A stretch of DNA of 64,000 nucleotides, taken from positions 20,872,698-20,936,697 of the forward strand of contig NC_057919.1 in the NCBI RefSeq assembly GCF_018873765.1, read 5' to 3'. The notes under the pieces were generated by a model. The model ran no database searches. It was not told the origin of the DNA and saw only the letters and a program-made list of their open reading frames with translations. Made by a program: the position numbers and the translations under genes. Shown one piece after another: positions 1 to 64,000 of this stretch (positions within the stretch are counted from its first letter, which is position 1; every line of letters begins with the position of its first letter). Origin of the DNA: Telopea speciosissima. Lineage: Eukaryota; Streptophyta; Magnoliopsida; Proteales; Proteaceae.

Positions 1-678
1 CACCTGCCAGATGTCGTTCTTTTTTTTTTTTTTTTTTTTTTGCCATGTCATCATCTTTCAATTATAAAATTATAGTCAATGCCCTCTATGACTTTTGTTT
101 GCCACTTCATCATTTCCCAACAATACAAAACTCTACCTAATCACATTCCGCCACGTTGTAAAAAATTGAAAGTGGTTGCTGTGTCCGTCCCTCCCATTGA
201 GAAAAAAAATGAAGAACATATGGAAAGATATCAATGGATGTGCATAGCCACACGTGGAGGTAGATAATCGACACGTGTCAGTTGCAACTAAGGAAAGGTA
301 AGGTGCGTTTTTAAAAATCTTTGAAAGCGATTATTATAGTTATAGAAGGGAAGCATGCTGTGCTTGGTAAAGTTTTAAAACCTGAAAGATTCTAAGAGTT
401 TACAGAAAGAGAAACGAATAAAGTTTAGGTGGGTTCCCAATATCGGAATACGAAAAGACAGAAAACACCCCAACTTCCATTCATACTTTTCAATAGATTT
501 GTGTAAATTTTTTTATAGAAAATTGACCTATATTTGGAATTACACGTTTATCTACTTTCTCCAGTTTCATCTTCTCCTTTTAGAATGCCACCAACAGTCC
601 CACGCACATATCGCTCTCTTGCTGGCTCGCTCACAGTGGAGAGAAGTCGAGAAGGAGAAAAGTAGAACTACAGAGACA
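1..678. other. Intergenic DNA and upstream region of the J-protein gene
   Basis: No gene is recognised here. The stretch starts with a long T run and is AT-rich. The reading frame of the downstream J-protein stays open upstream to 499, but those 60 codons do not resemble the family and are treated as 5' leader. No clear TATA box could be placed with confidence. Confidence 0.4.
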
Positions 679-2109
679 ATGGAGGGTGAGTTTAACGGAA
701 GACCAGAAGCTCAACGATGTCTAGGAATAGCAGAGAAGCTTCTCACGGCTCGAGATCTCGTTGGAAGCAAAAATTTTGCAGCTCGAGCTCAGGAAAACGA
801 CCCTTTTCTTGATGGAGTAGACCAGATCCTCGCCATCGTAGATGTCCTTCTTGCAGCCGAGAAGCGGATCAACAACCACTTTGACTGGTACGCAATACTG
901 CAACTTGGTAGCCAGTCTAACGATTTGGAACTCATCAAGAAAAAGTACAAGAGACTTGCCTTGCTCTTGCATCCGGACAAGAACAAGTCTGTCTTCGCCG
1001 ATAACGCCTTTAAGTTTGTTGTCGATGCTTGGGCCGTGTTATCTAACCCATCCAAAAAAACCCTCTATGATAACGAGCTCAATCTCTTCTCCAAACTCGT
1101 TTCAAGCCAACCCTTACAACAGCATCAACAACCAGTGAAGGTAAATCCTCGCGACAAGAAGAGGAAAGCGTCGAAGGAACAAAATTTTAACTCCGGTAGT
1201 AGCAGGATCCGATCGTTGATGTCTACTTTCTGGACGACTTGTCCGTACTGCTATAATCTATACGAGTACCCTAGGGTTTACGAGGAATGTTGTCTCAGGT
1301 GTGAGAAATGTAAGAGGGCTTTTCATGCTGTCATGGTTAAATCCCTTCCTCCATCCCTCCCTGGCAAAGAGGAGTTCTACTGTTGTTGGAGTTTATTCCC
1401 TTTGGCCTTCTCAGTGTCTAATTCGGGTAGTGGTAAACCTAAATTTCCTGGCTTCCCTAATTGGATGTCTTCATCTCCTATGTTTCCACCCCCTCCTTCT
1501 ACGGACAAAAATGCCGAGTTTCCTAAATGGATGCCCTTCTCTCCCATGTTTCCATCTCAACCTCAAGGGGAAGGTAATCGTTCTGCTACAGCAGCAGCTC
1601 AGGTTAATTTAGATAATGATGGTCATGATGATTATGGCATTATTGAAGATGGGAATTTGAGCACTCATGTTCAGAAGAGAGCTTTGTCAAATAAAAAAAC
1701 CGAGCAACGAGTGGGGACAGCTGATAAGGGAGATGAGAACGCTCAGGGTGAGGCTAAGAAGGATGATGATGTAAGGACGGAAGCGCTTAGTGTTACAATT
1801 CCTAAGCCTCAAATGAGGAAGAAGACAGTTGCAAAGAGAACTCAGAAACAGAAGGGCAGAGGCCCCCAGGGTAAGAAAGCAGAAAGTAGAGCAGCCCGAG
1901 AATCAGAGAAGCTTGATTTGAATGGGGAATGGGGGAATGAGGCTAAGGATTCTGAACCCACAACTGGGGAAGGAACGGATGCAGGGAGTGGAGATGAGGA
2001 TGTTGCTTCAGGGAGTGGCTTCTTTGAGGGACTTGATGAATTCCTGGGCAATCTGCCAATACTTAATGCTGTAAATGATGGTGAAAAGGTCGAAGGAGGT
2101 AGTGCATAG
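679..2109 (+). CDS. J-domain (DnaJ/Hsp40) protein with zinc-ribbon-like motif, single exon
   Basis: The predicted protein has 476 residues in one exon. The ATG at 679 was chosen because the family's usual N-terminal helix region (EAQRCLGIAEKLL, with FAARAQ) begins right after it. The J domain spans about residues 67-134 (FDWYAILQLG to LYDNEL) with the Hsp70-activating HPD at 98-100. Residues 184-216 hold a FWTTCPYC motif followed by a second CxxC pair (C188, C191, C208, C211), a zinc-ribbon arrangement common in plant J proteins. The C-terminal half is low-complexity and rich in Lys and Glu, suggesting a nuclear or cytosolic co-chaperone. In the family, HPD stimulates the ATPase of Hsp70; the client here is unknown. 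The stop is followed by AT-rich 3' UTR-like sequence. Lack of introns is common in this plant subfamily. Confidence 0.9.
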   Translation: MEGEFNGRPEAQRCLGIAEKLLTARDLVGSKNFAARAQENDPFLDGVDQILAIVDVLLAAEKRINNHFDWYAILQLGSQSNDLELIKKKYKRLALLLHPDKNKSVFADNAFKFVVDAWAVLSNPSKKTLYDNELNLFSKLVSSQPLQQHQQPVKVNPRDKKRKASKEQNFNSGSSRIRSLMSTFWTTCPYCYNLYEYPRVYEECCLRCEKCKRAFHAVMVKSLPPSLPGKEEFYCCWSLFPLAFSVSNSGSGKPKFPGFPNWMSSSPMFPPPPSTDKNAEFPKWMPFSPMFPSQPQGEGNRSATAAAQVNLDNDGHDDYGIIEDGNLSTHVQKRALSNKKTEQRVGTADKGDENAQGEAKKDDDVRTEALSVTIPKPQMRKKTVAKRTQKQKGRGPQGKKAESRAARESEKLDLNGEWGNEAKDSEPTTGEGTDAGSGDEDVASGSGFFEGLDEFLGNLPILNAVNDGEKVEGGSA

Positions 2110-3655
2110 TTTGGGATTACTCACTAGCTTTTGTTTGTAAGTTTTTCTTAGTGTTCAATGTAACAATCAGTGACCAGAATTTTCGCTTTACTGGTTGCCC
2201 TCTTAGGTCGGATGTATATTTTGCAGCAATGTGATCGATCTTATGCTGTTTAAAACCATTCGATGACTTGTTTTTATGTATGTAGATTCTAACTTCCCTG
2301 GAATATGACTCACTGGTTATTATGGCTCAAATCAACTGGAAAACTAGTCAGGGGATGAGCTTAATTGTCTTTTACACTCTTACTTGCCTGTGAGAAGTTT
2401 TGGTCTGTGCAGCTTAGTTGCCTTATTTGCCTTAAGAAGTTAGCTATACTCAACTCTCCTGAAATGTCTGTTGATGAGTAATTCAGGTTATCAACATTTC
2501 ATAGTTCTCGAATATTTGGCGTAATTGATTGGCTTACACTATTCTACCAGTAGCAGCATTATTGAATTGCATTGACTACTGTAACTGCGAAAACTGGAGT
2601 TGTGAATCTGATGGTATTGATGGTACTTTCAGTTTTAACTTCAAACTACATTATGAGCCATTTTGGTCGTATTCTTTTTCTTCATTTGGTCCTCCTGATC
2701 TGGTGTTTGAGTGGTTTATATCTGGAAGAGGTAAGGTGGATTCTTTATTGCCTATGCCATGGATGAGGAACTTGATGCTTTCTAATTGCTTCTATGGCAT
2801 GTCTTTGTCAGAAAGCATTTCCCTTTTGAACTCTTTCATCCAGCCATTATATATGAAGACACTGTGCTGTGAGGTGCTACTCTCTCCCTCCCTATCCCTC
2901 TCCCAGCTCCCTTCTCCAAAACAAAAACATCTGCAATAACACTTTCTAGATATTTTTTGTTCATCAAAAGTTTTGAGGTCCGTAGGACAAAGCATATAAC
3001 TGAATGACCAGAAATCATATAGGTCCCAAACATTGTAGGGTGAAGAGAAGTCTTGGCAGTTGTTTTTTCAGTTAGTTCTGTGGGGAAATTCTGTAGATTA
3101 GGAAGCATAAATTAGTACCAGTGGATGGTACTATGCTAACTTCCTACACATTTTAAGGATTTCATCATTTTCTCTGATACATCTGATTCCACAGTTTTGG
3201 TCTGTGCCTTCATCTTTTATATGAAGTTTTTCCCTCTCGCTTCTGAAAGCTTCTGTTCTCTTTCTTCTCCCAAATTCCTGGAACTTCCTTTTTCATGGTT
3301 TACATTGCTTCACAATCTTGGATTATGCCTTATTTTTCCTCTGATGTTTTTAAGAGTACTTTGTTAATGATCTAGATGCATGGGACAGAAAATTTAAGAA
3401 ATTTAAGTCCATGATTGCACAGCTATTATCCCTCTTTCCTCTTACTTTCATTGGTCATTTTCCATTTTTCATGTCTCATCTCTTTTCCCTTCTTTTCATT
3501 CCCCCTTTGTTTGTTCACCTCAGTTTTACGAACTTTGTTTTGTTGGGATAAGGTTGGGTTTGTTGTTGTTGTTGTTGATTGCGCAGCTAAACATAAGAGC
3601 GCAACCATTTACTAAACATACACATTCATGAACAATTGGAAGCTTGGAACTTTGT
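2110..3655. other. 3' flank of the J-protein gene, no further gene seen
   Basis: This stretch probably holds the J-protein 3' UTR in its first few hundred bases. The longest open frame (2529-2939, +) has no recognisable domain and its composition looks non-coding. From about 3400 the sequence is T-rich and runs into the (CT)n-bearing tandem duplication. Confidence 0.4.
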
Positions 3656-3656
3656 G

Positions 3657-3659
<3 letters not shown>

Positions 3660-3698
<39 letters not shown>

Positions 3699-4363
3699 CG
3701 TGTGTGTGTGTGCGCATGCATGTGCACGTGCCCGTGTGTGTGTGGGAGTTTTAGAGGTTAAATCCCATATATATAGGTTATCTGAGACCTTAGATTTGTC
3801 TTCGTAGATCATTGGACTATATCCCCTTAATAGGGAAAAGGTTCTTTGAGCCACTGGGGCAGTGTACACTAGCATCCTTGTGTCTAACTCTCTCCTCTAA
3901 ACATGAAATGACCTAGCTGCCTTCCATGCACGATATTGTTTTGACACACCTCGTTGGTGTGCTTCTCTATGTTGCTTGGTTAGAGAACCTCTCCCTAACT
4001 TAAATTATTAGGTTGACTCTCTCTCTCTCTCTCTCTCTCTCTTGTGCGTGTGTGTGTGTGCGCATGCATGTGCACGTGCCCGTGTGTGTTGGAGTTTTAG
4101 AGGTTAAATCCCATATATATAGGTTATCTGAGACCTTAGATTTGTCTTCATAGATCATTGGACTATATCCCCTTAATAGGGAAAAGGTTCTTTGAGCCAC
4201 TGGGGCAGTGTACACTAGCATCCTTGTGTCTAACTCTCTCCTCTAAACATGAAATGACCTTGCTGCCTTCCATGCACGATATTGTTTTGACACACCTCGT
4301 TGGTGTGCTTCTCTATGTTGCTTGGTTAGAGAACCTCTCCCTAACTTAAATTATTAGGTTGAC
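3660..4363. repeat. Tandem duplication of a ~350-bp unit with (CT)n/(GT)n head
   Basis: Two nearly identical direct copies lie head to tail: 3660-4017 and 4018-4363. Each starts with a (CT)n run, then a GT-rich stretch, then a shared body ending in ATTATTAGGTTGAC. Only a few substitutions and repeat-length changes separate them, so the duplication is recent. Each copy encloses a short inverted-repeat unit (see 3832-3999). Confidence 0.9.
3832..3999. mobile_element. MITE-like inverted-repeat unit (duplicated again at 4178-4346)
   Basis: The left end AGGGAAAAGGTTCTTTGAGC matches the reverse complement of the right end (AGGGAGAGGTTCTCTAACC) with a few mismatches. The unit is about 170 bp, non-coding, and was copied along with the surrounding tandem duplication. 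The superfamily is not assignable from what is visible. Confidence 0.45.
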
Positions 4364-4577
4364 AAATGGAAGAATAGCAGTGATAGTAGATCAAGTAGTA
4401 TAATTTATTATTATTAAAAAAAAAAAGTAATATGATTTATTTTTCTTTTTTTTTTTCAATTTTGCTGGAGGATGTATGGAAATCCCGTCTCCCTTGCCAT
4501 TTAGACTTGTGAAAGGGGATCTTCAATAGAAATAGGTTTTTCCTTTTTTTTTTCCATTTTTTGGGTGAGGTACCTTA

Positions 4578-5520
4578 GGCCATCTTTGGTATAGTTTTTA
4601 TTTTTTATTTTTGCCTTAAAAAACGTTTTTTTGTTGTGTTTGGTATCATTTATGGAGCCTATTTCTATTTTAAAAAGATTGAAAAAAATTAAAAAAAAAA
4701 ACAAAAAATAGATGGAAACCTCTTTATGATTTTTCCTTGAAATTTGTTTACCGCTATTTATACGGACACTTTAATGAGCATGTGCTCATAAACCCCAAAA
4801 TTGAAGGGTAAAATAATAAAATGCTTTTGTTTTTTTTAAAAGGCAAGCATATGACCCATTCTCCTCCTTCTTCATCGATCAATAGAGTGAATGGGGTTTA
4901 TCACTTTTATTTTTCTGAAAAAGGAAGCATTCCATACCATTTCACCAAATCTTAAATCTGCAATTCTTCTCTTCGAGCTAATATTTGTTCCAATCATTGT
5001 GTTCTTATAAGCTTTGGTGCCCACATACGCCAAGTTGACCACCTAATTTCACCAAGTCTTAAATCTGCAATTCTTCTCTTCGAGTAGGATTCCTTACTTT
5101 TGGATTCTTCCATAGCACCTTTTGGCGACAAACTACTCATCGGTGGTTCAGGGCTTCCAACATCTGTTGCTGCCACAATCTAGTCCACCATCTCCAACAC
5201 CTCGCTCATCTTGGGGCGTGCTTTTGGATGCCACACTAACCCTCTCTCTTTCCTCTTTTCTCTTCTTTTATTAGTCGATTTGAGCTTCTTTTCATCCCTT
5301 TCCCTTTTTCAGAAAAGAAGATGGGTGAAGAGGGAATATCTTCACACCATTTCTTCAAAAACTATTCTACACATAACCATACCAAACCATTTTTCTTTCT
5401 ATTTTCTAATACGTTTAATGTTTACCAAACGTTTTTTAGTTTATGATAAAAAATGGTTTTCATTAATGATTTTTGTTAAATAGACAAAAATCAAAAATAA
5501 AAACTATATCAAAGATAGCC
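4578..5520. mobile_element. PIF/Harbinger (Tourist)-like non-autonomous element carrying a kinase gene piece
   Basis: The left end GGCCATCTTTGGTATAG and the inverted right end (GGCTATCTTTGATATAG) form terminal inverted repeats of about 40 bp. The element is flanked by TTA on both sides (4575-4577 and 5521-5523), the 3-bp target duplication typical of PIF/Harbinger. It is 943 bp and has no transposase. Inside, a ~45-bp segment is directly repeated (about 4937-4985 and 5042-5088), and a host kinase fragment lies on the minus strand. Confidence 0.75.
4991..5232 (-). pseudogene. Captured C-terminal piece of a PBL-type receptor-like cytoplasmic kinase
   Basis: Read on the minus strand from 5232, the frame gives WHPKARPKMSEVLEMVD, then one in-frame TAG, then IVAATDVGSPEPP and an end of the type RRIADLRLGE with WRMWAPKL just before the stop. 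The ARPKMSEV block is the end of the kinase domain in plant RLCK-VII/PBL kinases, and the Arg/Trp-rich tail also occurs in that group. Only the C-terminus is present, with no catalytic motifs, so it cannot be an active kinase. It lies wholly inside the PIF/Harbinger-like element, which implies capture. The kinase class is likely; the subgroup is a guess. Confidence 0.6.
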
Positions 5521-5637
5521 TTAGTTGGAAGTGTTTTTTATTTTTTTTTGGAATGAAAACTTTAATTGGAAGTTATATTAAGAGAAGAGAGAAATTACAT
5601 CGTTTAGAGTTCCAAAAGTGGCTACTAGAACTATAGA

Positions 5638-6460
5638 TTTTTTTTTGCAGGAAAATAAAAAACTTAATTAAACAAAAAGAGGAGACATTGTCTGTTACAA
5701 CTCTATTCTGCTGGTTATGCCGAGCAGAGAGTGCTAGATCATGTGCCATAGAAATAAGAGCTCAGTCTTAATAATATTTACAGAATTAAAAATTTTAAGA
5801 GAAAAATGAATATCCCATAAAAAGGTGAAAATCTCCAAGTGTCAATTCAAAACCTCCACCTGTAAGCCAACGAAGCAAATCTCCACAATCTGTCCAAATC
5901 TCTAGGTTTCTATTGGTCAAGCCTTTGGTTAGTTCTATGTCTGAGAGGAGGCCTCTTATCTCTGCTTCCTGAGTTGTTCCTGTGAAACCAAAATCCATAG
6001 AAGCCAAAATATAAGAGTGATTTAAAACAACTCTACAAACCCATCTTGCTTGGCCGGTATCTTGTAAGAAACTTCCATCACAAATTAAGGTCAACACTTC
6101 GGCCTTGTGATCGCTAGGTAATACTCCATAGAAGGTTTACGGGTATTGGGTTGTGGAGTTGGTGGTGGTGGGTTATGAGAATGGAGTTTGAGGTCTGTTG
6201 TCCAACGATCCAACGATGGATGTTATGCATGAGGTGATTGGGGTTTGGGGTAGAGTGAAGAAAATTGCATTGGTTTCTAATTAACTTTGAAAAAAGTAAA
6301 TTAACTGATAGGTTTAGAAGAGAAGAGCTTCTGAGGTGTTCAGTTCTAAGTCCTAGAGGTTCTGTTGCCAAGATTCTCTTTGAGAAGGGACAAGAAACAA
6401 AAAAGATGCCTCCAAATGGTTATTTGAAATTTCGGAGTGTTGTACTAAGATTAATCAACT
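5638..6460 (-). mobile_element. 5'-truncated LINE fragment (zf-RVT end plus RNase H)
   Basis: On the minus strand the fragment encodes the end of a zf-RVT region (PLGLRTEHLRSSSLLNLSVN) and then an RNase H-like segment (CDGSF, later GTTQEAEIRGLL and IWTDCGDLLRWL) at about 6097-5795. It ends at 5638-5649 in a T run on the plus strand, the poly(A) tail in LINE sense. The two parts are in different frames, so it is dead. It resembles the LINE at 21671-22674, including the PLGLR-EHL block. Confidence 0.75.
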
Positions 6461-6566
6461 TTCTTTAATCTTTGTAATAATGATCTGATTATGCTAACTA
6501 GGCTCTTAGTTGAGGAAGCTAAGAGGAGGAATCGCAAATCTATTGTGATAGTGGATTTGGAGGTGG

Positions 6567-6607
6567 GATCCCACTCTCGTTCGAGAATGGTGAACGAGAG
6601 TGGGATC
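6567..6607. repeat. Perfect 16-bp inverted repeat around a 9-base loop
   Basis: GATCCCACTCTCGTTC is followed by nine bases and then its exact reverse complement. A related GGATGGGATCCCAACTCG block occurs about 80 bases further on, suggesting the remains of a foldback element. Confidence 0.8.
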
Positions 6608-7342
6608 GAGCCGCATAGATGACATCAATGTGGGACCCACTCGAAGTGGAAGCCATCTGTGTGGCTCGAACATAAGAGGATGGGATCCCAACTCGTGGAT
6701 GTGGAACATTTTGTATTATTTTTCTTATATGGGAAAAGGCTAGGTACGCCACTGGGCTGCCCAGCCTATGTCTCTCTCTCCACGCCCTTGGAAAAGACCC
6801 ATTGCACCTCTCATGCTTACGCCCCCATTGATCCAGCCACCCCATGCAAGTCAGCGAGTGATGAGTCACGTTCACATTCACGTACATGAGCATATGAAGT
6901 CCACTTTATAGGACCCACATAAATGGATTCCATCTGAATAACTGGGAGCTGTTCTCGAGCATGAACGTGAGTCCAACTAGTGGGCGGCCTGCCCATCCCT
7001 TGCCCTTTCCTTATTTTGCTTAATTCTAGCTCTTTTCTTTCCTCTTTCAAAAAAATGGAGCTTAATAGCACATATTGGCACACTAAAGTCACTAAATCAT
7101 GTCAGTGACTTGTCCCAGTGAGATTCCACTTCAATCAATTTTTAGCTATACAATCCTACACCAACTGGTCCTACACTATATATATATATATATATATACC
7201 ACCACGTTGAGAGGACAATACAATGCCACAAGGGCTGGGAAGAGAGGAGAGAGAGTCTCTAACAGGGGTCCACTTTAAAGCATTGATTCCGATACTTCAA
7301 AAATAGTTCATGTCAATAAGCAATGATTCTTCTTTTAGAAGA
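6608..7342. other. Gene-free stretch
   Basis: No gene is seen. Overlapping open frames on both strands between 6500 and 7090 share the same DNA and none looks like a known protein. A (TA)n run lies near 7176-7197. Pieces at about 6729 and 7015 (GGGAAAAGGC and GCCCTTTCC) may be ends of a small MITE, but the match is weak. Confidence 0.4.
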
Positions 7343-7351
7343 AAAAATAAA

Positions 7352-9255
7352 GGGTCAGGTGAACGTATGACGTATCCCCTATAATGCATCTAACATTCCT
7401 CATACCCCCTAAGTGGTTCAATATTCCACGTATAAGCTTTTAATATTTCACGTATTATTTCTATTTTACACCCCAAATACCAAATAGGTCTAATCTATTA
7501 AATATCACCGTTAGATGCCAAAATTTTGATCATCTTACTCTTTGCTATATTTTTTTAAATTTGAAAAGACTTAATTACCTTTACTTATTTGTTGTCTTAA
7601 ACTAATTGAAAATGATCATTTTATCATTTGTTTTATTTTTATAAATAAAAAAACCTAATTGCCCTCATTTATGTATTACCCTAACCTAATTTGAAAAGAT
7701 TATTTTACCCTTAAATAAGTGTTCCTAAAAACCCCAAAATGCCCTCATCTTCCCCAAATCATCATCTTCTTTTACATACCCACCACGGCCACCACCACCC
7801 ACCATTGGCTTTGGGTTCTAAGACAAATGCCAAATTGTTGTAATAACAAAATTTGGTATTCAGAGATTCACAACGAGGACATTTCTGTGGCTGCTGTGGT
7901 GGTTGTTGTTGTTGATTTTCACCTGTTGATGGTTTCACCCTCCGATCTTGCTGTTGCAGACTACCCATTTGCTCAACTCTCCCTCTTCCTCCACCCTCCT
8001 GCTGCATCTCTCTATCTATTTCTTGATTTCTTGATTTCTTCTTCTTCTTCTTCTCTTTCTCTCTCTGTTTGTGCTCTTCTAATACAGTAATATATCATAG
8101 GCAACAAAACAAATAGGTATGGTGCATCCAGATTTTGATTTTGGTGACAAGGGATTTCTGGGGGAGGTGCCTTGGCGGTTTCAGAATTAGAGAGAAGGAG
8201 AGTAAACCACTAACCTCAACGTGCCTACCTTCTATTCTCTAGTCTTAAAGAATCTATGGAAAGAAGAAAACAACGGCGAGATCGTTAGCGTTACCTGAGT
8301 ACAGATTCCTCAACACCTTCCCTTACCCTCATAGTCCTTATCCTTCACTTCCTCCCACGAGTAACAAAAGCGGGGGGCCAAGTAATAAAGAAGCAAGATA
8401 TCTATACTATCCAACGAAATCTTCAAGGATCTTTCTCTCTTTGCGATAGAAGAAGATCTCTTCTCTTGAACCCAAAGAGAGAGCAAACACAGAATTCATG
8501 GAATAAATTACTCTTCCGGCAAGGCTGATGAGAGTAGGTACTATCTCTGTGGGACGAGAGAGAAAGGGAAACGTCCAAATCCGTGAGGGAGAGATTACAG
8601 AAAAATGAGTTCAGTAGAAGTACAATCTGGGTTCCTTAGCGTCTGAATAATCGTAGTCACCCAGAAGAAAAAGGAAAAGGAAGGAAGACAGAAACCCATT
8701 TCATTCCATGGATCAAAAAACCCAACCCAACTCATACAACAAAACAAACACATACACAGGACAAAGACAGCGGAGACTGGAATGAAAAAAAAAAAAAACG
8801 GATTTTGGGTGGCAGTGGTGGTGGTGGTGGTGGGCAGTAAAAGAAGATGATGATTTGGGGAAGATGAGGGCACTTTGGGGTTTTTCAGGAACAAGTATTT
8901 AGGGGTAAAATAGTCTTTTCAAATTAGATTAGGGTAATACATAAATGAAGGCAATTAGGTCTTTTTATTTATAAAAATAAAACAAAGGATAAAATGGTCA
9001 TTTTCAATTAGTTTAGGGCAACAAATAAATGAGGATAATTAAGTCTTTTCAGATTTAAGAAAATGGAGCAAAGGGTAAAATGGTCAAAATTTTGGCATCT
9101 AACGGTGGTATTTAACAGATTAGACCTATCTAGCATTTGGGGTGTAAAACAGGGGTGATACGTGAAATATTGAAGGGTGGTACGTGGAATATTGAACCGC
9201 TTAGGGGGTACGAGGAATATTGGGTGCATTATATGGGGGTACGTGTACTTTACCC
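7352..9255. mobile_element. MULE-1: Mutator-like element carrying a Dof gene piece
   Basis: Long terminal inverted repeats of roughly 440 bp (about 7352-7790 and 8815-9255) match along most of their length. The ends are GGGTCAGGTG and, inverted, GGGTAAAGTA. An exact 9-bp target duplication, AAAAATAAA, flanks the element (7343-7351 and 9256-9264), the hallmark of Mutator-like transposons. The 1.0-kb interior has no transposase; it holds the leader and first codons of a Dof transcription factor gene on the minus strand. This makes it a Pack-MULE-type non-autonomous element. The near-intact repeats and duplication suggest fairly recent insertion. Confidence 0.9.
7835..8007 (-). pseudogene. Captured 5' piece of a Dof zinc-finger transcription factor
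   Basis: From an ATG at 8007 the minus strand encodes a Gln-rich N-terminus and then KCPRCESLNTKFCYYNN, the first half of the Dof zinc finger (consensus CPRC, NTKFCYYNN). The match stops in the middle of the finger near 7835, where the MULE inverted repeat begins, so the second CxxC pair is missing and no DNA-binding domain could form. Upstream, about 8008-8810 on the same strand looks like the donor's 5' UTR and promoter-proximal DNA, with possible splice-like sites. Known Dof proteins bind AAAG sites; this copy cannot. The identification is strong because the motif is highly conserved. Confidence 0.85.
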
Positions 9256-10953
9256 AAAAATAAACGAAAAAAAAAACGGATTTTTTTTTTTGGTGAAAAA
9301 AGCTTTCCATCATGAAGTAATAGATTAGGAATAATCAAACAAGGAATAGGAGGGACAAAAAATAGAAAAATATGTAAGTCAAAGGTATGTTTTAGCTATA
9401 ATACATTAATAGTCAACTATGTTTATGCGACACCGTCGGGTAATATAGTCAAACCAAGTCCCAAAAAGATCCTGACATCCTATGCATTCGGGCAGTCGGG
9501 CTGCATGTGCAGCGCACTTTGATCGTCTTACTCCTGCTCGGGTAAGGCGCTTGGGCAGGATCCGTGTTCAACTAAGTCGGCCCAACTCCCAGTGCCCCTA
9601 ACAAGGGGCACAATGACCACCCTACCCCTGCCCAGATAGGGTCCCCCCCCCTCTTTATTAGAGGCACAGGGAACTGGGTCAAGCAAAGAACTGGAGTAGA
9701 TAATTTTTCGTCCCAACTAAACAGATCTAGCATTCTCGTAAATCACATGTTAAATTTAGTACTCACTTTTTAAAATATTATCCCACGTGAGTATTGATAG
9801 AGGAGTTTAAGGCTTACTTGTGCACCAAATTTTGTTACCAAAATTGATATTTATCAATTGCAAATAATTTGACAGACTATCCATTGTGCGTTTTAATAAT
9901 TTGTAACGTATTTGCCCTTGTTAGTATAATACACTTCTTTTAGTGATTGTAATATTTTGTCATTTCATATTTTCATATATGTACTATGTAGTATGTACTC
10001 GAAAAATATTTGAGATAATAATGACAACTCTTAATAATGACATTATAACAAGGAAAAATAACCCTAGTTGACAACATGGTACCTACACCCAAACACAGAG
10101 GAAAGCAAAATGACTGCCCCCATCCCCTAAAAATGTGAAAATCTCATCCCTGATGATACTCTTGCACACGCGGTGATTGGTCTCTGCACTGGCGCAAGGG
10201 CCACACTGCCAGGCAAAGAACCCCACCTAATAATTACACTTTCAAATTACTTTGAAAACGCTTTTCACCCTTTATTTAAGGAGAAATTTTGGGTATAAGA
10301 CAAAGGGCAATTAAAATAAAGTTACAAGTCTAAATACACCAATAGAGGTATCATTCACATAGTCTCTTTTGTCAAATAAATATTTTTTATAAAAAATTTT
10401 ATTTCCTACGACTATGACAAACAAAAAAATAATATATACGATCAGTCCCCGTCTTTCACAAACTATTATGTGTTTTTTTTTTGTGTGCGTGTGTGTAACT
10501 TATTATCATTAAAGTGGTAAATTAAGAAGTTATACTTTTCTTTTATATGCCCTTATCTTATTTTCGGATGTTGTTTAATGTTGTATTTAATGCAAGGGTA
10601 AATTTTTTTCTTTCAAAAAGCTACTTATGTGAAATGATAGGATTTAACCTCGTTGAAAAAAAATTTTGTGTTACTTGATATGGTCAAAAAAATAAGATTA
10701 CAATTCCTAATTCACACTACTTTCGTTACAATAAGATTTTCTCCATTTTATATAATAAAAAGGAAATAAACTACCATTAGTTCTCAAAAAAAAAAATACA
10801 ATCAGATAACTAAAATATTATGGAACCACGTAGCACGAAGAGAGTACGATGTAACCCTCCTCCCCCAACTACCCCCACCCCAAAAAAAAAAATTGTAACC
10901 CTTCTCATACCTAATTCAGGGAAAAGAATTAACCATATTAGCATAGTACCCAT
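9256..10953. other. Gene-free AT-rich stretch with a GC-rich block
   Basis: No gene is recognised. The only departure from the AT-rich background is a GC-rich block at about 9426-9690 with many CGGGCAG and GGGCAC-type words and a small palindrome (GCTGCATGTGCAGC). Its origin is unclear. Confidence 0.4.
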
Positions 10954-11093
10954 AAAGGATGTACCCAGTACATGAGGTTTCCGCCACAGCAGGATTTGGA
11001 GAGGGTCATAATGTATGCAGCCTTACACCTACTTCATGGAAAAGCTGTTTTCAAAGACTCAATCCTGTGATCACTTGGTCACTATAGTTACCA
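10954..11093 (-). mobile_element. Au-type SINE, degenerate
   Basis: In minus orientation the sequence runs GACCAAGTGATCACAGGA, then AAAACAGC, GTAAGGCTGC, GACCCTCTCC and ends TGTACTGGGTACATCC before a short T tract. These are the successive landmarks of the tRNA-derived Au SINE. It has diverged more than the copy at 36113-36279, so it is probably older. Confidence 0.7.
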
Positions 11094-12367
11094 TTTTAGT
11101 ATTAAAAGTTTTGGCATGCATCCTTCGGTAGTAAGTAAACTCACAAGATGTTCATAGTAAGCATTGCTACGAAGCAAACAAGGAGTAAGCAAAGATATAA
11201 ATATAGAGTTTTTTTTTTTAATAAGAAATATAGAGAGTTTATTTAACACATCATGAAACAGGAAAATTTTCAAGTTGATTCTCTTGTGTGGGAGATCCTG
11301 ACTGCACTACCTTTTTAGGGAGCTTGTAGCAGCTTAGTGGGGGGTTATTTCCACTTAGGAAGCATTAAGCATAGAATTGGAAGTCCAGAATGTTCTAATG
11401 CTTTATTTTGGGACTTGGCCATCTCCTTTTGAGTTGATTTGATAAGGGGTCAAAAAAAGTGTGTAATCTATAGAAATCCTCTAAACTGCACAAACCCTTT
11501 TTTTTTTGGGTAAATCTTAAAACTGCACATACCAGTAAAACCATTCCTTGAAGTAGACCCACAATTAGTATAGATCAAGGTACTACTATCAATATTGTTG
11601 AGTAGTTCCAGACATGCATCACCTTAAAAGGGCATACTTGGACTAGGTTTTGCTTCTGGATTCTGAGCTTGAAGCAAAAACTGGATCAATAACATTAGTC
11701 TTGTAGATATAACTTAGATCCCATAAACATGTTCTCTCAATATAGATTTCAGACACCAAAGGCAACCAAGAAGCTATAATCTCATTCTTCTCCACCCCCC
11801 CCCCCCCAAAACCCCCCTTTCAAGGTTTCTTAAACCCTGAAAATCCAACCTCAGAATCCAAATTTTTAATTCTGATAGTCGAAATCTAACCATCTGAAAA
11901 ATGTTCCTGCAGATTCATACATCATGATCCTTGGTCTACCAATGAATGCTTCTGTTTCTCAGCTATACCATTATCACTACAAGTGAGATTTCCTATGCAC
12001 ACCATCAAAAAGCACTGCAGGGGAGCCCGGTTCTCTTATGTGTGCAACCATTAAGATCAAGTTGTGCAGGTCCTCCTTGAATTGTGATTGGAAGAGAGAA
12101 AAAGAGTTTGCAGGTTACGTAGTCATGTATTAGGTATATAAGAAACAGAGAACAGCAATAGATGTAGCAGTAGAACCATCAGAACCACCAGCACAAGAAA
12201 CAAGAGAAAAAAAAGCAATTCAACAACAAAGGTCAATATCCATTTCCAATCTCGTCGATCACATGAATTTTATGAGACAAAGAAAGAGTTCTTGTTTCGA
12301 TCATTTCAAAAATGGATATAGCACCATTTTAAATTAATTAATCAAAAAGAAGAGGAAAAAAAGATAA
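11094..12367. other. Gene-free stretch, likely including the 3' UTR of the downstream minus-strand gene
   Basis: No coding region is supported. A C run lies near 11798. The last few hundred bases before 12368 are probably the 3' UTR of the cysteine-rich protein gene. Confidence 0.35.
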
Positions 12368-12784
12368 TCAAGACGACAATGAAGAAGAAGAAGCCGAAGA
12401 AGAGGAAAGCTTTAGGCATTCATTTTGGCATCTACGAAGGCAAATATCGTTCCAATCGGGCACTTGGTGTTGATTAACGCAGACAGTGCGGGCACAAGCA
12501 TCTGTGCAGGCGTCAAGCTCAGACACACCGCATACAGTAACACAGGTATCTGGAGTTGGGTCTTTGGAGAAAGCACCAACCTTCTTCAGCATTCTCTTTG
12601 ATGTGCAAACCCTCTCACATACAAAAATGTCGTCGGAGCTCTTCTCCCTCCCTCTCGCACTCTTCAACCTCTGCTCCTCGTCACGCCTTCTCTTCATCCT
12701 CAGCCCTTGCCCTGCAATTACAGCCGGTATGGCAGCCCCTAATAAACCCCACCATAGTTCCACCATCACGATCTCTCCAAACAC
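12368..12784 (-). CDS. Small conserved plant protein with CX3C cysteine pairs and an N-terminal hydrophobic segment
   Basis: The protein has 138 residues in one exon. Residues 8-26 (VELWWGLLGAAIPAVIAGQ) form a hydrophobic segment that could be a membrane anchor. A basic stretch (KRRR) follows. The C-terminal half has ten cysteines, eight of them in CX3C pairs: C56/C60, C81/C85, C93/C97 and C115/C119, plus C102 and C123. The tail is a Ser run. The block around CGVSELDACTDACARTVC looks like a conserved plant family of unknown function. Twin CX3C spacing is seen in small mitochondrial intermembrane-space proteins, but no function is claimed. The start at 12784 is the first ATG; a second Met is at residue 7. 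Confidence 0.75.
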   Translation of the reverse strand: MFGEIVMVELWWGLLGAAIPAVIAGQGLRMKRRRDEEQRLKSARGREKSSDDIFVCERVCTSKRMLKKVGAFSKDPTPDTCVTVCGVSELDACTDACARTVCVNQHQVPDWNDICLRRCQNECLKLSSSSASSSSLSS

Positions 12785-13579
12785 ACTGCTCTAGCTGCTG
12801 CTGCTGCTTCTGCCTCAATCCTTTTTCGCTCTTCACCTGTTGACCTCATTCCCAAACAAAAAATCAAAGAAATAGAAGAATAAACCCTAGGGTTCAGAAA
12901 CAATAAAAGAAACAAGGAAAACAAAAAAGCTAAAACCCATATCGGAAGATAAACAAATTAGGATCTAACCGATCAGAAGCTCTTAAATGTCATGGAATCA
13001 CCAAAACCCTAGATTCAAATGCGGCAATAATTACTTAATACTCGTCAAATTGAATATAGAACTAATCAAAAGTTGCAAATGCCTCAATTTTAAGACTTAC
13101 AAGAATCTAACCCTAGATTCAATCTAAACAAACATTATATAGCAGAAGGTTGTAAATACTTATAATCCACAGCTTGGAGATTCATCACAAGTGATCAAAT
13201 GTTTGCCATATGAAGAAGAACGAAAAAAAACAAAGAAAAGAAAACCAAGAGTGGGGAAATACAAATTGGTTATGAAGGTTTTAAATCTGCAAAAACATTT
13301 ATTGCCCTTATGAATTATGATAAACAGAGTAGAAATGTAGAACAGAAAGACTGACCTCCAGTCTCCCGAGGAAATTAACGAGTCATTCAAAAGTATTTGC
13401 CTTCGCCTAGCTGCTCTCCAATTCAGTCTGGGGCATTTGACTTTAGTTCTAATTTCCCACCTACATGGATTCTTTATTATTTTCTTTCTCTTATTTGTTC
13501 ATATGGGTTACGGATTATGTTTTGTTTTGTTTTATTTTGTTTTGTTTTGTTTTGTTTTATTTTTTGTTTTTTGTGTGTT
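12785..13579. other. Upstream region of the minus-strand gene and simple repeat
   Basis: The first part probably contains the 5' UTR and promoter of the minus-strand gene. No other coding region is seen. A TTTTG-type array lies at about 13518-13563, next to the LINE tail. Confidence 0.4.
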
Positions 13580-13774
13580 TTTTTTTAACAAAAGATTTAT
13601 TAAGGAAAAAGGAAATACAGTTAATTATACAACGAGACCTTCGAAGTTAACAGTATCACACCATCTAAAACGAACTATAGTAAAATTTTCGGTAGCTTCT
13701 CAACATATGTACTTGTAAGGTTCCAAGATATACTAGTTAAGCTAGACGGATTAAGAATATCACAAATTTTTTTA
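13580..13774 (-). mobile_element. LINE 3' end, cut off by MULE-2
   Basis: In minus orientation this reads from the MULE-2 target site into a short 3' region ending in an A run beside the TTTTG array. It is the continuation of the LINE at 21671-22674, from which it was separated when MULE-2 inserted into the RNase H part. Confidence 0.6.
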
Positions 13775-14567
13775 AGGAAATTTATACATACTATCCCTGA
13801 GGTTTAATAAAAAGATATTTTCACCCCCAGTTTTGGAAAATTTTGCATACCTTACTGAGGTTTGCAAACGATAACAAATAAGCCCATTTCGTCAGTTCAT
13901 GACTAACACTGTTAAAAATTAGATTTGAACTGATGGAATTGCTTTTCTAAGAAGAACCCAAAAAAACAAAAAACAAAAAACACAAAACCTGCAACTCATC
14001 TTTCCCAAAATCGATTAGGGAAGATGAGTTGCAACCTTAAAACATTTGCCACTCAATCACTCCTCTTCAACTTCTTTGCCTGAACCGAATCATCACCATC
14101 TTCACCATCACTCTCTGCTCCACCCTCAAACCCTAACCCTAAACTCTGATTGGATGCAGAACAACCCACCATGGTTCATCGTCCTCCTTCTCTTCTGCAT
14201 CCTCGACTGAACTCAGAAAATCTGAAATCTCCCTAGGAATTGAACAAGAAACAGATCAGAGAAAATGAGTCCGATCGTGGAGGTCTTGTCTTCTTGTCTT
14301 GGTGGTCTTTGAGTGTTGTCATGCTTTGATTCTTCTCTCATTTTTCATCTTTTCAAACCAACCTACCTATCCACATGTCCGTCCAATCCTCTTTAATGTC
14401 TTTTTCTTTTTTGTTTTTTTTATTTATTAAAAATTAAGAATCCTCTATAAAGTCAAAACCATTAATCTAAGCTCTATTTATCTCTAGCTCGAACTTTTTA
14501 TATAATATAGATCCATTCTAAACGAGAGAAGAAGAAGGAGGAGGAGTCTCTGGAAGGCCGTGAAACA

Positions 14568-14648
14568 ATGGCAGAAACGGAACTAACGTTGGAGCACATG
14601 CCAACATGGGTTGTAGCCGTTGTCTGCAGCGTTATTGTCGCTATTTCT
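14568..14648 (+). pseudogene. Captured MLO gene, start of exon 1
   Basis: From an ATG at 14568 the frame encodes MAETELTLEHMPTWVVAVV and then CSVIVAIS, the extracellular N-terminus and first membrane segment of MLO proteins (the PTWVVA and VIVAIS blocks are typical). After 14648 the similarity stops where an inverted-repeat insertion begins. MLO proteins are seven-transmembrane proteins linked to powdery mildew susceptibility and calmodulin binding; this is only a fragment. Confidence 0.75.
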
Positions 14649-14654
14649 CAGAGA

Positions 14655-15170
14655 AGACAGACACTTATTTATGCCTAATATCATTTAAGTAAATGCTTTT
14701 GTATTTGTATTTCATTTACTTAAGATATTATTCATACATAAGCAAATAGTCCCCATTTGAATCCAATAAAAATAGTTAAAAAATCAAATTCCAAAAGAAA
14801 AAAAAGTCAACCCCCCAGTTCAAGAATAAAAACTGGATTTTCGACGATAGATGCAATTTTTAATTTTCTAATGCTGGGATTTTTCTCAAATCTAAAAATT
14901 TCAGAAATCTTATTATGGTAAAACATTGCTAAAAACTAAAAGTGCGGTAATATATTCATTTGTTTTGACGTCCAAAAAATTATTATCATTCAGAGTGATT
15001 TTGACAGCATTCGCGCACACCGTATTAAGTTTGACCAGTACATAACTCTTTCAATATAAATCAAATTTTAGCAATCTTGGACTTGTTTGAAAGCTTTTCA
15101 ACAAGTCCAAGATTCCTTAAATCTGATTTATATTGAAAGAATTATTTAGGCATAAATAAGACTGCTTGTC
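14655..15170. mobile_element. Small inverted-repeat (MITE-like) insertion inside the MLO piece
   Basis: The left end (GACAGACACTTATTTATGCC) is mirrored on the right by GGCATAAATAAG and, just beyond, GTGTCTGTCC, with an intervening small indel. The interior contains two hairpins (about 14679-14730 and 15044-15143). There are no coding features. Its exact right edge, somewhere between 15170 and 15215, is uncertain. Confidence 0.45.
15044..15143. repeat. Long hairpin with ~45-base arms
   Basis: The left arm (CTTTCAATATAAATCAAATT then TCTTGGACTTGTT) pairs with the right arm (AACAAGTCCAAGA then ATTTATATTGAAAG) with only a few mismatches around a short loop near AAGCTTTT. The size resembles a miRNA precursor or young MITE-derived hairpin. 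Confidence 0.7.
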
Positions 15171-15451
15171 CTGTGTCTGTCCTGGTTTCTAGAATAAGTA
15201 AGTGTCTGTCCTGCTTTCCCACTAACTGAAACTCCTATTTGGACTTTGTTTTTGCAAAATATAATAATGCCATTATACTTAAATGGCCTAAAATAAGCTG
15301 TATACCGATTTTCAGACCCAAAAGAGGTCTAAAACCCACCGAGATGGGCTTCCGAGTCAGAAAAAAAAAAATGCACAAACTCGGCGAGATCTCGGCCCAA
15401 CTCGGTTTTTTGCTAGGTCGAGATGGCTCCGAGACCCGAGTTTTTGAACCT

Positions 15452-16053
15452 TGATATCAAGAGAAGAAGAGGACGGAGAGATAGCCTGAGTTGAAAGAGA
15501 ACACTCTGTCCAGTATTTGCACCCTATTACTGCACTGGGTTGCAGCAAATCTGCCTCCCAAGATAAAACAGGCTAGACTGATTACTGATTTGCAGAGACA
15601 GTAATCACTTGAAACTATCAGAGATTTTATTAATGTCTGACTGACTGAAATCGTACCACAAAAATTGAATGATTTGAACTGTCCATTTCACATCTATTTA
15701 TAGTGGTGGATGTATCCCTTCAAGATACCTCATGGAATGGGTGTGTCCATTGACATGAGTAGATAGGATTAAAAGATTCTAATCCAAGCACTCATATGTA
15801 AGTGTCTCTTGAAGATACCCCATGGTGTAGATGTGTCTCTTGGTTCAATGGATTAGATTAAAAGATTTCAATCCAAGTGCTATAAATGCACTATTACAAA
15901 TGGATATGTCTCTTTGAAGATACATGTCCCTTAGCCAAAAAATCAGGCCAACATTGAACCAAATAATGATCCAAAATTGCCAAAAAATCAGACCAACATT
16001 GGACCAAAGAATGACCCAAAACCGTTCACACAATTATTGAAAAAATTCCAACA
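15452..16053 (-). repeat. Copia-1 3' LTR
   Basis: This 602-bp repeat matches 20574-21213 throughout. In element sense it begins TGTTGGAA and ends near TATCA. Confidence 0.85.
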
Positions 16054-19000
16054 ATTTTCCCCAATTTTTAAAATAATTAAGTCCCAGTCAATAACCTCTC
16101 TGTACCTTTAAATCATACGTACATAAAGGTCTCTTTCGATTTGAACCTTCATGTTGTCAAAATACATTAGAACTTGTCAAAATCAAAATGGACGAGGCCT
16201 TGAACTTAGAATTTATAGCGACAAATCTCATATACTAGACATATGATTTACTTAACATAGTTTCAAAAATACCCGCACATTTATGGCCTTGTGATTTCAT
16301 CTTAGGTTTTCATAAGTGCCTTAGAGACAAGCTTTGAATCTCGCAGAAGCGGCCCCATTTTCTGCACTTATATAGGTGAATCTAATAATATGCAAATGTA
16401 TGACTTGCATTTCCTATACGACATAGATTCATTAAAGGATTGATCCTATCCTCTGTCTGTTTCTCTATACATACATGCACTACCTTGAGATGACAAGAGA
16501 TATTATCTCTACTAATTAAGTGCATAACCGGTTATTACTACAAGTGTTTTCCATTGAACTAGATGACTAGATGTTGGTCTAGTGTTTAGTTGGTTTTCAC
16601 TTGCAGGTTACTTCTCATTTAAAAATTTTAAACCCATCTCCCTGGAAGTCTTCCATACCACATCCCTACCTAGGCTTTTTGTAAAGGGATCAGCCAAATT
16701 TTTCTTTGACTTTACATAACTAATAGTCATAACTCCCTTGACGAGTTGTTCCCTTACATAGCTATGTCTTAAACTGATATGCCTTGACTTTCCATTGTAA
16801 ACTTTATTATAAGCTCTTGATAATGTTGCTTCATTATCACAAAATATTGATATAACAGGCATTGGTTTAGGCCACAGAGGAATCTCTGTTTATAGGTCCC
16901 TAAGCCATTCTGTTTCATTTACTGTCATTACTAAAGCAATAAACTCAGACTCCATAGTGGAGTGTGAAACCATAGTCTATTTTTTGGATCCCCAAGATAT
17001 TGATGCTCCACCCAAGGTAAATATCCAACCACTTGTGGACTTTGATTCATCAGATCCTGTAATCCAATTTGCATCTGTGTATCCTTCTAGTACTGCGAGA
17101 AAATCCTTATAACTTAATGCATAATTCATTGTGCCCTTTAAGTACTTAAGTACTCTAGAAACGGCATTCCAATGAATTTGTCTAGGATTATGAGTAAATC
17201 TACTCAAAACACCAACTGCAAAAGCTATATCAAGACGAGTACAGTGCATGGCATATATTAAGCTACCAATGATACTAGAGTATTCTAATTGAGATATACA
17301 ATTCCCTTCATTAGAAGTTAATCTAATAGAATGATCATATGAGGTAGCAACTGGTTTACAATCCTCATTATTGAATATCTTTAATATTTTCTTTATGCAA
17401 TGAGACTGTGCTAAAGAATTAGAATCAGAAGATCTAACAATTTTGATTCTCAAAATTACGTTTGCTTCACCCATATCTTTCATATCAAAACATGAAGATA
17501 GGAAAGCCTTTGTCTCTAATATAATACTTGAATTAGTACCAAAGATTAACATATCATCAACATATAAGCATATTATAACACCATGTCTATTCTTGAATTT
17601 AGAATAAACAGATTTATCAGATTCATTTATTCCAAATCCATTTGCTACAACCTTTTGGTCAAATTTATCATGTCATTGCTTAGGAGTTTGTTTTAAACCA
17701 TATAAAGATTTGATTAGTTTACAACCCTTGTTTTCCTGGCCTTTTAAAACAAACCCTTCAGGTTGTTCCATGTAAACTTCTTCTTCTAAATTTTCATTTA
17801 GAAAAATAGTTTTAACATCTATTTGGTGTATAACAAGTTTATTAATCGATGCTAAAGCAATTAACAATCTAATTGTACTAATTCTAGCAACTGGAGCATA
17901 TGTATCAAAATAGACAATACCTTCCTTTTGCTTAAAGCTCTTGGCTACAAGCCTAGCTTTAAACTTATCAATGGTTCCATCAGTTTTAAGTTTTCGCTTG
18001 AAGATCCATTTACAACCAATAAGTTTAAATCCAAGAGGTAAATCTGTTAAAACTCATGTTTTATTACCCATGAAAGAATCCATTTCATCATTTATAGCGT
18101 CTTGCCAAAAGGTAAAATCTTGAGAATTCATGGCTTCTCGAAAAGTCAATGGATCATGTTCAACATTATACAGACAAGAATATGTAACTTCATTTCTATT
18201 TCCTTCTACCAAGAATTGATAGAAATCTGGACCAAAGGATTTTTCTACTCTAACTCTTTTACTTCTTCTTAGTTCAGCACTCTCATTATTTTCAGAGTTT
18301 GATTGAACTGTATCTTGATCCTCCTTATTTGTATCTTCATTCTTCCGTTTCCTAGAGAATGAATCCTCAAAGAACTCAGCATCTCTAGATTTCAAAATTA
18401 TATTTTGACTAACGGTCTCTGTAGATTTCATCGTTAAGAATCTATAGGTCTTGCTATGTTGGGCATAGCCAATGAAAATACATTCAATTGTCTTTTCACC
18501 TAATTTAGGTCTTTTAGGATCAGTTAACCTTACTAATGCTCTACATCCCCATACTTTGAAATATCCAAGAGAAGGTTTTCTCTTCATCCAATATTCATAG
18601 GGAGTGATATTAGTCTTTTTATGAGATATACGGTTAAGTATATGACAAGCAGTCATTAATGATTTCCCCCATAAATTCTTTGGTAAGTTAGAAGTAAGTA
18701 AAAGTGTATTCACCATTTCTGTTAGAGTCCTATTTATTCTTTTCGCTACTCCATTCTGTTGAGGACTATAAGGTGTCGTTATTTGATGGATAATTCCATA
18801 AAGTTCACAGAAATCATCAGTAGAGAAGTATTCATTTCCTCGATTAGTTCGTAAGATTTTAATCTTACGATCTAATTGATTTTCAACTTTGGCTTTGTAG
18901 ATTTTGAATTTCTCCAAAGCCACATCTTTAGTCCTTAACGGGTATACATATGTATATTTTGAACAGTCATCTATAAAAGTGATGAAATATCTTTTACCAC

Positions 19001-20573
19001 CTCTAGTTAGAATACCTTCTAACTCACACAAATCAGAATGTATCAATTCTAAGAGTTGTGTATTCCTTTCTACTTTCTTAAAAGACTTCCTAGCAATTTT
19101 AGACTTGATGCATACAGAACATTTGTCTTGACTAGAAGATGTGCATTCCGATAATAAACCTAATTTAACCATATTTCTCATGCACTTATAATTAATATGG
19201 CCAAGTCTAGAATGTTATGTATCAAAAGTAGAAACAATATAAGCAGAATATGAATTTTCATTAATCACACTAAACTTATACATGCCATTCGATGCATAAC
19301 CTTTTCCAACATAAATTCTCCCTTTAGACATGATGATGTTCCCTGACTCAAACAGGATTTTAAACCCATGTTTGTCAAGCAAGCTTACAGATATTAAATT
19401 TTTCCTAATATCAGGGACATGAAGTACATCATTCAAAGTAAGTTTCTTTCCGGATGTGAGATTTAGAACCACTGTGCCTTTACCTATGACCTTAGCAGTT
19501 GAAGAATTTTTCATAAAGAGATCTTATCCATCTGCTATAGGTTCATAAACTTTGTACAGATTTTTGTTCTTGGCAACTTGTTTGGTTGCACCAGAATCTA
19601 TCCACCATTCCTCATCATCACCAACTGTGAATGCTTCAGATATCACAGTAGCCCTATCATCATTGTCAACAATGTTGGTTTGGTCCTTTTGTTGCTTCTC
19701 TTTGAGATAGACTCGACACTATTTCTTGAAATGATCGACTTTTTCGCATTTTCAACAAGCCGCTTTAGGGTTAGTAAAACTACCCTTCTTCTTTTTCGAA
19801 ACAAATCCTTTCCCATCAAAGTTTCTCTTTTTGCCCTTAGAAGATGCATTTTCCATAACATGAGCCTTTGGAGATTTTTCCTTCAATTCAGGTTTATCCA
19901 ATTTACGAGAATTCTCTTCAACTTTGATATACTTTATCAGCTCTTGCATAGTCATTGCATCTTTCTTTTGTTTCAACTCTTTCCGACAGTCTTTCCAAAC
20001 AAGAGGTAACTTAGAAATAATTGTAGATACTTGAAAAGACTCATCAAGAGAATGACCCTCAGAGATTATTTGATTCATGAGATCTTGCAACTCATAAGTT
20101 TGTGAAATAATAAACTTATCACCTACCATTCTGTAATCAAATAACTTACTTACAAGAAACTTCTTGTTGCCAGCATCCTCAATTTTGTACTTTTTGTCGA
20201 GATCCTCCCATAGTTCTCTCAACGTGCTGTATGCAAACTTGTACTCATACACATCATAAAGTGTGTTTGATAACCCATTGAGAATGTAGCCCTTGCACAT
20301 GAAGTCTTCTTGTTCCCACTTCTGGCGTTGCTGTTTCTGTACCGGTGTCTCTCTACTTGAAGTTTCTCCAGTGGTGTTTGTCGATGCTGTTGGCTTCTCT
20401 TCATTAAGAACATGTGCAATCTTCAAAGCAGTGAGGAAGAAATACATCTTCCCTTTCCAACGCTTGAAGAACGAACCATCAAACTTATCCAGTTTGGTGA
20501 TCTCGTTCCCAGGTATCTTCATCAATGTTGTCTCCTCCATTGATTAAATACTGTCTTAAGATTGTTAAATAAC

Positions 20574-21213
20574 TGATACCAAGAGAAGGAGAGGACGGAG
20601 AGATAGCCAGAGTCGAACGAGAATGCTCTGTCCTTAAGACAGTATTTGCACCCTATTACTGCACTGGGTTGCAGCAAATCTGCCTCCCAAGATAAAACAA
20701 GCTAGACTGATTACTGATTTGCAGAGACAGTGATCACTTGAAACTATCAGAGAATTTATTAATGCCTGACTGACTGAAATCGTACCACAAAAATTGAATG
20801 ATTTGGGCTGTCCATTTCACCTCTATTTATAGTGGTGGATGTATCCCTTCAAGACACCTCATGGAATGGGTGTGTCCATTGACATGAGTGGATAGGATTA
20901 AAAGATTCTAATCCAAGCACTCATATGTAAGTGTCTCTTGAAGATACCCCATGGTATAGGTGTGTCTCTTGGAAATACCCCATGGTGTAGGTGTGTCTCT
21001 TGGTTCAATGGATTAGATTAAAAGATTCCAATCCGAGTGCTATGAATGCACCTTTACAAATGGATATGTCTCTTTGAAGATACATGTCCCTTAGCCAAAA
21101 AATCAGGCCAACATTGAATCAAAGAATGAACCAAAACTGTCAAAAAACCAGACCAACATTGGACCAAAGAATGATCCAAAACCGTCCACACAATTATTGA
21201 AAAAATTCCAACA
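20574..21213 (-). repeat. Copia-1 5' LTR
   Basis: This 640-bp repeat matches 15452-16053. It is longer mainly because a ~31-bp internal unit containing CCCCATGGT is present twice and because of one short indel near the end. Confidence 0.85.
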
Positions 21214-21399
21214 GGTAATGTCTTTTTATCGTTTCTTTACCACATTCTTTTCTCTCTAACACTTCCCTTTTCTCTGGAAGTTCTCTACTATCTCTTTTTT
21301 CCTTTGCTTCATTTTTAAGGGTTTCGAATTTTGCTGCAACTTGGAAGCTGAATTGCGCTATTTTTTTTTTTTTTTTAATTTTTGTGCGATTGATTTCAG

Positions 21400-21465
21400 T
21401 ATTTGAAGAAGAAGAATCAGAAGCCGCTCTTTAAAGCTTTGCAAAAAGTTAAAGATGAGTTGCAG
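21400..21465 (+). pseudogene. Captured MLO gene, exon 2 piece
   Basis: After a TTTCAG acceptor the frame gives YLKKKNQKPLFKALQKVKDE, the first cytoplasmic loop of MLO proteins (KKNQKPL and ALQKVK are typical). It joins the MULE-2 right inverted repeat at GATGAGTTGCAG, which serves both as MLO codons and as the conserved TIR motif. With exon 1 at 14568 it shows that the donor was captured as genomic DNA with its intron. Confidence 0.75.
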
Positions 21466-21670
21466 GTTTTGTTTTTTTTTTTTTTTGTTCTTCTTAGAAG
21501 GGCAATTCCGTCAGTTCAAGTCTAATTTTTAACAGTGTTAGTCATGAACTGACGGAATGGGCTTATTTGTTACCGTTTGCAAACCTCAAGGGGGTACGCA
21601 GAATTTTCCAAAACTGGGGGGTGAAAATATCCTTTCGTCAAACCTCATGGGTGGTATTTGTAAATTTCCC

Positions 21671-22674
21671 ATTTTTCTATTGCAACACCAAATTTCCTTG
21701 ATGGGAATCTGTTCTTCCTGTGCTTTCTTCCATCGTTGGTTGATTCCAAAAAGTTCTACTTCTTTAGCATCCTGGATGTTTATGCTACCTGCATCTATTA
21801 GGAAACTTTGTCCATCTATCAAAATACCAAAAGTCCACTTTGCTAGTTTTAGATCGGATTAAAAAATTCCTGCGATCATTAAAACAGAAAATTCCAGATG
21901 AAGGTTAGCAAATATTGATAAAAGTGGAGGAAAATGTGTGCTTTGTGGTGATTCCAGTGTGGGAGTCGTTGGTAATGGTGGGTGAAGATTCAAATTTGTA
22001 ATCCATCTAGAAAGATTATGGATGACCAACATAAGGTCAGCCTTACCCGCACACAATAAAACATTATTTCTTATAGACCAAATATAATAACAGATTATAA
22101 TAAAAACAAAAAAAACCAACTTAAAAATTGTTTATCAAAGGCCTTGAAGCCAAGGAAAGATTCGCAGAGGTGGATAAGAGAGGGAGCAGAGAGATGCTCG
22201 TTTCTTAATCCAAGAGGTCCACGGGCCCAGATACACTTAGTCCAATCACATGATAAGAAAAGATGTCAGATCGATCCGTCGTTAGAACCACAGAAAACAC
22301 AAGAAGGCTCAATGGGCATCCATTTCGAAAGAGAAGCTCTGACAGGGATTCTTGCATTTAAAACACGCCAAAAAAAGATTTTAAAACGAGGATGAATGTT
22401 AATCTTCCAAAAAAAATTCCACCATAGAGAATGTATTGGCCTAGGAGCGTTAGATTTGGCAATGAAGTTGGCAGCCTGCTTTGTTGAGAAAATTCCATTT
22501 TTTTGAAATTAAACATCTCAACATATCAGCACTGGAAGAGGTATTAATCCTAAGAACATTATTAACAGTCATTGGTGAATAACAAGATTGTAAAAGTGAA
22601 CAATTCCAATGATTGTTATGGACTCTATGTTGATGATATTATCCTCATAATTATTATCGATGCAATTTATTATC
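21671..22674 (-). mobile_element. LINE fragment (zf-RVT and RNase H parts) between MULE-2 and MULE-3
   Basis: In minus orientation the fragment encodes zf-RVT-type sequence (HPRFKIFFWRVLNARIPV, CVFCGSNDG, GPLGLRNEHL) and then an RNase H start (KWTFGILIDGQSF). Stops and frame changes are present. It is interrupted at 21670 by MULE-2 and continues at 13774. It reaches the MULE-3 target site at 22674, so MULE-3 may have hit the same LINE; whether it resumes after 29513 is unclear. Confidence 0.7.
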
Positions 22675-23217
22675 GGGTAATTTACACATACCACCCTTGA
22701 GGTTTAACGAAAGTATAATTTTACCCCCCAGTTTTGGATAATTCTACGTACCCCCCTGAGGTTTACAAATGTTAACAAATACACCCATTCCGTCAGTTCA
22801 TTACTAATAGTGTTAAAATCAAGGGGTAAAGTTACAAAAATACCCCTTCAAGAAAAAAAAAAACCTGCAATTCATCTTCCCCAAATAGTTTAGGGTGGGG
22901 GGAGATGAGTTGCAAGTTAGATCTAGCTAAGATGAAAATCTCTGGTTCAATCTAGAAGGAAGAACATCAATGACAGCCTTGTAAAGGTACAAATGCCGTC
23001 GGATTTGTCAATATCCTCATCCCAGTCTCATCCCCAAAGACAAGCATGAACCTTCCTGGATCACTTTTTATTTTATTTACACTACAACTAAAATGGAGAA
23101 CAAAATTACATTGTTGAACCAAATACAGTAAAATAAGGAAGCTTGCTTTGGGTTTGTTTGGTAGAGAAATCAGATATGAACAGGGGAAGACAGGGGAGGA
23201 AATCTCAAACCATCTCT

Positions 23218-23640
23218 TCACCCAATAGTAAATGCAACTGTCTGAGTGCAACTTTTGAGATGATCTTTTATGTCGATTTCGTTATCGGAAGCAGGAAATC
23301 TCCAATTCATTAATGGGTTCTTCACTTCTTCGATTATGAAGATCCCAAGCTTCAGAAATATAAGGTCTTGGAATTGCAGATTCGTCAATAGTTGTCTCTT
23401 CTTCATTAGATTTTTTCCCCAATCTCTGCAAACCAGGAATGATAGAAACCAAACTTGAATCTTTATCTTCTTTAGAGAAAACAAAACTCAGATCCATGAA
23501 CCCTTTTAGCTCTTCAAACTCAAGGGCCGATAAGCTTTTGCTGCTACCCCTCCTTCTCAAGTCCCTCTATTTCTTAACAGGTCTCTTCGATCTTTTCTGT
23601 TCTTATCTGATGTATTTTTTTTAATCAAGTTAACAGTTTA
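23218..23640 (-). pseudogene. Captured DUF1685 gene piece with stop and frameshift
   Basis: On the minus strand the frame encodes KRSKRPVKK, a TAG, then RRRGSSKSLSALEFEELKGF, MDLSFVFSKEDKDSSLVSII, PGLQRLGKK and RPYISEAWDLHNRR. A frame change near 23300 leads into PLMNWRFPASDNEIDIKDHL. These blocks (SLSALEFEELKG, PGLQRLG, RPYISEAW, and a C-terminal IDIKDHLK) follow the plan of plant DUF1685 proteins, whose function is unknown. Sequence down to about 22960 may be the 3' flank of the donor gene. The premature stop and the frameshift make it a pseudogene. It lies between the MULE-3 left repeat and the inner unit. Confidence 0.7.
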
Positions 23641-24022
23641 TAAGAAAAATTGAAATGGGAGTGGAGATGGAGATTGTATGGAGAAGATGAAGAATTTATA
23701 GAAACGTAGAGAGATATAATAATCCCTTTAAATGCCATGAATGCCAGGCAGTTTGCACCTGATCTCAACTCTCATGCCTGCGAATCTTGTGCCGCTTGCA
23801 AGAACCCCCACCGCCCAACCTCCTCTTAGCTAGATCTAAGGGACCGTTTGACAACGTTTTATTTCTGTTGTTTCTATGCCAATAATGTTCCCATCACACA
23901 AATGGCACAGAAAAACCGTTTGATAAATCTGTTTTGTTTCAAATGTTTTTGATAACAAAAATCAAAATTTTTAACAATTTATGCCCAAAAAAGGTTTCTG
24001 ATATAACAACTATTTGTTGTTT

Positions 24023-25428
24023 AGATTATTTTCAAATGTACCTCTTGAAAATAGCCAAACTTATAGTTGCCTCCCTGAATTTTCATTAATTCCACATGCA
24101 CCCCTATTTTTCAAACTAAGTATTACTATAGTCCCTGCCGTTAGACAGACATGTTATATATAATGGATCCCAGTTTTTGAACATCTATGGACCATTTTAC
24201 CCTTTGATAGGATAGAATGACCAAAATGACCTTACCTGAAAAAAGAAAAAAGAAAAAAAAATCTGCAACTCATCTTCCCCAAATCGTTTAGGGTTTGGGG
24301 AAGATGAGTTCTTGAATCGATGGACCATCTTCCCTTGGATGAGGCATAATCCCCCTAAAAATCGGACCCGAAGGTCTGCTCCCACTCAAAATGTCTACCC
24401 AGTACCCATCTTCTTTCAACATTTCTGTACTGCACATGACACATGTTCAGCCTCCAAATTCAAAGAACGAAGAAACCGAGGCATCAAATTAAAGCATGGG
24501 TTACTATCTTCCATCAATTTTCCCAATCATGTGCTTCAGAAACTTGAGGAATAAGACACTCGATGAATTTTAAATTCAGGGAACACAAAACTCATGATGA
24601 ATCCGAAGAGAATAAAGGAAAATGGAGACTTAACCACAGTCTTGCACTCTTTCTGGAGTTGTGCTTGAAAAAAAAAAGAAAAGAAAGAAGAGGCAAAGCA
24701 GTCATGAAGCTAAAGCTAGAAACCCTTCAATTTCTCTTTCAATATTCATTCCTGTTACAGACAATATGCTCCCAAATAACCTTATGGCTCAAACTTACAT
24801 AAGAACCACGTTAAAATAATGCACATGGATAATAAAAAAATGGAAACTACGTAAAACTGTGAATCACTAAGCGCTAGATATTCAATACCCTTTTTGCCTT
24901 CAAATCTTTGTGTGTACTTAGTGCCTTGGGAAGACTTCTCAAGAAGAAAATGGATAAGTGGGGGAGGCGAGCAATCTAATGTACAAATAAAAGAAATGTC
25001 GAGGAAACAAAAGTTACAACCGAATATGGAAGAGGATTCAGGGTACCCATTCATTTGGGTTGTGAGATGGAAGGAAGAGGATGAGCAGAGATGGATGCCA
25101 GAAGGGCTTGAAGAGAGGATTAAAGGGAAGCGATGTTTGTAGGCCAGGGGAAGATGGTCCATCGGTTCAAGAACTCATCTTCTGCAGGTTTTTTTTTTCT
25201 TCTTTTTTTCCAGATAATGTTATTTTGATAATTTTACTCTATCAAGGGGGTAGAATGATCCATCGATTTGTTTAAAAATTGGGATCCGTTATGTTATAAC
25301 GTCTCTGTCTAACGACAGGGACTATAATGATACTTAATTTCGAAAGCAGGGATGCATATGAAATTAATGAAAGTTCATAGGGGCAACTGTAAGTTTAACC
25401 ATTTTTAAGGGGCATTTGGAAATAACCC
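24023..25428. mobile_element. MULE-4: Mutator-like element carrying a glycosyltransferase piece
   Basis: The inverted repeats run about 24023-24334 and 25143-25428, with ends AGATTATTTTCAAATG and, inverted, GGGTTATTTCCAAATG. The flanks TTGTTGTTT (24014-24022) and TGGTTGTTT (25429-25437) match at 8 of 9 positions, fitting a 9-bp target duplication. The interior has no transposase. It is nested in the inner unit of MULE-3 and shares the subterminal CTCATCTTCCCC motif. Confidence 0.8.
24936..25142 (+). pseudogene. Captured piece of a UDP-glycosyltransferase gene
   Basis: The plus-strand frame ends with SGYPFIWVVRWKEEDEQR and WMPEGLEERIKGK. This is the stretch just before the PSPG box in plant family-1 UDP-glycosyltransferases (PFIWVVR, then LPEGFEERIKG). 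The PSPG box itself (WAPQ to HCGWNS) is absent because the MULE-4 right repeat begins there, so the sugar-donor site is missing. Upstream residues are more diverged. The class is likely; the substrate cannot be inferred. Confidence 0.65.
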
Positions 25429-25439
25429 TGGTTGTTTTT

Positions 25440-28400
25440 ACAATTTTGTGTCTTGTATCAAAAACTGTTACTCGATAAAACCTTGCAATACGCGAACCAT
25501 ATGTCCAAACTCTCGCTCAACCTACGGCAGAAAGGCACCATTCGAGCATAGCAAACCCTCGAAAACCCTAGGCAGCAACCTGCAACTCTCCTCTCTATCG
25601 TTCATCTCTCTCTTGCTTCTGTCATCGTCCTCACCTCAAGCTCGAGATCTCTGCTGCTGTCTCTCCACCGTCCAGGTAAATCTCTCTCTCTCTGTATCTC
25701 TCTTTCTCTGTCTCTCTCATTCATGGTGGAATGACATGTCAACAACATCTGCTATGTACCGATTACAGCACCCCAGGACAGAGACTCGACTGCTGCTGTG
25801 AACCCTCGTTTGGGAGAACGATGGGTTAAAACATCTCTGTCTCTGCTATGAACCCTCGTTTGGGAGAACGATGGGTTAAACCCCTATCTGTTCCAAGGTT
25901 CTGTCTCTGTTTCCCGCGGTCGTCTCTGCAGTCCACGATCTACCATCGGCCACTGCTCGCAGTCGCAGGTAAATCTCTCCTTTCTTAGCTTAGGATTTTT
26001 GGTAGATTTGTCTCCTCCCTTCTTAGCTTAAGGTTTTCGGGTTTCCATTGTTGGGTTTAGATCACCCTCTGGCCTCCTTAGCCTGATTAGGTTCTTGTTT
26101 CTGAAATTCGGTTTTTTCTTGTTGGGTTTTCTGCTATCAATTTATGGCCTTGGCTGCATTACATGTTTACACTTTTCCATAGTTACGTTTAATTTTTTCT
26201 GCTTACACTTGCTCCCATTTTTTATCTTTTTGTTTCGTCCTTTGAATTCATTATCTATCTCCAGTCAACAATGGCGATGGATTTCTATTATGCTTCCCAA
26301 GCCTTTCGGTTTCCATTAGCTTCTTCCTCGGTAGCTTTGATGCAGTTAATTTAGCAATGACAGTTAATTTGGATCTTTGGTCCTAATTTAGTTGCTCATC
26401 TTGCTGAATGGATTGTTTTACTTGTTTAGGTTTCAGGATTAAACCCATGTCGGTTAATAGCTTGAATCAAGATTCTATCACTAGTTATGTATATGCATGC
26501 TTGAAATTTGTATGGGCCTAATTATTTTGACATGATAAGTAGAATTAGTTTTGTGTTGATTCTTATTTGAAATCATGTTCTATTATATCAATTCAAGCAT
26601 GTAAAAGATTCTGTTGTTTACATAATTTGTCAATAGTTGCATCTATTTTGGTTTTAAAAACTTTTTTTTTAATGGGCCTACACCAGCATGCATATGGACA
26701 AATGTGGCTTTCTGTTTTGGATATGTGGCTTACTTCTCTTCTGATCAATGGATAGAATCGTGGCTTTCTTGTTAATTGTTTCCTTGTTTCAAGTTTTACC
26801 TACTTAAGTATTGTGATTCATGTTGGTCGGTTGGTGTTGCCTTGGTGAAATTGTCAGTAGTATGCTGCATTTTTTATATTTTTTTGGCCTAGAATTGATT
26901 CACACGTCTGCAGAATTAGTGACAACCAAATAAAATTTCCAAAATTATGTGTGTTAGAATTAGTGGGCATAGGTTGTACATCAAAACATGATTCTGGAAT
27001 TCTAAGAATTGAGCTTAGAACTCAAGACTAGGATTTCACAAGTTTTTTAAAAATCGAGACTCTAGAATTCAGCAAGAATTTGGAATTCTGGGAATTAGAA
27101 TCTGAACCAAAAATTTCAGGACAGGGTAAGGTGGGGTAAAGGATTTTTCAGCAGCAAATAAGTAGGAGACTTGTAAAAGAGAGACAAGAAAAGTCAACTC
27201 ACCTGCTGCTTTTCCTTCATCGCATAGCCGAGAGAGAGAGAGAGAGAGAGACAGTTTGATAGTCACAATTAAAGGTGTTTGCCGGTTTATGAACACAGGA
27301 TTTCTAAATCCAAGCTAGAAAAACTAGAAAGTGGTTTGAAAACACAGGGTCTCGAGAAACAGAGAAATAGCTAAGCAAGTTCTTATTTAATGATGAATGA
27401 AAGAAAATTTATATCTTGCAAAAGACTGGTTGGTATGACTTGAAATTCAGATCATAGTCTACTTGAGACCTGCAGAATTTGATGAAATCCCGACAACAGA
27501 ATAAATGAGTTTCAATGAAGTCCTACTGCTACTAGGGAAACAAGTAGCAGAACCAGAACAGTTCTACTGAGCAGTCCTACACAAATTGGAGCCTTTAGTT
27601 AATTATTAGTGGGCCACCAACCAAACTTCTACATCAGTTTGCTTTCTTTGTTGCCCCTCTTGAAATTTTTACTCTCACCTCCTTTTGTTGTGGTTATCTA
27701 CTGAACATCTGAGAGGCAATTGAAAATTTTATTCTCACCCCCTTTCAATGTGGTTATCTATTGAATACCTGAGAGGTAATATATGTCCACTTATGAGGAT
27801 GAAAATGACACCAACAAAATAAGCAGATTTTCAATTCCTCTTTCTTTTTTCCCTTTGGGGTGAGGGGTTGGGAGTGGGGAAGTCACCAAATTTAATTAAG
27901 GGATTGGTAGAGAGAAATGGAAAACTGGGGTTGCAAGGCCTGAATAATTCATCTTTAGTTTATTTTTACCCATTACTCTGCCAAACCAGTCCTTGAACAT
28001 GGCTATCCGTGAGAATGTGGGCACTGTTCCTTTTAGAATAGACTTTTTTTTAAAAACTTTTTTACCAAAAGTTTTAACAAGCTTTTGGATCTTACACATT
28101 TTAAGTAATGGATCTTATCATGTTGTACCCTTTGCCAACTGATACAAGAAAAATGGAATGGAAGGTGAACCTGGAGAGAAACCAGAGGACAGCAAAGAAC
28201 ACATCATCCTCCAATGCCATGGTCACTTCCATGACTCCCTTAGCTGCAGTAGTTGAAAGAGAAGAGATCACTAACTCTAGCCCTGTTAATGGTTTCGTAA
28301 TTTCTTTCTTCCTTCAAACTGACATCAGTACTGGGTTTTAATAAGGGGAGCTAAGGGGATGGGTGAGTTAGAGAAAGCTTGTTTCTCTAACTCTTCTAGC

Positions 28401-28870
28401 TCCAGCCCTGTTAGTGGTTTTTTTTTTTTTTTTTCCTTCAAAGAGACATCACTGGGTTTTAATAAAGGAAACTAAGGGGATGGGGGAGTTAGAGCAAATG
28501 GGTTGGGAAGTGTGGTTTGGTGGGGTCAAAGTGGGCCGTTGGCCAATCTGTTTTTAAGTCCCACCTTACAAAAGCCACAAGTGGCCTAGTATTGCACTGT
28601 GAGTGTAGAGCAAGTATTCAGTTCTCCTGTCCAGCAATAAGAATCTGATTCAATTATCCTCTTCTTTGCCATCCCAAATCCATAATTTGGGACTGAGGAA
28701 CATTTACACTAGAAGTATTATTGGGGGGAACATTTTCTTTTCTTTTATTTGTTTATTTTCACTTTTTTTGACATGTAGAATGAAATGATTGATTGTGTTT
28801 AGTATTATCATTGAAGCATGGTTTGTGGCATGGTCTCATGGTTACTTGTAAATTTCAAACTTTACTTGTT
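25440..28870. other. Host-like DNA inside MULE-3, origin unknown
   Basis: The beginning (about 25500-25980) looks like a gene leader: pyrimidine-rich, CTCTCT runs, several GTAAATCTCTC-type donors, and a near-duplicate ATGAACCCTCGTTTGGGAGA repeated about 45 bases apart. No protein is recognised. A (GA)n run lies near 27231-27250. At about 28235-28500 a unit of roughly 130 bases containing CTAACTC, CCCTGTTA and GGGTTTTAATAA occurs twice, with divergence. Confidence 0.4.
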
Positions 28871-28961
28871 GGGTCTTTAGCTCAAATTGGTAGAGCACTT
28901 GGAACATGAGGATGTCTCAAGCATGTTCCAAGAGGATGGTGGTTCGAATCCACCAAGACCT
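28871..28961 (+). tRNA. tRNA-like gene or pseudo-tRNA with oversized central hairpin
   Basis: GGGTCTT at the 5' end pairs with AAGACCT at the 3' end. A D-arm (GCTC/GAGC) and a T-arm (GGTGG TTCGAAT CCACC) are present, including a perfect B box GGTTCGAATCC and a near-consensus A box. A T7 run follows at once, as for Pol III termination. In place of a normal anticodon arm there is an 11-bp stem, CTTGGAACATG with CATGTTCCAAG. No loop with U33 can be placed, so no anticodon is assigned. It may be an intron-bearing, mutated or co-opted tRNA. Confidence 0.55.
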
Positions 28962-29513
28962 TTTTTTCAATATTTTTTTATTAAAAATAATTTTTAATGT
29001 CTTATCATCCATGACTTTATATGTATTTTAGTAAAAATGGTAATTTTGTAATTTATATTAATCAATACAAAATTGTTACAGAAAAAGGTTTTATCAAACA
29101 TCTTTCAGTATGAATAGTGTTCTGGATACGTTTCTGAAACAGGTTTATCAAACACCTTTCAAGAAGCCAGTAACGTTATTCTGGTAACAGTAACACCAAA
29201 ATACGTTTTTAGTTAGAAACGGCACAAAAACACTAGTAACGTTGTCAAATGTTGCCTAACTTGCAACTCATCTTCCCCTTTTTCAAACCCTAAACGAGTT
29301 GGGGAAGATGAGTTGTAGGGTTTTTTTTTTTTTTGGAAGGGGTATTTTTGTAACTTTACCTCTTGATTTTAACACTGTTAGTCATGAACTACTGAAATGG
29401 GTGCATTTGTTAATGTTTGTAAACCTCAGGGGGTATACAAAATTATCCAAAATGAGGGAGGGGGTAAAATTATACTTTCGTTAAACCTCAGGGGTGGCAT
29501 GTATAAATTATCT

Positions 29514-31000
29514 TTTATTATCACCAAAGTCATGAATTTAGAAATCGTAATTCCTTTAAGTTATTTGATGCAATTATTGTAGGGATAAAAAAAAAACTCA
29601 AAAACTAAAAAATTATTTAATGTATTACATGAAATGACAGATTTTATTGGAAAAATAATTGTTTTTTTGCACAAAAGTATGTTATCTTAAAAATGGTACA
29701 AGACAAGGTTTGGACTTTTTAATTCACTACTTTGACTACAATAATATCTTCCCAATAAAGAATACAAAGGAGAAGGTTTTTTGGATATATAATCAAAGTT
29801 TTTGATTAGGTGTTTATTTGGAGATTTAGTTCTACCATGTGGCAAAACAAAATATTAAAAAAACAAAAAGAAATCAAATACTGACCAAAGCCCCAATAAT
29901 CGTGTATGAAAGTACACAAGAATGCATGCTAATATTCGAGGGATGGATGATTGACTTTGAGTAAAAAAATTTAACATGTAATCTATTCATACAATTTCTC
30001 TAGTATAAATCCACCAAGTTACCATGTGAACCTTTCCTTTTTGTTTTTCTAAGTGATGGCTAGCCCAACATGACGGCAATGAGATTCAAACTGAGGATGT
30101 CTGAGTTTACGGTTTGTCTCAACTCTTTATCACTGAGCAAACACCCCTTGGATTACCATGTAAACCTTTCATGCGGCGGTATTAGGTGTCTAGACTAGAG
30201 CCACCCTTATCGGATCAAATTAGGGAAATTTTTGCCAAAAAGACAACTTTAATCAAGAGAGATTTAGGTTGTATTTGGTATGCATTATTGGAACATAGTC
30301 TAGGTTGATTAGTTGTTTTTATCACATCTGAGAATGCGAAACCAACCTACTGTTTTTATTGTCTAAGAATGCAAAACCAACGTAGAATGTATTCCAAGAA
30401 TGCATATCAAACACTGCCTTGCTCAATTTATCTTGTACTGGATTGTCGTTCCATTCATGGTTTATTGTTAAAACCAAATTTTGGATTGTGAGCAAGGTTA
30501 TAGTAACCGGAATTGGCAATAGATTGGCCTCCACCAATTCTAATCTCGAATTTGGAATCGAATTCAACCGATTCTCATGTGATTCAACCAGAATCAGCTC
30601 GATGTAATTTCGAATTTTAAAACCGTGCTTGTGAGTACACTTTGGCATATTTGATGACAGTTGGATTCACATCTGATGGACTCATGGAATAATGACTTAT
30701 GAGAACTTTTAATCCAACAGTATCGGTTTCGGCCGAGACAGGACACCTATACCGATACCAATACCAATACCTTAGACCATGTCTCGGTGTGTTACGCTAT
30801 GAACGGTAACACTTGGGTGCTGAGGTAAGAAACAAACTGGGCAATAGGCAATAGGCAGTAGACAATAGGCATCGTCCCGAGACTTCTCAGCTTTCTGTCT
30901 GTGTCTCTGAGCCGAGACATGACAGGGAGCATCGAGCGAAGGAAAGCAAGTACCCAATGAAGCAAAACAATATTGCATAGAAAATGTACAAAGTAGAGCT
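29514..31000. other. Gene-free stretch after MULE-3
   Basis: No gene is seen apart from the small MITE at 30267-30418. Words such as GCCGAGAC recur around 30730-30920, suggesting an old degenerate repeat. Confidence 0.35.
30267..30418. mobile_element. MITE, 152 bp
   Basis: The left end GGTTGTATTTGGTATGCATT and the inverted right end (GGCAGTGTTTGATATGCATT) form TIRs of about 40 bp. The flanks are TTA on the left and TTG on the right, so a PIF/Harbinger origin is possible but not shown. Confidence 0.6.
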
Positions 31001-34000
31001 GTTCTGAATCATTTTTTCCATCAAATCAAACTCCAAAGACTCTATCGCCGATGGAAAGAACCGTCAAAAACCAGAGCCGCAGAGGGGTTTTCCATAAAAT
31101 GCAACAGAGCCAACGTGATCGTTAGCCACTTCTTCAGTTTCCATCTCCAACTCTTCATCTGCTTCGGTAACCTTTTCTACCTCTTGCATGTTTTTTTGGG
31201 TAAATCTACCCTGTTCTTGTATAGTTTTCTGCTTTGTACATCGTTGTTGGCGCTGCTGTTGGTTTTTGTTTGAGAAGAAAGATACTAAGATGGTGGCGCT
31301 TTTGCATGGTAAGGATAAAATCTGAAATGAAGATACGATTCGTGTGTTAAATGTTTTGTTTGGTTTGAAGTTCTGTAATTAACACTGGAGGATAACCCCA
31401 TTTTGTCATGCGGGGTTGTTATTAGTTATATCTTTTCGTTCCAAGAGCACAGATGACAGTGTTGTCTCGTTATTTATACTTGTGACAAATTTTCCACTTT
31501 GAGGTCTACTTTTGTGAGCGTTACTGCAAGTGACTTAATCGATTCCATACGAAGCAGGTATTGTTTCATATGTGCATGATTTTAGATAGCAAGTATCCCA
31601 CCATCACCAGTGTGTGTTTTTTAATCGATGACCAGGAAAGATATCTACAGTCATTGTTTTTGTTAACAGGGTTTTTACCGTCTTCTGGAGGCAGCGATCG
31701 GTAGAGATGTAGGATCCCTGAGGATGAAATGCACTTGGATTGCCACTGACCTGTGTAGCTTAGTTAAAGTTAAATGGTAGTGGGCAATGATGAACAGTTA
31801 TCATTTTGGATAGAGCAAAGAATAAGAATATGCTCCAATGTGTGTACCAGACCAACACACACAAAGGGTATTTAGAATGAAGGGATTTTTTGCTTTTATT
31901 TGTTTATTTATTTTCCGAACATCCTCAAATTAGCCCTTGACAAAGCACTTGCAGTAAATAGCTCTTGGGTATCCCTGTATGTATGGTTATAGATTGCTTG
32001 CTTCTCCCAAGAAATTGACCTACTTCTACAAACAAAATTTTAGGCTTGCTTCGGTCACTTAAATAGTGATGATTTTGAACAAATACCTCGTTAGGACCCT
32101 ATTATCCAGAAGTACTATAATAGTTTTCTCGACAAAATCCAGTTTTCTTGCCAAAATGGTGAGACTTGTTTTGAAGGCTGCGCGAGACAATTTTCAAAAT
32201 TTAAAAGATGAATTTTCCATCCGGTGCTATTCCAAACGGCCAGAAATTTCATGGAATAGTAAACCATACCAAATCTTCATTTTTTTTCTTCCTTTTCTAT
32301 TGATCTCTTGACAACCAAACACAGCCTTAAAGTAAAATACTTCAAAGTACATCATAAATTTCATTTACATGCTTTAATTGCTGTGACAACATCTTGTCCT
32401 TTTCATATCTGGGAGACAGAGAAACAGATTAGGGCTCAATTGTATGCATTTTAGGGTCTGTCCTCAGTTCCAATTTTTTGTCATCATGATTATCAATTGG
32501 TGGTTCCTTGAATCTGTATACTCAGATTTGAATTGACTATGGAATCGGTTTGTCGTTTGTTCATCCATTGGACTTTATCTAGGTCCCTATGGACACATTT
32601 TGTTTCCCATTTTGGTTTGAATTGGAATTCCCTTGCTGAGATCTGTGACCTTATGGGATTTGAGCAATCAATTACACTGGAGAAGAGCAGTAAACAGTTT
32701 TTGCAATTTGTTTTTTCTTCTCTATTCGGCAAAGGGAGGAACCATATGATGTATAGAGGTTGGCAGACATTTCCCTGCTCAGGTGATTGAATCTATTTTG
32801 TTTAGGACCATAAATTGGGCTACTATTTTGAGGGCATTTCGGGAGATTACTGTGGATCTTTTCCTTATAGAGTTATCTATGGTTGCCTTATCTTGGATAA
32901 CCCCAATGTCGATTCAGCATTGGCTTCCTCCCTTTCCCAACGCTATGATGTCAAATGTGGATGGAAGTTCTTTGAATAATCCAAACCTGCGGGAATTGTT
33001 GGAATATTCTGGAATGAGAAGGGACTATCTTGTTGGTCTTTCCTGGTCCCATCGGCATCTTGTATGGGTATGAAGATATCCATCTCTACAGGTGATTGGG
33101 CTCCATTACTGAAGGTGAGTGATTGGTTGGCCTCCAGAATCTTGGGGATATTGGAGATATTTCCATCTGATTAAGAAGGCAAGATCTCTTCAATGTCAAG
33201 GTCATTTTACTTTCTTGTGGAGGATGCAATGAGCCAATGCCATTGCAGATGAGTTGGCTAAAGTATGATTTAATAGGAATTCATTGTACGTGGGCTCCTA
33301 TACCATTGATTAGTCTCAAGCTTGGGTCTCCTGGCATTTAACTTTATTGTTGTTGTTGTACAATAAATCTTGCAGTTTTTTGTTAATTTTCTGATAAAAT
33401 TTCTTAGTTACCATTAAAAAAAAAAAAATTTATTCATACTGCAAAAGTAATGGATTCAAACAGTTCTCTGTTCTTGAATGATGCTTCTTTTGGTCTGCAT
33501 ACTCCTTTCCAGAATAATCAAATGAATCTTCCTCCCAGCCCTTCCAATGAATTATGGAACTCCATTCCAATTGTTACAATCTATAAGCAACCAAGTGTGC
33601 ATTGGTGGCTAATATCTGTTACTTTCTGGAGAAACGTTGATTTGATGAATTTGAGTGTTTTTCATTTCGGTTTGATCCTAAAATTAGCACACAAAAGTTT
33701 ATTGACAGGATTCGATGAATTTTGAGCAGGCAGTCTCTAAAGCATGCGTGTTGCCTATTCACCATTTGAGATCTTGGGGAATTCAAAATGTTAGTCTTGC
33801 AGCCTATGAAGAATGAATGGTGAAACTGATACTGGAGTACTGGCAAATTTGTTAAACAAAGCTAAGAGAGGATAGTGGCAAAATCTACGACTTGAGCTGT
33901 AGTGATTGTTCTAATATCAAGACATTTTTTTTCTTTCACAAATACTAAATTTAAAAAATCAATAATATGTGTTTAAAAGGATTTGCCATATACTTCACCA

Positions 34001-34503
34001 CCGCCTCCTTCCAAATATTAGTAGGTCACTTAGTGAAGATGAATTTTCAACTCAGATCTACATTTAATCTCAATCCTTAATATGCTAGTTTATCAACATT
34101 TTGTGTAAGCTATTATCATCCACTTCAAGCATTGCCAATAAGTTAATGCTTATGGATGGATGGAAATGATGTATTACTGAACAAGTTTCCTATGCTCAAC
34201 ATTTTTAATTTTTCATTCTTGTCTGATGTTCCTACATCTTTGTTATTTCTCTTTTCTCAAGCTTGGTCCCCAGGATTTAGTTGATACTTATTATTAAGTA
34301 GTTAGCCTGGTCTTCTTTTTCTTATAATTTGTCATCCAAATATTTTCTAACAATGCAATACATAAAACATTGAAAGTTTAAAAATTAAACTCATATGGTT
34401 CAATCGTGTAATAATTGTGTCAGTTCCAGAGTGACGAACAGATTACCTCTGCTTGGAAGTAGTGGGCCTCCATATTAGATCTTTCAAACTACTTCATCAG
34501 ACA
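31001..34503. other. Upstream region of the PWWP gene
   Basis: No coding region is supported apart from the LINE at 32400-33432. Sequence around 31030-31200, with GC-richer composition and CTTCT-rich stretches, may be a 5' non-coding exon and promoter of the PWWP gene. This is a guess from position and composition. Confidence 0.35.
32400..33432 (+). mobile_element. 5'-truncated LINE fragment (zf-RVT plus RNase H start) with A tail
   Basis: The plus strand encodes ESVCRLFIHWTLSRSLWTHF with VSHFGLNWNSL, the end of a plant LINE zf-RVT region, then MSNVDGSSLNNPN, an RNase H start (normally NVDGSSLGNPG). A frame change follows. The copy ends at 33419-33431 in an A run. The 5' edge is approximate. 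It lies upstream of, or in a leader intron of, the PWWP gene. Confidence 0.75.
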
Positions 34504-37500
34504 ATGAAAAGTAAACGCCTAGTGGGTATTGGAGATAATGTTGGCAGAGTTTGTGGAGAGGAATCGAGGGTTAATCAGTTGAGAGGTGATCTCATGTTAG
34601 GCGATGTGATTTGGGTCAAAATCAATGGTTGTAGCTGGTGGCCTGGACAGGTGTGTAAATATTTCTTGGCAAGTTTGGTGAGATCTTTCTGGTGTATGGC
34701 TTCTAATGATGTCTGTTGGTACTGATGATTTCTTCTCCCCCCCCCCCCCCCCTTGGTAGGTTTTTGATGAGAACAATGTGAGTGATACTCTTAAACCCCA
34801 AAATCGAGTAGTGGGTGAAGTTCTCGTTCGACTTTATGGAAGCTATGAATAGTCAGTAGTCTTTTCCTTACTTGTTTGTTTTATGCCCTTGTTGGCTAAT
34901 ACAGCTAAATGGTTTAATAACTCTTGTATCTTTCCTGAAGCTTGTATGTGGACTCTACAAAATGCAGAGCTGAGTTTGAGAATGTGAGTGTTTAGAAGCA
35001 CTTATCTTCAGTTTAATGTTTATCATCAATCATCTTCTCTGCTGTAGCTGCTTATGGCTTTCATTTTTTCTTTTCACATAACTGTGCTGTAATCTGTCTC
35101 TCTGGATTCTATTCAGATTCTGAAAGAAAATAATGGTAGCTATAGTGAAACATTTGGGAAAGCCTTGGAGCAGGTAAATGTTTGTTCACCATGAGTGGAA
35201 GTTTCTTGCCTTGCTATTTTTGCATTTTCTCGACTAATAGTTTTGTCCTATCTTGTTGGTACGAGTATAGGAACTTTCTTGCATCAAATCTGCTAAAAAA
35301 TTGAAAAAGGGAGGTTCCGAGCCTAGAGGTTAGCCTATCTTTTTTGCAGGGTTCATGTTGTTCAACTTTCTCTACCAAGCTCTTTCTTGAACACTGTTAT
35401 GCAATGTATTTCTGCAATAGTTGGAATATAACAGCCTTTGAGAAGTAAATGATCTCCACAAATGGTACATTAAATCAGTATTGGACTATTGGGATGGCAA
35501 TGAAATTTCTGGGGAAGAACAATGTAACTCCAAGATGAATTTTGTAATGACATATATGCTAAAGTAAGCGATGGTACCACTGTGGGCTTTTGTTCCCAAG
35601 TTGCAGAGAACAAGCCAAACTAAAGCAATCTTTCTGGATTCACTCTGCCTTACAGCCTTGCTTCCATTGTAACAGCTGGTTCTGTATGCAATGGGAAAAC
35701 CATGGGGTGTAACCAGAATCCAAACTTTATGGAGATGAGGGGAATAGAAATATATTGGATCTCAAGCTTTGGATGGGATTCATTTGGTCCAGCAACTAGG
35801 TGCATTCATTGCTTAGACATTTAATCATTCATCATCCTTTTTTCTTTAAAGAGTGTAAAATGTTAGAAATGTCGGTGATTTGATCTTTCACATGCCTTGG
35901 TGAAGCACATGTCCTTGAAAAGTATAGTTAGAAGAACCCAGTACCTACTAATTATTTTATCTAAATATATTATTTTTTTTCCATTTTGTGTTGGCCAAAA
36001 TAAGTAAAACTTCACTTTGGTACCCTAAATAAGTATAAATCAACCATATGTGACATATTTTCTTCATCTGGATTATAAGTGCAATTAGGTTGTCTATTCA
36101 TATGTTGGTTTAGAGGGCGGGCCTTGGTGCAATGGTAAGGTTGCTCCATTGTGACCACTTTGGGTTCGAGTTTGGAAACAGCTTCTTTGTGAAAGCAGGG
36201 GTAAGGCTGCGTACATTATGACCCTCCCCAGACCCCGCAGTGGTGGGAGCCTCATGCACTGGGTATGCCCTTTTTTTTTATTCATATGTTGGTTTACCAT
36301 ATGGTCTTCAGAATAGTTCCAAGAGACTAACAATTAGTAGCCAACTTACTCTGCGACTCATTTACAGACGTCACTTTGTAAATATTAAGATAGAATACTA
36401 CTTTTACTCTCTGACATATTAATCTTGCCATTAGGTGATTTCATTATCACACTCCAATACTTCGGTAGAACACAATATATTTTACAAACTTATTCATTCT
36501 AATCTAGCTTTCATAACATAAATAAGTGCAGTCATGTTTTGGCTGGTACCACTCAGAGATTTTCTTCCTTAAATTGAGAAGATGTGATATTGTAACTGAA
36601 AATGTTCTCTCCCCACCCCCCCTTTTTTTGTTCTTCTCTTTCATAGGGAAACCTCCTAGACTTGAAGCTTCCAAAGTTGAAAAGTTAAAGCAACATCGAA
36701 CAAGAAGAACTCAGGAAGCAGATGGCCCAATTGTTGTCAGTGCCATGCCTTTCTTCTTTCTCTCCATCTTTGCATTTTTATTGTTTTTTATTTTATTTTT
36801 TGAGGATGTGTGTTTCTCAAACTTGAACTTTCAATTCAAGACTTCTTATCAAAACAATATAAATAAACTTGTATCAGACAGAGGGAACCCCTGGAATATT
36901 ACAGATGTAGAGCCCAGGTAAAAAGAGCAGTAAAGGACGATGGTGTTTCCAAGAATTCTAGAACTGAAGCTTCCATAGATCTGTTTCATTCTCCTACGTT
37001 ATTTAAGCATGTCACTTAAAACACTGATATTGCTTATGGAAAATACATATATGGGCTTGCTATCAGGTAAGGACTTCTCCAAGAAGACAACATGATATCA
37101 AGATGTCCCTGAAAAGAGTGAAGAGGGGAGAACTCGTCTCCAGAAAAGCAGGCGAGGAAGCTTCAGAAAATAACACCACAAAGCAAGATCCAGTTCAGGA
37201 GAAACTCAAAGCAAAAAGCCCAATCTCTGTAAGCTCACATGTTCTATTTATTTTCTAAACTCTTTTCCTTCCCAACATCTCCTTACACAGAGTCCATGGA
37301 TGAAGCTTCTACGAATTTACTCTTGCTTCATTCCCCTGCATTCTTCAAGCATGTCACTTTAAACACTGATATTGTTTATGGAAACAATATATTTGGACTT
37401 GCCATCAGGCAAAGAGTTCTCCAAGAAGACAACAAGATAATAGCAGACCTGGGAAACGAGTGAAGAGTGGAGAACTCGTCAAAAAAGCAGGGGAAGAATC

Positions 37501-39006
37501 TAAAAAAAATGGCACCTCAAAACAAAAACTAGCTCAGAAGAAACTCAAACCAAACAGCCCAAACTCTGTAAGCTCAACATTTTCCCCCCTTGTGTCCTTC
37601 ACAATGGCTTTCCCCTTAACCTTCCAGCAAGTCATGAGGCTTCTGTAATTTTGCTCTTGTTCATTCTCCTGTATTAAACACTGATTACTTAGGGAAACTA
37701 TAATATATGGACTTGCTATCAGGCAAGGTCTTCTCCAAGGAGACAACATGATAACAGCAGAACCAAGAAAAGAGTGAAGAGTGGAGAACTCGTTTCCAGA
37801 AAAGCAAGGGAGGAAGCTTCAAAAAATGACACCCCAAAGCAAAAACTAGTTCAGAAGAAAGCAAACAAACCAGAATCTGTAAGCTCACAAGTTTTTTGTT
37901 TTTTTTTTTTTATGTTTGTGTCCTTCACATGTTTTTTCTCCTTAGACTTCTTGGTTTTGCCATGAAGTCTACTGATTAAGTTTCTGTAAGTAAACTCTTG
38001 TTTCATTCTCCTGCATTCATCAAATTTGTTACCTTGAACACTAATATTACTTATGGAAACAATATTATATGGACTTGCTATCAGGCAACGGTTCTTTCGA
38101 GGAGACAACATGATAACAGCATAACACTGAGAGGAGTGAAGAGTGGAGAACTCACTTCTAGAAAAGCAAGGGCGGAAGCTTCAAAATATGACACCCCAAA
38201 GCAAGACATAAAGAAGAAGAAACTCAAATCGAACAGCCAAAACTCTGTAAGTTCCCATGTTTTTGTTTTTCCTACTTGTGTCCTTCACATTGTGCTTTCT
38301 CCTTGGGCTTCCTGGAGTTGCTAGAAATTCTAATGATGAAGCTTCTGTAAGTCTACTCTTGTTTCAATCTCCTTATTTTTTCAAGCATGCCACCCTTAAA
38401 ACACTGATATTGCTGATGGAAAAAATATTATATGGACTAGCTTACAATGTACTTTTTCCTAGCTCGAAAATCTGAGGTTGAAGCTTCCTGTAAATTAAGT
38501 TTCTCTTAAAACACTGATATTTCTTATGGAAACAATAAATATGTACTTGCTATCAGGCTAGAGGTTCCCCAAGAAGACAGCCAGATAACAGCAGAACTCG
38601 GAAAAGAGTTAGGAGTGGAGAACTGTTGTCTCAAAAAGCAGGGGAGGGAGCTTCAGAAAATGGCACCCCAGAGCCAGATCTAGTTCAGAAGAAGCAGAGA
38701 CCAAATAGTCCAAACTCTGTAAGCTCACATTTTTTTTCTTCTTCCTGTTGTTGGTTCCCCCCTCCTTTCTTTTAATGGTGTGTGCTCGCACGTGTGTTTC
38801 TTGCTACCATCCTTTAGTATTCCTTCTCTGATATATTGATCTATGAACTGTAATATCATTAGGTATTGAAAAAATCAGGACAATCTCAGGATTTGAGTGA
38901 ACGAAGAACGAGAGTAATGTTGAATCTTGGCCTCATTGCCCCTTGTGGATCTCCATTCCACAGAAATGGAATTGCGATGCCAAGTAACTTACTGGCTACT
39001 CCATGA
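34504..39006 (+). CDS. PWWP-domain protein with a five-fold duplicated internal exon
   Basis: Exons with good splice sites and consistent phase: 34504-34650, 34760-34851, 34941-34983, 35117-35173, 35271-35328 and 36647-36735. A less certain exon lies near 36914-36975, then come five duplicated exons between 37085 and 38718, and a terminal exon at 38863-39006 with TGA. The N-terminus holds LRGDLMLGDVIWVKINGCSW followed by WPGQ, the PWWP core, then VLVRLYGSYEY and LYVD. PWWP domains bind methylated histone tails and DNA, so a chromatin role is expected. The middle is Lys/Arg-rich. The end reads RRTRVMLNLGLIAPCGSPF, which seems conserved. Start: the first Met in the PWWP frame downstream of the acceptor-like region. 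Acceptor sites of the array exons are approximate. Confidence 0.8.
36113..36279 (+). mobile_element. Au SINE with 17-bp target duplication
   Basis: GGGCCTTGGTGCAATGGTAA, then GGGTTCGAG (B box region), AAACAGC, GGGTAAGGCTGCGTACA and GCACTGGGTATGCCC with a T9 tail are the landmarks of the tRNA-derived Au SINE. ATTCATATGTTGGTTTA is repeated exactly on both sides (36096-36112 and 36280-36296). It lies in a PWWP-gene intron in sense orientation and is well preserved. Confidence 0.95.
37085..38718 (+). repeat. Tandem array of five paralogous exons in the PWWP gene
   Basis: Five units encode related peptides of 46-48 residues at 37085-37228, 37427-37567, 37741-37878, 38103-38246 and 38575-38718. 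Each coding block is a multiple of three, free of stops in the shared frame, and followed by a GTAAG donor. The common pattern is DNSRTKKRVKSGELVSRKA, then EEAS, TPKQ, QKK and PNS. Flanking intron sequence is also duplicated (CACTGATATTGCTTATGGAA, then GGACTTGC and ATCAGGC). The period is about 310-360 bp, with a longer last spacing that holds an extra partial unit near 38330-38480. Confidence 0.85.
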
Positions 39007-41532
39007 TTTTGCTCCTTGGGTACAATGCCATTGGTGCTCTATATCCTCTATGATTTTGTACTGGATGTTAATGCGTATTTTCTTGGACTGCATGAATGGC
39101 ATGGGGAAATGGCTTGTGCTAAAGGTGAGCTATATCATATAAAACTTTAGTTCATTGACAACCTGCTTCGACTGTTGACTAATTTCTTCATATTTGTCTG
39201 ATCTCAAGGAAGGAGATGTTTTGGAAGGAGATGAATACTTCTCAAAGTTCAATGGCAACCTGTTTTGACTGTTTACTGATTTCTTCATATTTTTCTGATC
39301 TCCCTTTTCCTGTGATATTTTGGAAGGAGATGAATGCTTCTCGACAACAGGATGTATGCTTGATGAGGATTGTTTGAAATTGTAAACAGTTTTGAAAGTC
39401 TCGATGATTAATTAATTGTATGTTTAGAGGGAATTTTACTGGTTAGAACAATTCATTTTTTGAAGTTCTTGGACAAAGTTTCTTGTGACTCTCCTGGATA
39501 ATTGCACCCCTCAAAATCAAAGCTTAAATTAAAAATTAAAGTTTTTTTTTTTTTTGGGGGGGGGGGGGGGTGGTGGTTGGGGAGAAACTCGGAATTAAGT
39601 AACACTGTAAGTAGAAGGTTTCTTGAACTACTATTGTCTATTAAGGTGAAAGAAGGGTTTTATTGAAGTGGTGTTATGCTGGTGTACATTCCCAGGATCA
39701 GCTTGTAATTCATGCATTATAGACTGGGAGGGACTTGTCAAGGTCAGCCCGTCAGGATTTTAGAGGCAATATCATGAGAAAAACAGAAATTAATTAAAGG
39801 AAAATTCCTTCTCTCTACCATCAGATCTGATAGATAATCGATTGTAGAAAATGTCACTATTAGATAAATTAGCAACCGTGGGTTAATCCATACATTAATA
39901 GAGGTTCCTACCCCTACCTTCCAAGTTACAACAGATAAATTTCCTTAAAGAAGGGATAATATGGCTAAGACTATTCCAAACCTAGGAACCCTTCTTAGGT
40001 TTGAAACTAGCATTAAGGATACTAGTGTTGGGAAAATATTTGGATTTAAGGACTCTAGCTCATAAGGAAGATGAGTTTGAGACTAATTGCCAACCCAGTT
40101 TGGTTAATAAAGACTCGTTATGAATAGAAAACAGGACATTAAATAAGTGGGGATTGAAGCAAGGAAGGACTTGGGTGTTCTTTTGTTCCCAGAACCCAGA
40201 AGAATTGTTCTCAAGGAGAGTTATCAAACGTACTACGTAGCCATAACCTCCTTGCTTGGGACAACAAATGAATCTTCAAACAAGCCAATTTGATCAAGAG
40301 ATATCTTTTTCAAATGTAATTGAGAACAAATGAGACGCTTCGCCCCTACAATGTATTCTTACTAAAATAAATCTCTTTTTTCTCAAAGTTCACCTTCTGC
40401 CCAGCAATATCTTGCAATAAGCTCAGGAAGCTAAGGATGGCTTTGATAGTTTAAATATAAGAGAGATGGGCACGACAAAAAACAGAAACGTATCATTAGA
40501 AAAAAAACAAAACTTTATACCTCTGAACATATTTAAACTCCTATAAGCTGATAACAATCTAGACAATCCTTGCATGACTAAAATGAAAAAGGTGAGGACT
40601 TAAATGACACCTTTGTTGAATACCCTAGAAGGTTCAAACAAGTTAAAACTAGATCATTAAAGTTTGATTGAATATGTGATTGTTGACGATAGTTGGAAAA
40701 CTAGGTATTCTGACGCGACTTGTCTTTTAGAAAAACCTGGTAATTCGGTTTTGTCAAACCCGGTCAAGGCAAGTCACATTTTTTAAAATTTAATATAATA
40801 AATAAAAAAGTTAGTAAAAAATCAAAAAAAAAAAAAAAAAAAAAAACAACAGAAAAAATATGGGAAAAACCAAATAAAATAAGGAATCACATATCTATGC
40901 ATTTTGAGTTTATACCATTGAATAAAAGAAGGGAGTTGAAGAGTTGACGATTTCTTACTATTTTAGAATACAGATTTAGTAATTTACTCAACTCAGTTTC
41001 TAAGTGAACCAGCTTTATGATTTTTAAAAAAATGACTAAACTCATCGAGTTTGTCATGACTTGGATATAAATACTGAATCTTATTTGACTCGGACGATTT
41101 ATGACCCAGTCTCATCATTTTTTACCGTGACCTAGTCTACACGACACTTGATCAAGTTTTCCAAAATTTTGACTAGACTCGGGTGATTCGCACCAGTCAA
41201 GACCCGGTTTTCCAACCAAAAAACAAGAAAAAGAAAAAGAAAAAGAAAAAGATAAACAGCCCCATACAAAAAACCCAAGATCGAAACCGAGTCTTACCTT
41301 AATGGTTTGGTTTCGATTTGATTCGATTCATAAAAAAATCGATTCCGACTAACAAAAACGGACCGAACCGACCGTTTGACATCCCTTTTGGTGTATATGC
41401 CAAAACGAACTGATCACTGAGAATTCTTCAGCATCTGAATTCTGAGCACCGTGATGATATAGGCGAGACGATCAGATTGGAGGGATCTGGGACTTGAGCT
41501 TTTACCCTTTCCCGTCACACAAAAAGGTCGGC
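39007..41532. other. Region between the PWWP and AP4M genes
   Basis: No gene is seen. A T11G13-like run lies near 39542-39570 and A runs near 40827-40846. The 3' UTR of the PWWP gene and the promoter and 5' UTR of AP4M should fall at the two ends. An inverted-repeat unit lies at 40693-41218. Confidence 0.4.
40693..41218. mobile_element. MITE-like unit with ~16-bp inverted ends
   Basis: GTTGGAAAACTAGGT at the left is mirrored by GACCCGGTTTTCCAAC at the right, with two or three mismatches. The interior is AT-rich with CGACTTG and CCGGTC-type words and is non-coding. No target duplication was identified. Confidence 0.4.
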
Positions 41533-44500
41533 ATGATCTCGCAGTTTTTTGTTCTTTCGCTTAGGGGAGACAACATAGTGTTCCGTGACTGTAAGTCCTC
41601 CTTTCTCTGTTTCTACTCTGAATGATTTCCTATAAATCTCATTCAGCCCTGTGATCCTTTCGAAGGGGATTTTGTAGGGGTTTAAAACCCTCATTCTCGC
41701 ACTCGAAATCGGTTTTTGTGAACTTTTTTCTGTAGAATTTTTCTTTGTAGCGAGAGATCTCTCTAAATCTCTTCTTCTTCTATCTCTTTTCGTAATTTGC
41801 AATTTTGAAGATTTAATTTCACGGATCATGGTTATATTCATAATCAGTTGGGTTTCCGAAGCTTGCATTATGAACATCAAAATTTGTAAAGTGAAAAATT
41901 ACTTGGCATGGAAATGTCTCTCCAAAAAACTAGATCTTATTGGCAGTTTATTATGTTTTGCAACAACCGGCAATTGAACTTTTATATAACCACATTTTAA
42001 TTCAAGTCAGTGGCCTAGGACTATTGATCCTTACAATACTCGCGTCAATCTCAACAAGTTTGTCTGCGTTGACTACCCTGAGACTCATAAGAGAATAAGT
42101 TCAAACCTTGAATGAGAAGGGCAGTGGAGTGGGAGATGTCTAAACTAATGCACGTCTTTTTAAGATCAAAACGGATACATGGGGTGGCAATGACCTATTA
42201 GAGTCAATGATTCAATTGCCACTCATGGAGGATACTTTCCAAATGCCCATCATAAGTGCATACGGTTGGATTCTTTTCTTCACTCAACCGTGCCTAAATA
42301 CATTTCCTTGTTATTTATAAAATGAATAAGACAAATTGCAGCGAAATACAGAATAATTTTATAACTAGAAATTGATTTTCGTGAAAAATACTTTTCCATT
42401 GAAACAAATGATCCTTCGCAGATGAAATTGTCAATGGTAAAATTCCCAATGCTTCTGTTTGAGAAAGAACTGCACCTTGGAGGTGTTACCCTTCACTACC
42501 ACTCAGCTATATGTGAATCTTGATTCATCCTTGCCAAGAAGGGCAGCAATCTGAGAACCAAGGATAAAGACCCAGACCTTTCCCACCTCTATGATCATCT
42601 ATCTTCAATACTTATGGCAGTTATAGCTCTTTCCAGAAACTCCAAAAAAATGGGTGAATTGGGTAAATTTCCCAGTTGTTAAGGTTTCCTCTAGGAGCGG
42701 GAGGCCAAGATCTTGTTGATCCTTGAACCATCATGTAATCTTTTACAATGGCTGGTTTATCCACTACAATGCTGAACAAAAAGGCTGCATTGTACACCAG
42801 AAGTCATTCCAACCTTAAGTCCTGTCTTCATTACAACACATTTCTTCTGATTTCTTCAACAAAATGGTCCCTAGGTCTCATGATGCCTTTCTGTAAACTA
42901 GTTCCATGGCCAGAGCTTATCCCAGCTTTTTGATGAACCATGTGACTTATAGGCTGGATGTAGAACCTTACTTAGAATTTGTTAGATGCAGGAATTTCAA
43001 AGTTTCAAGTGTGTCACTTTCTTGCAGCCTAATTTGTAGATTAAAAAACATGTCACTATGTATATGTATGGGAGTGTCTGAATGACATCTCCATAGGTGT
43101 ATTTAGAACTTGCCACCTTTTAATTGCCCCTTGTCTTGTTCTCAACAGTTTTTTAAGTTAGGGGTATTAATGGGTTTTCAAAAATAATTTGAAAGTGATA
43201 TATCATTACATTATCAAAAGGTGTCATTGTCATTCACATATTTCAAGTACACACTTGAAATGACAATATTTACCCCCTTTGAAAACAATTTTGTGAAATA
43301 CTAAAAGGGCAAAAAATAAGTTTACGAATTATTTGACACTTTGAGGGGGTGTGATGGGTGTCAATAAGAAAATCCCTATATATATTTATGTCAGTCTTTA
43401 TTCCGAAACTTGTTTTGATAACTTCCTGATTTCTTCAGGCAGTTACTTCTGCATTCTGGTTGAGTTTTGGAGAAAATGGTGAAAATTAAGTCAGAATTGC
43501 AAATACTTAAAGATTTCAATTTCTTTATAGTCATGTTGTTCAAAACTTTAGTATTGACATTGTGAGTTGAAGAAAGCCACACTTTCTTGTTGAATACCAT
43601 TTCAACCGATCCGATGAAATTCTTGCAGACTCTTTTGATTCATATACGGAAAATTAGTTGTCTATTTTGTTAGTGAAGACAAAGTGAATTTGCTATTCAT
43701 TCTCTGAAAAAAGCTTCTTTATTAACATTTTGAGCATACTTGTCAAGGCATCACATAGGTGTTCTGGCTCTTTCTTGGGTCTAAGGTGACAGCATGCCTT
43801 GTTGACTCTTCATGAGTTTACATTGATTTATGTTTATTGTTTTTTTTTTTTTTTTTTTGATGAATATGCATATATTATATCCTATGCTTTGTTTATTATA
43901 TGTTGGTTATCTCATATTAGGTCATTATTAGCATAATTATATCATAATAAATTGATATGGCTGTTGCATTTAAGCATAATTATATAAAGTTATCATTGCT
44001 GTATTAAATATAGTCATATACTGCAAAGCCTAGAGCTCCTAGGCAGGCGCCCCTCCAACGCCTTGGGTCTCCTACTCTGCATGACAACTATGGTTTTGAG
44101 ATGGAAAAAGTCACACTTTTCATATTAAAAACCATTTATCTATAAAAAATATAGAATTTCTCAAGTTTAAGGACTCAATCTGGTGAAATTCTTGGAGATT
44201 CATTTTTATTTCGTTAAGAAAAATTAGTGGTATTCTATTCTTGGTAATTAAGTGAGACCTTAATTGATATTTTATCTAATCTACAGCTCATTTCTTATCT
44301 GACCTTGAAAATGGGAAAAAATACAGAAAAAAAAAAGAAAAAGAAAAAAAGATACTTAAACATCTATGCATGAGTTCTTTGTTGTCACTTAAATAGAGTC
44401 AGGTTTACTTTTCCTCTTCAATTATGTGATTTTCTAATTATTGTACTTTAAGTCTTGGAATTTTGTCTTGATTTTCTTGTGCTTTAGCTGGTGGACATCA

Positions 44501-47500
44501 CTTAATTTAGAACTTTGTACAGGTATGGTTTCACTCAGAAGACCTATATAACATAATAAATTTAGCATTATTTCTCTTTACATGAATACAGATCGTGGTG
44601 ATGTACCAAAAGGAAGTGCAGAGATATTTTTTCGCAAAGTAAAGTTTTGGAAGGAAGATGAAGAGGAGGCGCCACCTGTTTTTGTAGGTATTTTTTTCTA
44701 AATTGGTTAAAAGTTGATTTTTCCCAAGTACTTATAATGAATGAAGATAGGGTTTGGTGATGACTGACAATGGTAAACATGCAAGCTCATTAGTCCCCAC
44801 AAACCTTCCTAAGTAGTTTGCTGTTATCCAATTTTTCAGTAATTTCTTTGTCTAAGCAGACTGGGAAAGAAGTTTTGAAAATAGAGTGAACACGTGGAGT
44901 TGTCTATTCATTCTATTCGCCTTGTGCTTCAAACCATTGCTTCTTTCATTTTAAAATTTTACAAGATGTGTCCTGAAGGCGACTAATGTCACTACTTGTG
45001 GAAACCACCCATTTGAATTGGCCCTGTGGAAATAAAGATAGTTCCCATTATAATTATGGAAGAGACTACATAGACCCAAGGGACTCAGATGCGCTAAGTC
45101 AAGGATCAAGGAGTTGTATTGGCGGAGCCTTTGCTCAACTAAGCTTGGAGTTGGTTCTGTGCAGAGCTGCTTTTGGTTTATTTTTAATTGTTAGAGCTAC
45201 TTTTTGGTTCATTTTCATAGAATTTGGGTGGAAAATTCTGTGATCTCCATTTTTTACCATTTACAACATAGCTCTTTTATTGCAGTAACTTTAAATATAC
45301 CTTACAAAACTTAAAAAGAAAGAAAGAAAATGAATCTTTTGTTAGTGCTCTTGCTCCATCACAATGCACTAACATCTCATATTTGATTTGACATTCTCTC
45401 AATGACAATGGTATCTATAATCTTCATGTCTCCAGTCTTCATTACATATTCCTGTTTGATGCATTATTACTTGTGCTTCCTACATTGCTTATTTTTAGGT
45501 CCTAGTGTCCAAATAACCTGATGATTAACTAATTAAATTGCTCGTCTTTGTCTATTCTTCTTCTGAAACATATTGGCAATATTTTGTGTCCCCCATGTAT
45601 GATATGAATAGAACTTGGATGGGGTGAACTACTTTCACGTGAAGGTTGCTGGACTGTTATTCGTTTCGACGACAAGAGTTAATCTGTCACCTTCTCTTGT
45701 TTTGGAGCTGTTACAACGTACTGCACGTGTCATTAAAGATTACCTTGGCATTCTAAATGAAGATTCATTAAGAAAGAACTTTGTTCTTGTCTATGAGTTG
45801 CTTGATGAAGTCATTGTAAGTATTGCCTCATACCGTCTTGTTTTAGAATAATTTTTTTAGAGGCATGCCAAGTATTTGTTTCTGCATCTTTTTACTGTTT
45901 TCATGCTATTAAACTGTATAGTACATCTTTTTAACAGACCTTCTTGGCTAGTTAGCAATGTGGTAGTGTTTTCTGCAACAATACTGAAATAGTTGAGTTC
46001 TTATTCGATTATCCCATGAGGTGGCATGCATCTTGATCAGAAAGCCCATGTTTGTTTACTGCTTTAAATTCTTTGAAATGTCTGTATGATTCTCTGTTTA
46101 CAGTAGTTCTTTAGTATTTTTAGGGGCTGTTATATCTAGGAATGTGTAATTGCCTAGAAATTAGAATATATAGGGTTTTTTTTCGGGAAAGTGAAGTTCT
46201 GGGTACATGTGTGTGAAAAATGCCTACTTTATGTCCATATAACCATATTACTTATAAGAATGTGTGGAAGTTTAGAGTTCCCATGTGAAGTCAAAGATCT
46301 AAATTTTGCAAGTGATGTTTTGGGAGTTGTAATATGTGTTAATGATGTAACCGCGATCCCAGGAATGATGGTAGGGATTAATGGATTTATCTGGGAGGGC
46401 TCATTGCATGGAACTAAATCTTGGTCGAAATCTGCAGTTTCGACTGAGACAACTCGGTTTCGCAGCTAACTGAGACAAAACCTTAGGGGAGTTTAAAAAA
46501 TACCAAGTTTTGATTGGTTTTGACCAGTTTCGACAATATTCGGAAATTTCAATAGTTTCAACCAAAAAATACCAATTTCAACCAACCCTGTTTTGTTAGT
46601 TTCGACCAGCCGATCACATGTCGAGTTTTACCCAAAAAATACCAGGTTTCAACCTGGTTTCGACCAAATTTCGGTTTCTGGCTGGTCGAAACCTAGGTCG
46701 GCACCGAAATCTTTATCCTTCTCTCATTGTACGTATACAACCAAGGAGGGGAGGGGGGAGGGTTGGTTGAAAATAAAATTTTCATTCAATCATTTCCAGC
46801 TGAGCTTTACTCCTAGTTTCTTATCTTCTTCTTCTTCTTAATTTGATGTTCTTGTCTTCATTAGTTACTATTGGAGCTTGAGTTTGGCTCTTGGGAGCTC
46901 CTTTATAATATGCCTTATTTATGGCAACAAGAATGCCTGGGAGAAGTCATTGCAGCAAAGAACAAAGTAATGGTACTGCAACCTAAGGTTTCGAAATCCC
47001 AAATTTTGGTCAGTATGGGGCTATGGGTCCACAGATAACAAATAATAATAATTTAAAGGAACTGTGGCAATCTCGTAAATTCTGAGAACAGTTTAGGACC
47101 CTATTGGAATAAAGGAAAAAAGGATCTTGGGATGGAGGGGTAAATAATTTTAAGAGAAAAGGACTTTTCTGAAATTCAATTTAGAATAGGGGTAAAATAT
47201 AATCGTTTTGCAATATCAGGTGGTTTTGATTAATGGAGGACAATTCTGTCCTTTTCTACCTGCACATGCTTTTCCTCTCATTTCTCTTAATTCTGTTTGC
47301 CTTATGTACATGCTGTTCTGCTATTCTTTTTCTGCTATTGTGTATATTTAGTTTCTATTTTGTTTTCCTGTTTCTTTAACCACTTGCTAGGGTATTTTGG
47401 TCATTTTGTGAAACCAGTAGTCCCCATTATTGCATTTGTCAGACTTACAATCTCTTTGTAGACCAATACAAACTTGATAAGATCTTATTCTAACCTTTAA

Positions 47501-50500
47501 TCCCCTGTTGATATGTCAGGCAATTCGGTTATTTAGGGGCATTAGATCTCATTGATGTGTCCCAACTCCCAACCCCCCTGGACCATAAAAATCTTGCACA
47601 GATTACATTTCAGTCTTCATCATGCAGTATATTTACTTGGGTATTCTTGTCATTTTTAGGGTCAGTTTACTTTTTTATGCATATAGTATGTCAATGAAGT
47701 ATACAACAACAACAACCTCAACCTTATGTCAATGAAGTATCTCTTTGGTATTTGTCTCAGAAAAAAAAAAGCCTAGTTTATTTCCACTAATGCATATTAG
47801 GAGAATGTCTGAAGTTAGGCACCCATGTGAAGTCAAGTTTCAGTTTCAAGTAACATCTTGGCAGTTGTAAAAGGAATTAATGATGTAGATGGATACTGTG
47901 GAAGGGATTGATGGTGATGTGATGTAGAGGGAGAACTTCTTGTGTAATAGGGAGCCCTGTTGGGATGAACTGAATCTTTTGTTATTGTGGAGTGAGCTTT
48001 GCCCACATATGGTTGTCTCTTCTTTCCTGTTATTTTTGTGGATCTAAACATCTTTTTATATTTATTATGGTCAAGTTTTACCAAAAATACTGAGTATTTT
48101 ATATTTCAGTATATGTGAATGATGCATCAACTGAAAATTTTTCTTCAGGTAAAATATATTTTACAAATATCTTGAATATTGTATATAAATTTCTTTATAA
48201 AGTATATAAAATATTTATCGAGGATTTGGTTTTCCTGTACGGACATTAAGAAAAGAATCTCCTTAATGGGCACCTAGATCTGTCATGTGGCAGGTCAGAA
48301 GGGGGCTTAAATTTTGTGGATAGGTAGATCCCAAGGTCCCTGCTCATGTGCCAAATTTCATACCAATCTGAGTTTGCCAAGTGGCAAAATAAAAAATTGA
48401 AAAGTCTAGGACTACCAAGAGGGATGCACTACAGGGGGTGCATGGACACTAATGGGAGGGAATGGCATCAGAGGGGAGGGTATAAATGATTGAATTTTAT
48501 GCTAATTTTTTACACATGGCTTATCTATACCATTCCCTAGATATCCAATGATCAGAGTACCCATCATTCTTCAACGTGGCAAAACTAAGTGTGCCCCGTT
48601 AAGGAGATTCTTTCCTTAAATGGTCGTGGGGGAAAACTTTTTGTATTTATCTCTATGTTTAGATAATTTAGTATTTTCTTTTTTATTTATCATGAAAGCT
48701 TGATCATCTTTTTTCATTCCTGTGACTACTGTAAAGATAAGACCATAAACTGATTCTGCAGAAGTTAGCATTTCTGTTGATTTCAGGTGTTCTACATATG
48801 TCAGCTGACCATCTTTTGTTTGTGGCAGGACTTTGGTTATGTACAAACGACGTCTACTGAATTACTGAAGTCCTATGTATTTAATGAACCAATTGTTGTT
48901 GATGCTGCACGTTTGCCCTCCCTTGGCCCTGCCGCCATGTTCATGGTATTTGGGTTGTCTGGTCAATTACATTCTTAAATAGATTCTACTTTGCTTACCT
49001 CTTATTTTTATTATTGTCCTGGGTGGACATAATTGGCTCCTGCTAAATTTCATTTCTGCAGCAAGGCAACAAAAGAATGCCAGGGACAGCTGTCACAAAA
49101 TCTGTTGTAGCAAATGAACCTGGGGGTAGGAAGAGAGAGGAAATATTTGTTGACATTATAGAGAAAATAAGTGTCACATTCAGCTCTAGTGTGAGTGTTT
49201 TGCATTTTATTCAATTTATTACGTGCTTTTTCTATTGTTAATTGTCAAAGAAAGTAAGGATGTTTGCTTCCTTTTTTTTTTTTTTTTCCTTCCTTTCTTC
49301 TGAAGTTCTAATACTGTTCTTTCATTTTAACAAATTACTATATGTGCCTTTAAGTATCATTTTGTGCTTCCACTTTTTCTAAAACAAACATGGCATACAA
49401 ATTCTTGCTGCATTGGTGATCCACCCTCGGAATATACACTTTTCTCAATTCTCGGCACACAAAATATTTTGTCAACTGAACTGAAGATGCAGAATAATGC
49501 ATGGAAGAACCAAAGTCATTCTTGTGGAAGCTGGTCTGCTTCATGAATTTGGTTCATCTTTTGAGAAATGGGGAAAACCAACCTTATAAAGGTTCAAAGA
49601 TCCATATATAGAACAGAACCCATTGATATGTATTAGAAGAGATAATTGGGAGAATACTTGAGTGATCGATTAGATCAGTCAAGTCCTTTATTTATAGACT
49701 GAAAAATACAAATCAAAAGTCTAAAATAGCCCTAGTCCTAGCTGAAATATGACTAGGAATCTAGGAATACATAAAACAGAATAATAAACATAAAATAAAG
49801 GAGAAAAAGACCAGAATACCCCCCACGGTTGGTATTCTGGTATATCTTAACACTCTCCTTCAAGTTGGAGCAAAGATATCAAGCATGCCCAACTTGACTA
49901 GGTTAGGATGAAAGACCTGTCCAGGCAGTCCCTTGGTGAACATATCAGCAAGCTGATCAGCAGACTTCACATAAGGAACACAAATAAGGCCTTTCTCTAA
50001 CTTTTCCTTGATGAAATGCCGATCCACCTCAACATGCTTTGTGCGATCATGCTGTACCGGATTATGTGCACTACTAATGGCAGCCTTGTTATCGCAATAC
50101 AACATCATAGGAAGGCGAATAGCAACGCCAAGATCTTGTAGCAAACCTTTTAACCAGAGTAGCTCACAAATACCATGTGCCATAGCACGAAATTCTGCCT
50201 CAGCACTAGAACGGGCCACCACATTTTGGTTCTTGCTACGTCAGGTGACAAGATTACCACCCACAAAAGAACAGTAACCAGAAATAGACTTACGGTCTGG
50301 GGAACCTACCCAATCAGCATCAGTATACACCTCAATGCGTAGGTGACCATGGGGAGCCAAGAGAATTCCTTTCCCAGGAGCGGACTTCAAGTAGTGAAGA
50401 ATCCGAAGAACAGCCTCCATGTGTGAAGTGTAGGGATCATGCATAAACTGACTGACAAGACTAACAGCAACAGCAATATCGGGACGAGTATGAGAGAGAT

Positions 50501-53500
50501 AAATCAACTTTCCCACTAGTCTTTGATATCACCCTTTATCAACTGGATCACCCTTCTTTTCCTTGAGACGAACATTTGCATCTATAAGAGTATTTGAAGG
50601 ACTGCATCCTAACAAACCAGTCTCAGTCAGTAGGTCTAGGACATACTTTCGTTGGGAAAGAAAGATGCTTTTTGAAGATCTGACAACTTCAATCCCAATA
50701 AAATACCTTAGTTTTCCTAGATCCTTAATTTCGAACTCTTGGCCAAGAAATGTCTTCAACCTACTGATCTCAACACTATCATTGCCAGTGACCACGAGAT
50801 CATCAACGTAGACTATCAAGATAGTGAGTTTTTCGCCTACTCTCTTGATAAAGAGAGTGTGATCTGCATTACTCTGCTTGTAGCCTACAGAAACCATTGC
50901 TTTGTGAAAACGGCCAAACCATGCTCGGGGGGACTGTTTCAACCCATAGAGAGCACGTTTCAATCTTCATACCTTACCTCGATTGCTATCAGAAGAAAAC
51001 CCTGGTGGAATGTCCATGTAAACCTCTTCATCGAGTTCCCCATTGAGGAAGGTATTCTTCACATCAAGCTGTTGTAAGTCCCATCCAAGATTAACTGCAT
51101 AAGATAATAGTACTCGGACAGTATTCAGCTTAGCGACAAGAGCAAAGGTCTCCTGGTAATTTATCCCATATGTCTGAGTAAATCCTTTGGCCAAGAGGCG
51201 TGCCTTATACCTATCAACAGTTCCATCCACCTTCTGTTTCACTACAAACACCCATTTGCATCCAACAGTTCGCTTCCCTGGTGGAAGAGTCATAAGCTCC
51301 CATGTGTTATTTTTTTTCAAGGTGTCCATTTCCTCCATCATTGCAGCCTTCCACTTTTCATCTGTAAGAGCTTCCTGCCAATTTTGAGGAATACAAACAG
51401 AAGAAAGCGAGGAAACAAATGCACGAAAGGATGGGGACAAAGAATCATAAGAAACAACATGAGATAAAGGATGTTGAGTGCAAGTTCTCACACCTTTGCA
51501 AACAGCAATGGGGAGATCCAAAGAAGAAGTATTACCAGGTGGAGAAGTAGGTTCCGGAGCTGGAGTTGGCAATTGGACTGGAACAGGTGTCACAGTGGAT
51601 TGAAGCTCTCTAGTTCTGGTCCTATTCCTTGAAAAAACCTTCAAATTTGTCGCATCAATCCTTCGCTGAAATTCACCAATGGTTCTCTGGACTGGGGTGA
51701 CCTCCCCTTGAGCAGGAATTGTGGGAACCTCCCCCTGAAGGAGAATGGAGAACCTCCGCCTGTGTAGGAATATCTCCCCCTGACATAGAGGGAAGGGTAG
51801 GGGTAGGCATACTCGGAACAGCAGGGACATTCGGCTGAACATCAAGGATAGCAGGAGTAGACTCCTCATAAACATGCCTAAGAGGGGGGTCAACGGTCAA
51901 CACATCTTCACTAGAACTCTCCCCCTGAAGAGGTGGGGATGAATAATAGGAGAGAGTTTCGTAAAAGATAACATCCATACTGACCATGGTACGGCGGGCA
52001 GGAGGATAATAACATTTGTACCCTTTTTGGGTGGCAGAGTAACCCAAGAAAATGCAGCGGAGACTGCGGGGCTCAAGTTTGCCAGGAGATCTAGTATCCC
52101 TAGCGTAACATACACACCCAAACACCTTAGGGGGAACAATATAAAAGGAAGAGCCATGTAAAAGCTCAATAGGGGACTTGGAAGCAAGAACCCGAGTCGG
52201 CAGCCTATTAATCAACTAGGCTGCAGTGAGGACAGCATCCCCCCAATTAAAGGATGGAACATGACGGGCAAACATTAGGGCCCGGGCCACCTCCAAGAGA
52301 TGGCGATTTTTCTCTCAGCCACACCATTTTGGGCTGGAGTATCAACACAACTAGTTTGGTGTAAAATGCCATGGGTAGAAAGGTATCTTGACCGTCCATA
52401 TATTCTGTCCTATTGTCACTCCTCAAAATCTTGAGAGAGGCATTAAACTGAGTTTGGATCCTTTTATGAAAATGCTGAAAACAAGAGAAGACTTCACTCT
52501 TGTTATGCATAAGGTATACCCAAGTGAAACGGGAATGACAGTCAATAAAGGTAACAAACCATCGCTGGCCATGAAAAGAGGTCTTACGACTAGGTCCCTA
52601 CACATCAGAATGAATTAAGTGAAATAAGGAAGAACTTCTTTTATTAGATATAGGATAAATGGATCGTGTCTGTTTGGCCAAGACACAAGGCTCACAAAAA
52701 AAGTCTTCCTTATTACAATCTTTAAACAAAGTAGGAAACAAAAGAGCTAAAGTGCCCAAAGACGGGTGTCCTAATCTAGAATGCCATTGGTGTAATTCAA
52801 AAGAAAAAGAAGATGACTGACATAATTGGGAAGGTAAAGCTTGTTGCGGTCCATCATCAAGGAGATACAATCCACTATGCAGCCTACCCGATCCAATCAT
52901 CCTCCCCGAGTCCAGTTCCTGAAAGACACAATGAGTAGGAAAAAAAGTTACTTTGCAATTTAAATTTTTGGTAATACTACTAATAGAGAGAAGGTTAGTA
53001 GTAAATCTTGGAATGTGCAAAACAGAGGATAGAGTAAGTGAAGGAGAGCAACTGATGGACCCCTTGCCTGAAATAGAGGAGAGGGAACCATCAGCCACCC
53101 GAACTTTATCTTTCCCAGAAGAAAGGGAATATGTATAAAAAAGGTTAGAAGAACCTGTCATGTGATCAGTGGCACCGGAGTCTATAATCCAAGGAGAGGA
53201 GACAACCGATGCACAGTGACCAGTAAAAGGGATACCTGAGCGGGCAAAGTGGGAACCTGATGGTGTGGAATAACTGGCAGGAACAGATGTAGTGGAAGAC
53301 TATAACATACGCCGGAGAGCTTGGAACTCCTCCTGGGAGAAACTATTGTCAGCAGTGGGTGCCGGAGCTACACTTTCAGTATGATTGGCTTTGTTTTTAG
53401 GTTTAGCACGGCCACGTTTAGCCTCAAAATCAGCAGGCTTCCCATGTAATTTCCAGCACTGAGCCTTAGTGTGATATAGTTTATGGCAATGTTCACACTT

Positions 53501-56500
53501 GACAGGCTCCTTTGGAGGGGCAGCAGCAGTAGCAGTGGCACTAGCAGTAGAGTCAGAAGAAGTGGCTTTAGAACCAACAGCCTGTAGGGCTGATCTTTCA
53601 ACAGAAGGACCTTACATCATTGCAGCCCGACGTGTTTCCTCAGTAAGAACATAAGAGAAGGCCTGCTCTAATGTAGGGAAAGGCACCCTACCAAGGACTT
53701 GCACACGGATTGGATCATAATCAGCATTAAGACCAGCCAGGAAGTCATAAACACGAACCTTATCCACATAGGCTGAATAAGCAGTAACATCAGCAGCTGT
53801 GGTGGGCTGAAAGGGGGCATAGTGATCCAATTGTTGCCACAGACTTTTGAGGACAGCATAGTACTTAGTCACGGACAGCTCCTTTTGGGTAGTAGAATGG
53901 AGTGTCTTCCGAATGTCATACACCTGTGCATCATTCCCCAATTGTCCATAAGTGCCCTTAGCAGCAGCCCATATTTGTGCAGTGGTGTCAAGAAGAAGAT
54001 ATTGGCTGGAAAGCTCTTGTGGCATGGAGTTCAAGACAAAAGACATAACCATAGCATCATTGGCAGCCCATCGGGTCTTGGCAGTGCCTTCTTCAGTAGG
54101 CTGTTTGGAGGTGCCATTAAGATGCCCACTAAGTCCCCTACCAGCCACAGTCAAGGAGAGAGATCTGGCCCATATGAGGTAATTTGATCCATCAACTTTA
54201 ATAGATGCAGCATAAGGGAGGAATTCTGTCCGCGGCTGAGAATCAACTCCAGAGTTGGCTGTGGTCACTTCTGAGTTCCCCATATTGTAGACAAAACAGT
54301 GGCAGCAAAACAGAAAAAAAATTTGATAGATGAATGAATCCCTGTGGCAGCAGCAAGCAGCCCTAAAACCAAAAATCGATAGTTAGGGTTTTGAGGAAAA
54401 CCCTAGAAGAGAGAAATCGGTTGAGATTTAGGGGTCTTCAAATAGAGATTTAGAGGTCTTCAAACAGTGAGAAAATACTGCAGAACCAGCCTTGAAAGTT
54501 GATGTAGATGTGTTCAAAACAACAGCCCATGCAGAGAGGAGAAACAAACCAGATCGAGAAGTAGCAGGTTTTTTTTCTTTCAAAAAAACCTGGAGAGGAG
54601 ATCGATATGGATATATGGTGGGAAGAGAAACAGAGACAGCAGCTGTCCAGAAAACCTGCAGTGATGGATCCCAAGAAAACCAGCTTTAATTGCAAGGAGA
54701 AACTGATCTTCAGCAGGGGAGAACTCCAAAAAAATCGCAGAAGTGTGGGCAGCAGCTATCGAACCAAAAAACCTTCTTAAATCATCAATTGGTGAGGTGA
54801 TAAATTAGGGCAGCATCTATCTCACAGATTACCTCATTAGATCTGCCCTAATTGGAGAAGAAAAACAGAAAAAAAGTGAAGAAATTCGAGTGGGAGGGGA
54901 GGGGAGGGGAATGGATATCGAGTGGGAAAAGATGGAAAAAAGGACAATGGAAGAAGAGGGGGGGGGGGGGGCTAGGAACCAGGCTAGATCAGAGAGACCA
55001 GCTTTGATACCATATTAGAAGACAGAATTGGGAGAATACTTGAGTGATCGATTAGATCAGTAAAATCCTTTATTTATAGAATAAAAAATACAAATCAAAA
55101 GTCTAGTCCTAGCCAAAATATGACTAGGAATCTAGGAATACATAAAACAGAATAATAAACATAAAATAAAGGAGAAAAAGACCAGAATACCCCCCACGGT
55201 TGGTATTCTGGTACATCGTAACAATATGTATCATTATACTGTCTTATTCTTAAAATAGATCTTCTAATTTCTTGTGCTAATTTTCTCCACTATGGTGTTC
55301 ACTCTTTTTACCCCCTGTTCCTTTTGTTAGTTCCTTTGCTTACTTATTTCCTTGTTCTCATGTTTGATGTTTCCCTCATTAATATTCAAAGTATTTAGTG
55401 CAGGTCTTCTGCAAAACTTTCCATCAATAGGATTATACTTTTCAGGAGTATACCTCTAGATCAGTGATTACACTCTTCAATTAACAAGTAATTCTATTCA
55501 GTTTTTGATTTATGTTGCGTGGTAGCGAGTCCAGATGCACCCATTTCTCAACTCAACTCAGCTCTGCTCAGCTCAGCCTTATTCCAACTAAATGGGGTTG
55601 GCTACATGGATCCTTTTTCTCCAAATGGCTCTATTCAAATCCATACTTTGTTACTTGTCCTAAGCTATGCACGTCCTTTCTTACCACTTCTCCTAGAGTC
55701 ATTTTAGGACTACCCCTGGCTCTTTAGCTCCTTCAATCTGAATCAAATCACCCCTCTGTACTGGAGTATTCAAAGGCCTCCTTTGCTCATGTCCATGCCA
55801 CCTCAAACGACTTTCTTGTAACTTATCATGTATCAGAGCTGCTCCTAAATTAGCTCCAATTTGTTCATTCCTTACTTTATCTTTTCTTGTTTTACCACTT
55901 ATCCATCTCAACATCTTCATTTCAGTTACGCTAAGTTTGTTTATATGTTGTTTCTTCACTGCCCAATTTCTGATGTTTGTATAAGAATGGGATTTGCCAA
56001 TCTATTCTGACTTTCTTTTGTTTTTTTACATAAATATATTTTCTAATCTTTCAAGAATTAAACCTTTATGCATTTACATCTCTCATTCAGCTTATTTTTC
56101 CTGTAACTACTTGTTCTTGAGTAATTTTAATAGGTCGTGCAATTTCATGTTTCGATATATGTGATTTTTCTTTTATTAATCCTGTCCTAGTACCTTCTAT
56201 TTGATCCATATTTGATGTGATCCAACATTGTTTGAGCAGGGTTACATACTTACTTCTGAAATTGATGGCACCATTCAAATGAAGAGTTATCTTACAGGCA
56301 ATCCAGAAATCCGTTTAGCTCTTAATGAGGACTTGAGCATAGGGAGAGATGGGAGGTCTATATATGGTATCTTCCAACACAGCATTTCATGCTAATGATT
56401 GTTTTGATCTGCAAATAGTGACTTTCAAGTTATAAGTCCAGCATGTAAAAAAAAACAGTTATTGATCCAGCATATCTGGATGAAGAAATATGATGGGTTT

Positions 56501-59500
56501 CCTTGCATGTTTCATGATGCACAAGTAATCTTTTCATTTAAACTTAAGTGGTGTAGCTGGATAGATTGATTTTTATTTTGGTAACCTGACTGTTCCATAC
56601 AGTGGGAGTTTGGAGCGACTATGAATTTAGGAGTTAATTGCAAAAGCTTCATAAGTTCGGTGCATATTAGAGCACAAGTGCATATATTGTGTATGTATGT
56701 TGGGTGGCATATTTGTGAATATATGTGACTATGTGAGTGTTCGATAAAATTCTAGGATCCATGCAAAAGAGTTTGGCTAAAGGATCCTTGTAGCCGACCC
56801 CATTTAGTTGGGATAAGGTTGAGTTGTATACTTGTATGTGAGTATTAAATACATAATTTATAAAGGGCCATCAGTAGTAAATTGATAGTTTTGGTTGTTT
56901 AATTGCTTAATAGTCAGATAGCGTGTGTGACATAAATGTTATAGTTATAGATGCATATGTGACTATTGTATGTGTATTTCACATGTACAATGAAGGCCAC
57001 TAGATGCTGTAAGGAGTGATATGGTGCAGGTTAGAGGAGCTAGAAGAACAGGGGGGGGGGGGTTCAAAGAATAATCTGACTAGAAGTGGTGAGGGAACAC
57101 ATGGATGGCTTTGGGTTAGAAAAAAATGTTGACTTTTAAAGAGAGTTCAATGGTAAAACAGGATTCATTAGCTGCCCCTTTACTTTGGATAAGGTTAGAA
57201 GTCTTACTGCGTAACCTGTAATGAGAAGGGAAACAAGTTGTAATTATCCGATGATTTTGACTGTTTTATTGGTTAATGTGGAGGGTGTGTGAAGGGAGGA
57301 CAATAGGACTTTTATCAATGGAGTGAGAGAGTGGGATTATATGTCTTATTGCCATGTGAGGAAGAGAGAGGAAATCATAGTCATTTGTGTTGAAATAAGG
57401 AGAAACTATGTGGAGTGGCACAGTTTTGACATGGTTCAAGCATGCTGTGGCTGTGAATTTGCTCCACGCACCCGAGGGGATGACACCTTGCACAGTTTTA
57501 AGAGATTTTGGCATGTCCTGTGCTTTCTGTTTAATTTCTCTGTATGGAATAGAGGTTTAGTGAAACAAGTGCATATTCTGTTGTTTTTCTTTTCTATTTC
57601 GCATCTAACTTGTTCTATTACACAGTTTTAACAGATTTTAGCATGTCCTGTGCTTTCTGTTTAATTTTCTCTGTATAGAATAGAGATTTAGTGAAATAAG
57701 TGCATATTCTGTTGTTTTTCTTTTCTATTTCGCATCTAGCTTGTTCTATTATACATTTGCAGTACACATGTCTTTTACTTGTGTATCTGATTCTTTTTGG
57801 AATTGTCATTCATTGTCGAATTTAGAATCCTGTTTTACATCATGTCATTGGTGCTACTTTCTGCAACAGACTATAGTAGTTCTGCTGGAGGAGGGGTGGT
57901 TATTCTAGATGATTGTAACTTCCATGAGTCTGTCCATCTTGATAGTTTTGACGTTGACCGAACTTTGGCTTTGGTGAGTCAAATTACAATACTATGATCA
58001 TAAATGTTAAATTTTAATTGAAGTGATGCTTTCATTTTTCCCATTTGATCACAGCTGTATGTCACTCCACTTATGATTTACAGGTACCCCCGGACGGTGA
58101 ATTTCCTGTCATGAACTACCGTATGACCCAGGAGTTCAAGCCTCCTTTCCGTATCAATACCTTGATTGAAGAAGCAGGGTCCTTTAGGGTGAACATACTT
58201 GATTTTTCTTGTAGTACAAAGCTTTGCTTGAGAGTGGCTTCTGATTTTAGATAAAGTCTAACACTTTATCATCTTTGTCTTAGGCTGAAGTGATCCTTAA
58301 AATACGTGCTGATTTCTCCCCAAACATCACTGCAAACACAATTTTAGTACAGATGCCAGTGCCAACATATACTAATAGGTATCCTTCTTTTCTTGCTTTG
58401 TATTTTTATTTCTGTGTGTGATCATATTAGAGTTAATAAGGGTACTTTAGACACATGGCCATTATATTGTAATTTTATGGGTGATCATGTTAGAGTTAAT
58501 AAGGGTACTTTAGGTACATGCCCATTATATTGTAATTCTGATGTAATGTGTTTTTACCTATTACCTCCCTTGGCTATCTTATATTAGCATGGGGAGTAAG
58601 GATGTAATTTCTCTTTCTAAGTTGAGTGAATCAATATAGGGGAGGGTTTAGAATTCTCTCCCAACAAGTTCCACCAAATCCTCTTTCTCTCCTTTTCCAT
58701 GTCTTCATCTTCTTCCTTCTTCCTTGCTTACTTTCATCTCCTATATTCCAACTTGGTAATAGAGCTCCACGGTTTGAGAGTCATATTCCAATTTTTTTCT
58801 TCTTACTTCCTCTCTTTGGAATCCTAGGGCACAAAGGATTCCAAGGAAGAGGTTACTATGTGAATCGATTGAAGAAGTATGAGATAGGTCTTGCATGAAG
58901 CCTACAAGAAGGTCTAATTGACCGTATGAGCTCTCTTGAAGCTCAACTCAACACCAACATCACTCTAGGATTACTGAGCATTTTGGAGCTGCTTCTCTCT
59001 CTCTCTCTCTTGGCAGTTGTTGGGTTGTAGTATGGCTCCTAAGAATCGCCCAAGGGTCTTCTAAATGTGCCATATGGTCTCCATTGTTGAAAGAAGGAGC
59101 TGTTAGAGCACAACTCATCCCCTTGGGACTACCTGCATGATTTCCATAGTTCTCATGGGCCTGTGTCTTTCTTGGTCCGTGTGGGTTGCGGGGTCTTACA
59201 TGGGCTAGAGTTTGCCCAGTCTACCTGATGGGTGGGCCATGTGTTATAAAAATAAAAGAATCAGGTATTCAATTAGGCATCTAATTTAAGATAGAAAAGC
59301 ATCAATACTCAAAATTTTAAACAGAAAAACGAGTGAAAGAAATACTGGAATCGATAAGAAGTTATTTTGCCAAAATTTCGTGACTTTTTAGGTAAAAAAT
59401 ATATCAGGTACATAATGGATATGGATCTGATTACCTGGACCAGTCAATCAGGTCTCCTAGTTGGATGCAGCCTATTCCATTTGACACCTTAAACTATATT

Positions 59501-60401
59501 GCTATGGCTGTAAGTTACCAGATTAATACTAACAGAGACTTTTCTGTACTTATACAATGTAAAATATTTGTTAAATTCAAAATCTCAAAAATGAATATGG
59601 TGTAAGATGATATGTCTAGTTTTGGTGGCATATTTTGGTATTTTATGTAAATGATACAACAGTAAAACTCAGGAGTAACCTTTTTGTGCAAGAATTTGAA
59701 AGGGAAAAGAAAAAAGAACGAAAGAGAGAAGGTTAAACATGTGTTTGCATTTAAAGCAAAGGTTCTCAGAATGTTCTATTTGGCCCTGGAATGTGTGAAT
59801 TATGATTGACAGGTGGCAAATTTAAGAAATTATTGAAACCTAGCTAAATGTCCTGCAGCTTGAAAAGTGGTTTTGTAGTATAGGATGTCAAATTATATAT
59901 TTAGAATCCATGGTTTTTCTCAATGAATGGTCAATCCTTTTTTGGATTTTCTGATCTGGATCATCAGGAACAATCTGACCTCCAATATCTGTATTTAATT
60001 TATTGCTGGCATTCTTTGAGTTTTAATGGACAAACTGAATGCAGAAATACCTGGCTTGCAGAATTACCATGCGAGTTTCAGTGATGGTTTTTTTGCATAA
60101 AAAACATTATTGCAGGGTCAGTTTTGAGTTGGAACCTGGTGCAGTAGGAAACACGACTGACTTCAGGGAGGCAAATAAGAGAATTGAATGGGGTTTAAAA
60201 AAGGCAAGATTTCTTCTCTTTTTAATGCTTGATGAGTTTCCCTTCATTCAGTATTTAGACTATGGAAGAAATTCAGACTCTAAAGTTTAATTGTAATGAG
60301 TTGTCAACCAATAGATACTAATAGATTTGATGTACTCCAGATTGTTGGTGGATCAGAACATACTCTACGTGCAAAGCTCACATTTTCACAAGAACCACAT
60401 G
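41533..60401 (+). CDS. AP4M: AP-4 adaptor complex medium (mu) subunit, partial at 3' end
   Basis: Eleven exons keep one frame: 41533-41590, 44592-44683, 45612-45815, 48829-48945, 49062-49190, 56240-56366, 57870-57973, 58084-58188, 58284-58378, 60116-60203 and 60341-60401. They encode 393 residues from MISQFFVLSLRGDNIVFRD to LTFSQEPH. Residues 1-140 form the longin-like N-terminal domain. From about 180 (REEIFVDIIEKISVTF) the mu-homology domain follows, with MNYRMTQEFKPPFRIN and FELEPGAVGNTTDF. AP-4 sorts cargo at the trans-Golgi network, in plants towards the protein storage vacuole. The last exon, about 55-60 residues by comparison with the family, is beyond the window. Intron 10 uses a GC donor. 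Introns 1, 3, 5 and 11 are very long because of insertions. Confidence 0.93.
46416..46716. repeat. Degenerate inverted-repeat unit rich in TTTCGACC words, AP4M intron 3
   Basis: The left part (AAATCTTGGTCGAAATCTGC) and the inverted right part (AAAGATTTCGGTGCCGACC) are loosely related, and the interior repeats TTTCGACCA-type words many times. It may be an old MITE. Similar words occur near 60440-60560 and 63860-63930. Confidence 0.35.
48246..48619. mobile_element. MITE, ~370 bp, AP4M intron 3
   Basis: The left end TTAAGAAAAGAATCTCCTTA is mirrored by the right end (inverted TTAAGGAAAGAATCTCCTTA) over about 27 bp, continuing as ATGGGCAC against ACGGGGCAC. The unit is non-coding. Confidence 0.7.
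49631..49852 (-). repeat. Copia-2 3' LTR
   Basis: This 222-bp repeat matches 55013-55223, apart from about eight to ten substitutions and an 11-bp length difference. In element sense it starts with TGTTA. Confidence 0.9.
55013..55223 (-). repeat. Copia-2 5' LTR
   Basis: This 211-bp repeat is followed in element sense directly by the primer binding site at 55001-55012. Confidence 0.9.
55545..55990 (-). mobile_element. RTE-type LINE 3' fragment, AP4M intron 5
   Basis: In minus orientation it encodes KMLRWISGKTRKDKVRNEQI and ESRLRWHGHEQRRPLNTPV, the C-terminal end of plant RTE LINE proteins (normally LRWMSGHTRKD and LRWFGHVQRRP). It ends with the RTE tail GCCAACCCCATTTAGTTGG and a GAGTTGAG-type repeat at about 55545-55570. 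Only the 3' end is present. Confidence 0.8.
56750..56835 (+). mobile_element. RTE-type LINE 3' tail, opposite orientation, AP4M intron 6
   Basis: TAGCCGACCCCATTTAGTTG followed by GGATAAGGTTGAGTTG is the conserved 3' end of plant RTE LINEs. The fragment is too short to carry coding sequence. A third scrap, ACAACAACAACCTCAACCTT, lies at about 47703-47725. Confidence 0.7.
57491..57751. repeat. Tandem duplication, period 130 bp, AP4M intron 6
   Basis: Two direct copies (57491-57620 and 57621-57751) both start with CACAGTTTTAA and end with a CTTGTTCTATTA stretch. They differ at only a few positions, so the duplication is recent. Confidence 0.9.
58418..59240 (+). mobile_element. Fragment of an old LTR retrotransposon (LTR plus leader), AP4M intron 9
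   Basis: A ~63-bp unit starting GTGATCATRTTAGAGTTAAT is duplicated at 58418 and 58481. From about 58487 the sequence reads like an LTR (TGTTAGAGTTAATAAGG onward). It is followed at 58754-58765 by TGGTAATAGAGC, close to a tRNA-Met primer site, and by leader-like sequence to about 59240. No coding domain or second LTR is seen. It is a fossil remnant of unknown family and age. Confidence 0.5.
60199..60210 (+). other. AP4M: GC-type splice donor of AP4M intron 10
   Basis: The exon ends AAAAAAG and the intron starts GCAAGA. The protein frame requires the join to the exon at 60341 (GLKK then IVGGSEHT). No GT at the correct position exists. AAG followed by GCAAG is the consensus for rare GC-AG introns. 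Confidence 0.85.
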
Positions 60402-61014
60402 GTATGATTTGTCTTTCTTTGTCTTGGTTCAGATAAATCCAAGGTTCAAGATTTCGATTTCGGTAGTCATTTCAACTTGGCCCGAAACTGAAATGGTCAA
60501 AATCCCACTGAAATCTGATCCATTTTGGTGTAAATTTAGAAATGGCCATTTCATTATCCTAAAAGTGGAGTTTTTCCTTGAAACTTCAGGGAGTGCCTAT
60601 TTAAGCATGGTTATACATGTTTGAATTAATAGATTGGGGAAAAAAAACACACAAAGTGGTAGTTTGGCTTTGGACCCTAGGTTGCTATTGTATAGCATAG
60701 CATTGTATAGCATAGCATACTGTATTCTTTTCCTTATATAATCTAGGAAAAAAAAAAAAAAAAAAGAACCAAGATGTAAAAACTTAGGGACATTACTTTC
60801 TTGAAGTTTCAACCAAAATATCTCTAAGATTGTAAAGATTTAGGGACATATTTCCTTCTTTGTTGTTTCAACCAAAATATCTCTTTGCAATCTTGTCGTG
60901 GGAGCTTAGATGAGTTTGGAGTGGTTTGAATCATTCCTTAATGATTTGTAAGTTTTTGAAGAAATTTGAGGCGTTCTAACAATTTTGACTCATTTCGATT
61001 CGAATTTTTGTTTT

Positions 61015-63705
61015 GTTTTGGTGAATAAAAAATTCATTACCAAAACCGCAAAGGGGAGAGAAAGGGAAAAGAGGGAGTGGGGGGCAGGAGAAAGAAAGAG
61101 GGGGGGGGGGAGAACTATACAAGCCTCAAGCCCTAGGAAGGAGGGCTAAGAGACTGAAAAAGAGATACATCTAATCCCCAGGATACAACAATGTGCCTGT
61201 TCTTTGGGGAGTCGTAGAGAGAAGCATGAGGGAGCATATGTAGTCTAGAGCTGACATAAAAAAAGATGGCTTTCCAAATCAAGTCAAATGAACGGGAGTT
61301 GGAGGTCCATCTTCTAAGATTCCACCCCATCCAAATGTGAGAGATAGTGGCCCCAAACACAAGGTTACCAATTGTACCACAAATAGAATTACCAGAAAAA
61401 GTCATATCCAACCATAGCCATTCCTGAGCAAAGGGTAGGGGTCTCCTACAACGGGGCCAACAGGAATCAAGGGCGTTTTTTTCCAAATAGAGGAGGTAAA
61501 GGGGCAGGAAAAATAAAGGTGATCAATATCCTTAATGCCATTCCAATAAAAAATACAGGAGCGAGGGACAGGATATGTCGGTAGAGGAGGAATGATTGGG
61601 TGGGGAGGCATAGTTTAAGGGTTCTCCAAGCGTTAAAATTATGGTGGGGGATGTGGCCTTTGAACCAAACTAGTCTGTGCCAAGAGCCCATTCGAGGAGG
61701 GGAGCCAGATAACCTTATTTGTATAAGAGAGATTTGAGGGGGGGGGGGGGGAGGAGAGGGGACCAAGAACCATGGGAGATGATTGTGGAGAGCGGGGCAG
61801 ATTTGGGGATACCAAAAGAGTAGACTGACCAGGCACCTAACACACTGTAAAAGACTGCTAGGGGATGCCAAGGATTAAGCCAGAGGGAGCTGGAGGTCCC
61901 ATCGACAATTACAAAGGAACTTGCACCAAGGGCAAGGGGGTGGAGGAGAAGGATTTTACGCCAGACCCAAGAGGGGTTTGCGGGGATGAGGGCAGTCCAG
62001 ATGAGTCATTTTTGAGGTGATAGGAGTAGACCCAATTGACCTAGATACAATCATGCCTAGTGGAGATTTTTCGTATAAGCTTTAGGATACCCGCAATTTT
62101 ATAATCATGAATTCTGTGAAGGCCAAGACCTCCTTCAGATTTGGGGAGGCAAATGTAGTTCCAACTGATTGGGTGAAGAAATATAGAGGATTCTTTTCCT
62201 TTCCAAAGGAACGCACAAAAGAGGGATTCCATTGCTTTGATGGTAGATTTTGAAAGCCCATAGATGCCATACTAGTAGATGTAGGAGGATTGAAGAATTG
62301 ATCTGATACACTCAATCCTTCTCGCATAGGAAATGAGTTTGCCCTTCCAAAGCTAGAGCCTTTTATGGATGAGGTCCAACATAGGCGTGTAGTGATGATC
62401 AGTTAGTCTAGCAAGGATGAGAGGGAGACTCGGGCACTTCACTGGGGGGAACCAATGGAAAACCCTATTAAGCAGAGGAGGTAGTCTCTATCGGTATCAG
62501 AGATCGCAGAGAGGAAGATTTTGGATTTCAGGAGATTGATGGGAAGACCCAAGAGTCTCTCGAAGAGCTGCAAAGAGGACATGATGGCTGAGATAGAAGA
62601 GGGGGAAGCCTTAGAGAAGATCATCAGATAGTCAACGAAGGCAAGATGGGTAAGGTTGAGATGCTGCACTTGGGGATGGAGGAGATGAGGTGCTGGTCCA
62701 TTTTAGCTTGGATACTCCTGGAGAGGACCTCAAGAGCAAGGGAGAAGAGGAAAGGAGAGAGGGGGCAACCTTGATGGCTTCCAACTTTTGAAGGGAAGAA
62801 CCCAACTGGGGATCCATTGACACTAACGGAGAAGAAAGGGGAGGAGATACAAATATGAATCCAACAGACAAAGACAGGGGGAAAGGACATCTGGGTCAAA
62901 ACATCAAAGATGAAGTCCCATCGTAGGGAGTCAAATGCTTTGTGGATGTCAATTTTCATAAGGGCAGCAAGGGAATGAGATTTTCGATCAAACCCCGAAC
63001 AATTTCTGAGCAGAGGAGGATATTATCAGCAATACTTCTTCTGGAAGTGAAAGCCGATTGTTTTGGGTTGACTAAAGAGGGGATAACAAGCTGAAGCCTA
63101 TTAGCCAAGATTTTGGCTATGTACTTGAAGATAAGATTGCAGAGCAAGATTGGCCTGAAGTCAGACAAGGAAGAAGCTCCATCATTCTTAGGGATGAGGC
63201 AAAGAAAAGTCTGATTGATTCTAGAAAGCTGGTTGGGGTTGAAGAAGAAGCTACGAATAGCTTTGATGAGGTATTCTTTAATGAGGTCCCAGCTAGTGAA
63301 GAAGAATCCCATACTAAATCCATCGGGGCCAGGGGCTCTATTGGATTTGTGAGAGAGAACAGCTTTGATGATTTCATCATCGGAGGGGATAGCTTGGAGG
63401 GAATCAACCAGGGAAGGGGGGACAAATTTGTTGATGAGGTCAGGGGGAAGGGGAGAGGGGGGAGGGAGGGGGGCTGAAGAGAGGAGAAGAAGGAGATGGC
63501 CTCCGACTTAATGTCATAGACAGAGGTAAGCGGGGAGCCATCTTGATCAAGAAGCAAAGTGATGGAGTTGGAATTCGTACGGGCTTTCAAAGAACGATGG
63601 AAGTAAGCCGTATTTGAGTCCCCAAGCTCCAACCACTTGATACGGGAATTTTTGGCAGAGAAAGCTCTCTTCTTGGGAGGAGAGGGAAGAGAATTCAGTG
63701 GCGTA
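61015..63705 (-). mobile_element. L1-like LINE, 5'-truncated, AP4M intron 11
   Basis: In minus orientation the copy has LELGDSNTAYFHRSLKARTN, then reverse transcriptase blocks (SDFRPILLCNLIFKYIAKIL, NPKQSAF, KIDIHKAFDSLRWDF, GSHQGCPLSPFLFSLALEVL, HLAFVDYLMIF), then a zf-RVT region, and the 3' end in TTGGTAATGAATTTTTTATT at about 61020. The catalytic FADD box reads FVDY, losing one of the catalytic aspartates, and several frame changes occur, so it is dead. It is antisense to AP4M. Confidence 0.85.
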
Positions 63706-64000
63706 GAAATCCCTTATAAATTTGGTTTTTTATATGAAGGAATGTGACAACTTCGATTATTTAGACCAAAAATTCGACATTTAACATTCTTTTCATTCAT
63801 TTTGACGAAATATTGTATATATATATATATTGTATTTCTCATGTCCTTCCTTTTGAGACTCATCAGAACTGAAATATTTTGCCAAAAATTTTTCAACATT
63901 TCAGTTGAAATTTCGAACCAATGCTAAATCCTTGTGAAGTCCTCTAGCTTCTAAGGATGTTACTTCTTTAGTATATATTCTTTCAGAGTTGATAACTTAG
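63706..64000. other. AP4M intron 11, remaining part
   Basis: AT-rich sequence with a (TA)n run near 63816-63830 and TTTCGA-type words. The final AP4M exon is not seen before the window ends. Confidence 0.5.

Follow-up and report, generated by a model that had tools for sequence, protein, structure and literature searches.

Results

Pack-TYPE elements in the window

We analyzed a stretch of 64,000 nucleotides (referred to as the window), which corresponds to C4:20872698-20936697 of the 822.9-Mb Telopea speciosissima assembly. Positions 4578-29513 contained one PIF/Harbinger-like and four Mutator-like (MULE) elements, all with terminal inverted repeats (TIRs) and target site duplications (TSDs). 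The following features were identified (A- and B-type refer to MULE backbones described below):

4578..5520: E1, PIF/Harbinger-like element, TSD TTA, with the 3' end of a PBL-type kinase gene at 4977-5232, coding on the minus strand
7352..9255: E2, MULE, TIRs of ~430 bp, TSD AAAAATAAA (9/9), cargo 7833-8798 being the 5' part of a Dof gene, coding on the minus strand
13775..21670: E3, MULE, B-type TIRs, TSD ATTTTTTTA/ATTTTTCTA (8/9), cargo 14279-14649 and 21215-21455 being the 5' part of an MLO gene
14650..21213: stack splitting E3, composed of a high-copy repeat (14650-15451) and a copia-like element
22675..29513: E4, MULE, A-type TIRs, TSD TTTATTATC (9/9), holding a two-gene chimera; sisters L034 and L035
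23064..23598, minus strand: DUF1685 gene piece in E4, donor L038
23599..23618: filler in E4, ~20 bp, present in neither donor
23619..23733: start of the HD-ZIP IV-type upstream piece in E4, donor L070 (C6:10259378, 88%)
23841..29256: H2, PIF/Harbinger-like element nested in E4, TSD TAA, ends GGGACCGTTTGACAACG / GGCAACATTTGACAACG
24023..25428: E5, MULE nested in H2, TSD TTGTTGTTT/TGGTTGTTT (8/9), two-donor cargo

Both superfamilies had been named in the original prediction, which also described the inverted repeats and target duplications as visible; all of these were recovered computationally for E1-E5. Genome-wide searches found donor loci for the cargo of all five elements elsewhere in the same genome, and the cargo included pieces of PBL-type kinase, Dof, MLO, DUF1685 and UDP-glycosyltransferase (UGT) genes as well as a second, unnamed locus that accompanied the UGT piece. 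Pfam searches on the pieces or on their donors agreed with the five gene names proposed earlier, and TIRs, TSDs and donor loci upheld the view that these are five DNA transposons with host-gene pieces. However, the assignment of one host gene to each element was not supported, as E4 and E5 each join two donor loci. In addition, two features went beyond the earlier description: the nested PIF-like element H2 and a chimeric cargo common to several element families. Locus counts given here are lower bounds, as the best 40 candidates were scored in most genome searches.

Sister copies with TIRs were detected elsewhere for each of E1-E5, and therefore capture of any piece at the window site has no support and was ruled out. 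Neither the matches of the pieces to host loci nor the sister copies, which likewise lay within TIRs, contradicted capture by the elements. No TIR pair was found around host loci L005, L017, L038, L047, L061 and L062. All of E2-E5 possessed three hallmarks of Pack-MULEs: long TIRs, a target duplication in the 8-11 bp range (9/9 in E2 and E4, 8/9 in E3 and E5) and an interior derived from host loci that exist elsewhere, the larger E5 donor (L047) being unnamed as a gene. The script used for TSDs searched +/-26 bp around the aligned TIR ends and tolerated one mismatch, which makes the 8/9 duplications of E3 and E5 weaker. Without later insertions, E2-E5 are 1.3-1.9 kb long. Taken singly, the five elements are ordinary Pack-TYPE elements; they are putatively non-autonomous (one Pack-PIF and four Pack-MULEs) and would have arrived with the cargo already inside.

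The clustering is partly nesting, with E5 inside H2 (a sixth element) and H2 inside E4. Outside the cluster, a scan for inverted repeats of >=40 nt with arms <=8 kb apart, which short-TIR elements would escape, detected three pairs in 29600-64000 and none in 1-4500, all shorter than the MULE TIRs. A pair outside the cluster at 55569-56826 was 48 nt long and 90% complementary, with 1.16 kb between the arms. Two LINE-type remnants were also observed, both on the minus strand: an RNase H-like RVT_3 at 5795-6136 (Pfam 3.2e-5) and a zf-RVT at 22266-22508 (Pfam 2.7e-12).

Elements with a single donor gene

The arms of E1 are 43 nt long and 88% complementary, and TTA flanks both ends. Its family is large (the best 40 of 1006 candidates were scored), and among the matches listed the kinase piece occurred at two other places: C1:76328761, in the same TIRs (the sister with TIRs is at C1:76328169), and C2:14816739, without TIRs. 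The latter is the donor, L005, which was 95% identical to the kinase piece. Thus, a 3-bp TTA duplication, matching TIRs and a TIR-free donor identify E1 as a Pack-PIF/Harbinger element. The short kinase piece gave no Pfam match, and the kinase label therefore rests on the donor, which matched Pkinase at 4.3e-15; in PDB, BIK1 and PBL2 are among the named plant kinases closest to it.

The E2 piece contained a Dof domain in the window itself (Pfam 9.1e-10). Its donor, L017 (C9:15564133), was 94% identical, covered 7833-8798 in one piece and had a 335-aa ORF bearing the Dof motif. The match list looked modular, but L017 spans the cargo unbroken, and we rejected a multi-donor chimera for this element. 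Most of the cargo was also present at 11 other loci, the donor and ten more (L010-L016 and L018-L020). E2-type TIR sequence was found at both ends in seven of these ten; L010 and L019 had it at one end only, or a remnant at the other, and L016 is a copy of the cargo without TIRs. The TSD search found none for L011 and L013 and only implausible inner matches for L010 and, among copies of other elements discussed below, L039, L044 and L046, indicating that TSDs are not visible at every sister copy.

For E3, the piece matched Mlo at 1.3e-4 (Pfam), slightly short of the curated cut-off, and the donors were two TIR-free MLO loci, L061 and L062 (88% identity, 94-95% over the second part). Three sisters (L022-L024) have the same TIR type and the same MLO 5' piece, each with a 9/9 TSD. 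The stack at 14650-21213 was absent from sister L022 and represents a later insertion; the LTRs of its copia-like element (15452-16053 and 20574-21213) are 89% alike, and the query containing its high-copy repeat had 3383 first-look candidates, 40 of which were scored. This repeat is ~800 bp long, has an internal inverted repeat and adjoins the copia-like element; together, the two replaced ~35 bp of the MLO piece.

Nested elements H2 and E5

Part of the H2 interior was in common with other copies, and three A-type relatives (L034, L035 and L073) contain the H2-free version of the site. The right end of H2 (28733-29256) belongs to a high-copy repeat; the whole query had 1502 first-look candidates, of which 40 were scored. 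This repeat contains a tRNA-like sequence at 28871-28962 (Rfam RF00005, 53 bits) whose anticodon arm is extended by a long insert. ARAGORN called this sequence in three of four further copies, never with a normal anticodon, and it is well conserved. The repeat is possibly a tRNA-bearing PIF-like MITE family.

The E5 cargo consisted of ~690 bp (24336-25025) from locus L047 (C7:4.90 Mb, 92%) and 99 bp (25032-25130) from a UGT gene, the only part of E5 that is UGT. The candidate UGT donor, L069 (C4:20135871), was 98% identical over the 99 bp and is located 0.76 Mb away on the same contig. The short piece had no Pfam match, so that the UGT label rests on the donor (UDPGT, 5.1e-24); the search for a gene at the larger donor locus, L047, gave no name. 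Sister L046 has the identical C7-locus/UGT join. Another candidate, L048, was rejected as a further copy: its matches do not extend into the UGT piece, and the search for TIRs there found none.

A two-gene chimera in E4

The first E4 piece matched DUF1685 at 4.5e-4 (Pfam), slightly short of the curated cut-off, and its donor L038 (C2:66175355) was 91% identical and contained a 237-aa ORF. E4 and its relatives track L038 up to position 23598 and then diverge, and L038 and its paralog L067, the DUF1685 host loci for which the alignment spans the whole stretch, share another upstream sequence. Beyond the filler, the elements track L070 (C6:10.26 Mb) over 412 bp at 88%. Because of a deletion, 115 bp of this second piece are left in E4; it is full length in L034 and L035. 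The gene downstream of the L070 stretch contained a START domain (1.7e-13) and a HALZ (leucine zipper) match below the cut-off (0.013); its homeodomain exon had no Pfam match, and a PDB search gave a weak match to PROTODERMAL FACTOR 2 (E 0.2). Based on the START domain, the weak leucine-zipper and PDB matches and motifs typical of such proteins, we take this gene to be HD-ZIP IV-type.

One junction on four MULE backbones

We detected the DUF1685/HD-ZIP junction at 12 loci, 11 of which were read (the window included) and one of which (C4:207545-211002) is known from a two-piece match only (C4:208235/210178). Backbones were assigned by terminal sequence, except that L039 and L040, whose ends are incomplete, were assigned by shared interior:

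Backbone A: E4 of the window, L034, L035
Backbone B: L036, L037
Backbone C: L039, L040, L041, L043, L044 and, by matches only, C4:207545-211002
Backbone D: L042

The filler was present in all 11 loci read (<=3 mismatches tolerated, <=2 seen) and absent from the other loci among the 82 compared, donors included, save for L033 and L045, which are re-cuts of the window. All 30 first-look candidates of the junction query were scored: DUF1685 host matches ended at query positions 122-193 (C2:66175355 at 187), the HD-ZIP locus C6:10259378 covered query positions 208-619, and no fused DUF1685-HD-ZIP host locus was found among the 30. This absence, together with the location of all 11 junction loci read in MULE-type elements (L039 and L040 with incomplete ends), argues against what we regard as a very improbable origin of the shared junction, that a lost or unassembled host fusion was captured separately by several MULE families.

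An identity matrix of TIRs with free gaps was discarded, as shuffled sequences already reached 75% on average and up to 84%, and 14 terminal segments of 200 bp were compared instead. Here, A and B aligned with each other (74-88% over 141-195 bp) and C and D aligned weakly, whereas A/B and C/D had no similarity at E<1e-3; there were also two short matches to the E2 end (B_L079, 20 bp; C_L044, 24 bp). TSDs were 9/9 in E4, L034, L036, L042 and L073 and 8/8 in L037, and L035 had only a 7/8 match, in poly-A. No clear TSD emerged for the C elements, the best matches falling in TA-rich simple repeats (L041, L043) or inside the element (L039, L044), and one end of L039 is partly missing. In the C-type element L040 (C9:8340278-8343768), the cut left end adjoins a B-like TIR, and this element is a possible hybrid of the B and C lineages.

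Proposed order of transfers

Elements in intermediate states were also identified. L073 is a cargo-free A element with TSD ATAATAAAA, in which the A body is present on the left and right and the chimera is absent. In B elements, the order is DUF1685, filler, HD-ZIP piece, 44-47 bp of A body and then B's own sequence; this A body (44/44 bp in L036, 46/47 bp in L037) was also found in cargo-free L073. The left part of B matched a candidate third host locus, L080 (C7:7.02 Mb, 92%), which had no Pfam match and which we presume to encode a serine-rich protein. L079 is a B-type element that contains the third-locus piece and lacks the A chunk. In L036 and L037, a 48-bp stretch of the captured third locus repeats inverted beside the other TIR arm (L037:2426-2473), a pattern resembling the copying of captured DNA in the direction of the TIR.

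In C elements, a piece of a cold-shock-domain gene (candidate donor L081, 90%; CSD 1.5e-24) is joined to the DUF1685 piece, and D has the same cold-shock|DUF1685 junction plus the 28 bp before it. Shared junctions and the A body in B suggest three or more transfers from element to element, namely from A to B, from the A lineage to C, and between C and D in one direction or the other. A chimera that formed once and was passed between elements at least three times is the simplest reading. Of these, transfer into C is the least certain, as no A-body sequence was seen in C elements and C/D lies beside A/B in both trees, never nested inside A. The HD-ZIP-region tree grouped A with B (86/83) and C with D (100/99); the DUF1685 tree was poorly resolved (two of 11 inner branches starred, with hosts L038 and L067 beside C/D) and left the order of transfers unresolved.

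Separate capture from a fused host locus would gain from the same observations, since a lost or unassembled fusion may have fed C separately; the left breakpoints of the three chimera chunks also differ (about 23062, 23150 and 23228), and the trees do not place C/D within A. Nevertheless, the A body that adjoins the HD-ZIP piece in B and C's cold-shock junction in D mark the A-to-B and C/D steps as element-to-element. Given that A and B TIRs are related, the A-to-B step alone could count as exchange within one lineage, and the same applies to C to D. Their relatedness is also consistent with common descent of one chimeric family whose ends were overwritten by recombination or gene conversion with other MULEs, for which an inner-TIR motif of A, B/E3, E5 and E2 (see below) could supply homology. 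We consider such TIR replacement improbable: the breakpoints are located in cargo or body rather than in TIRs, pieces of other host loci sit there, and both A without cargo (L073) and B without the A chunk (L079) exist. In addition, the left junctions at base level had a 2-bp overlap in C and two extra bases in B, with no long homology, which fits repair copying with template switches better than homologous exchange.

Discussion

Taken together, the sequence comparisons make it very probable that the Pack-TYPE elements arrived with their cargo and that the chimera formed once and was then relayed between MULE backbones. An A-type MULE would have taken up both host pieces, DUF1685 and HD-ZIP IV-type upstream. 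A B-type MULE with the third-locus piece already inside may then have gained a contiguous chunk of an A element, and a C-type MULE may have taken a smaller chunk beside its cold-shock-domain gene piece, the predicted source being an early A-type element of a kind not seen among the copies. The D-type MULE would have taken C's composite, or the reverse. As a mechanism we propose that a break or excision gap in the recipient was repaired by copying, in which the polymerase would jump into another element as into any genomic template. The relay suggests that such elements hand captured DNA to one another, as judged from one cargo only.

Re-mobilization of two neighboring insertions could yield the same structures. 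Under the model of Gisby and Catoni (2022), a pair of B or C elements that had inserted at a short distance from each other, within or beside an A element, would lose their facing ends and re-mobilize with the A interior between them; this is a rival for the mechanism and not for the relay. The A-derived chunks in B and C are indeed contiguous, and the authors propose the model for all DNA-transposon superfamilies in the available part of PMC8903248. We nevertheless consider it rather unlikely here, as two insertions within ~1 kb are required for each relay step and the model by itself leaves the unlinked host pieces and the 20-bp filler in A unexplained.

In A, B/E3, E5 and E2, the motif ACTCATCTTCCCCAAA, a near-palindrome and often a hairpin, was located ~190-390 bp inward of the element ends (24260-24310, 22870-22935, 29258-29320, 13990-14033 and 7740-7775 in the window). 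The inner TIRs of these MULE families have it in common, although their outer TIRs cannot be aligned. It was seen in 16 of 18 elements, with 0.25 matches expected over all 18 in single-base shuffles; the motif was chosen after being noticed, D and E1 lack it, and C has a weak version. The right cargo junction of E3 coincides with it. This motif is a lead only and not a result, and it may help exchange between families that otherwise cannot be aligned. More tentatively, and with some doubt on our part, MULE families of this genome might share a circulating pool of captured host DNA that leaves its genes only once and is then serially relayed between unrelated families, with gene pieces added at some steps. 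If so, transposons would become combinatorial chains of gene fusion.

What deserves specialist attention is the relay of this marked chimera from one MULE backbone to another, which rests on one cargo. A elements with and without the chimera, B elements with and without the A chunk, and the C and D elements form a series whose breakpoints can be set against each capture model. Should relay prove frequent, the number of captures scored as independent and the estimates of donor and age for Pack elements would be biased, and multi-gene chimeras would form more rapidly than through repeated capture from genes.

Comparison with known systems

Pack-type elements have already been published for broad-leaved plants, including tomato Pack-MULEs (PMC3310237) and Arabidopsis Pack-CACTA, which is mentioned in PMC8903248 and PMC13317346. 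We found no account of cargo passing between TIR families in the open-access literature, as covered by titles and the starts of abstracts, with subscription journals mostly outside. A 2026 review (PMC13317346) states, in its available part, that a yet undiscovered mechanism is conceivable for unlinked host DNA in DNA transposons.

The elements described here resemble Pack-MULEs of rice and tomato (PM-ZIBP, PMC3310237) in their long TIRs, 9-bp TSD, host-gene pieces and occurrence in several copies. Unlike Pack-MULEs as portrayed in the accessible text of PMC3310237, one chimeric cargo is present here on four backbones and in two mutually dissimilar TIR lineages. E1 is similar to PIF/Harbinger Pack-TYPE elements (3-bp TTA, TIRs, a kinase-gene piece and a sister with the same cargo), with no notable difference from their description in the available part of PMC8903248. 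Template switching, with short microhomology or small insertions at breakpoints, would be shared with FoSTeST/gap-filling Pack-TIRs in animals; in the excerpted text of PMC8277862 the template is non-TE host DNA, whereas in our case transposons, too, would have served as templates. Finally, as in Brassica napus Helitrons (PMC11986588), a carrier of one gene piece can acquire more; those elements, however, are rolling-circle and gain genes, and the part of that paper available to us describes no cargo handed to another family.
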